A stretch of DNA of 43,606 nucleotides, taken from positions 1 to 43,606 of the forward strand of contig JAHILE010000059.1 of assembly GCA_018897155.1 (NCBI GenBank), given 5' to 3'. Shown in pieces: positions 1 through 43,606 of the stretch. This DNA is from Nanoarchaeota archaeon. Lineage in GTDB: Archaea > EX4484-52 > LFW-46. How positions within the stretch are numbered: the first letter of the stretch is position 1; each line of letters opens with the position of its first letter. The notes under the pieces were generated by a model that was not told the origin of the DNA, ran no database searches, and saw only the letters and a list, made by a program, of their open reading frames with translations. Made by a program: the position numbers and the translations under genes.

Positions 1-37
1 AAGAATTCGTTTTTTTATACAGTTTTTCATAGGTTAT

Positions 38-63
38 CATGTTATCTCCCCTGAGATAACATG
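38..63. terminator. Perfect inverted repeat, possible terminator
   Basis: Two perfect 11-base arms (38-48 and 53-63) enclose a 4-base loop. The repeat lies 11 bases past the stop codon of the minus-strand endonuclease gene and is followed on the plus strand by a run of five T. It may end transcripts from either side. The role is inferred from position and symmetry only. Confidence 0.4.
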
Positions 64-74
64 GTTTTTGGAGT

Positions 75-1112
75 TTATGTGGTTAATTGCGCAAGAGGTT
101 TATTATTAATTAATTTCAAAAGAGACCCTTTCTCATTCACCGAGATTCTATAAAAATCATTGTTTTGCTTGCCCATAATTGCTTTACTTTCCAAACGGAA
201 CTTTGTTCGTATTCCTAAAAAATTCAACCTATCAAAAATTTGCTTCAAAATATTCTTGTCGTAAGTCCCTAATCGGAATCTAGCTCGATTTTGGTAAACT
301 CCAAAATTGCCTTCGGCATCTGCATACCCGCCCAAAAATGCAAAAAAGCAGTTAGTGTCATTCAAAATCCATTCTTCAATATGATCTTGTTTAGGTAATA
401 AAAAGGAAAATGACTTATCCAAGTTACAGTAATTTTGATAAACGCCATTCTTATAGTCAATCTTGTAATGACCGTGCACACCATAAATATTTTTAATAAG
501 TTCACATTGCTCTTTCTTTGTTGTACCTGATTTGATGAATATTGTCGAATTATCATTTACCGCTCTAACATTTAAATCACCCAATCGAAAGCCAATCATA
601 TACGCCTTTACTTCATCAGTTCCTTGAAATTTCTTTTTTGGATAACTGATATGCGACTCTGATAAAGATCTTGTTTTAATCCCAAATTTTTTCAAAAAGT
701 TAAAAATAGTGACTGGATCACAATCAAATTTCTTAGCGATTTTGGAGCAGGGCAGATTTTTTTCAACATATAATTTTGACAGCTCATGCTTATCAATTAT
801 TATTTTCTTTTTAGGCCGCGTATCTATGCCCACGTCCTTTAATTTATAATAAACACTACAAGAACTAATTCCCAGAATTTCGGCAGTCTTTTGAGCAGAT
901 AATTGTCGGTTAATATACAACTCTTCCAATTTCGATTTCGGAATTGTAATTTTCTCTTTTGGCTTCCTTAAAAGGATACCATATTCCTTTAATCTTCTTT
1001 TTATAACGCCTGAATCACAATTAAATATTTTTGCAATCCTATGTGTAGAGTACATTTTCTTCAAATACAAAGGTTCTAGAATATTTTTAGAAATATTGAT
1101 TTTTTTAGTCAT
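75..1112 (-). CDS. Free-standing LAGLIDADG endonuclease-like protein with three N-terminal HTH repeats
   Basis: A 345-residue protein. The C-terminal half carries two LAGLIDADG-type helices: AYMIGFRLGDLNV near residue 170 and FLGGYADAEGNF near residue 260. Each ends in the acidic residue expected of the active site, so a single chain could form the two-fold homing-endonuclease fold. The N-terminal half holds three copies of a roughly 45-residue unit (about residues 10-52, 60-102, 108-151), each with an L..LY...... IAK/AEIL..... V...L...GI pattern typical of resolvase-like helix-turn-helix units. A TATA-like TTTAAATA about 25 bases before the ATG suggests a leaderless transcript. No intron or intein is visible around it. 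DNA cleavage is inferred from the family; the protein could instead be a WhiA-like regulator that has lost cleavage. Confidence 0.8.
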   Translation of the reverse strand: MTKKINISKNILEPLYLKKMYSTHRIAKIFNCDSGVIKRRLKEYGILLRKPKEKITIPKSKLEELYINRQLSAQKTAEILGISSCSVYYKLKDVGIDTRPKKKIIIDKHELSKLYVEKNLPCSKIAKKFDCDPVTIFNFLKKFGIKTRSLSESHISYPKKKFQGTDEVKAYMIGFRLGDLNVRAVNDNSTIFIKSGTTKKEQCELIKNIYGVHGHYKIDYKNGVYQNYCNLDKSFSFLLPKQDHIEEWILNDTNCFFAFLGGYADAEGNFGVYQNRARFRLGTYDKNILKQIFDRLNFLGIRTKFRLESKAIMGKQNNDFYRISVNEKGSLLKLINNKPLAQLTT

Positions 1113-1203
1113 TAGATAAGTTAGATAATAAAATTATTTAAATACGTGTCCTAATTTTAAAACAATAAATATACTCTATCGGTGTTTTAAGATATTTTTC
1201 AAA

Positions 1204-2121
1204 TCATCTTACCAAAGATATGGTTCTATACATCTCTTTTAATTTCTTTTCATCAAAGCCAATAAGCGGCTCAAGCGCGAAAACGCCTGTTTTTTTGTCA
1301 AAACGGCTTGTTTTTCGCGCAAGTGTCTCTGCAAGAGTGTCCGGAATAACGAGTGCGCGTGCCTTGTTTTTCCGCGCTTCCTTAAATGCCGATTTTTCGG
1401 ATTTTATGAGCGCATACCTTATAATCGGGTCGTATTTTGAGAGCAATGCGACAGCGTCTTTTTCTTTCTTTGACAAACGCGATTTTACAAAAATTGCAAA
1501 AACTTTGCACCCTCGCTTCATCATTAAAAATGCGGAAACAATGCTTTTTTCGTAATCTTTCGAAAACAGCACTGCAACTTTCCCTTCAACTCCAAGCGGC
1601 AGGCCGCCAAGAGATGGCACAGTTTCTGAGAACAAATAAGTCTTATTATCACGGATTTCAACAGAAATTGTCTTGTCAGGCCTTGTAAGGTCGACTTTGT
1701 TACCGAACTTTCTGACAACATCTGCGCCGAGTTCGCGCTCAAGCTCCTGGCTGCCGAATGCATGGGTTCCAGTACGTTTCACGCGCATTGCAAATGTGTC
1801 TTTTGGCGAGAGAATTGCCGAAGCAATCTTTTGCACATGCAGAGTCATCTTTTTGCGGTCCGTTTCGATCTCCTCGACTTCTGAGAAAGACACAAGGCCG
1901 AATGTTCTTGAAAGAATTGCCGCGGCTTTTTTCACGTCCTTTTCTGGAACTTCAAAAAAAATACGGTCATGCGACTTTATTGCTTTGAATAGAATTTTTT
2001 GCGCTGAAAAGGCCTCAGAAATATTGGTAATAAGACGGTCTGTGAACCTGCGCCTCACTTCAAAAGACTTCAGCCAAAGCTCGCCGAAACGAAGCAAAAG
2101 CAATTTACTTCCAGAACCCAT
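1204..2121 (-). CDS. ThiI-like THUMP protein with degenerate PP-loop
   Basis: A 305-residue protein with the layout of the tRNA 4-thiouridine synthetase ThiI: N-terminal ferredoxin-like part (RFGELWLKS), THUMP domain (about residues 60-165), then a Rossmann-like adenylation domain beginning at LPLGVEGKVAVLF. In active ThiI the next residues are the ATP-binding SGGIDS loop; here they read SKDYEKS (residues 187-193), although the following LMMKRGCKV is well kept. There is no rhodanese domain. The protein should still bind tRNA through THUMP but is unlikely to adenylate uridine 8 in the usual way. It faces away from the pilin-like gene, 33 bases from its start. A role as a tRNA-binding partner or a repurposed domain is inference. 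Confidence 0.8.
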   Translation of the reverse strand: MGSGSKLLLLRFGELWLKSFEVRRRFTDRLITNISEAFSAQKILFKAIKSHDRIFFEVPEKDVKKAAAILSRTFGLVSFSEVEEIETDRKKMTLHVQKIASAILSPKDTFAMRVKRTGTHAFGSQELERELGADVVRKFGNKVDLTRPDKTISVEIRDNKTYLFSETVPSLGGLPLGVEGKVAVLFSKDYEKSIVSAFLMMKRGCKVFAIFVKSRLSKKEKDAVALLSKYDPIIRYALIKSEKSAFKEARKNKARALVIPDTLAETLARKTSRFDKKTGVFALEPLIGFDEKKLKEMYRTISLVR

Positions 2122-2154
2122 AGAATATATTAAACCGGAAAGCTAATATATTGT

Positions 2155-2919
2155 ATGAAACGCAGAAAGTCATCTCGTTCCGCTATTGCTTCACTCGAAG
2201 CTTTTGAGGGTTCCCTAACCTCAAAATCATCTCGTTCCGCTATTGCTTCACTCGAAGCTTTTGAGGGTTCCCTAACCTCAAAATCATCTCGTTCCGTTTC
2301 GCTGCACTCGAAGCTTTTTTTCGGGCGCCGAAAAAAAGCGCAATGGTTTATTGTCGGTGCATTCCTGATTATAACCATGATCTCTGCGGTTATAATGGGA
2401 AAAAATGCAGTAAACTTAAGCGATGATTTAGACCCGCTACAAAGGCAAATATACAAAAACATAAAGGCGGACATAGACATTGCGCTCAATTCTGTATTAT
2501 ATGAAGAAAGGACTTCGGAAAACCTCCAAATGCGGCTGAAAGACTATTCAAATTTCATACGCGATTTTGGGAAAATACATACAATAAATATATCTACCTA
2601 TTTGATTGTCGGCCTTCCTTCCGGAAACGACATTAATGTAACGGTTATCAATTTCCAAAAAACTGCAATGCAGCCAATAGAAATAACAATAAACGGAACG
2701 ACAAAAAATATTTCGATGCTTCTAGACGGCACTGCAGAAACGGTTACATTCACATCCGTTCCGGATTATTTCACAGTAAGCTACACAATTGCAACGCCGG
2801 GCGAATCACTGCCTGAAAGCGAATCGATAAACATGACAAAAAGAGTATTTTCTGCGGTAAAATTGCGCGTGGAGTCCAGAGACAAAAGCCAAGTGTGGCA
2901 GAAAGTCGGATGGTCTTAG
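2155..2919 (+). CDS. Type IV pilin-like surface protein with repeat-bearing leader
   Basis: A 254-residue protein. Around residue 60 the sequence GRRKKAQWFIVGAFLIITM shows a class III signal peptide: basic stretch, A/Q cleavage site, then a hydrophobic helix, as in archaeal type IV pilins processed by a prepilin peptidase (PibD/EppA). The remainder is a beta-rich exported domain with several N-x-S/T sites. The leader is unusually long (about 60 residues) because a 57-bp unit is tandemly repeated in frame within it. A TATA element at 2125-2132 places the transcript start at about 2155, so the ATG at 2155 is probably leaderless and the repeats are translated. Its stop overlaps the convergent Sua5 gene by four bases. 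The pilus or surface role is inferred from the signal peptide alone. Confidence 0.7.
   Translation: MKRRKSSRSAIASLEAFEGSLTSKSSRSAIASLEAFEGSLTSKSSRSVSLHSKLFFGRRKKAQWFIVGAFLIITMISAVIMGKNAVNLSDDLDPLQRQIYKNIKADIDIALNSVLYEERTSENLQMRLKDYSNFIRDFGKIHTINISTYLIVGLPSGNDINVTVINFQKTAMQPIEITINGTTKNISMLLDGTAETVTFTSVPDYFTVSYTIATPGESLPESESINMTKRVFSAVKLRVESRDKSQVWQKVGWS
2170..2315 (+). repeat. 57-bp tandem repeat, two full units and part of a third
   Basis: Units 2170-2226 and 2227-2283 are identical; a third begins at 2284 and diverges after about 13 bases, becoming similar again at CACTCGAAGCTTTT. Each unit holds a stem-loop (arms TTTTGAGG and CCTCAAAA). Because 57 is a multiple of three the copies stay in frame and encode repeated SSRSAIASLEAFEGSLTSK peptides. 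The pieces CGAAGCTTTT and CCTCAAAATCATC also occur in the hairpin array at 15812-15881, so this looks like a dispersed repeat rather than a protein-level repeat. Confidence 0.9.
2313..2339 (+). repeat. Perfect 12-bp stem-loop inside the pilin leader
   Basis: Arms 2313-2324 and 2328-2339 are perfectly complementary around a GCG loop. The stem lies in the coding sequence and encodes the basic residues that precede the signal-peptide cleavage site. In a leaderless mRNA it would sit about 160 bases from the 5' end. Confidence 0.75.
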
Positions 2920-3455
2920 TTACCTCGTTCGATAAGAATATCTTTTCCGCTTCTGCAATCAACTAGCGTTGACGGAATTCCGAGAATCTCTCCGCCATCA
3001 ATAATGAGATCAACTGCATCTTTTAGATCTTTCGGTATTTCAGATAGTGTTTTAGGTGCCTTTTCGCCGGACCGATTTGCAGAAGTTGTTATAAATGGAA
3101 TGCGCGCACGTTCGACAAGCTTTGAAATCCGATGCGCTGGGATGCGAACACCAATTGTGTCAGAGCCGGATGTCGCAAGAGCAAGAAATTTAGAATCTTT
3201 CTTTTTCAACAAAATCGTGTACTTTCCTGGCAGGTATTTATCAACAATCTCGCGGGATACAACGCAATGCGCAAGTATCCAGTCTTTATCCGGAGCAATG
3301 ACTGACAGCGGCTTTTTCATGTCGCGGCCTTTTGCGGCAAAAACACGCTCGATAAGCATAAAATTTTCCGCGTTGCAGCCGATTCCATAAACTGTGTCTG
3401 TCGGATAAATTATCACTTTTGTTTTGATGGCTTTGATATCCGCAAAATTTTTCAT
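2916..3455 (-). CDS. Threonylcarbamoyl-AMP synthase, Sua5/YrdC family
   Basis: This cytosolic enzyme makes threonylcarbamoyl-AMP from threonine, bicarbonate and ATP for the t6A37 modification of ANN-decoding tRNAs. Family motifs seen are IYPTDTVYGIGCNA, KGRDMKKPLSVI, TSGSDTIGVRIPAH, TTSANRSGEKAP and GIPSTLVDC. The protein is about 179 residues, the short YrdC-type form without the C-terminal Sua5 domain. The frame is open to an ATG at 3500, but a TATA-like TTTATTAAAG near 3515 puts the transcript start near 3490, and homologues begin about 15 residues before the YPTDT motif. I therefore chose 3455; 3485 is also possible. Confidence 0.93.
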   Translation of the reverse strand: MKNFADIKAIKTKVIIYPTDTVYGIGCNAENFMLIERVFAAKGRDMKKPLSVIAPDKDWILAHCVVSREIVDKYLPGKYTILLKKKDSKFLALATSGSDTIGVRIPAHRISKLVERARIPFITTSANRSGEKAPKTLSEIPKDLKDAVDLIIDGGEILGIPSTLVDCRSGKDILIERGN

Positions 3456-3592
3456 CCACACCATCTTTTGCGTGGCTCGTAACATACTAGTCCATTCCAT
3501 TACAAGGCTTTAATAAATTTGCATTCAGCTTATTTTTCTTCGGCGCACGACGAAGATTTTGCAGCCATCACACATATGCAGATATTCTTTTG

Positions 3593-3601
3593 TACAAAAT
3601 G
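3593..3601 (+). repeat. Left target-site duplication of the MITE
   Basis: TACAAAATG directly precedes the left terminal repeat of the element at 3602-3740 and is repeated exactly at 3741-3749. IS6-family elements make 8-bp duplications, so one of the nine bases may match by chance. Confidence 0.85.
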
Positions 3602-3740
3602 GGTGCTGTTGCATAAGATTTATATATGCCAAAATTCTTGCTCAAATCTTAGCGTTGAACGCAAGAATTTTGAATGACTCGGTTTTAGCTTTGCAGATAA
3701 CGCTAAGGTGTATGTGCTCTGCGAATTGTGCAACAGCACC
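3602..3740. mobile_element. 139-bp MITE with IS6-like terminal inverted repeats
   Basis: The ends are GGTGCTGTTGCA and its exact reverse complement. This resembles IS6-family ends such as the GGCACTGTTGCA of IS26. Nine identical bases flank it directly. Two nested inverted repeats lie inside: 12 bp at 3630-3641 with 3661-3672, and 9 bp (CTTAGCGTT) at 3648-3656 with 3699-3707. There is no transposase, so it would move only with enzyme supplied in trans. It lies 54 bp upstream of the start of the NAD(P)-binding protein and also contains a TATA-like TTTATATA, so it may supply or displace a promoter. The IS6 assignment is from remembered end sequences. Confidence 0.85.
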
Positions 3741-3749
3741 TACAAAATG
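3741..3749 (+). repeat. Right target-site duplication of the MITE
   Basis: An exact copy of TACAAAATG at 3593-3601, directly after the right terminal inverted repeat. An unmutated duplication suggests a recent insertion. Confidence 0.85.
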
Positions 3750-3750
3750 G

Positions 3751-3785
3751 CAAATAGTATAATAATAACAAACGCCAAATAGTAT
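3751..3785 (+). promoter_or_regulatory. Paired direct repeat CAAATAGTAT before the oxidoreductase gene
   Basis: CAAATAGTAT occurs at 3751-3760 and again at 3776-3785, 25 bp apart, ending 9 bases before the ATG at 3795. The AT-rich DNA between the copies may hold the TATA element. A pair of identical boxes could be an operator, but nothing identifies a binding protein. Confidence 0.35.
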
Positions 3786-3794
3786 TTGATATTC

Positions 3795-4409
3795 ATGAAA
3801 CTCCTTATTTTCGGAGCAACCGGTAAATGCGGCCAGCACATTATAAGGCAGGCGCTAAAACACAAATACGAAGTCACTGCATTTGCAAGAAACCCGAAAG
3901 CAATAACACTGCGCCATGAGCGGCTAAAAATTGCAGCCGGAAATGTTTTCAGCCTGCCTTCGATAGAATCTGCTGTCAAAGGGCATCAAGTAGTCATTTG
4001 CGCGCTTGGGACTAACAGCAAATATCCGACAAGAATGCTCTCGGAAGGGACTGCAAATATCATCAAAGCGATGGAAAAATGCCGCGTAAAGCGGCTTGTA
4101 TGCCTAACATCGCTTGGCGCGCTCGGCACTGACGGCAGCCACACCCTTAGAAAAATCATGATCCCTCTGTTTTACAGGCATGTTTTTACGGACAAAAAAA
4201 GGCAGCTTGAGGAAATAATGAATAGCGGCCTTGACTGGATTGTTGTGCGCGCAGTAAAAATGACTAACGGCCCGCGCACAAAGCATTATCATGCGGCGCT
4301 TGTGCGTCCGATAAAAAATAGTGTTTCGCGCGCAAATGTTGCCGCATTTGTTTTAAAACAGGTTGCGCACGATAAATTCCTGCGCGAGATGCCAATTGTG
4401 TCTGATTAA
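3795..4409 (+). CDS. NAD(P)-binding Rossmann protein, NmrA / biliverdin-reductase-B-like
   Basis: A 204-residue atypical short-chain dehydrogenase. It opens with the dinucleotide-binding strand and glycine loop MKLLIFGATGKCGQH, followed by FARNPKAI, the cofactor-contact segment VVICALGTNS and the LVCLTSLGA strand. This is the pattern of small NAD(P)H-binding proteins of the NmrA and BLVRB/flavin-reductase group. The classic SDR Tyr-x-x-x-Lys pair is not evident, as is usual in that group. The substrate cannot be deduced. I chose the ATG at 3795 rather than the upstream in-frame TTG because the glycine loop follows directly. The promoter region carries a MITE and a paired repeat. Confidence 0.8.
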   Translation: MKLLIFGATGKCGQHIIRQALKHKYEVTAFARNPKAITLRHERLKIAAGNVFSLPSIESAVKGHQVVICALGTNSKYPTRMLSEGTANIIKAMEKCRVKRLVCLTSLGALGTDGSHTLRKIMIPLFYRHVFTDKKRQLEEIMNSGLDWIVVRAVKMTNGPRTKHYHAALVRPIKNSVSRANVAAFVLKQVAHDKFLREMPIVSD

Positions 4410-4520
4410 TCAATTAAACCCAAACCACGGCTTTATCGAACAATTATTGATGCTTTCATGCCCAACTGCACCCCACAATAATATAGCCGCGTGTTTCGGC
4501 ATGAATGCGCCATAAAAAAA

Positions 4521-5321
4521 TCATTCTGAGACAGGAATAATTTTTCCTTTCAGTTTCGCTTCAGCGCCCTGATTCATCATCTCGACGACATTATTTACAA
4601 CGCCTTGAACACTTGCTTTCAGCTTTTCGTCGCTCCTGAAAAAATCCGCATCGGTCTCTGAGTTATGCTCTGCGCCATGCGTCTTGTACGCAAACCCGAA
4701 AGGCGCGAATATGTATCCCATCTGCTGGAAATACAGAAAAATATCCAGCATTGTTTTAACTGCGCCGTCTTCATGGCCGTTGATTAAAACCCCAAAAACT
4801 TTCCCTGTGGCCGGCGCTTCTTTCTTCAAGAGAACCATATTCTGTATGCTCGTAAGCCTGTCCAGAAAGTCTTTAAGGCGCGCAGACATGCTGTTCCAGT
4901 TTATGGGGGATGCAATTATCACTGCTTTTGCGTCCAGAATCATTTCGTGGAGCGCAGGCATATCGTCCAGCTGGTTTCTGCACGGGTAAGTGCATGCAGA
5001 ATCCCTTATACTGTAGCAGCACCAGCAGTGCTTTATTCGCAGTTCGTTCAGGTCGAATCTTCTGTAGCTCACATTTCTTTTTCTGAGCGCATTCTCTGCT
5101 ATGCTTGCCATTATGTCTGTATTGTGCCCTCTGTGAGCGCTTCCGTTTATGACGAGGACGTCAAACTTTTTGCCATCATATTTCAATCTTTGCTCTCCGC
5201 CATATTCGCGAAACTCTTTTCCCGAACCGCTGCACTGCGGACATTCTTCAGGCGGTGCCGGACCATTGTGATTATATCCGCATACGCTGCATTTCCAATT
5301 ACGCAAAGTTTTTGATTCCAT
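4521..5321 (-). CDS. Rubredoxin-like zinc ribbon fused to NADPH-dependent FMN reductase
   Basis: A 266-residue redox protein. Residues 8-35 hold a rubredoxin-like metal site (CSVCGY and CPQC). From about residue 52 follows a flavodoxin-like domain with the FMN phosphate loop LVINGSAHRGHNT, then the cysteine-rich stretch CWCCYSIRDSACTYPC and the SPINWNSMSARLKDFLDR segment found in iron-sulfur flavoproteins and FMN reductases. It probably passes electrons between NAD(P)H or ferredoxin and an acceptor, perhaps in oxygen or peroxide defence. The cysteine cluster could hold an Fe-S centre. It lies 12 bases after the end of the frameshifted cysteine-rich gene, so the two are probably co-transcribed. 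Confidence 0.85.
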   Translation of the reverse strand: MESKTLRNWKCSVCGYNHNGPAPPEECPQCSGSGKEFREYGGEQRLKYDGKKFDVLVINGSAHRGHNTDIMASIAENALRKRNVSYRRFDLNELRIKHCWCCYSIRDSACTYPCRNQLDDMPALHEMILDAKAVIIASPINWNSMSARLKDFLDRLTSIQNMVLLKKEAPATGKVFGVLINGHEDGAVKTMLDIFLYFQQMGYIFAPFGFAYKTHGAEHNSETDADFFRSDEKLKASVQGVVNNVVEMMNQGAEAKLKGKIIPVSE

Positions 5322-5333
5322 AAATTATCCATT

Positions 5334-5635
5334 TCATTTTTTTCCTGCCTGCTCTGCGCCCGAGCCGCGCGTGCAATAATAAACCCATCTTAAATGCAGC
5401 TTATCCTGGACCGGGCATGCAGGACAGATACATCCGTTTTCCGCTTTGATATTTTGCTTTTCCCTTTTAGGCAAAAAGTAAGCATTTTATCGCCAGTCCC
5501 TGCATATGACGGGCATTTTGCGCAAATACACGTCTTGTCAACATCATTTACTATCTCATCGCGCCCTTCCGGCGAAATGTTTTTCATCGCCAGTATTGCT
5601 TCTTCAACTGTTTTTGGACCACTTTCTTGATTCAT
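5334..5635 (-). pseudogene. DUF2769-like cysteine-rich protein, apparent frameshift
   Basis: From ATG 5635 the frame encodes a small protein with CICAKCPSY and FCLKGKSK, then runs into unrelated sequence and stops at 5390. Shifting by one base at the A-run 5452-5455 restores a second, equally conserved-looking half: ENGCICPACPVQDKLHL, then RWVYYCTRGSGAEQ, ending at TGA 5334-5336, just before the downstream flavoprotein. The joined product of about 100 residues has two CxCxxCP clusters, as I recall for archaeal DUF2769 proteins, and may bind a metal or Fe-S cluster. One missing A would explain it, as mutation, assembly error or recoding. The family name is from memory; the frameshift itself is read from the sequence. 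Confidence 0.7.
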
Positions 5636-5802
5636 AAATAACACCTTTGAAATTGCGCGCCCAACACGCAACCATTTACGCGCGCGTTTGACCTGTTGAT
5701 GATTGAGAAGCGAACGATATATACTACTGTTTAGAAAAGCGCGCGCATCGACGGATAACGATGTATGGCTTGTGCGTTCTCTTAGGAGTTTGAAACAGTT
5801 CG

Positions 5803-6690
5803 TTAATTAATTTTGCGTTTTAAACGTTTTACGTTTTCCGGCTGCTCCAGAAAATTCTCCGGTGTAGAAACGCTTCTTCCTGTTTCGATTTCTAATTTCT
5901 TTTTTGCATCTCCGGCAATTGTTCCGCCTTTGTTTGCAGCTTCTTTGTTTTCATCGAAACCTCGAGCGTCTTTTGCCCTTGCGATTTCGGTTGTTGCGCG
6001 CTCGCCAAGCATAGAGAAAATGAGTTCCAAATCATTCATGTGATCGCGCAGATTTTCTTTTTTCAAGCCCTTGAAATCTTTATATTCTGTCGGAGTTAAT
6101 CCGAACGTTGCTTTTGAAATCTCGGCGGTCAAAATCGCGTATTCCCGGTCTGCTTTAACTCCGCGTTTTTCCCATTCATTTGTAAGTTCATCCCTTATGG
6201 CGATTCCGCGCACTCGTTTTTCAATCCAGTCTTCTGAATAGCCCTTTGCCGCGTATATTTCGCGCATCCGTTTCATTGCGATTTCGGGATTTTCTATTTC
6301 CTGGACGCGCTCGTAGCCGACCTTTGCGAGCCATTGCTTGAAGGGCTCTGCACGAAGTGATGGAATTGCTTGAATGAGGCGAAACGCGTTTTGAGTATTG
6401 ACACAATCAGTAGTATAATATTTACCGTCGGAGGATTGCATTTTCAGTTGGTTACAAATTGTAACCAACTGAGGCTCCCGATGCTTTAAAACCTTCCAAT
6501 AATTGTTCGGATTAGCACTTTCTGTCAAACTGGCTACAATATCCACAACCGAGAAAAACCACTCGTTTTTGTGCCATATCCTTCTAATTTGCTTTCCCTG
6601 AAACACCACCAAAGCATTTTCAGTTGCAAAGTGTCCTGTCATAGCAACTGAAAAGCTGAGAGCGTGAGCGAACAGATCATGCGCGTCCAT
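5803..6690 (-). CDS. Bro-N / DinD-like protein, copy 1
   Basis: A 295-residue protein. The N-terminal part ([25 protein letters not shown]) is a Bro-N domain, a DNA-binding module of viral antirepressors. The C-terminal part (ISKATFGLTPTEYKDFKGLK, then [22 protein letters not shown] and GGTIAGDAKKKLE) resembles the C-terminal half of DinD, a DNA-damage-induced protein reported to inhibit RecA in Escherichia coli. The frame is open to 6795 by a TTG, but the ATG at 6690 lies 22 bases from the TATA element at 6712-6720 and aligns with the start of copy 2, so a leaderless start at 6690 is preferred. Nearly 80 bases around the start match copy 2 closely, implying recent duplication. The function here is unknown. 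Confidence 0.85.
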   Translation of the reverse strand: MDAHDLFAHALSFSVAMTGHFATENALVVFQGKQIRRIWHKNEWFFSVVDIVASLTESANPNNYWKVLKHREPQLVTICNQLKMQSSDGKYYTTDCVNTQNAFRLIQAIPSLRAEPFKQWLAKVGYERVQEIENPEIAMKRMREIYAAKGYSEDWIEKRVRGIAIRDELTNEWEKRGVKADREYAILTAEISKATFGLTPTEYKDFKGLKKENLRDHMNDLELIFSMLGERATTEIARAKDARGFDENKEAANKGGTIAGDAKKKLEIETGRSVSTPENFLEQPENVKRLKRKIN

Positions 6691-6711
6691 ACAATAACTA
6701 AGAAAAAGCGC

Positions 6712-6745
6712 GTTTATATTGCCAACTGCTTGAGATTGCCGATAT
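6712..6745 (-). promoter_or_regulatory. Shared promoter module (site C), before DinD-like copy 1
   Basis: Read on the minus strand, ATATCGGCAA (6736-6745) is followed after exactly 15 bases by the TATA element AATATAAAC (6712-6720). Directly upstream is an overlapping extra half copy (TATCGGCG), giving a tandem. The predicted transcript start coincides with the ATG at 6690. The same motif and spacing occur at four other places in the window. Confidence 0.75.
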
Positions 6746-6798
6746 CGCCGATACAATACACGAATTATTTTATGAATTTTGCGAAATATTGTCAAAAA

Positions 6799-7008
6799 TC
6801 ATTTTTCATCGATCATTTCAAACAAAATCGTGTTAAAAACAGTATCGATATCAAACATTAGCCCGCCTTCAAGTCCCTTTTTCGCGATATCCAACTCATC
6901 TTCGGTCAGGAGCCGCCCGAGCTTTTCACGCGCCTCAATCTGCATTGTTTCCTTCGTGATGCAGAACAGCACATCGTTTTTATTAATTGTCTCAGTTATC
7001 ATCTCCAT
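6799..7008 (-). CDS. Small conserved-looking protein of unknown function (69 aa)
   Basis: No family recognised. The protein is acidic and mostly helical: after MEMITETINKNDVLFCIT comes a segment AREKLGRLLTEDELDIAKKG and then a DIDTVFNTILFEMIDEK tail. It has its own promoter (site A, 7045-7078) and a purine-rich AGGCGG about six bases before the ATG, which argues that it is real. It ends 54 bases upstream of the shared promoter motif of DinD-like copy 1. It may be a partner or regulator of that gene, on position alone. Confidence 0.6.
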   Translation of the reverse strand: MEMITETINKNDVLFCITKETMQIEAREKLGRLLTEDELDIAKKGLEGGLMFDIDTVFNTILFEMIDEK

Positions 7009-7044
7009 AAATGCCGCCTGTTTGTGTTGTGTGTGGCGCGCGGA

Positions 7045-7078
7045 GATTATAAATTTAACGGGTTGACGTTGCCGATAT
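7045..7078 (-). promoter_or_regulatory. Shared promoter module (site A), before the 69-residue gene
   Basis: On the minus strand ATATCGGCAA (7069-7078), then 15 bases, then TATA element TTTATAATC (7045-7053). The segment 7034-7080 matches 8884-8930 at 43 of 47 positions, so the whole promoter is duplicated on either side of the ImmA/DUF4411 pair. Confidence 0.75.
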
Positions 7079-7097
7079 GAATATCAGTTTTAAAAAT

Positions 7098-7595
7098 TTA
7101 GAACTTCCAGCCTTCAGTTCTGAATAATTCTACGATGTCTATAGATTCAATGGATTTTTGATTACAGACATACGGTATTCTTATTTTGTTTCCCCTGAGT
7201 TTTTCTTCAGTTACCACAACTCTTTTGATTTTAACAAGAGTTTGTTGAGTTTGTGAAGATAAATCGATTGCAAGGGCAATCACCCATGGATCTGCGGAAT
7301 GTTTAGCATTAACATCAATTAGTGCAGGATATTCTTTTAAGAGTTCTTGCACTATTTGGATTTGTCTAGCAGTAGGCGCTTTAAATAACTTTTTTTGCTT
7401 TTTGACCCATTTGGCTAGTGCATCATCATAGTTTTGTATTTCGTTTAGAACTTCTTTCGGTGCGATAAGACAGTCATTTTGAATTAATTGACTAATATTC
7501 TTCCAAACACTTACATAAACGTCCATTGCGTTATGCTTGTTCAATTCTATGAGAGAAGAACTATCTATAATGTAAACGTTATTAGTATTAGTCAT
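7098..7595 (-). CDS. DUF4411 PIN-like putative toxin
   Basis: A 165-residue PIN-fold protein. The acidic residues expected of a PIN nuclease are visible: D in YIIDSSSLIEL, E in APKEVLNEI and D in HSADPWVIALA, followed by a VVVTEE strand. The ending IPYVCNQKSIESIDIVELFR is characteristic of the DUF4411 family. PIN toxins cleave RNA. The ATG overlaps the stop of the upstream XRE-ImmA gene by four bases, so the two are translationally coupled, as in toxin-antitoxin operons. Assigning this gene as toxin and the HTH protein as antitoxin follows the usual reading of this gene pair; the activity is not shown by sequence. Confidence 0.85.
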   Translation of the reverse strand: MTNTNNVYIIDSSSLIELNKHNAMDVYVSVWKNISQLIQNDCLIAPKEVLNEIQNYDDALAKWVKKQKKLFKAPTARQIQIVQELLKEYPALIDVNAKHSADPWVIALAIDLSSQTQQTLVKIKRVVVTEEKLRGNKIRIPYVCNQKSIESIDIVELFRTEGWKF

Positions 7596-8752
7596 TTTTT
7601 CGCCTTTGAAAGTACCTTGTCAAAACTCTTTGATTTTATTGATAAATAATTTAATGCATCGGTATAGGTTATGTGCGATTTGTCATAATTATTAGCGACT
7701 AGAGAAACGAACTTATTTCCAACCTCAGAAAGGCATCTTACTTCAGAGGGCACTCCTCCACCAGTTCCTTTTTCAGGTTCTTTTTTGGGTTTGATTTCTT
7801 CTTTCTTGAACCTTGCTAGAATAGCATCATAATCTGTTCTTTCAATATATTTTAACTTAAGCATATTTAGAAGAAGCATCGCCTTACTGACTTTGTATTT
7901 ATTAGATAGATATTTGAGCGTTTCTTTTTGAGTGAGATTAGATTTATATGTTTCAAAAGCGGTTTTTGCCAAATCTTTAGGTAGTAAGAAAGACGCTGCA
8001 AATTCATTGCACCATTTTTCGACATTGTCTTTGTAGGAATAAGTTGCATCAGGCAAATCTATGACTGACTCCCCGAGCAAAATATGTGCGAACTCATGCA
8101 TCAAAGAGAATATCCTCGCTTCAATATTGTCCTTAGTGTTTACTACAATCACATTCGGAGATTCGTCCACAAATACGAATCCTCTTGCATCTTCAACAGG
8201 CATTGAAAATTGAAATACGAAAATATTCAAATCTTCAAATACATCCCGTAAATAGTGAAATAACTCGTAAGGCGTTTTGAATTTTCTTTGTTTTTCTTCG
8301 CTTAGATTAAAACGCTTCCTAAAGTTAAGGGCGATCTTCTCAGGATCTTCAGAAACATTTATTTTCGGCAATTTTGATTTTGTTTCATATTTGATATTTA
8401 TTGATAGCTCTTTGCTCAAATCTTGCAATCTTCGTGCCTTTCTCATAACGAGAATGGTTTTTTTATCAAATTTGTCGACTTTATCAGGAAGCATTCGATA
8501 ATCCTTCGGCTTTGGTTTTTCAGCAATTGGTTCGGATAATAAAAATGCTGCCAATGGCCGTTTGAAAATGGCTGAAAGTTCTTCCAATTGCCTTAACGTT
8601 GGTTTTTTCTCTCCGGATTCAAATTTTTCAATATTTTGTAGATTTGTTTTAAGCCGTTTAGCTAACTCCTCCCGATTCCACCCTGAACTCCCAATTAGCC
8701 ATTTCAGAACAGCGGGCTCAACGTTCACAGCAATTGGCTCTTTGCGCGGCAT
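7592..8752 (-). CDS. XRE-family regulator fused to ImmA/IrrE metallopeptidase
   Basis: A 386-residue protein. Residues about 20-70 form a Cro/C1-type helix-turn-helix (WNREELAKRLKTNLQNIEKF, then SGEKKPTLRQLEELSAIF). In the middle lies an ImmA/IrrE peptidase with the HEFAH zinc site in FSLMHEFAHILLGES and the CNEFAASFLLP helix that supplies the third ligand. Proteins of this architecture act as antitoxins or as repressor-cleaving proteases. It is the first gene of an operon with the DUF4411 protein. A GGTG Shine-Dalgarno sequence sits 8 bases before the ATG. The upstream DNA holds the shared promoter module, a 14-codon ORF and two direct repeats that may be its own binding sites. Confidence 0.9.
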   Translation of the reverse strand: MPRKEPIAVNVEPAVLKWLIGSSGWNREELAKRLKTNLQNIEKFESGEKKPTLRQLEELSAIFKRPLAAFLLSEPIAEKPKPKDYRMLPDKVDKFDKKTILVMRKARRLQDLSKELSINIKYETKSKLPKINVSEDPEKIALNFRKRFNLSEEKQRKFKTPYELFHYLRDVFEDLNIFVFQFSMPVEDARGFVFVDESPNVIVVNTKDNIEARIFSLMHEFAHILLGESVIDLPDATYSYKDNVEKWCNEFAASFLLPKDLAKTAFETYKSNLTQKETLKYLSNKYKVSKAMLLLNMLKLKYIERTDYDAILARFKKEEIKPKKEPEKGTGGGVPSEVRCLSEVGNKFVSLVANNYDKSHITYTDALNYLSIKSKSFDKVLSKAKK

Positions 8753-8764
8753 TTAAATCACACC

Positions 8765-8806
8765 CTACGAATATTACCACTCTTAATAGGTTTTCTATGA
8801 ATATTA
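8765..8806 (+). promoter_or_regulatory. Direct repeat pair CTAYGAATATTA, candidate operator
   Basis: CTACGAATATTA at 8765-8776 and CTATGAATATTA at 8795-8806 lie 30 bp apart, about three helical turns, so both face the same side of the DNA. They occupy the leader between the promoter (8895-8928) and the ATG of the XRE-ImmA gene. Toxin-antitoxin operons are commonly autoregulated by the HTH protein, which makes these the likeliest sites. This is inferred from symmetry and position. Confidence 0.5.
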
Positions 8807-8815
8807 ACGTTTAGA

Positions 8816-8860
8816 TTATCCTCTATCCATTAATGCAGGAAACGGCGTTGATTTTTCCAT
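8816..8860 (-). CDS. Leader mini-ORF or gene remnant (14 codons)
   Basis: A minus-strand ORF begins at ATG 8860 and encodes MEKSTPFPALMDRG. A GAGG Shine-Dalgarno sequence precedes it by about 8 bases, and its ATG lies 35 bases from the TATA element of site B, close to the 37-base distance seen for the 69-residue gene and the restriction gene. It is therefore well placed to be translated first on the ImmA/DUF4411 transcript. It may be a regulatory leader peptide or the remnant of a lost gene. Confidence 0.4.
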   Translation of the reverse strand: MEKSTPFPALMDRG

Positions 8861-8894
8861 AAGACGTCCTCATTTATGAAAAATGGTGCGCGGA

Positions 8895-8928
8895 GATTAT
8901 ATATTTAACGGGTTGGGGTTGCCGATAT
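8895..8928 (-). promoter_or_regulatory. Shared promoter module (site B), before the XRE-ImmA operon
   Basis: On the minus strand ATATCGGCAA (8919-8928), 15 bases, then TATA element TATATAATC (8895-8903). Nearly identical to site A over 47 bases. It would drive the mini-ORF and the XRE-ImmA/DUF4411 operon with a leader of about 120 bases before the ImmA start. Confidence 0.7.
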
Positions 8929-8953
8929 GACTGTGTTTGTAAAACGTTATTAT

Positions 8954-10252
8954 CTACGCATATATTCTACAGGTTCCATCCCTAAAAAGATAAGTGCCTA
9001 ATGGACAGCCGCTAATGCACCTGTTTTTATAACAAATAGATGTACCCTCCCCACAATAACTATTTGGAGAACCGCAAGGTTGATGACAATAGCCATCGGA
9101 GCCAAGTATATATCCTGATGTTTGACATCGGGAATCAGTTCCAACTATTGTTTGAGACTCACAATAAAACGCATCGCATGCACTATAACATCGGTTGTCA
9201 GTTCCCAATATTTCTGTTCTATCGCAATAGTTTACGCAATATCCTTTTTGAGTAAGGTATGCATCCCCTTTACAGTAAACCACGGAATCAATATTTCTCA
9301 AGGAACTGATCTTTATAGCTATGCTTTTCTGAGAAGAAGTTCCTATATTTATCCAAGTATTTATCCCCACAAGATTGCCATCTTTATCAAAAAGCCCGCC
9401 GCCACTACTGCCAAAATAAGTATAAACGTCAGATTCTATTGAATTAAATGCAAACCCATCACTCATAAGCAAATCTTTTAATGCATTAATTTTTCCTTCA
9501 GCTACTAAAAATTCTACAACTCGCTCAGCATAAGAAGGATAACCTATTGCAGTAACCGAATCCCCTACATTTAAATCATCATTCACAGTTACGCTTTGAT
9601 AATTTTCGGCATTAGTCGTATCTACCCCCAGTATTGCAATATCTAAATCATGAGGAGAAAAAGAAATTTTAGAAACCGGGTATATTTGGCCATCTTGAGT
9701 TCTAACGCTTGTTTTTTCAGTTAATCTTGAATAGCATTTCATATCATTGAATCCACAATCCAAAACGTGCCTATTTGTATATATAAATAATTTTGAATCG
9801 GTGTTTGAAAAAATAACTCCTGAACCACTACCGCCATTCTCAAAATAACTGCCATCTTCATTTTTCCCAGTTACTTCGTATTTTACCCAAACAATACTTT
9901 TCTTTACATCTTCAATATTTTTTGTATTTATGCAACTCGGCGCACCGTTTGAAGGACAATTAAATCTTTGATTGTTAGAACATGAAGTATAACACTGACC
10001 ATTACACCAAGAACTTCCTATTTCTTCACATTGCTGCTGTGGAGTTTTTTGAATAGCGGGTTGTATATATTCCGATATTCCTGAAACAATATTTTGAGAA
10101 TTTGTTGGTTCAGTTTCCTGCTGTGATGATTTATTTTGATCTGAAAATATTGAGGATCCAAAAGACCATCCAAAAACAATTACCGAAAGAATTATGAACG
10201 TCATTAAAAAAGTTGTCACAGAGCTATTTTCTACTTTTGTGTGCTTTTTCAT
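8954..10252 (-). CDS. Membrane-anchored trypsin-like serine protease with cysteine-rich tail
   Basis: A 432-residue protein. A single hydrophobic helix (about residues 14-34) after a short basic start anchors it with the bulk outside. A linker rich in S, T and Q and a small cysteine motif (CEEIGSSWCNGQCYTSC) precede a chymotrypsin-fold domain with the full triad: H in TNRHVLDCG, D in SPHDLDIAILG and S in YFGSSGGGLFD. The last about 110 residues hold many cysteines in short GTDxRC/GxDGYC units, probably disulfide-bonded knots. It is therefore an HtrA/trypsin-like surface protease without a PDZ domain. The frame extends upstream, but ATG 10252 precedes the signal anchor and lies about 30 bases from a TTTTATAAG element. 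It is the first gene after topoisomerase VI-A and probably has its own promoter. Confidence 0.88.
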   Translation of the reverse strand: MKKHTKVENSSVTTFLMTFIILSVIVFGWSFGSSIFSDQNKSSQQETEPTNSQNIVSGISEYIQPAIQKTPQQQCEEIGSSWCNGQCYTSCSNNQRFNCPSNGAPSCINTKNIEDVKKSIVWVKYEVTGKNEDGSYFENGGSGSGVIFSNTDSKLFIYTNRHVLDCGFNDMKCYSRLTEKTSVRTQDGQIYPVSKISFSPHDLDIAILGVDTTNAENYQSVTVNDDLNVGDSVTAIGYPSYAERVVEFLVAEGKINALKDLLMSDGFAFNSIESDVYTYFGSSGGGLFDKDGNLVGINTWINIGTSSQKSIAIKISSLRNIDSVVYCKGDAYLTQKGYCVNYCDRTEILGTDNRCYSACDAFYCESQTIVGTDSRCQTSGYILGSDGYCHQPCGSPNSYCGEGTSICYKNRCISGCPLGTYLFRDGTCRIYA

Positions 10253-10310
10253 ACAAGAACCCTTTGAATATTTAGTTTGAGTTCTTATAAAAGTAAGTTC
10301 AGACGTGCTC

Positions 10311-11420
10311 CTACTCCAGCCATTCCTTCTTCGCAATCTTCTCGGGAAGGTAGACGTCCGTAACAAACGAAATACCTTTCTTGCTTAGAGCTTCTAGTTC
10401 CAGCTTTACGCCTTTCTCAAGCATGTATTTTAATTCGCGCTGCCACGACGGCTTCTGGAACCACGGATATCCGAGAATCTGATTCGCTCTCTTTTTGTCC
10501 TCATCATTCAGCTTGATTGTCACATCTTTTGGCAGGTTGTATTTCTCCTGGTCAAACGATGACAATCCGATGAATTTCGCAGTCGGAATCGCCATTCTCT
10601 TGCTTTCGTAAGCCAGATTTATGCTGCCCTGTTTTATGACCGAATAAATGTAAAGTCCCCAAGGGTCGTTATCTACGAACACATATATCGGGATTTTCAG
10701 CTCGTTCTCAAATCGCCACAATAATCTCCTTACTCCTCGCGGCGGAACTCCCTGCCCGTGTATCAATATGCAGTTATGCGTTTTCCAGAATTTGTCCTCG
10801 TTTAATCTGCGCCATACGGCGTCTTTTTCTACCATCAAAACAAATTTTGCTTCGCAGGCATCGAATTTAATCATGGATTTTTCGACAATTGAAGGAATGC
10901 TCCAGCCTCCTGAACCCAGCCTTCTGCAATCTATTGTATCGCCAGAATCGATAAGTGTAATGTTTCCAACTAAAGATCCTCTATTGCTTGCAAAAAGATG
11001 CAGTTCTTCTCTTAGCGTGTCTATTGTGACCTCAAGATCCTCTATTATCGGATCTGACTCTATCTGGTCGTCAAAAGTATTCTCCTGCGTGTTGCCGATG
11101 GTGTGCTTTGTCATATAAAATAGGTCTCTGATAGATGTTGTTTTGCCAGTTTTTATCAAATCCTTGCAAGCGGACGCAATAAGCATTGTCTGCATATATT
11201 TCTTTGCCTGCCCCAAATTAAGATAGCTTCGCTTCTGTACTGCAGTTCCAATTTTTATCAAATGATCTTTCTCGTCATAATGAACGTTTGAAAGCGTGCG
11301 CAATGGTATCTGAACTTCAGGATTTTTTCCATCTTCAATTTCTTTCAGCGACTTTCTTCCAACATTCTCCAGCTTCTCAATTACTGCCTTATCTATTAGT
11401 TCTTTTTCTGCTGTTGCCAT
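10311..11420 (-). CDS. top6A: DNA topoisomerase VI subunit A
   Basis: A 369-residue Spo11-like subunit that cleaves both DNA strands. The catalytic tyrosine lies in SIRDLFYMTKHTIGN, within the winged-helix domain. The Toprim domain shows the glutamate in FVLMVEKDAVW and the DxD pair in YVFVDNDPWGLYIYS. IHGQGVPPRGVRRLLWRF is typical of the family. With subunit B it forms the A2B2 ATP-dependent enzyme that relaxes and decatenates DNA, the main type II topoisomerase of most archaea. It lies 125 bp downstream of subunit B, separated by three stem-loops. Confidence 0.97.
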   Translation of the reverse strand: MATAEKELIDKAVIEKLENVGRKSLKEIEDGKNPEVQIPLRTLSNVHYDEKDHLIKIGTAVQKRSYLNLGQAKKYMQTMLIASACKDLIKTGKTTSIRDLFYMTKHTIGNTQENTFDDQIESDPIIEDLEVTIDTLREELHLFASNRGSLVGNITLIDSGDTIDCRRLGSGGWSIPSIVEKSMIKFDACEAKFVLMVEKDAVWRRLNEDKFWKTHNCILIHGQGVPPRGVRRLLWRFENELKIPIYVFVDNDPWGLYIYSVIKQGSINLAYESKRMAIPTAKFIGLSSFDQEKYNLPKDVTIKLNDEDKKRANQILGYPWFQKPSWQRELKYMLEKGVKLELEALSKKGISFVTDVYLPEKIAKKEWLE

Positions 11421-11460
11421 TTTTAATCATTCCCCACAATCATTGGATTAAAATCCATTC

Positions 11461-11529
11461 GCAAGTTTTGCTTGCTCTTGGCTTTTGAGCTTTGCTCAAA
11501 AAGCTTGAAAATTCCATCGAATTTTCAAG
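11461..11529. repeat. Array of three stem-loops between topoisomerase VI genes
   Basis: Three hairpins follow one another: GCAAG/CTTGC (11461-11475), CTTTTGAGC with GCTCAAAAAG (11482-11503, one bulged A) and a perfect 11-bp stem with a CATC loop (11504-11529). They fill the gap between top6B and top6A. The pattern resembles the array at 15812-15881. They may set the relative expression of the two subunits or act as processing sites. Confidence 0.7.
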
Positions 11530-11545
11530 ATAATAATCACCTAAT

Positions 11546-13204
11546 CTAAAGATCCTCTTCGGCGCCATCATCCCTTTGCGCGTATTCCTTTCTTCTCTTT
11601 ACATCCTCAGTCTCATCCTCTTCGGCAGACACTTCCTTCTTTTCTGCTTCTTCATCAACAACGAGTCCTTTGTTGTCAAGCATCTTCTGCATAGAAACAT
11701 TTATTTCTGCAATAGGCTTTTCTGTCAAATTTGCAAGAGCAGCTACCAAGTCTTCCGCATATCTTTGGAATATGCTTGCTTTCTCGCGGAGCATGTGCTC
11801 CCTATGCCTTGCAGAAAGGAACGCGCCAAGTTTTCTTGCAGCTTCCTGTATTGCGAGCTTTATTTCCTTAATAATTTCCGGATAGCTTGCGATTGCTTCT
11901 TTTCCTTCTGAAGTATACGGAACCCAAACCGATGCGAGGTGCACTGAAACTGCGACAGGACCTGAAGGCATTCCGCCTCCGCTCTGATTTAAACCATATC
12001 GTTTCCAGTCTGTCTGAATTACTGCTTTTGTTATCGCGCATGCCGATTGGTCGTAAAGCAAAGGCATTTTGTTCGCAAAGCGATATATTTGTATTGCTCC
12101 CTCTTTGTTTAGGTTTCCGCCGTATGCTATGCCGACTTCTATCTGGAATGGCCTTCCCGCATATACTGTTGGCGGCCTTGTAATGGCAGTAACAAATTCA
12201 GGTATAACTTCTTTTTTAAGCCCTTTCTCAACGGACTCAAATCCGATTGGCGAAAGGCAGTCTGTAGGCGGATTCTGAAGCTTTGCCTTCTGCATCGCAT
12301 CAAGGAGCTTTTCAGCCTCATCGCGCGTGACTGTTGTCGGATTAATTTTTGCGTCAATTCCTGCAACATCACAGATTTCGCCAGCCTTTGTGCCGCCGAC
12401 TCTTGAAAATTCGTTTGACAAAAAGCTGCGCAGGTTTCTTGCCTGCGTGAACTTAAGCATTCTGATAAGTATTCCAAGCTCGATTCCCTCTGGGTGCGGC
12501 TGTATCTCTTTTGCTTCCGGAGGCAATGTTTCAACAACTCTTGTAAACTCGAATTTCTCGTTGTCCGGATCAAGAAATATGATTGTCGCATACGGATTTA
12601 TGATTGCGCTCTCAAGCAGGTATTCAAGAACCGATTGCTTTCCGCGCGTGTATTTTCCTTTTATGTCCATCTCAATTCTTGTGCCGTGACCATCGCCAGG
12701 AACTGACGTCTCTGAAACTATCTCGGGCTCGTTTTTCTGCGTATTTAAGTGAAGCTCAAAAATATGGGTGAACGTATCACTGGGCCTAGAATATATTTTT
12801 GTCGGCCTGCCGGTTGTAAGCTGGGCATAAAGCACTGCTGCAGAAATACCGATTCCCTGCTGGCCTCTGCTCTGCTTTAAGCGGTGGAACTTGGAGCCGT
12901 AAAGAAGTTTTCCGAAAATCTTCGGTATGTTCTTTTTCACAATGCCTGGCCCATTATCCTCTATAATAATTTTGAATTTATCGTTGGTGTCTCCCACGCG
13001 CTTTATCTCGACGTAAATTGTTGGAAGAATGCGCGCCTCCTCGCATGCGTCAAGAGCATTGTCAACAGCTTCTTTTATGCATGTCAAAAGCGATTTCTGA
13101 AGATTCTCATAACCTAGAAGATGCTTATTCTTCTCAAAGAATTCAGCAACAGATACTTCCTTTGCGCTCGCCATCTGTTGTGCAGTAAGCTCAGTTTGTG
13201 CCAT
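11546..13204 (-). CDS. top6B: DNA topoisomerase VI subunit B
   Basis: A 552-residue ATPase subunit. The GHKL fold is clear: [12 protein letters not shown] (N box), [10 protein letters not shown] (G1), [19 protein letters not shown] (G2 and lid) and [17 protein letters not shown]. The transducer domain holds the invariant lysine region [23 protein letters not shown]-driven dimerisation of this subunit clamps DNA for cleavage by subunit A. The C-terminal about 60 residues are acidic and lysine-rich ([20 protein letters not shown]) and probably disordered. A TATA element near 13260 lies about 55 bases before the ATG. Confidence 0.97.
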
Positions 13205-13303
13205 AATGTATCATTTCCCCCTCAAACAATAATATTTACTTCAGTTATAGAAACTTTAAATATATGGTCGAAGACATATATTTATAGCCTGTCTTCTCCC
13301 ATC

Positions 13304-13330
13304 TATTTCGAGAGCTATGCTCTTGAAATA
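13304..13330. repeat. Stem-loop upstream of topoisomerase VI-B
   Basis: Twelve-base arms (13304-13315 and 13319-13330) pair with one G-T wobble around a TAT loop. The stretch 13205-13453 otherwise contains the AT-rich promoter of top6B and no convincing gene. The stem-loop may be the 3' end signal of the KH gene transcript, which is also on the minus strand. Confidence 0.5.
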
Positions 13331-13453
13331 TACGAAAGCAAAAAAATATTTAAAGGTATATCATAACTGCTGAACAATATAGTTTGTGATATATAGTTCT
13401 TATGCATTATTATGCCCGAAGCTTTTTAAACCTGTTTTCGCCATTCATCGGCG

Positions 13454-13981
13454 CTAAAAAACTTTTTCTCGTTCCTTCTGTTTTCTTAAAAAAAGATAAG
13501 ATGTTTTGTGCGTTTTTCCTGAAAGCAAAAGCTCAATTGCGTCACGCGCCTGCTTCACATTCTCTGGCGCGCCAAGTATTGCAACAGTTTTGCCGGATAT
13601 TGAAATATGCGTCTCTGAAATTTCCTCGATATTTGCCCGTGCCTTGCCGTGCGTGCCAATCAGCCTTGAGCGGAACCGCTCAAGCGCCTTTTCACTAGTT
13701 CCTGCATAATCTATGAGGCTTATTATTTCAAGCACATGTTCTTCATCAGTTAGAATCATCGCGTGCTCTGGAGAAAAACCACGCGCTATCGCAGTCACTG
13801 CTTCTTTTGCGCGCAGAGCCATTGCAGTATCGCTTGCCGAAATTTCGATATCGCCTTCGGATGATATGCGCAGCTTGCAATTGAACGCTTTTTCAAGCGC
13901 CTTTTTTGTTGCCCCTTTGGTGCCGATAAGAACTGCTATGCGCTTTTCAGGGATTTTGATTTCGAGTGAAATATATTCCAT
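13454..13981 (-). CDS. Two-KH-domain RNA-binding protein, Dim2/Pno1-like
   Basis: About 175 residues. Two KH folds are visible. The first has the signature IAVLIGTKGATKKALEKAFNCKL with ISSEGDIEI. The second has RLIGTHGKARANIEEISET followed by SISGKTVAILGAPENVKQA. Archaeal relatives of eukaryotic Dim2/Pno1 (Krr1-like) bind the 3' end of 16S rRNA and work in small-subunit assembly, often near the kinase Rio1 and initiation factor eIF1A. Neither of those is nearby here. Homologues start with a short I-x-I-P strand, so ATG 13981 was chosen over the ATG at 13996. Confidence 0.9.
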   Translation of the reverse strand: MEYISLEIKIPEKRIAVLIGTKGATKKALEKAFNCKLRISSEGDIEISASDTAMALRAKEAVTAIARGFSPEHAMILTDEEHVLEIISLIDYAGTSEKALERFRSRLIGTHGKARANIEEISETHISISGKTVAILGAPENVKQARDAIELLLSGKTHKTSYLFLRKQKEREKVF

Positions 13982-14071
13982 ACTAACATAATACATTTCG
14001 CGCGGAGTTTTAAAAATGGAAGGAAACGCGCGGATTTAAAGAATATAAGGCGCGCGAAACATAATTTAAGC

Positions 14072-14461
14072 ATGGATTTGAAGAATATTAAGAGTTGGCA
14101 GATTGCTGCAATCTCCGTCGTGATCCCCTCAATCACATTTGCCCTCATGGGAGGACTGAACACAGATGTATCTGCAGAAAAATATCGATTTGTAGATATT
14201 ATATTACTAAGTACACTCACTTTGTTAATTACAACCATACTTCTAAAAGTCAAACGAACGCAAAAAGTTGGCGCGACAATTTCAATAATTGAAGGACTTT
14301 CCATCTTGTATTATAGCACACTAGGACTTTCCCTATTGACTTTTGGCGCCCAAAACGTATCATTTTCAGACAATTCATTATTATTCATAACCCCCGCCAT
14401 ATATGGTCTCGCAATCCTATTACTATTCGCAGGCATCCACTATTTCTGGAAAAAGCAATAA
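14072..14461 (+). CDS. Small four-helix integral membrane protein, unknown function
   Basis: A 129-residue protein with four predicted membrane helices at about residues 10-28, 41-58, 68-92 and 104-124, separated by short polar loops, the basic one (KVKRTQK) between helices 2 and 3. No catalytic motif or family is recognised. It lies between the divergent KH gene and the PHP fragment and has codon use like its neighbours. The start at 14072 follows directly after an AT-rich stretch. Confidence 0.65.
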   Translation: MDLKNIKSWQIAAISVVIPSITFALMGGLNTDVSAEKYRFVDIILLSTLTLLITTILLKVKRTQKVGATISIIEGLSILYYSTLGLSLLTFGAQNVSFSDNSLLFITPAIYGLAILLLFAGIHYFWKKQ

Positions 14462-14479
14462 TTCTGATAATGTGATATT

Positions 14480-14680
14480 ATGCGATTAAAACTCGACTTA
14501 CATCTTCATTCCTGCCATTCCGGCGAAGCTTTCGGCACAATCGAAGAAATTATTCTTTGTGCGAAATCAGTTGGGCTTGACGGATTCGCGCTCACTGATC
14601 ACAACACAATTTCTGGAAATAAAGAAGCTGCGCACATCGCTAACTTAAAAAAAGATTTAAAAAATACTAATAGAAATTAA
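14480..14680 (+). pseudogene. Truncated PHP-domain metallophosphoesterase
   Basis: The 66-residue product carries the first PHP motif, LDLHLHSCHS, and the second, DGFALTDHNTISG, which supply the metal-binding H and D residues of this phosphoesterase family. Full-length relatives exceed 200 residues and contain two further metal-binding motifs. Here the sequence turns to a lysine- and asparagine-rich tail and stops at 14678-14680, overlapping the end of the convergent rpoP gene. It is probably a decayed gene cut off by a deletion that abuts rpoP. A short product could still be made. Confidence 0.8.
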
Positions 14681-14817
14681 TCGCAACTGATCTTCTTCAT
14701 AATCTCGGGATTATGCTTAAATAAAATCTTGCACGAACAATTCTTGCAGAAAATGTCGCCTACGACTTTCTCCACTTCGATTGTGCTTCTGCAATTATAG
14801 CATACATACATTGTCAT
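14677..14817 (-). CDS. rpoP: DNA-directed RNA polymerase subunit P (Rpo12)
   Basis: A 44-46 residue zinc-ribbon protein. It reads MYVCYNC near the start, CKNCSCKILFKHNP in the second half, giving the paired CxxC zinc ligands and the strongly conserved K-I-L-F-K ending of the archaeal P subunit. It corresponds to Rpb12 of eukaryotic polymerases and helps assemble the D-L-N-P platform. It begins 7 bases after the L37Ae stop, a common archaeal pairing, and an AGG before the start at 14817 may be its ribosome-binding site; ATG 14811 is also possible. Confidence 0.9.
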   Translation of the reverse strand: MTMYVCYNCRSTIEVEKVVGDIFCKNCSCKILFKHNPEIMKKISCD

Positions 14818-14824
14818 AATGAAC

Positions 14825-15241
14825 CTACTCCTCAACGGCTTTTGATTCTATTTCCTCTGATTCTGTCGTTTCTGTTTTTGCTTTTTTGGATTTTGCCGCT
14901 TTCTTTTTTACCGATTTTCCTTCCTCTTTAACTGCTTGTTTTTCCTCAACAGCGGAAACTAATTCAACAACCGATACGGCTTCTCGCACAAATGCTTCAA
15001 CCTCGCCTTTCATTATTTTCGTTGCAGTAGTTGTTGGCTGGTATGCTCCGCCGGCAATAGTGACCTTGCACTTCTTGCATTTCCAGATTCCTGCGGACAT
15101 TCTGTTAAGCGTTAATCTTAGACACTGCGGACAGGTGTGCTGGGCGCGAGAAGTTGCCTCAATTTTCGCAACCATATGCCTTACTCTGCTTCCGTATTTG
15201 TTTCCGAATCGTCCGGTTGTGCCTACTTTTTTTGTGTGCAT
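14825..15241 (-). CDS. rpl37ae: 50S ribosomal protein L37Ae (eL43)
   Basis: A 138-residue protein. The first 80 residues are a typical eL43: TKKVGTTGRFGNKYGSRVR, a C4 zinc site (CPQC and CKKC) and the GIWKCKKC... IAGGAYQP segment that contacts 23S rRNA. The remaining about 58 residues form an unusual tail that alternates basic and acidic runs and is probably disordered. Most archaeal eL43 proteins end soon after the zinc ribbon. The start is ATG 15241, since the family begins MxxKKVG. It is co-transcribed with L10e upstream and rpoP downstream. Confidence 0.95.
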   Translation of the reverse strand: MHTKKVGTTGRFGNKYGSRVRHMVAKIEATSRAQHTCPQCLRLTLNRMSAGIWKCKKCKVTIAGGAYQPTTTATKIMKGEVEAFVREAVSVVELVSAVEEKQAVKEEGKSVKKKAAKSKKAKTETTESEEIESKAVEE

Positions 15242-15264
15242 GAAAATAACCATTCCATCTCTAT

Positions 15265-15789
15265 CTATTTTGCAATCTCAACCCTGCATCGCATCGGCAT
15301 CTTGTCGCAGACTCTTTTTCCTGCTTGTTTTGCTGTTTCAATGCCACTTGCATTCACTTCAATAACCATTATCCTGTGAGATTTTCTGATTCTTGCAGCA
15401 GAACCTGAAGGCTTTCCAAAAGCATGCGCCATTCCCTGATAGAATCGGTCTGCTTGAGCAATAGCTGCCTGCGCATGCTCTCTTAAAACCTGATGCGGAT
15501 AAACAAGAACTTTCATGAAAAAATTTTTATCGTCAAGCTTTTTTCTAAGAAGCGAGTTTGCGGAAATGCGGCCGGATTCCAAAGAATTGTGCCTTACTTG
15601 CGCGTTTTCGCAGGAAATGATATAAATTTTTTTCTCAAATTTGCCTTTCATTGCAGCATTTCCCATCTCAAAAGTATGAAGCTTTGAACCAGGAACTCCT
15701 TTGATGTATGCTTTTCTATGAACCTTTACTGCCGTGCGCGTGTAAGGCCTTTTAAATTCCCGGTATATTCGTGCTCTTCGCAATGCCAT
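15265..15789 (-). CDS. rpl10e: 50S ribosomal protein L10e (uL16)
   Basis: A 174-residue protein matching the archaeal L10e (uL16) family: RRARIYREFKRPYTR, PGSKLHTFEMGN, RHNSLESGRISAN, MKVLVYPHQVLREH, RFYQGMAHAFGKP and GSAARIRKSHRIM. It occupies the A-site finger region and is needed for late 50S assembly. The start is ATG 15789, preceded by GTGAGATGA. It leads a ribosomal-transcription operon with eL43 and rpoP, downstream of a stem-loop array. Confidence 0.95.
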   Translation of the reverse strand: MALRRARIYREFKRPYTRTAVKVHRKAYIKGVPGSKLHTFEMGNAAMKGKFEKKIYIISCENAQVRHNSLESGRISANSLLRKKLDDKNFFMKVLVYPHQVLREHAQAAIAQADRFYQGMAHAFGKPSGSAARIRKSHRIMVIEVNASGIETAKQAGKRVCDKMPMRCRVEIAK

Positions 15790-15811
15790 AAAAATCATCT
15801 CACTTAGTTCG

Positions 15812-15881
15812 AAGCTTTTTCGAGCTTGTCTCGAAAAGCTTGCCGCAAGGCATGATTTGAGGACTTCGTCCTCAAAATCAT
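15812..15881. repeat. Array of three stem-loops between Nudix and L10e genes
   Basis: Stem 1: AAGCTTTTTCGAG with CTCGAAAAGCTT (15812-15841). Stem 2: a short GCC/GGC hairpin (15842-15851). Stem 3: ATGATTTGAGGA with TCCTCAAAATCAT around a CTTCG loop (15852-15881). The array ends about 20 bases upstream of the L10e start on the minus strand. It shares CGAAGCTTTT and CCTCAAAATCATC with the repeat in the pilin leader (2170-2315). It may separate the Nudix transcript from the ribosomal operon or act as a leader structure. Confidence 0.75.
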
Positions 15882-15931
15882 CAATCCTATCCCTAATGCG
15901 TAACTAATATAACGAAGAAAGGCTTATAAAT

Positions 15932-16372
15932 CTATCCTTTTTTTAACAACTGTGTATTTTGCCGCATTGCCTTAAAATTCTGGATGGCACACAACGTATA
16001 CGGCTCAACAGGCAATCTTTCAAATTCGTCAAGCGAAACCCAGCCGAATTCCTGTCCTTCTGAATTTAGCGTTACATCGCGTGAATCTGTTTTGCATGCA
16101 TAATCCATAAACACAAAATGCCTCTTTTTCCAGAATGCTGGATCGAATATAAATTCCTGGATGCCGATAAATTCGATGTCGAATATATCAAGACCGGTTT
16201 CTTCCTTTATTTCACGCTTCAGGGCATTAACCGCGCTCTCGCCAAGTTCTATATGCCCGCCCGGAATAACGTAGTTTCCGCCCCATTTGTGGGATTTCAT
16301 CAAAAACAGCTTGCCGATAGTATTGAAAATAAGCGCGCCTACGATCGGCTCCGGAAACTGCTGCTCAGCCAT
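15932..16372 (-). CDS. Nudix hydrolase
   Basis: A 146-residue protein with an intact Nudix box: GHIELGESAVNALKREIKEE followed by TGL, with all metal-binding glutamates. Such enzymes hydrolyse a nucleoside diphosphate linked to another group. The substrate is not readable from sequence, but coupling to a thymidylate-synthase-like gene suggests a nucleotide. Its ATG overlaps the stop codon of the MtrA/TS gene by one base, so the two proteins are made from one message. Confidence 0.92.
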   Translation of the reverse strand: MAEQQFPEPIVGALIFNTIGKLFLMKSHKWGGNYVIPGGHIELGESAVNALKREIKEETGLDIFDIEFIGIQEFIFDPAFWKKRHFVFMDYACKTDSRDVTLNSEGQEFGWVSLDEFERLPVEPYTLCAIQNFKAMRQNTQLLKKG

Positions 16373-18156
16373 TATCCACTCCTCCTGCTGTTTAATTTAT
16401 CAATAATCTTTTTGTCAATAGCATAATCAACAATATGGAGCGCGCTTGCAAACTGGGTGTATTGCCCGATTTCGACTTTCTTTCCTGTTTTTTTTGTCGC
16501 ATACCAAGCTATGAACTCGGATAGCGCCAGGCCTCCTGCAACATTACTTGGGAACGCCATAACATCATGCGCCCTCATTGCAAAAAGCGGAAACAAAAAC
16601 CATCCTTCTTTTACTTCGGAAAAGCGCCTTTCATCAGATTCGCTTGAGTTTGACGAAAGAAAAGTTTTCATCTTTCGCCCATCGTTCTCAACAGTGCCAT
16701 ACCGGATATAACGCGCGTTTGGCTGATAATAGCAAAAACAGGGATTGTGCATGTCGTAAGGCGAGTCTTTTGCAAGGTCAATCTGCGGAACCTGAAGAGT
16801 CACATAAAGCCTGTTCGAGTTGCCTATGCCATCAGCAACTACGGTTGCGCATCCTTTTGCAAGCCGATAAAACGAGTTGAAAGTCTTTGCCTGAACCGCA
16901 GACAAACTGTCATAAAAACCAAGAACATCTTCAAACGCCGGAACTTTTTCTGCGAACTTTTTCTGCATGACGTCAGTAAGCTCCTTTATGCACTGAAGCT
17001 CATACTTGTCCTTGCATGACTCAAAACCATAAGCGGTAAGCCGCGTCCCATAAGAATATTCTATGTTTTCAATAAGCTTTGGCACGGTTTTCCCGGTTTT
17101 AGGATCGTACTTAACATCAGCAATCGGAAACAGATACACCCATCGCGAGTATTTTTCAAGATAATCGCGCGCACCTTCATCGTTTTCTATCCAGGATTGC
17201 GGGCGGTAATCTTTTGGGATGCGCCCATTCTCAACATCATTTAATGTTATCGAAACATTCGCGCAGTCAAGCGCCATTCTTGTGCTTTCCTGTTTCCCCC
17301 AGCTGCCGAACTGCATTATGTGGCCCTGAATGTTTGAAAAAGCATCGGAAACAGTCATGGCATTTATAGAAGTTCCGGAAAACGATCCGTAGCTGTCAAA
17401 AATTGCGCCCATCTTGAAAAGCGAGAAATCATGCAGCAAGGGCTCTTTTGCTGCGGCGCCTTTGTCATAGATATGGTATTTCCTGCCCTTGACACTCATG
17501 AAAAATGCATTTTCGCATTCCTGCAGGCATATCCGTATCACAAATCCTATGACTTCGATGTCTGAACATTTCAGGAGGTCTATCACCTCAATCTGACTGC
17601 GGAAGCGCTCGATAACTTCACCAGGGAGGTTCTTCAGATACGGAAATGTCGGGCAGATTGTGTTTTTTACGCGGCGATCATCGTCAATTCCGTGAAGGAC
17701 AAGCGATTTTATAATGTCTCCTGCCATATGGCCCGAATCATTTCCTGCAAGGATTATCCAGCGGATATTAGGGTTGTAGACCGTATTTGCAATAACCAGT
17801 TCTACTCCCCGCGGGGTCATACACGGGCCTGAAATTCCTGCACCCATGCCGACTGCATGCGATTGTATTGTGTTGTTCTGTGATGGCACTATCACCGCAA
17901 CCGGATTCTGCGCGTCTGCAACCTCGTAAGTGCCTGAATTCGGCGGGAATTTTTTGAGCATTTCGCGCGGAACCTGAAAATAAGTGATTTTTGTGGGCGT
18001 TCTTTCAAAAAACAGCCATTCATTCAGCGATTTTGAATAAATCTTGAATTTATTTGGAAGCTCTTTCATATTGACGCCGGGTTTGAGCCATTCCGGGGGC
18101 TCCAGATGCACATACTCGCGCGATGAGAAATCATCAATGTCTTCCTGGCGCTCCAT
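16372..18156 (-). CDS. Fusion of MtrA-like and thymidylate-synthase-like domains
   Basis: A 594-residue protein. Residues about 75-200 resemble MtrA, the corrinoid subunit of the methanogen methyltransferase: QSHAVGMGAGISGPCMTPRG, VIANTVYNPNIRWIILAGND, SGHMAGDIIKSLVLHGID, and an ERFRSQIEVIDL segment. The C-terminal half resembles the thymidylate synthase fold: HNPCFCYYQPN (the PC dipeptide of the catalytic cysteine, near residue 472), MRAHDVMAFPSNVAGGLALS (matching the RSxD-PFN stretch) and QYTQFASALHIVDYAI. It could methylate or hydroxymethylate a pyrimidine, with the MtrA-like part binding a folate- or pterin-like carrier. This is inference. No Mtr partner genes are nearby, so a role in methanogenesis is unlikely. 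Confidence 0.75.
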   Translation of the reverse strand: MERQEDIDDFSSREYVHLEPPEWLKPGVNMKELPNKFKIYSKSLNEWLFFERTPTKITYFQVPREMLKKFPPNSGTYEVADAQNPVAVIVPSQNNTIQSHAVGMGAGISGPCMTPRGVELVIANTVYNPNIRWIILAGNDSGHMAGDIIKSLVLHGIDDDRRVKNTICPTFPYLKNLPGEVIERFRSQIEVIDLLKCSDIEVIGFVIRICLQECENAFFMSVKGRKYHIYDKGAAAKEPLLHDFSLFKMGAIFDSYGSFSGTSINAMTVSDAFSNIQGHIMQFGSWGKQESTRMALDCANVSITLNDVENGRIPKDYRPQSWIENDEGARDYLEKYSRWVYLFPIADVKYDPKTGKTVPKLIENIEYSYGTRLTAYGFESCKDKYELQCIKELTDVMQKKFAEKVPAFEDVLGFYDSLSAVQAKTFNSFYRLAKGCATVVADGIGNSNRLYVTLQVPQIDLAKDSPYDMHNPCFCYYQPNARYIRYGTVENDGRKMKTFLSSNSSESDERRFSEVKEGWFLFPLFAMRAHDVMAFPSNVAGGLALSEFIAWYATKKTGKKVEIGQYTQFASALHIVDYAIDKKIIDKLNSRRSG

Positions 18157-18219
18157 GGATGATTATTGAAATGAAAAACTTAAAAATGGGTTTTTAAATA
18201 TTCAAAAACGCTTAAGATT

Positions 18220-18456
18220 ATGGCACTTAGTACTTCGAACTTAGAAGAAAAGCTGGGCTTGGCAATAACAAACATAATCGAAGTTTCTCCAAATCCACCT
18301 AGTACACGGGAAGGGCTTTTTCAAGAAATAAAGAGGCAATATCCTGCGCTCGCCGACGAAAAAATATTTGACGGCGCAATTACACCGGAATTATTTGAGA
18401 GAATCAAAAAGCCGGGCGTATATATTGATGAAGCTGGAAAATCTCACAGATACTAA
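18220..18456 (+). CDS. Small protein of unknown function (78 aa)
   Basis: Not recognised. The 78-residue product is soluble and mostly helical, with a proline-rich break (SPNPPSTREG) and a C-terminal GVYIDEAGKSHRY. It starts 63 bases from the divergent MtrA/TS gene in AT-rich DNA; a TTTTTAAATA element near 18190-18200 lies about 25 bases before the ATG, consistent with a leaderless transcript. Its end faces the trm1 stop with 24 bases between. Confidence 0.55.
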   Translation: MALSTSNLEEKLGLAITNIIEVSPNPPSTREGLFQEIKRQYPALADEKIFDGAITPELFERIKKPGVYIDEAGKSHRY

Positions 18457-18480
18457 GTATGCAAGCAATAATTAAAGAAT

Positions 18481-19665
18481 TCAACGTAAACGGGATCTAA
18501 TCTCAAGAAGATTCGCGTCCGTCCTCACTCCCGTAGGCGAAAAATGCGTTCTTGACGCGCGAAACCCTGCTTTGCGAAGCTTTTCTATAAAGGCGTCAAT
18601 GCGTGGCGGATTCACGCGAAAAATAGACGCCAAAGTCCCGAGTTCGTACCACGGCGCGTCAATCAGAGATTCCTCACGGATTACACCCAACAGTTTCAGA
18701 AGCTGAGCATCGTTCATAGGCTTTGATTTCTCAAAAACTTTCGCGCAGAAATCAGAATCAAAAATCCTGCCATTCCAGAGCGGCCCTGCATAATTGGTTT
18801 TTTCGCCGCAATCCGCGCACTCTTTTCGGCAATTATCGGGCATGAATTCGCGCCTGCCGCATTTTTTGCAGAATATAAAGTATCCGATGCTTCGCATACT
18901 TATATCTGCTGCGGACTTTGACCTTTTCACCCTTCCGAAAACACGGAAATAATGCAGTTCTGAAAAAGAAAGAACCGGCGTGAATCCCTTATCATATTTT
19001 GCGCAATCGCGGACAATATTTGCAATCAATATCCTTATCCCGAGCTCATGCTGCATGTCGCAGCGCATTGATTTTGCGCCGTATTTGCGGTATGCTGCGC
19101 GCGGATATGTCCCTGAAAGCGGGGCTGTGTCGGTTGCAGTTATCGCAAGCATTCCGTGAAGCGATATGGCGCGCGCTGAAGAATCAAGAAACTGAATCGG
19201 CGTGCCAAAAGGGTCTATGTCAATGAAATCGATTTTGCTTTTGCGGCGCGCAAGAGTTATTACCGCATCTTCTTCTTCTATTGTTGCGTTTTTTATTTTG
19301 TTTTCCGCAACATTCTTTTTTATCAGTTTTATTGCAGCCGGGTTCAGGTCTGAAAATATAACTTCAAAGATTTGCGGCACTTCAAGCGCATACCTTATTC
19401 CCCTCACTCCTGTCGCTGAAAGGCAATCTGCGACAACAATGCCATTTTCGCCTTTTTGAGATTTAATTGATTCTTTTTTCGCGCCTTGTGATTGTGCGCG
19501 TGCCGACAACTCTTCCTGAAACACAGTTAGCGCAAGAACAGAAATATCTCGGTTGTGCTTCATCTTCGGATTGTAGAAGACCGCAGCCTTTTTTGATATC
19601 TCTTGGATTCTTCCGGTGTATGCAAGGATGCGCGCCTTGCCTTCAGTAATTTTTTCAATAACCAT
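18481..19665 (-). CDS. trm1: tRNA (guanine26-N2)-dimethyltransferase Trm1
   Basis: A 394-residue SAM-dependent enzyme that dimethylates G26 of tRNAs. Motifs include FYNPKMKHNRDISVL near the start, ADCLSATGVRGIRYA for SAM binding, the catalytic FIDIDPFGTPIQFLDSS, and AITATDTAPLSGTYPRAA with KYG. The C-terminal domain has a four-cysteine zinc site (CKKCGRREF and CRKECADCGEKTNY). The length and motif order match archaeal Trm1. It stands alone here. Confidence 0.96.
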   Translation of the reverse strand: MVIEKITEGKARILAYTGRIQEISKKAAVFYNPKMKHNRDISVLALTVFQEELSARAQSQGAKKESIKSQKGENGIVVADCLSATGVRGIRYALEVPQIFEVIFSDLNPAAIKLIKKNVAENKIKNATIEEEDAVITLARRKSKIDFIDIDPFGTPIQFLDSSARAISLHGMLAITATDTAPLSGTYPRAAYRKYGAKSMRCDMQHELGIRILIANIVRDCAKYDKGFTPVLSFSELHYFRVFGRVKRSKSAADISMRSIGYFIFCKKCGRREFMPDNCRKECADCGEKTNYAGPLWNGRIFDSDFCAKVFEKSKPMNDAQLLKLLGVIREESLIDAPWYELGTLASIFRVNPPRIDAFIEKLRKAGFRASRTHFSPTGVRTDANLLEIRSRLR

Positions 19666-19732
19666 ATAATGACTTTAGAAAAGAAGATTAAAAAACCAAA
19701 TTACATCCAAGCTTATTGCTCCATATCCAAAC

Positions 19733-20632
19733 CTATTGCTTCAACTTCTTTTCAAGCTTCTTTGCAGAATTTAATTCAATAAAGTTTTCATTAGAAACTA
19801 TTTTAATTCCTAGGCTTTTTTCCGCATCATTCAAGGCTCTTCCTGCAACTGAACCGCCTTCGTTTGCAATAATTTGGTTCTGAATAAATCCTCTCGCGTC
19901 TTTTTTCCGCGTTGCCTCTGTTGTAAGCCGCTCGCCAAGCATTGAAAATATGAGTTCGAGGTCGTTCATATGATCGCGTAAATTTTCATTCTCCAAGCCT
20001 TTGGCTTTCTTGTATTCGCTTGGCGTAAGCCCAAAAGTAGCTTTTGAAATTTCTGCGGTTAGAATAGCGTATTCCCGGTCTGCTTTAACTCCGCGTTTTC
20101 CCCATTCATTTGTAAGTTCGTCTCTTATGGCGATTCCACGCACTCTTTTTTCTATCCAGTCATCAGAATATCCTTTTGCCGCGTATATTTCGCGCATACG
20201 CTTCATTGCGATTTCAGGATTTTCTATTTCCTGCACGCGCTCGTAGCCGACTTTTGCGAGCCATTGCTTGAATGGTTCGGCTCTTAAAGAAGGAATTGAC
20301 TGAATGATTCTGAACGCACCTTGCGTATTTACGCAATCCGTTTCTCTTAATTTGCCATCCTCCGCCAACAATTTCAACTGTACACAAATTGTGTACAGTT
20401 CAACTCCGTGTTCTGATTCTCTTGATTTAAGCATATTCCAATAGTTTCTCGGATTTGCGCTGTCCGTAAGGGCTTGAATAATATCCACAACCGAGAAAAA
20501 CCACTCGTTATCGTGCCACACCCGTCTGATTGCCTTTCCCTGAAACACCACCAAAGCATTTTCAGGTGCAGAATGTCCTGCCATAGCAACTGAAAAGCTG
20601 AGAGCTCGAGCGAACAGATCATGCGCGTCCAT
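19733..20632 (-). CDS. Bro-N / DinD-like protein, copy 2
   Basis: A 299-residue paralogue of copy 1, with the same Bro-N start (VVFQGKAIRRVWHDNEWFFS) and DinD-like C-terminal half ([54 protein letters not shown]). Residues MDAHDLFARALSFSVAMAGH at the start are almost the same as in copy 1. The ATG lies 22 bases from its TATA element, so it should be leaderless. Long stretches of DNA are identical between copies 1 and 2, while the segment after the Bro-N core (about residues 75-95) differs, as if one part evolves faster. It lies downstream of a methyltransferase gene but has its own promoter. Confidence 0.85.
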   Translation of the reverse strand: MDAHDLFARALSFSVAMAGHSAPENALVVFQGKAIRRVWHDNEWFFSVVDIIQALTDSANPRNYWNMLKSRESEHGVELYTICVQLKLLAEDGKLRETDCVNTQGAFRIIQSIPSLRAEPFKQWLAKVGYERVQEIENPEIAMKRMREIYAAKGYSDDWIEKRVRGIAIRDELTNEWGKRGVKADREYAILTAEISKATFGLTPSEYKKAKGLENENLRDHMNDLELIFSMLGERLTTEATRKKDARGFIQNQIIANEGGSVAGRALNDAEKSLGIKIVSNENFIELNSAKKLEKKLKQ

Positions 20633-20653
20633 ACAATAACTAAGAAAAAGCGC

Positions 20654-20687
20654 GTTTATATTGCTTGGCGCTGGAGGTTGCCGATAT
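20654..20687 (-). promoter_or_regulatory. Shared promoter module (site D), before DinD-like copy 2
   Basis: On the minus strand ATATCGGCAA (20678-20687), 15 bases, then TATA element AATATAAAC (20654-20662). It fits in the 63-base gap between the methyltransferase stop and the ATG at 20632. The spacer sequence differs from that of site C, but the motif, the TATA and the 15-base spacing are kept. Confidence 0.75.
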
Positions 20688-20695
20688 AATCAAAA

Positions 20696-21559
20696 TTACG
20701 ATTTCAATTTCAGAAGATACATCGGTGTAATTTTTGAATATTCGTTATCCTTTGCTTCAAAGGTTTTGACAATCTCAAAGGTTTTCATATATTCTTTCTC
20801 TTCCTCATCACCATATGCATAAACGAAAACCTTATCGATAAATTTCTTGCTCCAGAAATTCCAGACAATATCAAGGATTATATTCAGGTTTTCGCTTTCA
20901 AAAGCAAAGCCTTTTTCAGTTCTGTATTTTTCTATCACTTCTTTAGGCTTTGAAAACGTTCCCAGATGGTCTTTTGAATCATAGGACATTATCTGAACGT
21001 CTAAAACAAATTCAAGCGCGCTTTTACATGTTGGCTCTTTTTTGGAAAATTTCTTCAGCAATTCATCCGTGTTTTTAAACGGCTTTTCCCGCGGAACGCA
21101 AAACGCGCGCGTTATGAATATTCCGTCTGGCTTTAGAAGCCGCTTTACTTCCGATAGCAGTGCGTCTCTTTTGTTCCACGGAACATTTGGCAGAATAGCA
21201 TCTCCGACTATGGCGTCAAAATATCCGCTTTGCAATGGGTTTTCGAGCCAATTGGCGCGCACTAAAATCTCGTTCGGATTCTTGATTTTCAGAAGAGAAT
21301 TCATGGCTAAAATCATTTCAAGGTTTATGTCGATAATCGTTGTTTCATAGCCAAATTCATTCAGAGCATCCCGAAGCTCGGGCGTCGCGCCTAATACAAG
21401 CGCTTTCAGAGGTTTGCACTCATTGTTTAATTGTTTCAGCCATTCTCGATATTTCTCAACTTCGTCAGTAGAAATGCGGCTTGGCGAAGTAAAATAAACG
21501 TTCCACATTTCCGCAATTTGCTTCCATACAACGGACGTTGTTTCAAGACTTTCGACCAT
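20696..21559 (-). CDS. Class I SAM-dependent methyltransferase
   Basis: A 287-residue protein. The Rossmann-like core shows motif I as KALVLGATPELRDAL (a variant of the glycine loop), the acidic residue ending strand 2 in TTIIDINLEMI, YFDAIVGDAILPNVPW for motif II/IV, and LLKPDGIFITRAF for strand 5. The acceptor is unknown. It is the upstream neighbour of DinD-like copy 2 on the same strand, which alone does not prove a link. The start at ATG 21559 fits the divergent hydrolase promoter region. Confidence 0.8.
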   Translation of the reverse strand: MVESLETTSVVWKQIAEMWNVYFTSPSRISTDEVEKYREWLKQLNNECKPLKALVLGATPELRDALNEFGYETTIIDINLEMILAMNSLLKIKNPNEILVRANWLENPLQSGYFDAIVGDAILPNVPWNKRDALLSEVKRLLKPDGIFITRAFCVPREKPFKNTDELLKKFSKKEPTCKSALEFVLDVQIMSYDSKDHLGTFSKPKEVIEKYRTEKGFAFESENLNIILDIVWNFWSKKFIDKVFVYAYGDEEEKEYMKTFEIVKTFEAKDNEYSKITPMYLLKLKS

Positions 21560-21617
21560 GAGATATCCTAATTACAATACATTCCAAGAATTTAAATGTT
21601 TATCATCAGTTAGATTT

Positions 21618-22495
21618 ATGAACGGACTAAAGGGAGAGTTAATCAGATTTGATACCAAAGACGGCTTAGAACTTCAAGGACTCCTTTTTGAGCCAGAAAC
21701 AAAAACAAAAATATATTAATTCATGTGCATGCATGGATAGGCAATTTCTATGAAAACAAATTTTTGGATTACATAGCCAAAGAATCGGTTTCAAACAATA
21801 TTGCATTTTTGACATTCAATAATCGAGGAAACGGTATTATCACAGACATACTCAAAAGCGGTGCACAAAAAGGCGGCTATCTACGAATCGGCGGAAGTCT
21901 GGAAAAATTTGAAAAGTGCATTTATGATGTATCCGCAGCAATTGATTTCGCATCTAAACGAGGATATGATAGAATAATTCTTGAAGGCCACAGCCTCGGT
22001 TGCCAGAAAGTTGCATTTTATAAGTACGAAACAGGCGATAAAAAAGTTATTGGAGAGGTGCTCTTGGCGCCTGTTGATGACATCGGATACGTCAAAAGAT
22101 TGCTTGGGGATAAATACAAACCATCATTGAAAATTGCCGAAGACATGGTTAAAAAAGGCATGTGCGATAAACCTGTTCCCGAAGAAATGGCATACTATCC
22201 GTTGATGCCTGCAAGACGATGGCTGGACGTATCAAGCCCAAAAACGCGGCATGGAAGCATATTTGATTATTCGGAAGAATTAAAGGAGATTAGGAATGCA
22301 AACTGTCCAGTATTGGCAATATTCGGCTCCAAAGACGATTATGAATCTGAGCCGGATAAAAAACTTGACATTCTAAAAAATAGTGTAAAAAATTGCGACA
22401 CAAAACTGTTCCAAAACGCAAACCACTGGTTTTCAGGATATGAAAACGAATTAGGAACACTAATAGTGAACTGGGTCAAATCACACAATAAGTAA
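21618..22495 (+). pseudogene. Alpha/beta hydrolase, apparent frameshift
   Basis: The first 33 codons from ATG 21618 (LIRFDTKDGLELQGLLFEPE) form a typical start for a small serine hydrolase, then meet TAA at 21717. One base added to the A-run 21707-21711 joins it to the long frame that continues NILIHVHAWIGNFYENKFLD and keeps the nucleophile elbow LEGHSLGCQK, an acidic residue in FGSKDDYESEPD and the final histidine in QNANHWFSGYE. The rest of the gene is intact, so the damage is recent, a sequence error, or a -1 recoding event. The joined product would be about 292 residues, an esterase or peptidase-like enzyme of unknown substrate. The intact frame alone runs from 21725 to 22495. Confidence 0.8.
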
Positions 22496-22533
22496 TTGGA
22501 TTTTTAACTTCTGCTCCAGCCCTAGTATAATCA

Positions 22534-24954
22534 TCACCCAGCCAAAACCTTCGAAACGCTCCCCTCTTTCACAACCTTGAAAACCCGGTCGCTGAACGCC
22601 TCAAGCTCGCGCTCATGCGAAACAAGGATTATCTGCTTGCATGCGAGTTCAGCAAAAACATCGCGCAAGTGAGTCAATTGCTCCTTGCTGAAACCGTCAG
22701 TTGGCTCATCAAGTATTATCAGGCCCGATGAACTCATGGAGCTGCAGACTCGCTTGACAACGGTATTTAGCGCGAGCCGGTAAGCTAGCGCAACCGAAGT
22801 CTTCTCCCCGCCAGAAAGCGCGCGTATATCCTGCTCATAACCGTTCTGCACAACTAACGGCGTGAATGCGTCATTTATCGAAACGCTCAAATCAGTATCA
22901 ACCATCAATATGCCGAACCATTTCTGGAAAAGCGAATTGAACTCCTCGTTTATGCTGCGAAGAACATGCTGCTCAATTGTTGCAAGCGCACCCGAGAAAT
23001 ATTCGTCAAGCCATGTGCGAATTTCGCAAAGATTGTCTTTTTCCTTTTTCTCGATTCCTTTTTTTGCAAGTCTCTCATCCACTGCCTTGAGGTCTGCTTC
23101 AAGCACACGCATTTCTGCTCCGGCTGAGCTAATTGCGCGAAGGATATTGCTGCGGCCGTCTTCCAGCAAGTTTGTTTCTTTTTCAAGTGCCGCTATATCC
23201 GACACTATTTTTTTCGAACTTTCAAACTCCTTTTGCTTTGATTCGTACTCGGCAGAAACCGTCAAGATATCCTCATTAAGTTCTGCTGCTTTTTTGCGCT
23301 CGGATTCTGCGCGCTTTGAAAGCGTTTCTGTTTCTCGCATCACCTCAAGAATCTTCATCTGATTCATTGCGTAACTTTTCAGCGATTCCGATATTTTTGA
23401 GAGCTCGGCTTCTTGGAAAGACAGCTTTTTCAGAATCTCGACATTTCTTGAATAGGTTTCCCTAAAGGAGATAATATCATCCAGCTTTGATTTTGCAGCT
23501 TCGAGATTTTTTGAAATCATGTCCCGCTCTTTTGACATGCTCTCAAATGCATCATTTGCACGCGAAAATTCAATCAAGAGCTCCCTTGTTTTCAACACAT
23601 CACATTCCTTTGCCGCAGTCTCGCTAAGCATAACTTCGAGCTTCTCAAGCTCTTCCTGAACATCCCGGGATTTTTTAAGAAAATGTGCGGGATCTATCTT
23701 ATGCTCGCATAATGGGCAAATCTCGTTTTGCAGGAGAGTTTCAAAAGTTTTTGCATCTTTTTTCATCACAGCAGTTTTTTCGCGCAATTCATCTGCCTGT
23801 TTTCTAAGCATCTGTATTTCACGCGAAATTATATCCCCTGTTTTCTCAGTCGGCTTTTTCTTCACTTCAAGCAACGCGATTTTTTTGTCGAGATTTTCAA
23901 TTTCCTGCTCTGCGCTTTTCAAAGAACTCTCGAAAAGCTGTGCCTCTGAAATCGATTTTTCAAGCCCCCCGATTGCCTTGGATATTTCGGTCATTTTATC
24001 GCGGACGCTTTTCAGCTCTACAGAGATACCAAAATCTGTTTTTTCTGTCGGCTTCCTGCACAATTCAAGCTCTGATATCCGGGCTTTTTTCCCGCGAATC
24101 TGCAATTCGGCTTCAGAAGATGATTTTTCAAGCTCTAACGCGCTCTTTTTTTTGTCAATAAGCGCATCCTTAAGCCGCGGCAGTTCGCCGGAAATCTTGT
24201 CAAACACAGCCTTTATCGCGCGAAATTCATCCATTTTTTTCCTCTGTTCCGACAATGAATCGACAAATAATTTTTCTTTTTTTGAAAACTCTTCAAGCTC
24301 AATGCTTTTTTTCTGGAACAATGCGGATTTTTCTGATTTTTCCGAATTCAACGCATCAAAATCCTCGAGGCTTCCTGCAAGAAAAGTCTCGCGCTCTTTT
24401 ATCTGCTTGGAAACAATTGCCGCGTTGTTTCGCGCGATGCGGTATTCTTCGATGCCGAATGCCCTGCGTAATGTTTCAAGTCGCGCATCCTCAGGCAATT
24501 CAAGTATCTCTTTCATTGATTCCTGCGGCGTAAAAACCGCATACCTATAGATGTATGAAGTCGCTTTGGGCGAGGGGTTCTCGTTGAATTTCAGCATTTT
24601 GAGGACCTCGCGCTTCATTTCCTCCGGGCTGAATTCGGTTTTTGAGCCGCCCGAAATTATGCTGCATTCTTTTTGAGACGCACCTGTTTTTTTTCGCTCA
24701 AGAGTTCTGCGAAACAAAAAATCTTTTCCTTCAATATCCATTGAAAGCGCTACAGAGCCCTCCTTTTCGCCGTTGCGCAAAAGAAATGTTGATTTCAGGT
24801 CGCCGAGGCCGAAAAGCGCGAATTCGATCGCATATAGTAGTGTAGACTTTCCGCTGCCTATGTCGCCCTCAAACAGAATGATGCCTTCGGGAAAATTTAT
24901 TTTCTCTTTTTTGTAGCTGCGTATATTTTCGAGCTCGAGGGATTTTATTATCAT
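22534..24954 (-). CDS. rad50: DNA double-strand break repair ATPase Rad50
   Basis: An 806-residue SMC-like ATPase. The N-terminal half has the Walker A loop EGDIGSGKSTLLYAIEFALFG-type sequence at residues 29-40. Long coiled coils on both sides surround the zinc hook CPLC near residue 413. The C-terminal half has the signature IRALSGGEKTSVALAYRL and Walker B GLIILDEPTDGF. With Mre11 it tethers and processes DNA ends. It is shorter in coiled coil than many Rad50 proteins. It starts 13 bases after the mre11 stop, the last gene of the nurA-herA-mre11-rad50 cluster. Confidence 0.96.
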   Translation of the reverse strand: MIIKSLELENIRSYKKEKINFPEGIILFEGDIGSGKSTLLYAIEFALFGLGDLKSTFLLRNGEKEGSVALSMDIEGKDFLFRRTLERKKTGASQKECSIISGGSKTEFSPEEMKREVLKMLKFNENPSPKATSYIYRYAVFTPQESMKEILELPEDARLETLRRAFGIEEYRIARNNAAIVSKQIKERETFLAGSLEDFDALNSEKSEKSALFQKKSIELEEFSKKEKLFVDSLSEQRKKMDEFRAIKAVFDKISGELPRLKDALIDKKKSALELEKSSSEAELQIRGKKARISELELCRKPTEKTDFGISVELKSVRDKMTEISKAIGGLEKSISEAQLFESSLKSAEQEIENLDKKIALLEVKKKPTEKTGDIISREIQMLRKQADELREKTAVMKKDAKTFETLLQNEICPLCEHKIDPAHFLKKSRDVQEELEKLEVMLSETAAKECDVLKTRELLIEFSRANDAFESMSKERDMISKNLEAAKSKLDDIISFRETYSRNVEILKKLSFQEAELSKISESLKSYAMNQMKILEVMRETETLSKRAESERKKAAELNEDILTVSAEYESKQKEFESSKKIVSDIAALEKETNLLEDGRSNILRAISSAGAEMRVLEADLKAVDERLAKKGIEKKEKDNLCEIRTWLDEYFSGALATIEQHVLRSINEEFNSLFQKWFGILMVDTDLSVSINDAFTPLVVQNGYEQDIRALSGGEKTSVALAYRLALNTVVKRVCSSMSSSGLIILDEPTDGFSKEQLTHLRDVFAELACKQIILVSHERELEAFSDRVFKVVKEGSVSKVLAG

Positions 24955-24967
24955 TTGCCGAACACCA

Positions 24968-26290
24968 TTATTTTATTCCGATTGCCGCAAAAGCGCTGCG
25001 CTTTATTTTGCCCTCATAATCCGATTTTGACTCGCCTGCGTTTTCTGCGCGAAGCAAAACGAGAAGCGCTGCTGAGAGCTTCTTGCCATCATCTTTTGAC
25101 AGCGCAGGATTTTTCAGCGCCGCCTTTTTTTCAAAAAGGCCCAAAGACTCCTCGAAAACTTTTTCCTCTATTTCATGCTTGTCTTCGCCCTTAATTTTCA
25201 GCTGCTGGGTTTCGCGCGAAGAAAGCGAATTGTGGCTAAGATACGCCACATTTGCGCCGTTTTTCAAAATCATGCTTTTCAGCTCGCCGAAATTTATGTC
25301 TGATGGCTTTCCGCTTGAAAGCTCGCCATGGATTTTGAGAAGAACTACAGACGGCATCGCGCCTCCTGAAAAATCATTTTTCTCAATCATCTGCTTCAGT
25401 TCATCGCCTGCGGATTGAGATGTTTTTGCATCCGCACCATAAATCAGAGAAAAAATCCTGCAGACCTCAATTGGCTCAAAACGCGCGACTGCTTTTTTCG
25501 ACGAATCTATTTCAACAAAATAAAACCCGCCTTTTTCATTTGATGCATTTTGAGGATTTGCGGAGCCCTCAAAAGCTTGCCACGAAGTGGCATGATTTTC
25601 CAGATCGCGGTAATCGCCCCCGAAAAGCGCGCCCGTAAAGACGAATTTTCCGTATTCCGGAAAGTCGCGCTCCATGCGCTTGTGCACATGCCCCCCTGCG
25701 TAATAATTGAAATTTTTCGGGAAATTCGACAGCGGAATTCCGTCTGACATCGCAAGAAAATCAGGCTTCATCTCATTCAGCGTGCTGTGAAAAAGAAATA
25801 TTTTGACGTTGCCGTTTTCGCTGTTTTCAAGATGCTCACAGTCAAGATTCTCGTAGTATGATTTCTCTGCGCCGCGCTTTCTTGCAGACATTCCGGAAAA
25901 TTTGACGCCGGTTTTTTCATCTGTAAAAAAGTCAAGCCGTATTTTTCCGCCTTCAGTTATGTTTGCGCTAACGACTTTTTTTATAAGCCCTGCGCTGCCA
26001 AGAACATCAATAATCGAGGTTTCTGTTGCGCTGTAGTCGTGCGAGCCGTAGACAACATAAATCGGAATTCCTGCGTCTTTTAGCTGTTTCATTTTTCGCA
26101 CCGCCCGGTCAACAACAGCCATGTCGGGAAGCGCGATTTCAAACAAATCGCCTGCAATAAGTATGAAATCCGATTTCAATTCAATTGCTCGGTCAATCGC
26201 TTTCTCAAACGCTAAGACGTTTAATTCGCGCAGTGTCGGGTCCCTAAATGCTCCCAAATGAACGTCTGCGATGTGCGCGAATTTTACCAT
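24968..26290 (-). CDS. mre11: DNA double-strand break repair nuclease Mre11
   Basis: A 440-residue calcineurin-like nuclease. Metal-binding motifs appear in order: HIADVHLGAF (D9, H11), ILIAGDLFEIA, VVYGSHDYSATE, FLFHSTLNE and YYAGGHVHKRM. Motif III reads GSHD where most Mre11 proteins have GNHD, so the usual metal-bridging asparagine is a serine. The C-terminal about 150 residues should form the capping and Rad50-binding regions. It acts as exo- and endonuclease at DNA ends with Rad50, then hands over to HerA-NurA. Confidence 0.95.
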   Translation of the reverse strand: MVKFAHIADVHLGAFRDPTLRELNVLAFEKAIDRAIELKSDFILIAGDLFEIALPDMAVVDRAVRKMKQLKDAGIPIYVVYGSHDYSATETSIIDVLGSAGLIKKVVSANITEGGKIRLDFFTDEKTGVKFSGMSARKRGAEKSYYENLDCEHLENSENGNVKIFLFHSTLNEMKPDFLAMSDGIPLSNFPKNFNYYAGGHVHKRMERDFPEYGKFVFTGALFGGDYRDLENHATSWQAFEGSANPQNASNEKGGFYFVEIDSSKKAVARFEPIEVCRIFSLIYGADAKTSQSAGDELKQMIEKNDFSGGAMPSVVLLKIHGELSSGKPSDINFGELKSMILKNGANVAYLSHNSLSSRETQQLKIKGEDKHEIEEKVFEESLGLFEKKAALKNPALSKDDGKKLSAALLVLLRAENAGESKSDYEGKIKRSAFAAIGIK

Positions 26291-26372
26291 AAGGTATTAT
26301 CCTTATGAAATTTTAATAATGAGTCATACTATAAGAAGAATGCCTTTACAGAATCTTTCGCAAACGCCCAGA

Positions 26373-26930
26373 CTAAGCAAAAGGAACAGTTTTTATTAAT
26401 TTTAAATTGTCGGGACTTCTAAAACCTCTTTTCAAAAGGATGTCTCTTTCTTTGAGCAAGCAACTTCGATTGTGGGCAATGGCATCTTTTAGATTCCCAT
26501 TTTGCCAAGCTTCAGAACATTTTAAACCTACATCGTTAAAAGGGTCATTGTATTGTGGTATTTTTAATTCCGTCACCACTCTCCACTTAGGCTCAAATTT
26601 TTCTTTGTTAAGCTCTCCTTCAAAAAGAATTTGTTTATTCAAACTATGGAAAAATGTGCTTCTTTCAAAATCAGAATTGAACGCATAAAAAGGCTTGCGT
26701 AATGTACTGAGTTCATCGGCCATAATTTTCTTTAATTTTTCTAAAGAATCTACGTTTTTAGCGCAGTGAATTTGTATTGATTCTGTACTCATATAACCAA
26801 AAATAACCGGCACTATATTCGCATACCGTCTTGAGTCTTCATAACTCTTATTAAAGTTACCAATTGTTTCGATATCGATGATAGTCCCATTGAAATTACT
26901 AATCATCTTTTCTTTGTGTATCATCACCAT
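26373..26930 (-). CDS. Putative DEDD-type 3'-5' exonuclease (RNase H-like)
   Basis: A 185-residue protein. Three pieces match the exonuclease layout of DnaQ-like proteins: TIIDIETIGNF (the D-x-E of Exo I), KPFYAFNSDFERS (Exo II aspartate) and DAIAHNRSCLLKERDI (a histidine and aspartate as in Exo III). The protein is short and divergent, so activity is not assured. An AGGTGA Shine-Dalgarno sequence ends 7 bases before ATG 26930, which fixes the start. It lies between herA and mre11 in the same orientation, so it may trim DNA ends with that machinery. Confidence 0.6.
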   Translation of the reverse strand: MVMIHKEKMISNFNGTIIDIETIGNFNKSYEDSRRYANIVPVIFGYMSTESIQIHCAKNVDSLEKLKKIMADELSTLRKPFYAFNSDFERSTFFHSLNKQILFEGELNKEKFEPKWRVVTELKIPQYNDPFNDVGLKCSEAWQNGNLKDAIAHNRSCLLKERDILLKRGFRSPDNLKLIKTVPFA

Positions 26931-26977
26931 GCATATGTCACCTATCTCTGCAATAAATGAGTGCTAAAGCGCCATGA

Positions 26978-27568
26978 TTAATTCTTTGATTTTATCGCAA
27001 CATTCGCCATTGCATAAAGCGATCTTTTTATTTGATATAAAAGTTCAATATTTTTATCAAGTAAATATGCATCTACATCGGCTAGAGTTATTTTTTTCAA
27101 ATTGTGCTCCCGTGCCCAATTCACACAAGAAGTGACAGTGGATGGTAATTCTAATTTCTCTTTCTCCAATTGCGCTTTATCTTTAACTTCCCTAGCTGCA
27201 TTTAATTGCTTTTCAGCCAACATCTCGACTTTTTCTATTTTAAGTCTGACTTCTGGAGGCATCTCATATTTTCTAATATTTTTTTGACTCCAGAAAAATT
27301 CAGATGCCCTATACATAGACATATTCGCTTCATCTGAAAACTCTTTTTGTATAAATGCAATTAACTCAGATGCAAGTTTTTCGGGTGTTGCAGATTTTAT
27401 TTCTTCAGGAATTTCTGATTGTTTATCTTCTTCAAGAGAAATGTCATCGCCCGGTATCTCTTCTACCGATTCAAGCGCATCGGCTATTCGCTCTAAAGCT
27501 TTCACTATGCGATCTAATTTTTCATCAGATTTTTGATTTGACTGCTCCTTTAAGTCATTACTCACCAT
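26978..27568 (-). CDS. Uncharacterised helical protein in the end-resection operon (196 aa)
   Basis: Not recognised. An N-terminal basic-acidic coiled-coil segment (EKLDRIVKALERIADALESV) is followed by an acidic linker, a helical middle (MYRASEFFWSQKNIRKYEMP, then a long charged helix to about residue 135) and a C-terminal helical module (TVTSCVNWAREHNLKKITLA, then DVDAYLLDKNIELLYQIKRS) that looks like a small DNA- or protein-binding domain. It starts 40 bases after herA and ends 47 bases before the exonuclease-like gene. Its place in the operon suggests a partner of HerA or Mre11. Confidence 0.6.
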   Translation of the reverse strand: MVSNDLKEQSNQKSDEKLDRIVKALERIADALESVEEIPGDDISLEEDKQSEIPEEIKSATPEKLASELIAFIQKEFSDEANMSMYRASEFFWSQKNIRKYEMPPEVRLKIEKVEMLAEKQLNAAREVKDKAQLEKEKLELPSTVTSCVNWAREHNLKKITLADVDAYLLDKNIELLYQIKRSLYAMANVAIKSKN

Positions 27569-27608
27569 AAAATCACGAATTATTACATCAATTATCTAAT
27601 AAACCTAT

Positions 27609-29171
27609 TCACCCAATAAAAACCGTTTTCTCCTCTTTCTTTTTCTCTTTCACTTCCTTTTCATAATCCTCGAATCTTGGAATCGTTATCGGAATCGCGA
27701 ATTTTGTGAAAACGCTTGAGACTATCGCTTCTCCTGTGTCAAGGCTTGCGATAGAACGCGAGTCCGTGCTTAAGTCCTGCGCAGCGCTTTCTATTATCGC
27801 ATTGCGCTCTGCCAAAAGCTCGTTTCCAAGAATTATTTTTGTGTTCATGTTTGTCAGGACCTCGCGCGGGATTATGCTTGAAAGCTGCGTCACTGCAATC
27901 AAGCCCACTCGGAATTTTCTGCCCTCTCGCGCAATTGTCGAAAAAATATTTCCTCCGCTGTGCATTGCGTCGGCTCCCAAGACGCGCGGCGCTTCTTCAA
28001 GAATCACTGACACCAGGGGCTTTTGGTCAAGTACGCCTTCGTTTTTGTAGTACTTATACCTTTCGAAAACATCTGCTGCAATGATGCTTGCGATAAGTAT
28101 CTCAGTATTATTCGACATGCTTGATGTATCAAGGATGACTTTTTTTCCTTCCTCAAGCTGGCGAACGATATCTTTTATTGTGGATTCGCCGCCTGTTGCC
28201 GAGAATATGGAGCTTCTGCTTTTCATTGCGCCTGATTCGTCGGCATAGATATTCAGAACAACGCCGAGTTTTCGCTTGATGACGCCGAGCGTGCCTTCAT
28301 GTATTCCCTCATTCTGGAATGCTGCGACATCGGCGCGCATGACTTCGGATAGCCAGCTGACGCCGTATTTGCGGTGAAATATCTCAAGAGCATCCCTTTG
28401 CGCATCTGTAAATTCGAGAACTCCACGAAAATGCCACGGCTTTACAACCGAAAGATTAATTAGAAGGCTGCATGCGCCCCTAGCAGGCTTTGGAGAATAG
28501 GAAATGAGATTCTCGCGAGATTTTGGATGATCTTTTAAGCCAAATGAATTCCGTCCGTAATACTCATCATGCGGATCCAACACAAGCACGCCGGCGTACG
28601 TGCTTGAAAGCAGATTCCATAAAAGCACTTTCACAAGATTGCTTTTCCCGCGGCCGGTTGTTGCCGGAATCAGCATATGATGAGTCAACGCTTTTTCGCC
28701 GTCAAGAATAACTGGTATTTCAATGGTTTTATTCGCGCTTCTGACATAACCCAAAAATAAGGGCTTTTGCCACTCTTTTTTTAACATGAATTCGAGGTCT
28801 TTTGGCGCCACATTACGAATAGATGAGAAAAAAACAGGAAGAGCCTTTGGAATCCGCGCCACCCCGTTATCTACAGTAATCAGCGCTTTTGTGCTTGCAA
28901 GAACATAATTGCGCAGGTTATTCTCAAGAAATCCTGCGCTTTCGTGCGCAAGACCTTCAAGATTCAGTCCGCTTGCCATCTCAATTGTTGATGCCGGAAT
29001 CTGGCTGCCATACTTTAAGTCATAGACCTGCAGAATCGTAAGTGAATTATCGCCATTCTCTGCAACCAGAAGGTCGCCGAGGCCTATTTTTTTGCCGCTC
29101 TTTTCCCGGACAAAAATTTCGCCATGCTGTCCGCTGATGATTTGGCCGACGATGTCAATTTCATTTAACAT
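27609..29171 (-). CDS. herA: DNA end-resection translocase HerA
   Basis: About 520 residues. An N-terminal HAS-barrel ([18 protein letters not shown], then [11 protein letters not shown]) precedes a FtsK/HerA-type RecA fold: Walker [20 protein letters not shown], Walker [27 protein letters not shown], and the arginine-finger area near [17 protein letters not shown]. HerA forms a hexameric DNA pump that works with the nuclease NurA to resect ends. ATG 29171 was chosen because HAS-barrels begin close to this position; the frame remains open to 29249, into the DinD-like copy 3 gene. Confidence 0.95.
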
Positions 29172-29223
29172 AAAAATAACCACTTTTTTAATTACCTCGA
29201 ATTCGACGGGATTAAAATTCGGA

Positions 29224-30081
29224 TCATTCTGAAATTCCACTATGATCATCTTTGATTTGTTTTCTCTTATCTTTCTCAGGCTCAGATAAATAATTTTCTC
29301 CCGACAATATTGGCCTGCCTAATTCCCGTTCTGTCTCTTTTCTTGCATTGCCGGCCACTCGCCCGCCTCTTTGGGCAGCTGCTTCAACTTTTATAAAGCC
29401 TTGCGCATCTTCATTCTTTGTAATTTCCGTAGAAACTCTTTCACCCAGCATTGAAAATATAAGCTCCAAATCGTTCATATGATCACGCAGATTTTCTTTT
29501 TTTAATCCTTTGAATTTTTTGTATTCGCTTGGCGTCATGCCAAATGTTGCTTTTGAAATTTCTGCTGTAAGTATTGCAAAATCGGTCTCATCTACCACGC
29601 CTCTCTTTTTCCATTCGTCAGTAAGTTCATCTCGTATGGCGATGCCCCTAACTCTTTTTTCTATCCAATCCTTTGAATAGCCTTTGGCTTTGTAGATTTC
29701 TTTCATACGCTTTTGGGCTAGTTCAGGGTTTTCGATTTCCTGCACGCGCTCGTAGCCAACCTGCGCAAGCCAGAGCTTGAACGGCTCGGCCTTTGGAGAT
29801 GGAATTGACTGAATCAATCGAAAAGCATTTTGCGTATTAACGCAATCTGTCTCTCTTAGTTTTCCGTCTTCTGCCATCAATTTCAACTGTACGATTTTAT
29901 CGTACGGTTCAAATCCTTCGCTATTCAGCTTTATTTTTAAGTCCGACCAATACCTTTTCGGTACCGTGCTGTCTGTCAAAACTTCAACAATATCCACAAC
30001 AGAGAAAAACCATATTTCGTTATGCCATATTCTCCGGATTTTTTTGTCTTGAAAAACCGCAAGCGAATTTTCTGGATTCAT
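29224..30081 (-). CDS. Bro-N / DinD-like protein, copy 3
   Basis: A 285-residue paralogue that is more diverged than copies 1 and 2 and lacks their roughly 20-residue N-terminal extension, starting at [20 protein letters not shown]. The DinD-like half is kept ([37 protein letters not shown]). Its ATG overlaps the stop of the type IIG restriction-modification gene by four bases (ATGA), so its expression is coupled to that gene. This operon is inserted between nurA and herA. A role as regulator or damage-response partner of the restriction enzyme is inferred from coupling. Confidence 0.88.
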
Positions 30082-33000
30082 TTCAAGCTCTCCTCAATAA
30101 CCTTCTTTTCCTCCTCAGTTATTCCGTACAGCTTATAGACTAGTTCATCAATCTCGAAGTCCACCTGCTTAATCTGCTGTTCCAGCTGTTCTTTTTCGTG
30201 ACCTGCAGCTTTCCCATCGTGATATTTTTTCTGGAGCGCGAGCATTTTATCAACAAGGGTTATCAGTTCCTTATTAGAGTCAGTTCTATTAGTTATTGGA
30301 AGTTCCTCTATCGCGCGATTATATATTTGCAGTTTATCTCCTAATTTGACCTTAAAATAATAGCTCATGAGTTTTGAGTTTAATAGGGCTAAAATAAATC
30401 GTAAATCATATTTTTTTGAAAGCTCAATTTCGTGTGGTTCAAACGTGAATTTGCTGGATAGTTGATTTTTAAGTAAACAACAGATTAAAGTATTCTCAAC
30501 GTAAAAGAATGCCGAATCAATAGTTGCGGATAATCCGCCTTTTCCTAAAATTCGTTTCATTATTATCTTCGGGTTTTCAAATAATTCAGGGAACTTTGCG
30601 CTACAGTGTCTTTTTGGCTGATAATCCAGATATTTTCCACTCCAATAAATCGCATATCGCCCTATCTCTTTTGCCTCAATATATTTTTTGCATAGGTCAC
30701 CATCATTAGATGTTCGTATGAACTCATCCTTTGTCTTACCACTGTTTCTTTCATACACTTCAACTCCTTTGCTTATGCACATGATTTTTTTAAATGAAAA
30801 AGAATTGCTTTCAATCTTGTCAATTATTGGTTTGCTTACCTGCGTTATCTCTAATCTGTACATATAGTCAGGATTTTTAAAGAATTGGTCGGTGTCTATT
30901 TTTTCCAGTCTTCTAATGGCATTATTAACTATTAACGATTTAAATGTCACTCCATTCATTTTTCCTTTTCTGCAAATCAGTATGGTGCTTTTGACCTCTG
31001 CGGCTTCAAAAATCTTTACTTCTGATAAATCAACTATTTCCGAAATATGACAGCTATCCAAAATTATTTTTCTCATTTTTGTTGCATAGGGTTGATTTAA
31101 AAATGGGTATGGAATGATAAGACCGAAATAACAATATTCTTTTAATAATTTAATAGATTTTTCTATAAAAAATAAATATATATCGAACGTCCTAAATGCG
31201 GATTTATATGTTTTAGAGAAAAAATCTCTATCTTTTTTAGGAAGATTCCTGCTTCTTATATATGGCGGATTTCCGATAATGATATCAAATCCCCCTGCAT
31301 CGATTATGTCGCCAAAGTCAATGTTCCAGTGAAATTGGTTTGCGAGCTTTGGAGGCGCGCCGTTTCCGTTTCCGGCTCCGTTCCCATTTGCATTTTTTCC
31401 GTTTTTGCCGCTTTTCTTTGAATTCGACATGCTGAAAATATAATTTTGAAAGGCAGGGCTCACAACAGAATATATTGATTTTCTTATTGCCGCGATAATT
31501 TCTCGGAGGCGCACCGCGCCTTCGCCTTCTTCTTTTGCATAAAGAGACTGTAAACCTGCATACGCTTTTTTGAGATTATTTACTGCATTTCCGCTCTTTT
31601 TTGACAAAAGCTCTTCGCTTTCGGACAGGATATTGAATCGCTCGACATCGCTTTCGTTTCTCGAATATGCGAATTTCAGAGTCTCAAAAACGCCTTTCAT
31701 GCGCTCGTCATACGGCGTAATCACGAGGTTTTGATTCAGCGGCTCGTCAACCCATCCTATAAGGCTGTTTCCGCCGATTATTTTATATTCTATATTTGGG
31801 AGGGTCTGAGTGTGCGCAAAATCCGGCAAGTCAATATTTTCTATCATACTCAGCCACAATCTGAGCTTTGCTATCTCGACAGCCGCTTCTTCAATATCTA
31901 CGCCGTACAAATTATTATTGATTACTTGCTTTTTGATTGCAAAATAGCTCACCTCTTTTTCGAGCCTCTCAAGCAGTTTTTTCTTTGTAAAAACAAGTTC
32001 TTTCATGGCAGATGTCAAAAAATGTCCGCTTCCGCATGCGGGATCTAATACTTTAAGTTTATCTATTTCATCACATATAGCCCTTATGATTTTCGGGTTT
32101 GTGGATTCAATGTCTTCGATAAAATCGTCAAGCGTATTGTAAGGAGCTATATTCGCATCGCTCCATCCGAATTGTTTTAAAATGGCTTTGACTTTTTCAA
32201 GAATAACCGGCTGTATGGTGTTTTTTGAAATGTATGCGGTTATTTCTTCCGGCGTATAATACGCCCCGATGTCTTTTCGCTTATTCTCTCCGGCATTGCC
32301 GGTCAGGTAATTTATTGTTTTTTCAAATACATTTCCCAGTATGTCCGGATTAAGCGCCTGCTCATCGCCGTTGAGCGTAAACGAATACTTTTCAAGCAGA
32401 TTTTTTATAATTTCCCTCAGAATATCATTTTCAACATCATATTCTTTTTCCCGGGAAACCGATTCGCGAAATAATCCGCCGTTAAGATATGGGATATTCC
32501 TGAAAAGCCCTATTGCCTGTACATTGGTTTTTCTCTTATTAGAAGCGGTATTGAAAACATCATAAAAAAGCACCTGAAGATATGCTTTATAAAATGTCGA
32601 CGGCAGTTTCAAAGCATCGTAATCTTTGAACAATTTGCCAAGGAGATTGTTTTCCACAAGCCCTTTATCCTCAAGGAATTTTACAAAAATCAGGCGGCTC
32701 ATCAGATTGACTGAAAAAAGCCGTTTCTCAGAGTCTAAAGAATCCTCTGCGGAAGATATTTCATTAAGAAGGCAATGAACTTGCCGATCGCTTCTTTTTT
32801 CTGCTCCGAAAACATACAGGATATAATCTTCGTAAAACTCCTTTGTGATTTTTTCCTTATGCATTTCAAGAAAGTTTATTTTTTCCTTTGCAATAAACAA
32901 GATAGTGTCTCTGCTAAAGCCGCAATAAAACTTTGGCGCAATGTCTTTAAGGCCTGCAATATGCTTTTGCCAAAAAAGCTCCTGAAAAAAGCCGCGCAAA

Positions 33001-33521
33001 TCGATATCTAGTAGCTTCTTTAACTTATATTCTTCGGAATCATACTTCAATAAGACCCATCGAAACCCGTTTGTTGCAAGACCGTAATCGGCTCTAAATG
33101 ACCTTTTTTCAAGCCAGCTTCCAACCTGCTCAATGCCGCTTCCTCGTGTTTTCAAATCTTTATTAAGCGGCTCCGCCTCAACCAATATTTTTTCGGCTCC
33201 AAAACGCAAAGTGTAATCCGCTTCTTTTCTATCTATGCCAGATTCTGAAGAAGTCCTGCGGTGCAAATCATCAATTGCAAATCCCAAAAACTTAAACAAA
33301 GGGCGTATTATGATTTCCTCAGTAAGATCTTCCGGCGCTTTATTTAGTTCCGTGTCCGCCCGCTCAAGCGTTTTATCGCCATTTATAAGCTGTCCGAGAA
33401 CAAGCTTATTATTAATTTGCCGAGAAAGAGAATCATAAATGTCTTTTAGGGCTTCGTAAAATTCAGTTTCTTTTCCGTCAGGAAACGCAGTTATTTCTTT
33501 TTTGAATTTTGTTTGCGGCAG
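30078..33521 (-). CDS. Type IIG restriction-modification enzyme (Eco57I-like)
   Basis: About 1147 residues from the proposed start. The N-terminal domain has a PD-(D/E)xK-like core (DYTLRFGAEKILVEAEPLNKD). The central adenine-methyltransferase has motif I LDPACGSGHFLTS (about nt 32020-32055) and motif IV IIIGNPPYIRSR (about nt 31255-31280), typical of N6-adenine methylation. The C-terminal about 350 residues resemble a TaqI-type target-recognition domain and end in a coiled coil. An unusual G/N-rich linker lies near nt 31340-31420. The conserved frame runs upstream of the first TTG (33299) for 74 codons (including NNKLVLGQLINGDKTLERAD) but has no ATG, GTG or TTG; the likeliest start is CTG at 33521, 6 bases after a GAGGG. 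Confidence 0.88.
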   Translation of the reverse strand: MPQTKFKKEITAFPDGKETEFYEALKDIYDSLSRQINNKLVLGQLINGDKTLERADTELNKAPEDLTEEIIIRPLFKFLGFAIDDLHRRTSSESGIDRKEADYTLRFGAEKILVEAEPLNKDLKTRGSGIEQVGSWLEKRSFRADYGLATNGFRWVLLKYDSEEYKLKKLLDIDLRGFFQELFWQKHIAGLKDIAPKFYCGFSRDTILFIAKEKINFLEMHKEKITKEFYEDYILYVFGAEKRSDRQVHCLLNEISSAEDSLDSEKRLFSVNLMSRLIFVKFLEDKGLVENNLLGKLFKDYDALKLPSTFYKAYLQVLFYDVFNTASNKRKTNVQAIGLFRNIPYLNGGLFRESVSREKEYDVENDILREIIKNLLEKYSFTLNGDEQALNPDILGNVFEKTINYLTGNAGENKRKDIGAYYTPEEITAYISKNTIQPVILEKVKAILKQFGWSDANIAPYNTLDDFIEDIESTNPKIIRAICDEIDKLKVLDPACGSGHFLTSAMKELVFTKKKLLERLEKEVSYFAIKKQVINNNLYGVDIEEAAVEIAKLRLWLSMIENIDLPDFAHTQTLPNIEYKIIGGNSLIGWVDEPLNQNLVITPYDERMKGVFETLKFAYSRNESDVERFNILSESEELLSKKSGNAVNNLKKAYAGLQSLYAKEEGEGAVRLREIIAAIRKSIYSVVSPAFQNYIFSMSNSKKSGKNGKNANGNGAGNGNGAPPKLANQFHWNIDFGDIIDAGGFDIIIGNPPYIRSRNLPKKDRDFFSKTYKSAFRTFDIYLFFIEKSIKLLKEYCYFGLIIPYPFLNQPYATKMRKIILDSCHISEIVDLSEVKIFEAAEVKSTILICRKGKMNGVTFKSLIVNNAIRRLEKIDTDQFFKNPDYMYRLEITQVSKPIIDKIESNSFSFKKIMCISKGVEVYERNSGKTKDEFIRTSNDGDLCKKYIEAKEIGRYAIYWSGKYLDYQPKRHCSAKFPELFENPKIIMKRILGKGGLSATIDSAFFYVENTLICCLLKNQLSSKFTFEPHEIELSKKYDLRFILALLNSKLMSYYFKVKLGDKLQIYNRAIEELPITNRTDSNKELITLVDKMLALQKKYHDGKAAGHEKEQLEQQIKQVDFEIDELVYKLYGITEEEKKVIEESLK

Positions 33522-33557
33522 ATAAATCCCTCAAGTAGTATTTTACTATTCGTTTTG

Positions 33558-33591
33558 GCTCATATAAGTATTCCATTAGCATTGCCGATAA
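33558..33591 (-). promoter_or_regulatory. Shared promoter module (site E), before the restriction-modification operon
   Basis: On the minus strand TTATCGGCAA (33582-33591), 15 bases, then TATA element TATATGAGC (33558-33566). The predicted transcript start is near 33537, giving a leader of about 16 bases with a GAGGG before the CTG at 33521. It overlaps the last bases between nurA and the operon, so the inserted genes have their own promoter. Confidence 0.65.
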
Positions 33592-33596
33592 AACAA

Positions 33597-34709
33597 TTAC
33601 AAAATAATCTCATTCAAAACATCATGCGCGTCAATTGCACCTGAAAGCTTTTGAATCGATGCAAGTGCGCCTTTTTTCTCAAGTACTGATGACAGCATCG
33701 CGCGGTAATTTCCCGCTTCTTTAACGCTTATGCGCGACATACTATCGGCATCAATGAGACCGTAAGGGTATCCGATAAAAGACGCGTCGCACGAATTTCC
33801 GGATATTTCAGAAAGCGCGGACATTACGCGCTCTTCATTATCTGCCGCGCTTTTATCCATATCAAAGCGAAAAGCCCTTGCAGAATCCTTGTGCAGCTTT
33901 GCGACAAAAATCTCGGCTGGATGAAGCGGATTTGCGTTTTCGCAAAGAGGATAATAAATCCACGGAGCATTCATTTTCAATGAATCTGCAATTGAATCAA
34001 CTGCATAAACAAGCGGAATCCCTGTTGTTGTAAGAAGCGCGGAAGTCTTAGCAAGCGCGCACAAAGACACTTTTTTCGCATTTGCAGAATCAAACGCTTT
34101 TTTTGAATAATCGCCCTCTCCGGTAACTGACGCCTCAAGAGCTCCGTCGCGCAGAAGAATATCGCCCGAATCAAGCTCTTGTTCGATAACAACAGATGCG
34201 ATTGACCATTCCAGATACCGCCTGATTGCGGCGCCGATTACCGAAATATTTGCCCTAAAATTCTTTCGCGCCGAGAGTGTTTCGTCAAACGAGTCGAACA
34301 CGAGTTTTTTGGATGGAAAAAAGCGCCCAAAATCTTGCGATACCGGAATCAGCGAGCATTCGTATGCGATTCCCTGCGGGCTTTCCTTTGCAATGGCTAT
34401 TGAAAACATCTCGATTTTCTGCGGAATATTTTTTGGAACAACCCGCTTGTTTTGCCCAAACATTGAAAAATATCCGCGAATCAAATGCACTGAAAAATTC
34501 GAAGAGCCGAGAAGCTCAAAGTTTCCGGCATCTACAAACGCCAGTTTGCATGAAGAATTTTCTTTTGGCAATACAATCTCCTTAAAATTTAACGCGCTGA
34601 AAGGCTTTGACACGTATTGCTTGTCTGTAAAATCAGGGCTTCCTAAAGTCTGTTTTGAAGACGTGTGCATAGAAAGCAAGTCCGCTGTCTGAGTAAGCGC
34701 GTTAAGCAT
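33597..34709 (-). CDS. nurA: DNA end-resection nuclease NurA
   Basis: A 370-residue RNase H-like nuclease. The metal-binding aspartates are seen in KLAFVDAGNFELLGSSN (near residue 59) and GDILLRDGALEAS (near residue 187). HPAEIFVAKLHKDS and FIGYPYGLIDADSMSRISVK are typical of the later NurA motifs. NurA dimers sit on the HerA hexamer and degrade DNA as it is pumped. Here nurA is separated from herA by the restriction-modification and DinD-like genes (about 4.4 kb), though all lie in the same direction. It is divergent from the L40e gene. Confidence 0.9.
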   Translation of the reverse strand: MLNALTQTADLLSMHTSSKQTLGSPDFTDKQYVSKPFSALNFKEIVLPKENSSCKLAFVDAGNFELLGSSNFSVHLIRGYFSMFGQNKRVVPKNIPQKIEMFSIAIAKESPQGIAYECSLIPVSQDFGRFFPSKKLVFDSFDETLSARKNFRANISVIGAAIRRYLEWSIASVVIEQELDSGDILLRDGALEASVTGEGDYSKKAFDSANAKKVSLCALAKTSALLTTTGIPLVYAVDSIADSLKMNAPWIYYPLCENANPLHPAEIFVAKLHKDSARAFRFDMDKSAADNEERVMSALSEISGNSCDASFIGYPYGLIDADSMSRISVKEAGNYRAMLSSVLEKKGALASIQKLSGAIDAHDVLNEIIL

Positions 34710-34841
34710 ACACGCATTTGGATTTGAAGAAATTAAAATCCGAGAAAACCCCTCAGTCTTTTGTTATTTTTCCAAAAATAGCCTCGAATGAACATTAATA
34801 AAGCTAACGCCATAATGATATGCGTAAGTTATGGTGTTATT

Positions 34842-35021
34842 ATGGCAAAAAGAAAGGACGCTGCGGTTGACGCAAGAATGTTTGATAATGTTTATGTCTG
34901 CATGAGGTGCAACGCGACCCTCAGATCTGGAAAGCCTGTTGAAAAAAGCGGCGCAAAATGCCGAAAATGCGGCTCAGATGGCTTGAGGCTCAAAAGGAAA
35001 CACATTAAATCAACGATGTAA
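34842..35021 (+). CDS. rpl40e: 50S ribosomal protein L40e (eL40)
   Basis: A 59-residue zinc-ribbon protein: FDNVYVCMRCNATLRSGKP, then CRKCGSDGLRLKRKHIKS. The CxxC pairs and the Y-x-C-M-R-C-N sequence match archaeal eL40, the homologue of the part fused to ubiquitin in eukaryotes. The spacing between the two CxxC pairs is somewhat wider than usual. The start at ATG 34842 was taken because the basic MAKRKD start fits; the frame opens upstream at 34788. It abuts the prenyltransferase gene, with 9 bases or fewer between. Confidence 0.85.
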   Translation: MAKRKDAAVDARMFDNVYVCMRCNATLRSGKPVEKSGAKCRKCGSDGLRLKRKHIKSTM

Positions 35022-35030
35022 TTGATGCCT

Positions 35031-35864
35031 ATGGCAAACTTAAAAGCAGGCATTGAAATAACCCGGATAGTTAACTGTTTTTTTGCCGGAATATCTGCGC
35101 TTGCGGCTTTTTATATTGAAAGCGCTTCTTTGGATTATTTCTTTTCAGCAGCCGCGCTATTGACGTTTATTTCTGTGATTCTTTTATGCGCAGCAGGAAA
35201 CATATTCAACGACTATTTCGACATTGAAAGCGATTGTATAAACAAGCCAAACAGGCCAATACCTTCCGGAAGAATACAAAAAAACGAGGCGATGGCTCTT
35301 GGAATAATTCTTGCGTTTTTTGGAATAGCTTCGGCATTCCGCCTAAATACAAGCGCATTAATTCTTGCAGCAATAAACTTAGCAATGCTTTACACATACA
35401 GCAGGATTAAGGAAACAACGCCTTTTGGAAACTTTATTGTGGCATATCTTGCGGGCTCTGTATTTCTTTTCGGCGGATTAGCCGCAAATTCAATAAAAAG
35501 CATCTGGATTCTTGCGCTTCTTTCGGGGTTTGTGACTTTAGCACGCGAAATAACAAAAGACATTGAAGATATTAAAGGCGATAAATTCAGGAAAACCACG
35601 CTTGCAACGTATTATGGCGATAAAACTGCCGGCATTATTGCGGGAGTTATACTTATAGCATCTATATTTTTGAGCATATTGCCGCTGCAGATGAATCTTT
35701 TCAGCAAAAACTACCTCTACGTCATCTTTGTCGCAGACTGTATTTTCGCATATTGCGCATATCGCCTTGTGGCAGACCCGGCGAAATACGCAAGTGATAA
35801 CGCGCGCCTTGAAAAAGTCGGCATGTGGGTGGCTTTGGCGGCATTCATTGCAGGGACGATTTAA
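35031..35864 (+). CDS. Geranylgeranylglyceryl-phosphate geranylgeranyltransferase, UbiA family
   Basis: About 277 residues with eight or nine membrane helices. It carries both aspartate-rich motifs of UbiA prenyltransferases: NIFNDYFDIESDCINKPNRP and the second TKDIEDIKGDKFRKTT. The archaeal enzyme of this family adds the second geranylgeranyl chain to form digeranylgeranylglyceryl phosphate, the ether-lipid precursor. Other UbiA members with different acceptors cannot be excluded. Start candidates are ATG 35025 and 35031; both lie within 10 bases of the L40e stop, so the two genes are coupled. Confidence 0.9.
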   Translation: MANLKAGIEITRIVNCFFAGISALAAFYIESASLDYFFSAAALLTFISVILLCAAGNIFNDYFDIESDCINKPNRPIPSGRIQKNEAMALGIILAFFGIASAFRLNTSALILAAINLAMLYTYSRIKETTPFGNFIVAYLAGSVFLFGGLAANSIKSIWILALLSGFVTLAREITKDIEDIKGDKFRKTTLATYYGDKTAGIIAGVILIASIFLSILPLQMNLFSKNYLYVIFVADCIFAYCAYRLVADPAKYASDNARLEKVGMWVALAAFIAGTI

Positions 35865-35888
35865 CTGCGCAAAAACAAAAGGTATCTG

Positions 35889-36296
35889 CTATACGCGCTC
35901 CTCAGAAATTACAGTTATTCCATTTTTCTTTAATAAAGATGCCAAAATCCCATCACATCTAACGATTTCGCCAGATAACATTTTAACCTGTCCTGAACCG
36001 CAAGAAGGACTTCTCTGTTTCAAAATTGCTTCTTTAATGCCGAGCAATTTCACCAATTTTAAAACCTCGTTTGCGCCATCAAAACAACTATTCGTGATAT
36101 CTTTGCCCGATGAAGTAATGACTTTCTCCGCTCTAAGTTCTGCCGGCTCTCGGGGTGTCGGCAAACCGCCTAATTGCTCAGGACAAACTGGAATTAGAAT
36201 TTCAGTTTTCAATAGTTTGATTACACGCTCATCGGCTCTGCTTTTACCATCATACTTGCAGTTTATTCCAAGCAAACATGCACTACATAATTTCAT
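35889..36296 (-). CDS. DUF523 family protein (TudS-like)
   Basis: A 135-residue protein with the DUF523 hallmarks: CSACLLGINCKYDG, VCPEQLGGLPTPREPAELR and AILKQRSPSCGSG. Members of this family include TudS, an iron-sulfur-dependent thiouracil desulfidase whose cluster is held by cysteines in these segments. The cysteines needed are present. A role in removing sulfur from modified bases or nucleosides is therefore possible; the true substrate is not known. It is convergent with the prenyltransferase gene. Confidence 0.88.
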   Translation of the reverse strand: MKLCSACLLGINCKYDGKSRADERVIKLLKTEILIPVCPEQLGGLPTPREPAELRAEKVITSSGKDITNSCFDGANEVLKLVKLLGIKEAILKQRSPSCGSGQVKMLSGEIVRCDGILASLLKKNGITVISEERV

Positions 36297-36358
36297 ATGC
36301 GTAATTTAGAAATAATATTAATAAATTCTTCCTCTGCATATTAAATGTCGCGTAGCTC

Positions 36359-36835
36359 TTAAGTCCTCAGCACTGTTCGTACCTTGTCAATATTCTCTTC
36401 CATACGCTCAAGGCCGCCTATTGTGCTGTTAAGAAGCGCAGTTCCTCCGTCGCGGTTCTGGCGCAGATTCTCCATAGTCTTTCGCATTTCAGCGGATGCA
36501 AGCTTTATATCGCGCAAAGAAAGCCGGATTTCCTTATACTTATCAAGGCTGACAAATGCAGGTATTTTTTGCACTGCCTGCTGCTGTGCGGACTTTAGCG
36601 CAGCCTTTTGAGGCAATGCTTGCGCTTGCGGCGCAATTTTTGGCGGTTCAAGAATCTCGTCTGCAAGAAGCTTTTCAGGAGAATCAAAACTATTTTCAAA
36701 ATCGCTGTCAAAATCAGGCGAATCCAGAGGTATTTTTTCTGCGGTTTTCTGCACCCCGGGCGCTGATTTTGGCGCAGAAGCCGTATTTTCGGCAGGCTTC
36801 TGTGTTTCCTTTTTAAAAATTGCACCGAACACCAT
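36359..36835 (-). CDS. Uncharacterised protein with disordered N-terminus and C-terminal coiled coil
   Basis: About 158 residues. After MVFGAIFKKE comes a low-complexity stretch rich in A, P, S and Q to about residue 90, then a helical C-terminal part (YKEIRLSLRDIKLASAEMRK and LERMEENIDKVRTVL) likely to form a coiled coil. No family is recognised. It follows GluRS directly: the frame opens at a GTG overlapping the GluRS stop, and the ATG at 36835 is 5 bases past it. The layout suggests a membrane- or protein-scaffold partner; no more can be said. Confidence 0.6.
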   Translation of the reverse strand: MVFGAIFKKETQKPAENTASAPKSAPGVQKTAEKIPLDSPDFDSDFENSFDSPEKLLADEILEPPKIAPQAQALPQKAALKSAQQQAVQKIPAFVSLDKYKEIRLSLRDIKLASAEMRKTMENLRQNRDGGTALLNSTIGGLERMEENIDKVRTVLRT

Positions 36836-36840
36836 TAAAA

Positions 36841-38550
36841 TCACTTGTGTGTATAATATAGCAAAACATATATATTAGCTTTAGATTTGTCGATAGTATC
36901 GATGCGCGCAAATCCAAAGCGCTCCAATTGAATCACTGTGCCAACTTTTTCAGAAAGTATGTTTTTTTCAATAAATCCTTTTTTTGCAGTCCCGTCAGGC
37001 ATCTTTATCTCTGCATTAATTGCCTGCGCATCATCTGCAGGAAGCCAGTGTATAAAACGCCGGTTCGCAGTTTCAAGCAGCTTTATTTTTTTTCCATCGA
37101 TTCTTGCAGGAAGCATTGCGCCCATCAGCATAAAATCATCTCCCACCACATCGTTTTTTGAGAGATATATTTCGCGCGACATCCGCAGTATGCGATCGCC
37201 CATTTCAGGGTGCTGGGGATGTTTCCTGATTTTAACTTCCCGCTCAATATGTGCGTCAAATGCCAATTTTTGCGGATTTTCAACAAAAAAGTATCTTCCT
37301 GCTGTTGAATCAACCATCTTGCGGTTGATGCTTTCAAGAATATTCATGTCAAATGTGGTTTCGCTTTCTGAAATACCGAGCGCAAGCACATATTCACGTA
37401 TTGCGAGAGGCTGAATTCCGCGCCGCCGGAAAGCCAGTATTGTGGCAAGCTGAGGGTCGTCAAATCCGGTGTATTTTCCCTCTCGCATGCCTTCATTTAT
37501 TTTCGTCTTTGAAACAACAGTATCTTGGGTTGTGACAAATTTTCCATATATGCGCGTTTCGGGGTATTTCCAGCAAAAATGCGCATATAATTCTCTTTGG
37601 CGCAGCTCTGACACAGCAAGGTCTTTTCCGCGCACAATATGCGTTATCTTGAATTCATAATCGTCAATTGCCGAGGCAAAATCAAGCATTGGCCAGACTT
37701 TCACGGATTTGTCTGTTAGTGGATGCTCGGGCTCATCGATTATGCGGAATGCCACCCAGTCAATAACTGCCGGATTCTTTTCAGAGAGAGATGTCTTTAT
37801 TCGGGCAACTGCGCCACCCTGCTTATATTTCCACTCAAGCATCATATTCCATCGCTTTTGGTTCTCTGCAATTGAAATGCTTCTGCACGGGCACTGCTTT
37901 CTTTTAACTCGCGCAGTTTCGCTCCATTCATCCTGCTTGCAGGTGCAGATATACGCGCCGTTTTTTTCAAACAATTGTTCGAAATAGTTATAGTATATTG
38001 GAATTCGGGCTGAAACGCGCTCTACACAACCGTATTTTATTCCAAGCCATTTCAAATCCTCTTCAATCCAGGCATATGCCTCTTTCATAGGCAGCTTGTT
38101 CTTGTTTTTCGGATCGCTGTCGTCAAATCGCAGAATAAGCGCGCCGCCATACATTTTCGAGTATTCGTCATTCAGTATTGCCATGCGAGAGTGACCTATA
38201 TGGAGCGGGCCGTTCGGATTCGGCGCCATGCGCATAACGACTTTTCCGCTAATAGCGCCAGCAAGCGGCGGAAGCGCTTTTTTTTCTTCCTTTGCCTTTT
38301 TTTCGGGAACCGTTATTTTCAGTTTGGACAGCTCTGCATTCTGCGCGTCAATTGACATGGAACTTACTTCGAAGCATATTTTTTCGGCAAGCGCCGTTGT
38401 TTCGGGAATATTCTCCCTGGCAGATGGAATGCTTGCAAGAACCTTTCCTGCAACTGCTTTTGCATTCGCTTTCCCTCCAAACGAAACTGCGTTTAAGAGC
38501 GCGATTTTCCTAATCTCTAAAGAAATGCCACCCTGTTTTTTCTTCTGCAT
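36841..38550 (-). CDS. gltX: Glutamyl-tRNA synthetase, archaeal type
   Basis: About 569 residues. The class I catalytic core has the HIGH motif in MAPNPNGPLHIGHSRMAILN and a KMSKS-type loop as VVSKTKINEG, preceded by RIYGKFVTTQDT. CTCKQDEW and KQCPCRS lie in the zinc-binding-like insertion. The C-terminal beta-barrel half is of the GlnRS/archaeal GluRS type. Such enzymes usually charge both tRNA-Glu and tRNA-Gln with glutamate, with later amidation. The N-terminal about 95 residues form the helical extension found in archaeal enzymes. ATG 38550 was chosen; the ATG at 38556 is also possible. Confidence 0.95.
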   Translation of the reverse strand: MQKKKQGGISLEIRKIALLNAVSFGGKANAKAVAGKVLASIPSARENIPETTALAEKICFEVSSMSIDAQNAELSKLKITVPEKKAKEEKKALPPLAGAISGKVVMRMAPNPNGPLHIGHSRMAILNDEYSKMYGGALILRFDDSDPKNKNKLPMKEAYAWIEEDLKWLGIKYGCVERVSARIPIYYNYFEQLFEKNGAYICTCKQDEWSETARVKRKQCPCRSISIAENQKRWNMMLEWKYKQGGAVARIKTSLSEKNPAVIDWVAFRIIDEPEHPLTDKSVKVWPMLDFASAIDDYEFKITHIVRGKDLAVSELRQRELYAHFCWKYPETRIYGKFVTTQDTVVSKTKINEGMREGKYTGFDDPQLATILAFRRRGIQPLAIREYVLALGISESETTFDMNILESINRKMVDSTAGRYFFVENPQKLAFDAHIEREVKIRKHPQHPEMGDRILRMSREIYLSKNDVVGDDFMLMGAMLPARIDGKKIKLLETANRRFIHWLPADDAQAINAEIKMPDGTAKKGFIEKNILSEKVGTVIQLERFGFARIDTIDKSKANIYVLLYYTHK

Positions 38551-38601
38551 ACACATCTATTGACAAATGCAAATATAAAAAACAAAAACAAAGGAAAATG
38601 C

Positions 38602-39186
38602 ATGACAAAGATAACATTCAGCACTGAAGAAATCCGAGATATCGCGATATCTACAATAGCGCTTGGCATAATCTTTTCAATAGGCCCTGGTTTTTCTTTT
38701 GCAGAAGCCGGACTGATAACTGTAATAGTTGCCTTATCATTCATCCCGCATGAGCTCGCCCATAAGTTCGCTGCAGTGCATTATAAGTGCTTTGCGCAGT
38801 ATGAAATGTGGAAAAACGGACTGATTATGGCTTTGTTGCTTGCAATTGTAACAAACGGCGGCTTTGTTTTCGCTGCGCCTGGTGCGGTAGTAATATACAC
38901 TGTGTTCCAGAGCAGGCATGGTCTTCACCAGATTGTGCTCTCTCCAAGGCAAAATGGAATAATATCGATTGCAGGGCCGCTTACAAACATGTTCATCGCA
39001 GCGCTATTCTTTATTTTCGCGCCAACATTCTTCCTTACAAAAAGCATAGTCTATATCAACACATTCCTTGCAGCATTTAACCTGCTTCCGATACCGCCGC
39101 TTGACGGCTCAAAAGTGTTTTACTGGAACAAGTTTGTGTGGTTGGGAATGATGCTTTTTGCGGGCGGAATTTTGATTTCGACCTAA
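38602..39186 (+). CDS. Site-2 protease family intramembrane metalloprotease (M50)
   Basis: A 194-residue membrane protein with five or six helices. The zinc site HELAH lies in SFIPHELAHKFAAVHYKCFA, and the third ligand is in FNLLPIPPLDGSKVFYWN (the N-x-x-P-x-P-x-x-D-G motif). Such proteases cut membrane-bound regulators within the bilayer. It is the minimal form without PDZ or CBS domains. An AAGGA lies about 8 bases before ATG 38602. It is two genes away from the membrane-tethered winged-helix regulator, a possible substrate, but no direct evidence links them. Confidence 0.88.
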   Translation: MTKITFSTEEIRDIAISTIALGIIFSIGPGFSFAEAGLITVIVALSFIPHELAHKFAAVHYKCFAQYEMWKNGLIMALLLAIVTNGGFVFAAPGAVVIYTVFQSRHGLHQIVLSPRQNGIISIAGPLTNMFIAALFFIFAPTFFLTKSIVYINTFLAAFNLLPIPPLDGSKVFYWNKFVWLGMMLFAGGILIST

Positions 39187-39207
39187 GCAAGCGGTTACAC
39201 ACGCAGT

Positions 39208-41658
39208 TCAATAAACTACGCCGCCATAATAGTTCTGCTCTTCAAAAGGCAACTCCACCTTGTTGATTTCATCCAACGTGTCCAGCGCGTTCATCTTTAT
39301 CAGCTTTTGCGAAATTGTATAGAGCGCATTATCGATGTAGAGCGAACGGCGTATCTGGGTATTGTAGTCATAGTTATAATTATACATCGTTTCATTAAAA
39401 GTTGACGGCGCCTTATTATGGCTTATTTTTCCTTTAAGTGAAATTCCGTTTGCTAAATCTATATTAAATACATATGCTGATTGTTCATAAGTGCTTCGCC
39501 AGAAATCTCCAAATTCAGGCTTAGTATTTTCAACATTCACCTGATGATATTCTGAAACAGGAATAACAAGCAAATTCTTTTCCTTGCTGAAAAGGAATGC
39601 TTTGTGGTCGCGCAATGCTTCTGAATCTGTTCCGCGCTCACCTATTACGTATTTTGAGATCTCTTTTGGATTGGCAACATCAGATACGTCAAACAATGAA
39701 AGCTTCATTCCGGTTATTCGCCCTTCCTCTGTTGCATCCCTTCCGACTCCGATTATATGCGTCTCATCGTAAGGATGCAGATAATCCGATACGCCGGGTA
39801 TTTTAAGGTATCCCAATACCTTCGGATCTTGTGGAACTGACAAATCAATCACAAATAATGGATCAATCTGCCTGAATGTCACCATATAGGCTTTATCGCC
39901 AAGGAATCGTACCGAATAAATACGCTCGCCAGATGCGATATCCTGGAGCTTTCCGACAATATTCAAATCCTCGTCAAGAACATATACGTGATTCAGCGGA
40001 CCTGTCGGCTGAGGTGGCGGAGCCACTCTTTTTTCAGCAATTGTTTTTGTTGGATTCTCTTGCTCTATTCTTTGTTGCTCTTCCCAGGTTATGCCTTCAG
40101 AAGATTCTGAAATACCTTCAGATCCAATGTTCTGTGAAGTTGAAGAAACCGCATTTCCTGTTGCTCCAGATGCAGTTGCTTCAGCAATTGCGGTCTGTGC
40201 ACGCACAATACCCCCACCCATTGGAACAAATCCGCCATTGCCGCTTGTTGTGGTCGCAATTCTAAAATATCCGTTGTGCTCATCCATTGAAAACTGATTT
40301 AGCGTGTTTCCGGGCACTTCGCCGCTTGTCTTGTATTCTATGTTTCCGTTATCTATAGCGATTTTTTGGATGATTGTCTTCTCGCGCTCCTTTGCAATCT
40401 GATTCACAAGCTCTTCCATTTTTACAGCCGTATTTTCTTCAAAAGCCTGCCGTTCTTCAAAACTCAATGATGCAGTATATTTACCAAGTATTTCTGTCAC
40501 TGCCTGCATTTTTGTCTGCTTGCTGATTTCAAGCGCCATTGCAGCATTTATTTTTTCCCGAACATCTGACGGAACTTGTGGCGTTATTATTTCAACCAAT
40601 CTATCGATATAGTCAAATTCGCTCATCCATTTTGTATATGTTATGTAGATGTTTTTCTCGGAAACATACATATTCTGGGCGTAATTAGTCAGAAGAATCT
40701 TGCTTTCAACATCAGTTGGATTGTCAAGATCAATTGAAGCAATTGTTGTAAATACGTTTCCGGGGATGTATTCAAAATAATACATATCCGGGAATGCTGT
40801 TGAAACGGCCTTACCGTTTGCATATATTCTTGGCACAGTTACGTTGTTCTTCGCATCATACAAATAATAAGTGGGCTGATTTGCTATGACGTAAACATAA
40901 TTTCCAATCATTCGCGAATCATAATAATTGCCTTCAAGTGAAACTCCTGATAAAATAGACGGATTATTCCTGTCAGCAACATCATAGATTTTGATAGTGG
41001 TTTTTGACGAATACATTATCGGCGGCATGCGCGCAATACTTACATCCGCCAGTTTTGATGAGCCTGCGATCTCTTTTTCACGCGGCATCGGCTCTGCATA
41101 GTTTTCATAAACCTGCCCGAATATAACAAGCCGGTCGCCATTCAAAAATATTTCATTAACACTGCCATTAAAATCTATTTTTGATAGAACTTTCGCATTT
41201 TCTGCGGGCGATGCCTCAACAATAATTATGCTGTTTCCAGAAACCGTATAAATATATTTTCCGTCATTTTTTACAATGTCCGCCTCATCCACGCCTGCGA
41301 CCTGTATGTTGGTTTGGGAATAATCCGGTGCTCCGCCAACTTCAGGGGCGCTATTATCCGATGCAGACTTACTCGCGCCAGTAACTGCCATTTGTTCGGT
41401 AACCATTGCAGAGCGTGCTATTAATCCGCCATAGCCGTATCCAGAAGTATCTGAATTCTCGGCAAGATATTTTTGAAGCTCTTCAAGAGATGCTATTTTT
41501 TTTAGGCCTGGAGATGCTTGCGGTTGATCAAGAGAGCTATAATGTATGGCAGAATATGCCACAATAATCAAGAACACAATGCCCAGACCCGCAAGAGCGC
41601 TGCCGAAAGCTTTTTTGCCGCAAAACCCCGCATTACAATTTTTTGACATAATTGACAT
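39208..41658 (-). CDS. Secreted, membrane-anchored beta-propeller protein
   Basis: About 816 residues. One hydrophobic helix (FGSALAGLGIVFLIIVAYSA) close to the N-terminus anchors it outside the cell. The rest matches the archaeal and bacterial family of secreted proteins with a C-terminal beta-propeller distantly related to WD40: TNIQVAGVDEADIVKNDGKY, YTVSGNSIIIVEA, NHVYVLDEDLNIVGKLQDIA, IYSVRFLGDKAYMVTFRQ and DPLFVIDLSVPQDPKVLGYL. A poorly structured insert rich in G, A, T and S (about nt 39990-40260) interrupts the propeller. Blades probably bind a ligand or a surface partner. The start at 41658 was chosen because the TATA element at 41691-41700 puts the transcript start near 41671; 41649 is also possible. 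Confidence 0.85.
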   Translation of the reverse strand: MSIMSKNCNAGFCGKKAFGSALAGLGIVFLIIVAYSAIHYSSLDQPQASPGLKKIASLEELQKYLAENSDTSGYGYGGLIARSAMVTEQMAVTGASKSASDNSAPEVGGAPDYSQTNIQVAGVDEADIVKNDGKYIYTVSGNSIIIVEASPAENAKVLSKIDFNGSVNEIFLNGDRLVIFGQVYENYAEPMPREKEIAGSSKLADVSIARMPPIMYSSKTTIKIYDVADRNNPSILSGVSLEGNYYDSRMIGNYVYVIANQPTYYLYDAKNNVTVPRIYANGKAVSTAFPDMYYFEYIPGNVFTTIASIDLDNPTDVESKILLTNYAQNMYVSEKNIYITYTKWMSEFDYIDRLVEIITPQVPSDVREKINAAMALEISKQTKMQAVTEILGKYTASLSFEERQAFEENTAVKMEELVNQIAKEREKTIIQKIAIDNGNIEYKTSGEVPGNTLNQFSMDEHNGYFRIATTTSGNGGFVPMGGGIVRAQTAIAEATASGATGNAVSSTSQNIGSEGISESSEGITWEEQQRIEQENPTKTIAEKRVAPPPQPTGPLNHVYVLDEDLNIVGKLQDIASGERIYSVRFLGDKAYMVTFRQIDPLFVIDLSVPQDPKVLGYLKIPGVSDYLHPYDETHIIGVGRDATEEGRITGMKLSLFDVSDVANPKEISKYVIGERGTDSEALRDHKAFLFSKEKNLLVIPVSEYHQVNVENTKPEFGDFWRSTYEQSAYVFNIDLANGISLKGKISHNKAPSTFNETMYNYNYDYNTQIRRSLYIDNALYTISQKLIKMNALDTLDEINKVELPFEEQNYYGGVVY

Positions 41659-41664
41659 AATCAA

Positions 41665-41685
41665 CACAGACAATATTTGTCTGTG
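41665..41685. promoter_or_regulatory. Perfect 21-bp palindrome at the start of the beta-propeller transcript, candidate operator
   Basis: Arms CACAGACAA and TTGTCTGTG are exact reverse complements around a TAT centre. The palindrome begins 6 bases downstream of the TATA element GGTATAAATA (41691-41700, minus strand), so it covers the predicted transcription start. Binding there would block the propeller gene. The adjacent divergent gene encodes a winged-helix regulator, the natural candidate to bind it. Confidence 0.65.
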
Positions 41686-41690
41686 ACGCA

Positions 41691-41700
41691 TATTTATACC
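41691..41700 (-). promoter_or_regulatory. TATA element of the beta-propeller gene
   Basis: GGTATAAATA on the minus strand is a strong archaeal TATA box, about 35-40 bases before the chosen start codon. It is the reference point for placing the palindrome over the transcription start. Confidence 0.6.
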
Positions 41701-41769
41701 TATGTTTTTCATTCGGCAACGACCGAACAAAGAAGGAATGCTTAAAAGCATAGAACTACAAAAACGATT

Positions 41770-42333
41770 ATGGAGCTAGACCGCAACACAATAAAAGCGC
41801 TTTCTGCAGAAACGCGGCTAAAAATACTGAAAACGCTTGCAAAACAGAAGAAGATGCCGTCGGAACTGTCAAGAGAAATCGGCGTTTCCCCGTCAACTGT
41901 AGTCGGGCACCTCCAAAATCTTGAATCCGCCGGCCTTGTGAAGCGTGTTGAAACCGGGCACAAGTGGGTGTACTACACGCCAACTGACAAAGGCAGGTAT
42001 TTAGTTCAGCCGCGCGTCCCTCTTCAACTGGCGCTGACGCTTGCCGCAGGCATCATAACGGCTTCTTTCGGATTCTTAAGATTTTTTTCGGGTGGCGCGC
42101 TTTCTTCATCAATGCAAAAAGCAGCAACGTCCGAATCAGTCCAGACTACTGCATCTCAGGCCGTATTAGGTGCGCCAGAGGCTGCTTTAGACTCTGCCGG
42201 CACTGCATCGCAAAGCCTGCCTACGGACTGGATTGCAATAGCAATGATCGTGGCAGGCGTTGCCATTATAGCATACGGCATATACAACATAAATAATGAA
42301 AAAAGAATGAATTTAAAATCAAAACATGTATAA
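41770..42333 (+). CDS. Membrane-tethered ArsR-type winged-helix regulator
   Basis: A 187-residue protein. Residues 1-75 form a winged helix of the ArsR type (LSAETRLKILKTLAKQKKMP, then ELSREIGVSPSTVVGHLQNLE and a wing with VETGHKWVYYTPTDKG). Two membrane helices follow (about residues 82-103 and 155-173) with a roughly 50-residue S/A/T/Q-rich stretch between them that should be outside. The DNA-binding domain is thus held at the membrane, inside. No metal-binding cysteines are seen, so it is probably not a metal sensor. A TTAAAAG element about 25 bases before the ATG suggests a leaderless transcript. It is divergent from the beta-propeller gene, with the palindrome between them. Confidence 0.85.
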   Translation: MELDRNTIKALSAETRLKILKTLAKQKKMPSELSREIGVSPSTVVGHLQNLESAGLVKRVETGHKWVYYTPTDKGRYLVQPRVPLQLALTLAAGIITASFGFLRFFSGGALSSSMQKAATSESVQTTASQAVLGAPEAALDSAGTASQSLPTDWIAIAMIVAGVAIIAYGIYNINNEKRMNLKSKHV

Positions 42334-42338
42334 TACAT

Positions 42339-43469
42339 ATGCGCGTTCTTATGCTTGGCTGGTTTGGAAGCAATGCGAATAGCGGTGGAATGGAAGTCCA
42401 TATTCGCGAGATTTGTAAAAATATTACATCAGAAGAACTGGCACTAACGCTCATCATCCCAAAAGGATCGATACGCATTCCTCGCGCGAAAAATATTGAA
42501 ATTGTTGAAATCCCGTGCACTATGCGCGCAAAATCAATCGAAGACATTATAAAAAATGTTTCTAAGTTCAATAAAAACATCGTGCAGGCATTTGAGGCGC
42601 GCGGATTTGCATTTGACATCATTCATTCGCATGACTGGCTGTGCGTTCCGGCGGCAAAGGCGCTTCGCAAAAAAAGCAAAAAGCCGTGGGTCCATACAAT
42701 TCATTCGCTTGAGCATATACGCGCGGGCGAGGAAACAAATTCAAAAATTTCAAGAATAGAAAAATCCGGAATACTTGGCGCCGATAAAATAATAACGGTA
42801 AGCAATCTCATGAAAAAAGAGATGCTGAAAAAATACAAAACAGCTCCTGAAAAAATCGAAGTAATCAGAAATTACACAAGCATGACACTTGATAAACTTG
42901 ACGAAAATAACCGCATTGCGCGCAAAAAAAGAGTTCTTTTTGTCGGACGCCTTGCGCTGCAAAAAGGCATTGAAACGCTCATATCGGCGTTTCCGCAAAT
43001 CCTTAAAAAATACCCCGACACAAAACTCATAATTGCCGGCAGCGGAAATCTGAAAAACAGCCTTATCGCGCTTTCGAAAATAAACGGGATTGAAAAAAGC
43101 GTTTTATTCAAAGGGCATGTAACTGAAAAAGAGCTGAAAGCGCTTTACCGGAATGCGTCTGTTTTTGTCTCGCCTTCTGTTTTTGAGCCGTTCGGAATAA
43201 CGCTTCTTGATTCTGCAGAATTTGGCGCACCAATCATTGCAACAAAAGACACCGGCGCACGTGAAATATTCAGCAGTGAAAGTGTTGCTATTGTCGAACC
43301 GCTTAAAAAAGGCGCGCTTGCAAAAAAAATAGCGGCGCTTCTTGACAGCGAAAATAAGAGAGCGATTATGGCTAAAAACGCAAAACATGATTTGCTGGCG
43401 TCTGACAGCTGGAAAGACATATCTGAAAAAACAAAAAAGGCCTACATGAAGGCCATCGCAAACCAGTAA
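42339..43469 (+). CDS. Glycosyltransferase family 4 protein
   Basis: A 376-residue GT-B enzyme. The N-terminal Rossmann half starts MRVLMLGWFGSNANSGGMEV and has FDIIHSHDWLCVPAAKAL. The C-terminal half has the nucleotide-sugar site VLFVGRLALQKGIETLISAF, then VFVSPSVFEPFGITLLDSAE, with the E-x7-E pair. These retaining enzymes build glycogen-like polymers or surface glycans; the GGMEVHIREI start is common in archaeal glycogen-synthase-like and mannosyltransferase proteins. It starts 5 bases after the winged-helix gene, so the two are co-transcribed. The acceptor is unknown. Confidence 0.92.
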   Translation: MRVLMLGWFGSNANSGGMEVHIREICKNITSEELALTLIIPKGSIRIPRAKNIEIVEIPCTMRAKSIEDIIKNVSKFNKNIVQAFEARGFAFDIIHSHDWLCVPAAKALRKKSKKPWVHTIHSLEHIRAGEETNSKISRIEKSGILGADKIITVSNLMKKEMLKKYKTAPEKIEVIRNYTSMTLDKLDENNRIARKKRVLFVGRLALQKGIETLISAFPQILKKYPDTKLIIAGSGNLKNSLIALSKINGIEKSVLFKGHVTEKELKALYRNASVFVSPSVFEPFGITLLDSAEFGAPIIATKDTGAREIFSSESVAIVEPLKKGALAKKIAALLDSENKRAIMAKNAKHDLLASDSWKDISEKTKKAYMKAIANQ

Positions 43470-43473
43470 ACTA

Positions 43474-43493
43474 CCGCGCCATAAATGGCGCGG
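43474..43493 (+). terminator. Strong hairpin after the glycosyltransferase gene
   Basis: Perfect 9-base arms CCGCGCCAT and ATGGCGCGG enclose AA, starting 5 bases past the glycosyltransferase stop. There is only a short T run afterwards (TTT). It is probably the 3' end or a stabilising structure of the operon transcript, possibly also for a gene entering from the right. Confidence 0.55.
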
Positions 43494-43508
43494 CGTTTCA
43501 TGCATGAC

Positions 43509-43606
43509 TTACGCCGCAAACTGAATCAGCTTACTTTGTGCGCCGAAATTCGGCTTTGTAGATAATGTTTTATGCCAATGCTTCTGTTGCGACTGTTCAA
43601 CATAAT
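43509..43606 (-). pseudogene. Possible methyltransferase remnant running off the right edge
   Basis: An open minus-strand frame enters from the window edge and ends at TAA 43509-43511. Its 31 visible codons read QQKHWHKTLSTKPNFGAQ and then KLIQFAA. This resembles the N-terminus of archaeal SAM methyltransferases that start with a Q-x-x-W-x-x-x-x-S-x-K-P-x-x-F-G pattern, but the frame stops where the methyltransferase core should begin. The start is outside the window. The call is weak and rests on a short stretch. Confidence 0.3.

Follow-up and report, generated by a model that had tools for sequence, protein, structure and literature searches.

What is the tandem hairpin repeat that occupies the leader of a pilin-like gene in a nanoarchaeal genome, and how does the gene accommodate it? 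The window under study is a stretch of 43,606 nucleotides, namely contig C59 of an archaeal genome of 1.43 Mb, designated here as G000. An open reading frame spans all of positions 2155-2919 on the forward strand and encodes a pilin-like protein of 254 amino acids, for which no Pfam family scored above the cut-off. The start codon and the native leader, MKRRK, extend from 2155 to 2169, and three repeat units follow on the same strand. Unit 1, delineated from 2170 to 2226 (57 nt), is composed of the box TCATCTC, a stem-loop, and the box TCGAAGC (2170-2201), and then the hairpin TTTTGAGG..CCTCAAAA (2202-2226). Unit 2 (2227-2283, 57 nt) has the same sequence. Unit 3 (2284-2337, 54 nt) carries the same boxes around a different inner stem, and its second hairpin is TTTTTTTCGG-GCG-CCGAAAAAAA. 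The sequence-only reading had described two identical units and a third, partial one; the identity of the two 57-mers stands, but the third unit is complete. Together the units add 57+57+54 = 168 nt, or 56 codons, in frame and free of stops, between MKRRK and AQWF, and the array received a Tandem Repeats Finder score of 271. The remainder of the protein (2338-2919) begins with AQWFIVGA after the basic residues, a motif that we take to resemble a class III signal, and continues into the mature part. By analogy with class III signals the leader is predicted to be removed by a prepilin peptidase.

Of 60 relatives searched, 21 encode an orthologue of the pilin-like protein; counting G000, this makes 22 of 61 genomes. 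The only genome from the same genus, G001, encodes an orthologue that starts MQRRKAQWFIIGG (MQRRKAQWF). As can be seen, nothing lies between the basic residues and AQW, such that the G001 leader lacks the 56 residues; the leaders of the two species thus hold three copies and none, respectively. From this empty site it follows that the element inserted after codon 5, in frame. A TATA-box-like sequence, AATATATTAAA, was spotted by eye at 2124-2134 (forward strand), ∼25 nt 5' of the ATG, and G001 shows GTATATTAAA at the matching place. Indeed, the G001 orthologue has its ATG at the equivalent position with the TATATTAAA box upstream, as in the gene of the window. Up to position 2400 the only in-frame ATG, GTG, or TTG codons are the ATGs at 2155, 2377, and 2395, and the latter two fall within the hydrophobic stretch, 3' of the cleavage motif. 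The earlier placement of the translational start upstream of the repeats is thereby upheld. Note that in another genome, G025, the pilin-like leader is ∼17 codons longer than that of G029 (L054 versus L055), with an in-frame stretch unlike the TCATCTC..TCGAAGC module. It seems that insertions have entered the leaders of this protein more than once.

When the boxes were used as a search pattern, TCATCTC(8-38)CGAAGC, 47 matches were obtained in G000 and none in a backwards control. These counts, together with the repeat-free leader of G001, agree with the proposal that the repeat is a dispersed element that entered the leader. A stricter pattern, TCATCTCR(5-24)YTCGAAGC, recovered 45 copies in G000 and 27 in G001. 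Within the order, 13 of 34 genomes contain it, G000 being one of them, and so does one of 27 other archaea, in a copy that lacks a paired stem; all of the genomes compared are draft bins. In a scan of named genomes the strict pattern yielded eight stretches, seven of which are from LFW-46. The eighth, an exact copy, is held by a 3-kb contig labelled bacterium (L127, JAJZWH010000073.1), possibly mis-binned DNA of the element's archaeal group. According to excerpts of the paper on LFW-46, this isolate belongs to GTDB p__EX4484-52, a DPANN lineage, and neither "repeat" nor "palindrom" occurs in the main text of that paper.

A total of 86 copies were read with their flanks, and these represent 75 distinct cores. 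Each unit is built of a core hairpin, in which the boxes TCATCTC and TCGAAGC surround a variable stem, and a second hairpin whose feet are TTTT and AAAA. The constancy of the boxes follows from the search pattern itself. Covariation was seen at the base pair adjacent to the boxes, where G-C alternates with A-T, both among the long cores (38) and among the short ones (34) (p = 0.002 and <0.001 against shuffles), three of the 75 distinct cores having been omitted for length or an altered box. The next pair covaries as well and, in the long cores, so does the pair at position 13. A search of 12 loci against Rfam 15, with E values up to 1, revealed no curated RNA family beyond tRNA, the other matches being weak and below the gathering score; three tRNA matches were observed in L120, one of which extends into the element. 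Where frames cross it, the element is present in either orientation, and five of the six possible frames are used. Roughly one copy in two falls outside any long frame, and inspection by eye of the frames neighboring copies without a long spanning frame showed no clear pair of gene halves.

With the use of Pfam, frames passing through the element were identified in G000 for MetRS, PEP synthase, a methyltransferase, the UvrA tail, UvrC (two units), a glycosyltransferase, KsgA, an aminotransferase, RlmH, topoisomerase I, a ValRS-like synthetase, and the start of Cbf5. In G001 such frames encode GluRS, a PorA-like protein, and a 2'-5' RNA ligase-like protein, and in G007 a radical-SAM protein. 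GluRS provides one empty site. The G001 gene contains exactly 57 extra nucleotides, starting at TCATCTC, whereas the G000 gene, which lies in the window (36844-38547, reverse strand) and is 74% identical, is without them, as are the orthologues from G004, G007, G010, G029, and G031. In the case of KsgA it is the G000 protein that carries the insert (35 extra columns), and those of G001 (which shares 76% identity with it along most of its length) and G010 that lack it. Presence or absence of the element between orthologues is thus directly observed in both directions.

Alignments with known structures place the inserts opposite gaps. The GluRS insert corresponds to a 19-residue gap with respect to PDB 3aii, that of the aminotransferase to 17 residues (1gd9), and that of PEP synthase to 14 residues, or 42 nt, which is exactly the unit (2ols). 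Gaps of ∼19 and ∼17 residues are observed for the ValRS-like protein (1gax) and RlmH (1vh0), respectively. For the MetRS tail, 113 query residues match 95 in 1mkh, a difference of 18, and the KsgA alignment falls into two separate matches. The structures found for UvrC cover regions other than the element site. In a predicted model of G001 GluRS, based on seven sequences and with a mean pLDDT of 77, the values drop below 50 over residues 259-285, which include the insert. Such low values are to be expected for a flexible loop, but equally for any part of the model without alignment depth. The suggestion that the leader tolerates the repeat by virtue of being removed is therefore too narrow, since the element also occurs in the mature parts of GluRS, KsgA, MetRS, PEP synthase, and topoisomerase I. 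The element is tolerated in genes generally, provided that the frame is kept.

Frame keeping was assessed with unit lengths taken from the hairpins alone. All 17 units at 14 coding loci, which range from 42 to 66 nt, have lengths divisible by three and are free of stops. Elsewhere only 17 of 42 copies have lengths divisible by three (Fisher p = 8e-6), a contrast that is partly conditional, open frames having been among the grounds for calling a site coding. The same divisibility holds for eight of eight units in other long frames or N-terminal extensions. Seventeen of the 86 copies were dropped due to a weak second hairpin or a composite insert (including KsgA L045 and PorA L093 and L106), and the two tRNA copies described below were set aside. 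At the UvrA tail (L031) and Cbf5 (L082) homology is present on one side only; leaving both out, one has 12 loci at which 15 of 15 units are divisible by three. At four sites with composite in-frame inserts (L101, L121, L114, and L118), other repeat pieces, SSKHENGL and HETSVRP, adjoin the element, which suggests several dispersed coding repeats in the order.

Two copies reside in tRNA genes. In the tRNA-Ser(GGA) gene of G007 (contig C78; L122 1222-1269) a 48-nt unit interrupts the anticodon loop at 37/38, and its removal leaves an intact tRNA. In the tRNA-Ala(CGC) gene of G031 (contig C167; L120 866-919) the unit interrupts the T loop, and taking out its 54 nt is one of several lengths that allow ARAGORN to call the tRNA. 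Both genes were scanned for a bulge-helix-bulge (BHB) motif over 286 cut registers each, requiring a 4-bp central helix between two 3-nt bulges, each cut behind its second base, and an exon stem. One register remained per gene, and it coincides exactly with the unit ends. The central helix is CUGG/UCAG, with one G-U pair, and the cuts are AA|U and AA|A for tRNA-Ser(GGA), whereas the corresponding features for tRNA-Ala(CGC) are UUCG/CGAA, AA|U, and AA|C. Applied to seven ordinary tRNA introns, the rule gave the expected register in only two (Val and Thr), with one false register in addition for Thr and none in the other five, and is thus strict. Among the 86 copies, 21 pass with any nearby register, but just two, those in tRNA genes, pass at the exact-unit register; none of the other 84 copies, those in protein genes included, has a BHB there, and none was found on the reverse strand. 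The other tRNA introns of G007 and G031 are unrelated in sequence to the element. No second tRNA-Ser(GGA) in G007 or tRNA-Ala(CGC) in G031 was present among the tRNA genes whose anticodon was read, these genomes being incomplete and some matches unread. Genes of the EndA type occur in G000, G001, and G031; PF01974 was found in G031 and not in the draft G007. From its sequence, the element in these two tRNA genes looks like a removable intron.

The window contains further modules, as had been proposed from its sequence. An array at 15795-15877 (forward strand), which includes one TCATCTC..TCGAAGC module, plain hairpins, and one GCTTG..CATGA module, abuts the start of the L10e ribosomal protein gene (15265-15798, reverse strand). 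On the reverse strand a 48-nt unit with a related module (TCATG..CAAGC plus TTTTGAGG..CCTCAAAA) is positioned at 25548-25595, in frame within a gene for an Mre11-like nuclease (24968-26290, reverse strand), its boundary being drawn from the sequence pattern rather than from an empty site in a relative. A third module type, GCCNAGAG..GCGAANGGA, is located at 11451-11486 (reverse strand), in an array that no long frame covers. Beside the TCATCTC..TCGAAGC type, these two module types, which follow its plan AAAA-box-stem-box-TTTT, number 24 and 18 copies in G000 and none in the control. We infer that the TCATCTC..TCGAAGC type, taken as its reverse complement, has the foot AAAAGC-Y-T...A-K-GATTTT in common with these two. 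Their foot contains a G.A mismatch, and one of the types has C-G where the others have T.T. Other features of the window are recorded here. A 15-bp inverted repeat, GGTGCTGTTGCATAA / TTGTGCAACAGCACC, at 3602-3740 spans 139 bp between genes, and the sequence GCTGTTGCAC also adjoins a module in L016. Positions 75-1112 (reverse strand) encode a LAGLIDADG-like protein with helix-turn-helix repeats, beside a ThiI-like gene.

Several other explanations must be weighed against these data. If translation of the pilin-like gene began 3' of the repeats, or the gene were broken, the repeats would simply constitute a 5' UTR. A rare start codon could serve, and there is indeed a CTG in frame at 2302, but the lack of an ATG, GTG, or TTG between 2155 and 2377, the conservation of the ATG and TATA-like box in G001, and an insert of exactly 56 stop-free codons make this reading very improbable indeed. 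Alternatively, the ribosome might hop over the hairpins, as it does over the byps of Magnusiomyces mitochondria, one organelle system in which this is known (excerpts of PMC6649704); short hairpins scattered in coding genes would suit such a process. Hopping, however, needs neither a length divisible by three nor an absence of stops, and all 17 coding units display both, so that we regard it as extremely unlikely. The element could also be an RNA-level intron everywhere, of the BHB type or another, cut from mRNAs as well as from tRNAs. The exact fit of the two tRNA copies and the EndA-type genes speak for such a role. The confinement of that fit to two of 86 copies, the divisibility by three that an excised intron would not need, and the several copies that lie antisense to their gene (L031, L048, L074, and L082) speak against it, and we judge it to be very unlikely. 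BHB splicing of the protein-gene copies in particular was rejected, given that no BHB is found in the exact-unit register.

A different possibility is that the hairpins are regulatory or structural RNA or DNA elements of the host, such as terminators or REP-like chromosome sites, and that the copies in genes are there for that function. The share of copies outside long frames and the resemblance of the arrays to REP clusters would agree with this. What disagrees is that the element interrupts enzymes midway as well as tRNAs, is held by one orthologue and not by another, and occurs in both orientations, and the explanation is unlikely. The least credible of the readings considered is that the tandem copies are artefacts of assembly. 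The assembly is a draft of the metagenome type, and at the Cbf5 fragment (L082; contig C51 of G000) the contig ends inside a tandem array of the element, which indicates that assembly probably breaks at such arrays. Nevertheless, the sequence of the third leader unit is different, the single copies at other sites leave no ambiguity, and the element recurs in independent genomes. The count of three in the leader array is that of the assembled sequence and may not be exact.

The explanation that we favor is that the 57-, 57-, and 54-nt units are very probably copies of a palindromic DNA element dispersed in this archaeal order, one that is mobile and that survives in genes because it is translated or, in the case of tRNAs, spliced out. 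The element would insert after A-rich sequence in either orientation. Copies in protein genes would persist only when the unit amounts to whole codons without a stop, and would then be translated as a tolerated loop or leader extension. In the pilin-like gene it would have entered after codon 5, followed by tandem copying, and the 56 extra residues, being N-terminal to the prepilin-peptidase cleavage motif, would be removed with the leader. In tRNA genes only those copies that complete a BHB site would survive, and they would do so because the splicing endonuclease can remove them.

As for the means of mobility, no mobilizing enzyme could be tied to the element, the class searched being the Y1 transposases. 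G000 contains three such genes and G001 a single one; the search turned up none in the element carriers G007, G031, and G025. An IS200/Y1 transposase was considered as the carrier of the element's ends but found no support, as no modules are present at the ends of the G000 and G001 Y1 genes. One ordinary copy of the element, on L138 at 2796, lies ∼950 bases from a Y1 transposase. A target-site duplication was considered and dropped; in most copies the downstream arm matches the upstream flank only by a run of A. At the GluRS empty site the shared sequence is AA only, and the element ends are TCATCTC and AAAA.

The broader proposition is that a mobile hairpin element is tolerated in two ways within one archaeal lineage, as an in-frame peptide in proteins and as a ready-made BHB intron in tRNAs. 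We put this forward tentatively, its chances being a little short of even. If true, archaeal tRNA introns and new protein loops would still be arising today through insertion of the element. Splicing of the tRNA copies, if it occurs, would mean that a dispersed element has been caught in making BHB introns, which bears directly on the origin of archaeal tRNA introns. The copies in GluRS, KsgA, MetRS, PEP synthase, and topoisomerase I amount to natural insertion scans of conserved enzymes. They also carry a warning for annotation in that odd inserts of 14-56 residues in these archaea may be derived from the element.

In-frame palindromic elements are best known from Rickettsia, where the Rickettsia palindromic elements (RPE) were reportedly described by Ogata et al. 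in 2000 and 2002. No printed report of such elements in Archaea was found in the open-licence literature searched. As described in excerpts of the review PMC10969869, the RPE are ∼150 bp in length, dispersed, located in frame within unrelated protein genes, and predicted to be translated. The archaeal element is similarly a dispersed palindrome that is in frame in unrelated protein genes. It differs from the RPE of those excerpts in its units of 42-66 nt and in its host, a DPANN archaeon, and, unlike the RPE as described there, it also shows tandem copies and tRNA copies that fit a BHB. By analogy, then, the element would work like an RPE, which is not to say that it belongs to the RPE family.

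Among other hairpins in coding sequence, the byps of Magnusiomyces mitochondria lie within genes and are bypassed by the ribosome, according to excerpts of PMC6649704, whereas the lengths of the archaeal element keep the frame. The same excerpts describe perfect coding palindromes of up to 284 bp in nematomorph mitochondria. These, too, are hairpins inside coding sequence, but as described they are long and do not constitute one dispersed unit with conserved boxes. With MITEs and REP sequences, which are associated with RAYT or IS200-like transposases, the element has in common that it is a small, non-autonomous hairpin with many copies and intergenic arrays; it differs in that no terminal inverted repeats, no clear target duplication, and, within the Y1 class searched, no transposase with matching ends were seen. 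The likeness to archaeal BHB introns is confined to the two tRNA copies, in which the 4-bp helix, the two 3-nt bulges, and the outer stem are positioned at the unit ends. It does not extend to the copies in protein genes, which are without a BHB, and the ordinary tRNA introns are unrelated to the element in sequence.

Follow-up and report, generated by a model that had tools for sequence, protein, structure and literature searches.

A short, directional DNA site, CTATCGGCA(A) with its family variants, was found at a fixed distance upstream of the TATA box of repair and replication genes, where it is conserved across families of a DPANN phylum. We consider it probable (roughly 0.7) that this site is the control point of an SOS-like DNA-repair and replication-stress regulon under one conserved putative transcription regulator. 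The window, a stretch of 43,606 nucleotides, belongs to the 1.43-Mb genome (G000) of a DPANN archaeon whose relatives are deposited as Candidatus Aenigmatarchaeota, and the comparisons were extended to a phylum set of 34 genomes, with families labelled f1 to f7. The lineage is known here from metagenome assemblies, and gene calls were obtained from site-centred stretches of genome.

The five minus-strand WTATCGGCAA sites reported by the first-pass annotation were all located in the window where it had placed them, and a scan of the window returned these exact copies and no others. Sites A (6736-6745), B (7069-7078), C (8919-8928) and D (20678-20687) read ATATCGGCAA, while site E (33582-33591) reads TTATCGGCAA. 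Taken in one common register, the downstream elements are AATATAAA for site A (TATA-like, 6713-6720, after a spacer of 15 bases), TTTATAAT for site B (TATA-like, 7046-7053), TATATAAT for site C (a TATA box, 8896-8903), AATATAAA for site D (TATA-like, 20655-20662) and TATATGAG for site E (TATA-like, 33559-33566). The proposed architecture of motif, 15 bases and TATA was thus correct for the sites themselves, but an exact TATA at 15 bases occurs only at 8928 and 33591. A duplicated promoter had also been assigned to sites A and B; the pairs actually duplicated are B/C (7078/8928), with spacers alike at 13 of 15 bases, and A/D (6745/20687), with downstream bases alike at 75 of 78. Since two pairs are duplicated, the five sites reduce to about three independent ones. 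When only the window is considered, the 29-base pattern is not rare (17 matches against 10.3 expected, allowing 3 mismatches), and the case therefore rests on genome-wide counts.

Both the whole-genome scan for the motif followed by TATA 14-16 bases on and the comparison with related genomes, as suggested in the first-pass annotation, were carried out. TATCGGCAA occurs in 59 copies in G000 versus 14 for the reversed control, and TATCGGCAA-N14-16-TWTAWA was found 20 times versus 0 for the reversed pattern, with 8 versus 1 in the sister genome. A looser pattern returned 61 matches over the 34 phylum genomes versus 3 for the control, and the site proved to be kept across families. All TATCGGCAA copies in G000 were placed and about 32 of them are promoter-like; none of the annotated genes behind these promoter-like copies is ribosomal, translational or metabolic. 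An Rfam search of the loci with no clear ORF at the site returned only tRNAs, which lie elsewhere in those loci.

The ungapped profile of 113 sites showed the site and the TATA box at a fixed distance, with start codons recurring at +53/+54 from the site. The site always points toward the gene. It occupies about -54 to -46, stopping some 17 bases short of the TATA core, and is centred roughly 50 bp ahead of starts that are mostly leaderless. It is clear of the BRE, the TATA box and the start, and the profile has no clear palindrome. The upstream position apart from the BRE and the fixed spacing and orientation agree with the earlier view that the motif is not the BRE itself. The site varies by family, from CTATCGGCA(A) to CTACCGGCAC in f4 and TWACGGCAA in f2, as its third base drifts while spacing and orientation are kept. 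Of 27 genomes, 19 carried TANCGGCA at the RPA promoter (after shuffling the mean was 0.17 and the maximum 2), despite an identity of only about 28-45% among RPA proteins outside the genus. In f5 and f6 both the RPA gene and the gene of A3, a conserved protein of about 85 aa, are present, yet neither has a recognisable site.

The genes behind the site in G000 were identified by Pfam as MCM, XPD, Hef/ERCC4, RPA, UvrA and RadC, together with an RPA-related OB protein, Xer and a PD-(D/E)XK nuclease. In the other families the site precedes UvrA (5 genomes), RadC (4) and Hef (4), as well as MCM, NreA, NrdD, CDC48 and Bro-N; the ribonucleotide reductase with the site is of the anaerobic type, and a PCNA-box-like protein of about 50 residues is also among the site genes. 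The gene immediately after RPA is that of RadA, of the Rad51/RecA family, in f1, f3, f4 and f7 and, by sequence likeness, in f2 too. Repair and replication genes account for 10 of 32 genes in G000 (binomial P = 1.3e-4) and 22 of 45 in the other families (P = 5e-13), both values referring to a background share of 8% that was assumed and not measured. A further, mobile layer of genes with the site consists of Bro-N/DinD and restriction-modification genes. The claim that every downstream gene is accessory holds within the window and fails genome-wide, where the site stands before RPA, UvrA, MCM, XPD, Hef and RadC; likewise, the combination had not been seen before housekeeping genes, but it reaches deepest into the core genes of repair and replication. 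To this regulon the accessory genes, Bro-N and restriction-modification, appear to have been joined. Genes with no known repair link, encoding a membrane protein, a DUF6155 protein and a 79-aa protein, were also observed behind the site.

All the window genes considered here lie on the minus strand. DinD-like copy 1 (Bro-N, 295 aa, 5803-6690) follows site A and copy 2 (Bro-N, 299 aa, 19733-20632) follows site D; both start codons lie 54 bases after the start of TATCGGCAA, and the 75/78 identity concerns the region downstream of these two sites. Site B precedes a 69-aa ORF (6799-7008) for which a Pfam search gave no match. Behind site C lies the gene of an XRE-ImmA/IrrE protein (HTH_3 and Peptidase_M78, 7592-8752), overlapped by that of a DUF4411 protein (7098-7595). 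Site E precedes a type IIG restriction-methyltransferase gene (Eco57I/MmeI-like, 30078-33299), whose open frame reaches upstream to about 33530, so that translation probably begins at a non-standard codon close to where the transcript is predicted to start. DinD-like copy 3 (Bro-N; PADLOC PDC-S13, 29224-30081) overlaps the type IIG gene and was thought to end the operon; however, closely spaced genes go on with a HerA-like ATPase (DUF87, 27609-29249, overlapping DinD copy 3), two uncharacterised ORFs, a Mre11-like metallophosphoesterase (24968-26290) and a Rad50/SbcC-like ATPase (22534-24954). Because of this close spacing, the Mre11-like and Rad50/SbcC-like genes probably belong to the operon behind site E.

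A single shared regulator acting through this non-BRE upstream site is strongly supported, since spacing and orientation are fixed and the site is kept across families while the spacers change. CTATCGGCA(A) and its family variants would be the binding site of this putative regulator. From its place some 50 bp ahead of the transcript start, a bound protein could touch TBP/TFB or RNA polymerase, which makes activation the likeliest mode. The core targets would comprise the RPA-RadA operon, UvrA, XPD, Hef, MCM, RadC, NreA, ribonucleotide reductase and the small PCNA-box-like protein, with the Bro-N/DinD genes, the restriction-modification genes and the XRE-ImmA/DUF4411 pair recruited to the same control. 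As the site stands at a fixed distance before the main repair and replication promoters, an SOS-like emergency repair programme is suggested, and the gene content points to induction by DNA damage. We lean slightly towards the wider reading that an SOS-type regulon older than the families of the phylum, driven by a putative archaeal activator at CTANCGGCA, serves recombination, excision and fork repair as well as the supply of nucleotides; mobile Bro-N/DinD and restriction-modification genes would have been drawn into it, with the result that defence is switched on with repair.

Other explanations of the same pattern were weighed. A replication or S-phase regulon like eukaryotic E2F/MBF, in which RPA, MCM and ribonucleotide reductase are coupled to replication and the repair genes ride along, would account for the site at MCM, RPA and the anaerobic ribonucleotide reductase; it is nevertheless rather unlikely, as UvrA, RadC, Hef, XPD and NreA are repair genes, the Bro-N and restriction-modification genes fit poorly, and the exact copies in G000 include none at a PCNA, primase, replicative polymerase or RFC gene. 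Derepression, with the site protein acting as a repressor removed upon damage like LexA or DdrO, is unlikely for a site about 50 bp upstream, in one orientation and at fixed spacing, with no clear palindrome and no overlap with BRE, TATA or start, even though it is a common mode among bacterial damage regulons and one of the genes with the site encodes an XRE-ImmA/IrrE protein of the DdrO/IrrE kind. The fixed distance to TATA might also fit a constitutive upstream element that boosts certain promoters regardless of any signal, which is very improbable given that the exact site is limited to some 32 promoters in 1.43 Mb and that promoters with the site are biased, in separate families, to repair and mobile defence genes.

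The DinD-like Bro-N proteins had been put forward as the regulators, as the Bro-N domain binds DNA and the site accompanies the majority of Bro-N genes in G000 and G001. Their distribution contradicts this, and the idea is scarcely credible: in f3 the site precedes RPA, A3 and DUF763, yet no Bro-N gene was found in three of its genomes with the site at RPA, at least 90% complete (96, 94 and 90%), while f6 genomes hold up to seven Bro-N genes with no site at RPA or A3. The Bro-N/DinD proteins are thus targets of the regulon. A3, with no relative in Pfam or PDB, was rejected as regulator since it occurs in f2, f5 and f6 as well; a role as core protein and target is more likely.

The proposed regulon was compared with known systems. 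The LexA SOS regulon similarly puts one site in charge of a recombinase, a ssDNA-binding protein, uvrA, a dinD-type gene and small proteins, and its recA-, ssb- and uvrA-type content is matched here by the RPA-RadA operon and UvrA with the site; E. coli dinD is under LexA. However, the present site is a directional CTATCGGCAA upstream of TATA with no LexA-type palindrome over the core promoter, and the repair genes are archaeal-type. Deinococcus DdrO/IrrE (PprI) has an XRE repressor and an IrrE-type peptidase, which the fused XRE-ImmA protein behind site C may recall. DdrO binds the palindromic RDRM box, whereas our site is not palindromic, and XRE-ImmA, with DUF4411 as its partner, has the look of an accessory target. 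In Sulfolobales, the DNA damage response element ANTTTC at -44 to -39 (PMC5817253) is bound by Orc1-2 (PMC9738581), in a system with Orc1-2 and TFB3. Both elements are archaeal, short, non-palindromic and just upstream of BRE/TATA at a fixed distance in many promoters, but ours is CTANCGGCA at about -54 to -46, in another phylum. Mycobacterial PafBC and Caulobacter DriD are described, in the available portions of the reports, as WYL-domain activators of damage genes (PMC6789036, PMC12340889); they share an activator-type damage regulon independent of the classical pathway, with activation presumed in our case, but have bacterial promoters and regulators. UV induction of RPA, radA1 and ribonucleotide reductase in Halobacterium involves RPA, RadA and ribonucleotide reductase as here, although neither SOS-like coordination nor excision-repair induction was reported in that case, and the accessible part of the report gives no common site (PMC1224876).

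Literature searches returned no paper for the site letters and none on an SOS response in DPANN. To our knowledge, archaea are generally described as having no SOS response. For the Sulfolobus damage regulon, the one well-studied archaeal case, no increase in repair-gene expression was reported (PMC2246294). A conserved site joining RPA-RadA, UvrA, XPD, Hef, RadC, MCM and ribonucleotide reductase across families would thus be a directly testable archaeal SOS counterpart. It also links DNA repair to the control of mobile defence genes, and the small proteins of no assigned function under the site are candidate damage effectors. Finally, the site sequence offers a handle to fish out the regulator. 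In each of the two f1 genomes a ribbon-helix-helix-like protein of 52-53 aa follows the site (L139, L142); it was set aside as a candidate, as it seems to own a second promoter. A small wHTH protein (L126), a possible regulator with one occurrence only, was observed behind the site at C46:6126.

The five minus-strand copies of the site, TATCGGCAA or a close variant at a fixed distance before a TATA element, that the first-pass annotation had reported are present in the window (outer coordinates 6745, 7078, 8928, 20687 and 33591). With as many as 3 mismatches allowed, a loose pattern applied to the window alone matched 17 times where 10.3 matches were expected, which is not exceptional, and two pairs of sites proved to be duplicates, 7078 and 8928 by their spacer and 6745 and 20687 by 78 bases downstream; the case was therefore decided on genome counts. 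In the host genome, TATCGGCAA occurs 59 times and the reversed word 14 times. The genome-wide scan that had been proposed, with TATCGGCAA-N14-16-TWTAWA, gave 20 matches versus 0 in the control, and 8 versus 1 in the sister genome. All 59 copies were placed: about 32 are followed, at the right spacing, by a TATA-like element and then by a gene, while the others are mostly intragenic and lack a TATA at the expected place.

Pfam assignments of the genes behind the exact site copies of the host genome returned MCM, XPD, Hef (ERCC4 helicase-nuclease), RPA, an RPA-related OB protein, UvrA and RadC, with RadA (archaeal RecA/Rad51) directly behind RPA. Two Xer-type recombinases, one assigned by Pfam and one by sequence likeness, a PD-(D/E)XK nuclease, N4/N6 methyltransferases, HSDR-type genes, KilA-N, XRE-IrrE and several Bro-N proteins are also found behind sites. 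The site before RadC has, close by on its upstream side, a perfect palindrome of 24 bases, CATTTTGTTGACGTCAACAAAATG (L141:3945-3968, C28 of the host genome), which is perhaps a second operator. Within the window, the genes under sites include the DinD copies, XRE-ImmA/DUF4411 and a type IIG gene closely trailed by DinD copy 3, HerA, Mre11-like and Rad50-like genes, whose spacing suggests a continuous operon. The statement that every downstream gene is accessory thus holds for the window and fails genome-wide; as core repair genes stand behind sites elsewhere, the window shows only the accessory fringe of a putative regulon centred on them. The DinD-like copies (19733-20632, 29224-30081 and 5803-6690) are Bro-N proteins, and copy 3 has a match to PDC-S13, a candidate defence family in PADLOC (E 4e-120); repair-type control would then extend to a candidate anti-phage gene. 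Also encoded in the window of this DPANN genome, at 16372-18156, is a protein of 594 residues that has a domain like MtrA, subunit A of tetrahydromethanopterin S-methyltransferase.

Conservation was evaluated in 34 species genomes of the host phylum, from a single order and seven families (f1-f7), all metagenome assemblies of 57-96% completeness; relatives of the RPA protein bear the deposited names archaeon, DPANN group archaeon or Candidatus Aenigmatarchaeota. RPA promoters carry CTATCGGCAA, TTATCGGCAC or CTATCGGCAT in f7, CTATCGGCA or the pair TATCGGCAT/TATCGGCAG in f3, CTACCGGCAC, often in tandem, in f4, and CTAACGGCAA in one f2 genome, while in f2 the gene for A3, a conserved protein of about 85 residues, is preceded by TTACGGCAA or TTAACGGCAA. 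A blind count found TANCGGCA in 19/27 RPA upstream regions versus 0.17 in shuffles. Over the phylum, CTAYCGGCA-N13-18-TTWAWA gave 61 matches versus 3 in controls; where matches overlapped at a single site, as a few did, each was tallied. The Poisson figure was based on rounded counts of 62 and 4. The genes behind these matches, taken unselected, include UvrA in five genomes, RadC and Hef in four each, and MCM, NreA, NrdD-type ribonucleotide reductase, CDC48, DUF763, Bro-N and A3. DUF763 stands behind the site in a pair of f3 genomes (L277, L278) and is a possible repair gene.

A profile built without gaps on 113 sites of all families showed TTCTATCGGCAA, weak extra spacer bases and a TATA box at a constant distance of about 17 bases past the site; every counted site has the same orientation. 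This distance excludes the BRE, as had been asserted from the outset, and would suit binding of an activator upstream of the promoter better than that of a repressor. Since start codons recur at +53 or +54 from the first T of TATCGGCAA, most messages are probably leaderless, with the site centre about 50 bp upstream of the start.

Judged from gene content, the list, which comprises a recombinase, ssDNA-binding protein, excision repair, a fork helicase-nuclease, ribonucleotide reductase, dinD-type genes and small proteins, is as would be expected of an SOS-type response; the binomial test on repair genes used an assumed background share. The main rival, a replication or cell-cycle regulon, is opposed by the repair-only genes behind sites, and also by the exact sites, none of which precedes a PCNA, primase or polymerase gene. 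The site described here is unlike those of known archaeal damage responses in its sequence and position, in the phylum that has it and in the genes behind it. Sulfolobales use a non-palindromic ANTTTC element at -44 to -39 (PMC5817253), bound by Orc1-2 (PMC9738581), and in Halobacterium UV is reported to induce radA1, RPA and ribonucleotide reductase, with neither an SOS-like response nor excision-repair induction (PMC1224876). A search of the available literature for the site letters found no paper.

As regulator, the Bro-N/DinD proteins favoured by the first-pass annotation were rejected, because the site occurs in f3 genomes of 90-96% completeness that lack any Bro-N, whereas f6 genomes carry up to seven Bro-N genes, yet no site at RPA or A3. 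The small A3 protein was ruled out, as it occurs also in f2, f5 and f6. The XRE-ImmA protein of the window partly resembles the Deinococcus DdrO/IrrE pair, but belongs, together with DUF4411, to an accessory cluster.

Several small proteins lie under the site. A3 is encoded in 28/34 genomes and stands behind the site in f1, f3 and f7 (alignment A3; site-centred stretches L060:452-718, L103:122-388 and L267:342-599); it has no relative in Pfam or PDB, and its sequence pattern would allow the guess of a small beta-rich, ssDNA-binding-like fold. A 45-55-residue protein of f1 and f7 (L040:1555-1719, L105:1327-1476, L246:2415-2573, L258:537-671), followed in f1 by an NrdR-like gene, ends in a PCNA-box-like QxxLxx[YFW] and may be a damage-induced clamp-binding protein. 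Four f7 genomes (L240, L244, L254, L260) share, behind the site, a conserved 35-residue ORF, MKRNPESPLNFWFRAVSR(R/K)QRD..., with a ribosome-binding site and differences mainly at third codon positions. Finally, a conserved leader of about 100 bases, with no Rfam match, follows the site promoter in three copies in the host genome and one in the sister genome (L039, L058, L133, L162), and 3/4 copies precede an ORF of about 37 residues with AVDRKYYGIR.

Follow-up and report, generated by a model that had tools for sequence, protein, structure and literature searches.

A beta-propeller and a membrane-held winged-helix regulator as a proposed split one-component unit in archaea

The window, a stretch of 43,606 nucleotides from a Nanoarchaeota archaeon (contig JAHILE010000059.1, source genome 1.43 Mb), carries a divergent gene pair. 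A PF09826 beta-propeller gene lies on the minus strand (39208–41658), and a winged-helix regulator gene with two predicted membrane helices lies on the plus strand (41770–42333). Both ORFs bore out this pair as it had been described in an initial annotation. Our preferred reading, with a probability of roughly 0.7, is that the two proteins may form a split transmembrane one-component unit, in which the extracellular propeller would be the sensor and the regulator would act on its own promoter and that of the propeller. This reading draws on the parts themselves, their recurrent linkage, natural fusions, conserved dyads, a fixed dyad–TATA spacing and a match between HTH type and dyad, all read from sequence. 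The initial annotation had suggested a one-component switch in which a propeller on the outside works with a regulator held in the membrane. Natural fusions, recurrent adjacency and shared promoter dyads spoke strongly for this core, but not for the palindrome and the M50 protease it had named as further components.

Pfam analysis identified the propeller as a clear member of PF09826 (Beta_propel, secreted C-terminal beta-propeller proteins). It scored 553.6 bits (cut-off 22.4) over profile positions 1–495, with E values of 6.9e-167 to 6e-166. The domain spans 39274–41322 on the minus strand (E = 6.9e-167), and it is the only PF09826 copy in the source genome. The protein is predicted to be exported. 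Its start codon is 41658 or 41649, and the mechanical ORF extends to 41751, across the promoter. Numbered from 41649, residues 15–38 (41536–41607, minus strand) were predicted as an N-terminal membrane anchor, both from a low-confidence AlphaFold2 helix and from the hydrophobic sequence, in agreement with the earlier proposal that the propeller is anchored outside. The model further predicted a helical insertion at residues 344–422 and a disordered insertion at residues 471–548. A sequence search against the PDB gave no match, and a fold search returned just generic multi-bladed propellers with TM-scores of about 0.2.

The regulator has 187 amino acids. Residues 1–79 (41770–42006, plus strand) form an ArsR-like winged-helix DNA-binding domain, recognized by HTH_5 (E = 9.7e-13) and by NF033788 (55.1 bits, cut-off 55). 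The pLDDT was about 90 across most of this domain, and Foldseek matched it to SmtB, CzrA and Phr. A first transmembrane helix is predicted at residues 85–107 (42022–42090), followed by a largely disordered predicted outer loop at residues 108–153 (42091–42228; pLDDT < 50 at 115–117 and 120–149). A second predicted helix with a basic C-terminal tail occupies residues 154–185 (42229–42324). The HTH_5 match and the predicted helices thus agree with the earlier description of a winged helix and two membrane helices around a loop. The protein shares the ArsR-type winged helix with the ArsR/SmtB metalloregulators, but their metal-binding cysteines are absent. Its 187 residues contain no cysteine, indicating that it is not a cysteine-based metalloregulator.

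Some bacterial transmembrane transcription regulators (TTRs) are accompanied by a neighbouring membrane protein, such as ToxS or TcpH. TTRs are defined by a DNA-binding domain and at least one transmembrane region in one protein, and the regulator combines an HTH_5 domain with two hydrophobic helices in the same way. TTRs of the ToxR, CadC and TcpP type (PMC10269533) control transcription from the membrane, and the regulator may do the same. Unlike the TTRs surveyed, it has an ArsR-like winged helix, with a PF09826 propeller as its partner or, in fusions, as the putative sensor; neither "propeller" nor "PF09826" occurs in the text of that survey. An archaeal likeness is ArnR/ArnR1 of Sulfolobus, which has an N-terminal HTH and two C-terminal transmembrane helices and regulates surface structures (PMC6396743). 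ArnR boxes in the target promoter are also inverted repeats, TCGAC-N5-GTCGA (PMC6396743). However, in ArnR the HTH and the transmembrane helices are separated by HAMP and sensor domains, and there is no propeller. The regulator leaves no room for such domains, since its HTH ends near residue 79 and its first helix starts at residue 85, and HAMP was not among the Pfam matches listed for it. The absence of these domains indicates that it is not ArnR.

A candidate shared operator lies between the divergent promoters. The dyad TTCGGCAACGACCGAA (TTCGG-CAACGA-CCGAA, 41712–41727) was missed in the initial annotation and has conserved counterparts in related units. The chance expectation of TTCGG-N6-CCGAA for the whole window is 0.05. 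The propeller TATA box TATAAATA (41698–41691, minus strand) falls within the longer mechanical ORF, and a TATA-like element of the regulator, CTTAAAAG, is at 41741–41748 (plus strand). The regulator transcript is probably leaderless. From the dyad centre (41719.5) it is 21.5 bp to the propeller TATA and about 22 bp to the regulator TATA, and this near-equal distance suggests that one site serves both promoters. Relative to the regulator ATG, the dyad occupies −43 to −58. A second genomic site of TTCGG-N6-CCGAA (L081) was rejected as it lies within coding sequence and has no promoter.

Related units fell into two types by their HTH. For the window-like type A, the core TTCGG-N6-CCGAA was present in the window and upstream of a fusion (L133) and of L225 and L120, and the alternative core TCGGG-N6-CCCGA was present at L052, L053, L058, L060 and L078. 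In window-like units these dyads are 57–69 nt ahead of the start codon. For type B the core is TTCAA-N6-TTGAA, inside ATAACTTCAA-N6-TTGAAGTTAT. This core had 41 matches in 42.7 kb of upstream windows versus 10 in 1.35 Mb elsewhere (130-fold, p = 8e-53), and TTCAA with a spacer of N5, N7 or N8 had zero occurrences in the unit upstream regions. It also precedes propellers that have no adjacent regulator, including those of Methanoperedens (L131, L151). Positions 15–19 after the dyad were A or T in 42 of 42 aligned sites, with the TATA element about 14 bp downstream, indicating that the dyad keeps a fixed spacing to the TATA and lies directly upstream of the BRE.

The dyads followed the HTH type. 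The TTCGG dyad was found in five of 10 type A units and none of 45 type B units (Fisher, 7e-5), and the TTCAA dyad in none of 10 and 23 of 45, respectively (Fisher, 0.003); the p-values for the dyads are generous because some units are related to each other. This match is the best available evidence, from sequence comparison, that the adjacent winged helix-turn-helix (wHTH) protein would read the dyad. Counting against the preferred reading, a recognised dyad is absent from half of the linked units. Two Nitrosopumilus loci (L110, L118) carry GTGAAA-N6-TTTCAC, with the same spacer, 57–58 nt before the regulator ORF; in ammonia oxidisers the operator may take this form.

Linkage of the two genes was assessed in two samples. 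Searching public genomes with the propeller alignment yielded 80 loci. A Nanoarchaeota-type phylum sample contained 371 genomes, of which 103 had the propeller, and 90 loci were read. For the window's own phylum, searches at that level returned the order-level set, as this phylum holds one order here. The window's GTDB order includes members deposited as Aenigmatarchaeota, among other labels. The genomes are public and largely MAGs, start codons are mechanical, and the profiles were trained partly on linked genes.

Both parts occurred in one chain repeatedly. Eight of the 80 public loci encode a single protein with an N-terminal wHTH, one transmembrane helix and the propeller (L089, L091, L106, L133, L136, L140, L155 and L160), and 10 of the 90 phylum loci encode such fusions. 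At least 16 distinct loci have this single-chain form, and Pfam confirmed an HTH family together with PF09826 in five of them. Mapped onto the propeller tree, fusion status switches about 10 times, and well-supported branches force at least seven of these switches. Separate genes were also found side by side. A wHTH gene with two transmembrane helices (wHTH-2TM) adjoined the propeller at 26 of the 90 loci, 22 times upstream on the same strand. An adjacent wHTH-TM gene was present at eight of the 80 public loci, including Nitrosopumilaceae, a euryarchaeon and a Woesearchaeote, and in four genomes of the window's order. Fusions and pairs together extended to Aenigmatarchaeota, Nitrosopumilaceae and a euryarchaeon. 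A wHTH-TM gene farther off from the propeller was not seen in any locus read. Twenty-six pair-bearing genomes have about one full-length wHTH-2TM gene each, the one next to the propeller, so that adjacency is not explained by abundance. The query was built from propeller-adjacent genes, which in part accounts for their rank but not for the low copy number.

The pairing is not strict. The initial annotation had proposed adjacency in other archaea as a check, and pairs and fusions did recur in several phyla; however, most propeller loci were unpaired, with no regulator alongside 94 of 145 distinct archaeal propeller loci, which counts against the preferred reading. Within the window's order, genus g4 (G011, G012) has the regulator gene immediately ahead of the propeller gene and in the same orientation. 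In several other genera the regulator is beside other exported proteins and the propeller is elsewhere, which also counts against the preferred reading, and a strict one-to-one pairing was rejected for this reason. In four genomes of genera g8 and g9, the gene immediately following that for an exported 700-aa transglutaminase-like protein encodes a relative of the regulator (L061:4988–7641, L068:1854–4549, L070:730–3430 and L071:6430–8963), as if the regulator could swap its surface partner. The sister species G001 (L051:8007–9330) keeps the order M50–propeller–regulator–GT4. There only the C-terminal half of the propeller is left, the front half and the shared promoter are absent, and a frameshift interrupts the loop of the regulator. 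These losses, which we count in favour of the preferred reading, reflect either joint decay or an assembly fault.

The arrangement of the parts suggests how the unit might work. Tethered to the outer side of the membrane, the beta-propeller would act as sensor, and the two-helix regulator would pass the signal to its cytoplasmic winged-helix domain. We infer that the propeller senses something and that the signal crosses the membrane; in the split form, contact would be made through the transmembrane helices or the outer loop. A winged-helix dimer would then read the short inverted repeat, which in the window is TTCGG-N6-CCGAA (41712–41727). Bound just upstream of the BRE/TATA of both genes, it would set the unit's own transcription. 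Elsewhere in archaea the same parts would work as one wHTH-TM-propeller protein.

The position of the dyad tips the balance somewhat towards an activator rather than a repressor. Archaeal activators bind upstream of the BRE and recruit TBP or TFB, and archaeal repressors usually occupy the promoter itself or sites downstream of it (PMC5937170, PMC5512572). The activator TFB-RF1 of Pyrococcus furiosus has a footprint from −47 to −70 from the start codon and a core of TCTG-N5-CAGA (PMC5937170). TFB-RF1 and EarA (PMC5512572) both act just upstream of BRE/TATA, and the TFB-RF1 footprint is near the position of the window dyad. Since the dyad lies upstream of the BRE, as the sites of archaeal activators and the TFB-RF1 footprint do, activation by aiding TFB or TBP binding is favoured and repression would be less likely. 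TFB-RF1 and EarA differ from the proposed unit in that they are not described as membrane receptors, have no propeller and use an operator unlike the window dyad.

The most serious alternative is that the propeller is an output, such as an adhesin, envelope enzyme or scaffold, and that the regulator, with its own helices detecting the membrane or another ligand, controls the propeller gene. Regulation in cis would by itself suffice for adjacent units with conserved dyads, and the regulator relatives beside transglutaminases and other exported proteins fit a general regulator of surface proteins. Yet the single-chain fusions have the layout of a receptor, which would be needless for a pure target gene, and they make the propeller most likely the sensor. 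We regard the output role as possible but unlikely.

Reading the propeller as sensor in a one-component unit has wider implications. PF09826 proteins are common and exported, no function has been assigned to them, and little is known of extracellular sensing in archaea. Within the open-licence literature we found no function for PF09826 and no paper linking it with a regulator. We lean slightly to the view that the units represent a widespread, undescribed archaeal receptor, made of an extracellular PF09826 propeller and a membrane-held wHTH in separate chains or in one, with a type-specific N6 dyad at fixed TATA spacing. If so, this receptor type would range from DPANN lineages to ammonia oxidisers, Methanoperedens propellers would have just the dyad in front of them, and an event on the outer surface would act on a promoter with no kinase or cytoplasmic messenger in between. 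Fusions that join a DNA-binding domain and an outside propeller in one chain, together with a defined dyad, make function, operator and mechanism testable. The parts are also present in Nitrosopumilaceae that are close to strains in culture.

The initial annotation had placed the operator elsewhere, at a "perfect" 21-bp palindrome covering the predicted transcription start of the propeller gene. The palindrome CACAGACAA-TAT-TTGTCTGTG (41665–41685) does exist, and its place downstream of TATAAATA agrees with that start site. It is not perfect, as it has 9-bp arms around an asymmetric TAT centre. A regulator bound here would be a repressor blocking the start site, a classic repressor position, and the palindrome is improbable by chance (expectation 0.003–0.004 per 119-bp region). 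However, it is a single copy in the genome, where allowing three mismatches added one three-mismatch site, and no related locus has a counterpart. A different, conserved dyad follows the HTH type. It was rejected as the family operator, and we consider repression through it improbable. It may belong to another regulator.

Other palindromes in the window (6448, 20378, 13665) fall inside coding regions. Two related-looking minus-strand genes (5803–6690 and 19733–20632) have 21-bp palindromes with a 3-nt centre at matching places (6448–6468 and 20378–20398), whose arms, TTGGTTACAAATTGTAACCAA and CTGTACACAAATTGTGTACAG, differ yet still pair.

The initial annotation had also pointed to an M50 protease beyond the propeller that might release the regulator. 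A small M50-type gene with the motifs HELAH (HExxH) and LPIPPLDG is indeed present (38560–39186), and cleavage in the membrane would free the DNA-binding domain. It adjoins the propeller tail to tail in the window, in G001 (L051) and in one other Aenigmatarchaeota locus (L097), but among some 180 further loci examined no M50 gene was seen next to the propeller, and the gene faces the propeller, not the regulator. The conserved protease–substrate linkage of regulated intramembrane proteolysis is thus seen only in these three loci; a general M50–propeller linkage was rejected as lineage-local, and the releaser role is even less probable than the palindrome operator. That propeller and regulator are chance neighbours, as their separation in several genera of the window's order could suggest, is refuted by the linkage statistics (fusions, adjacency, low copy number and dyad enrichment) and has almost no probability left. 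At one locus (L089:718–5682), a wHTH-TM-propeller fusion is followed 34 bp on by a second, unfused propeller.
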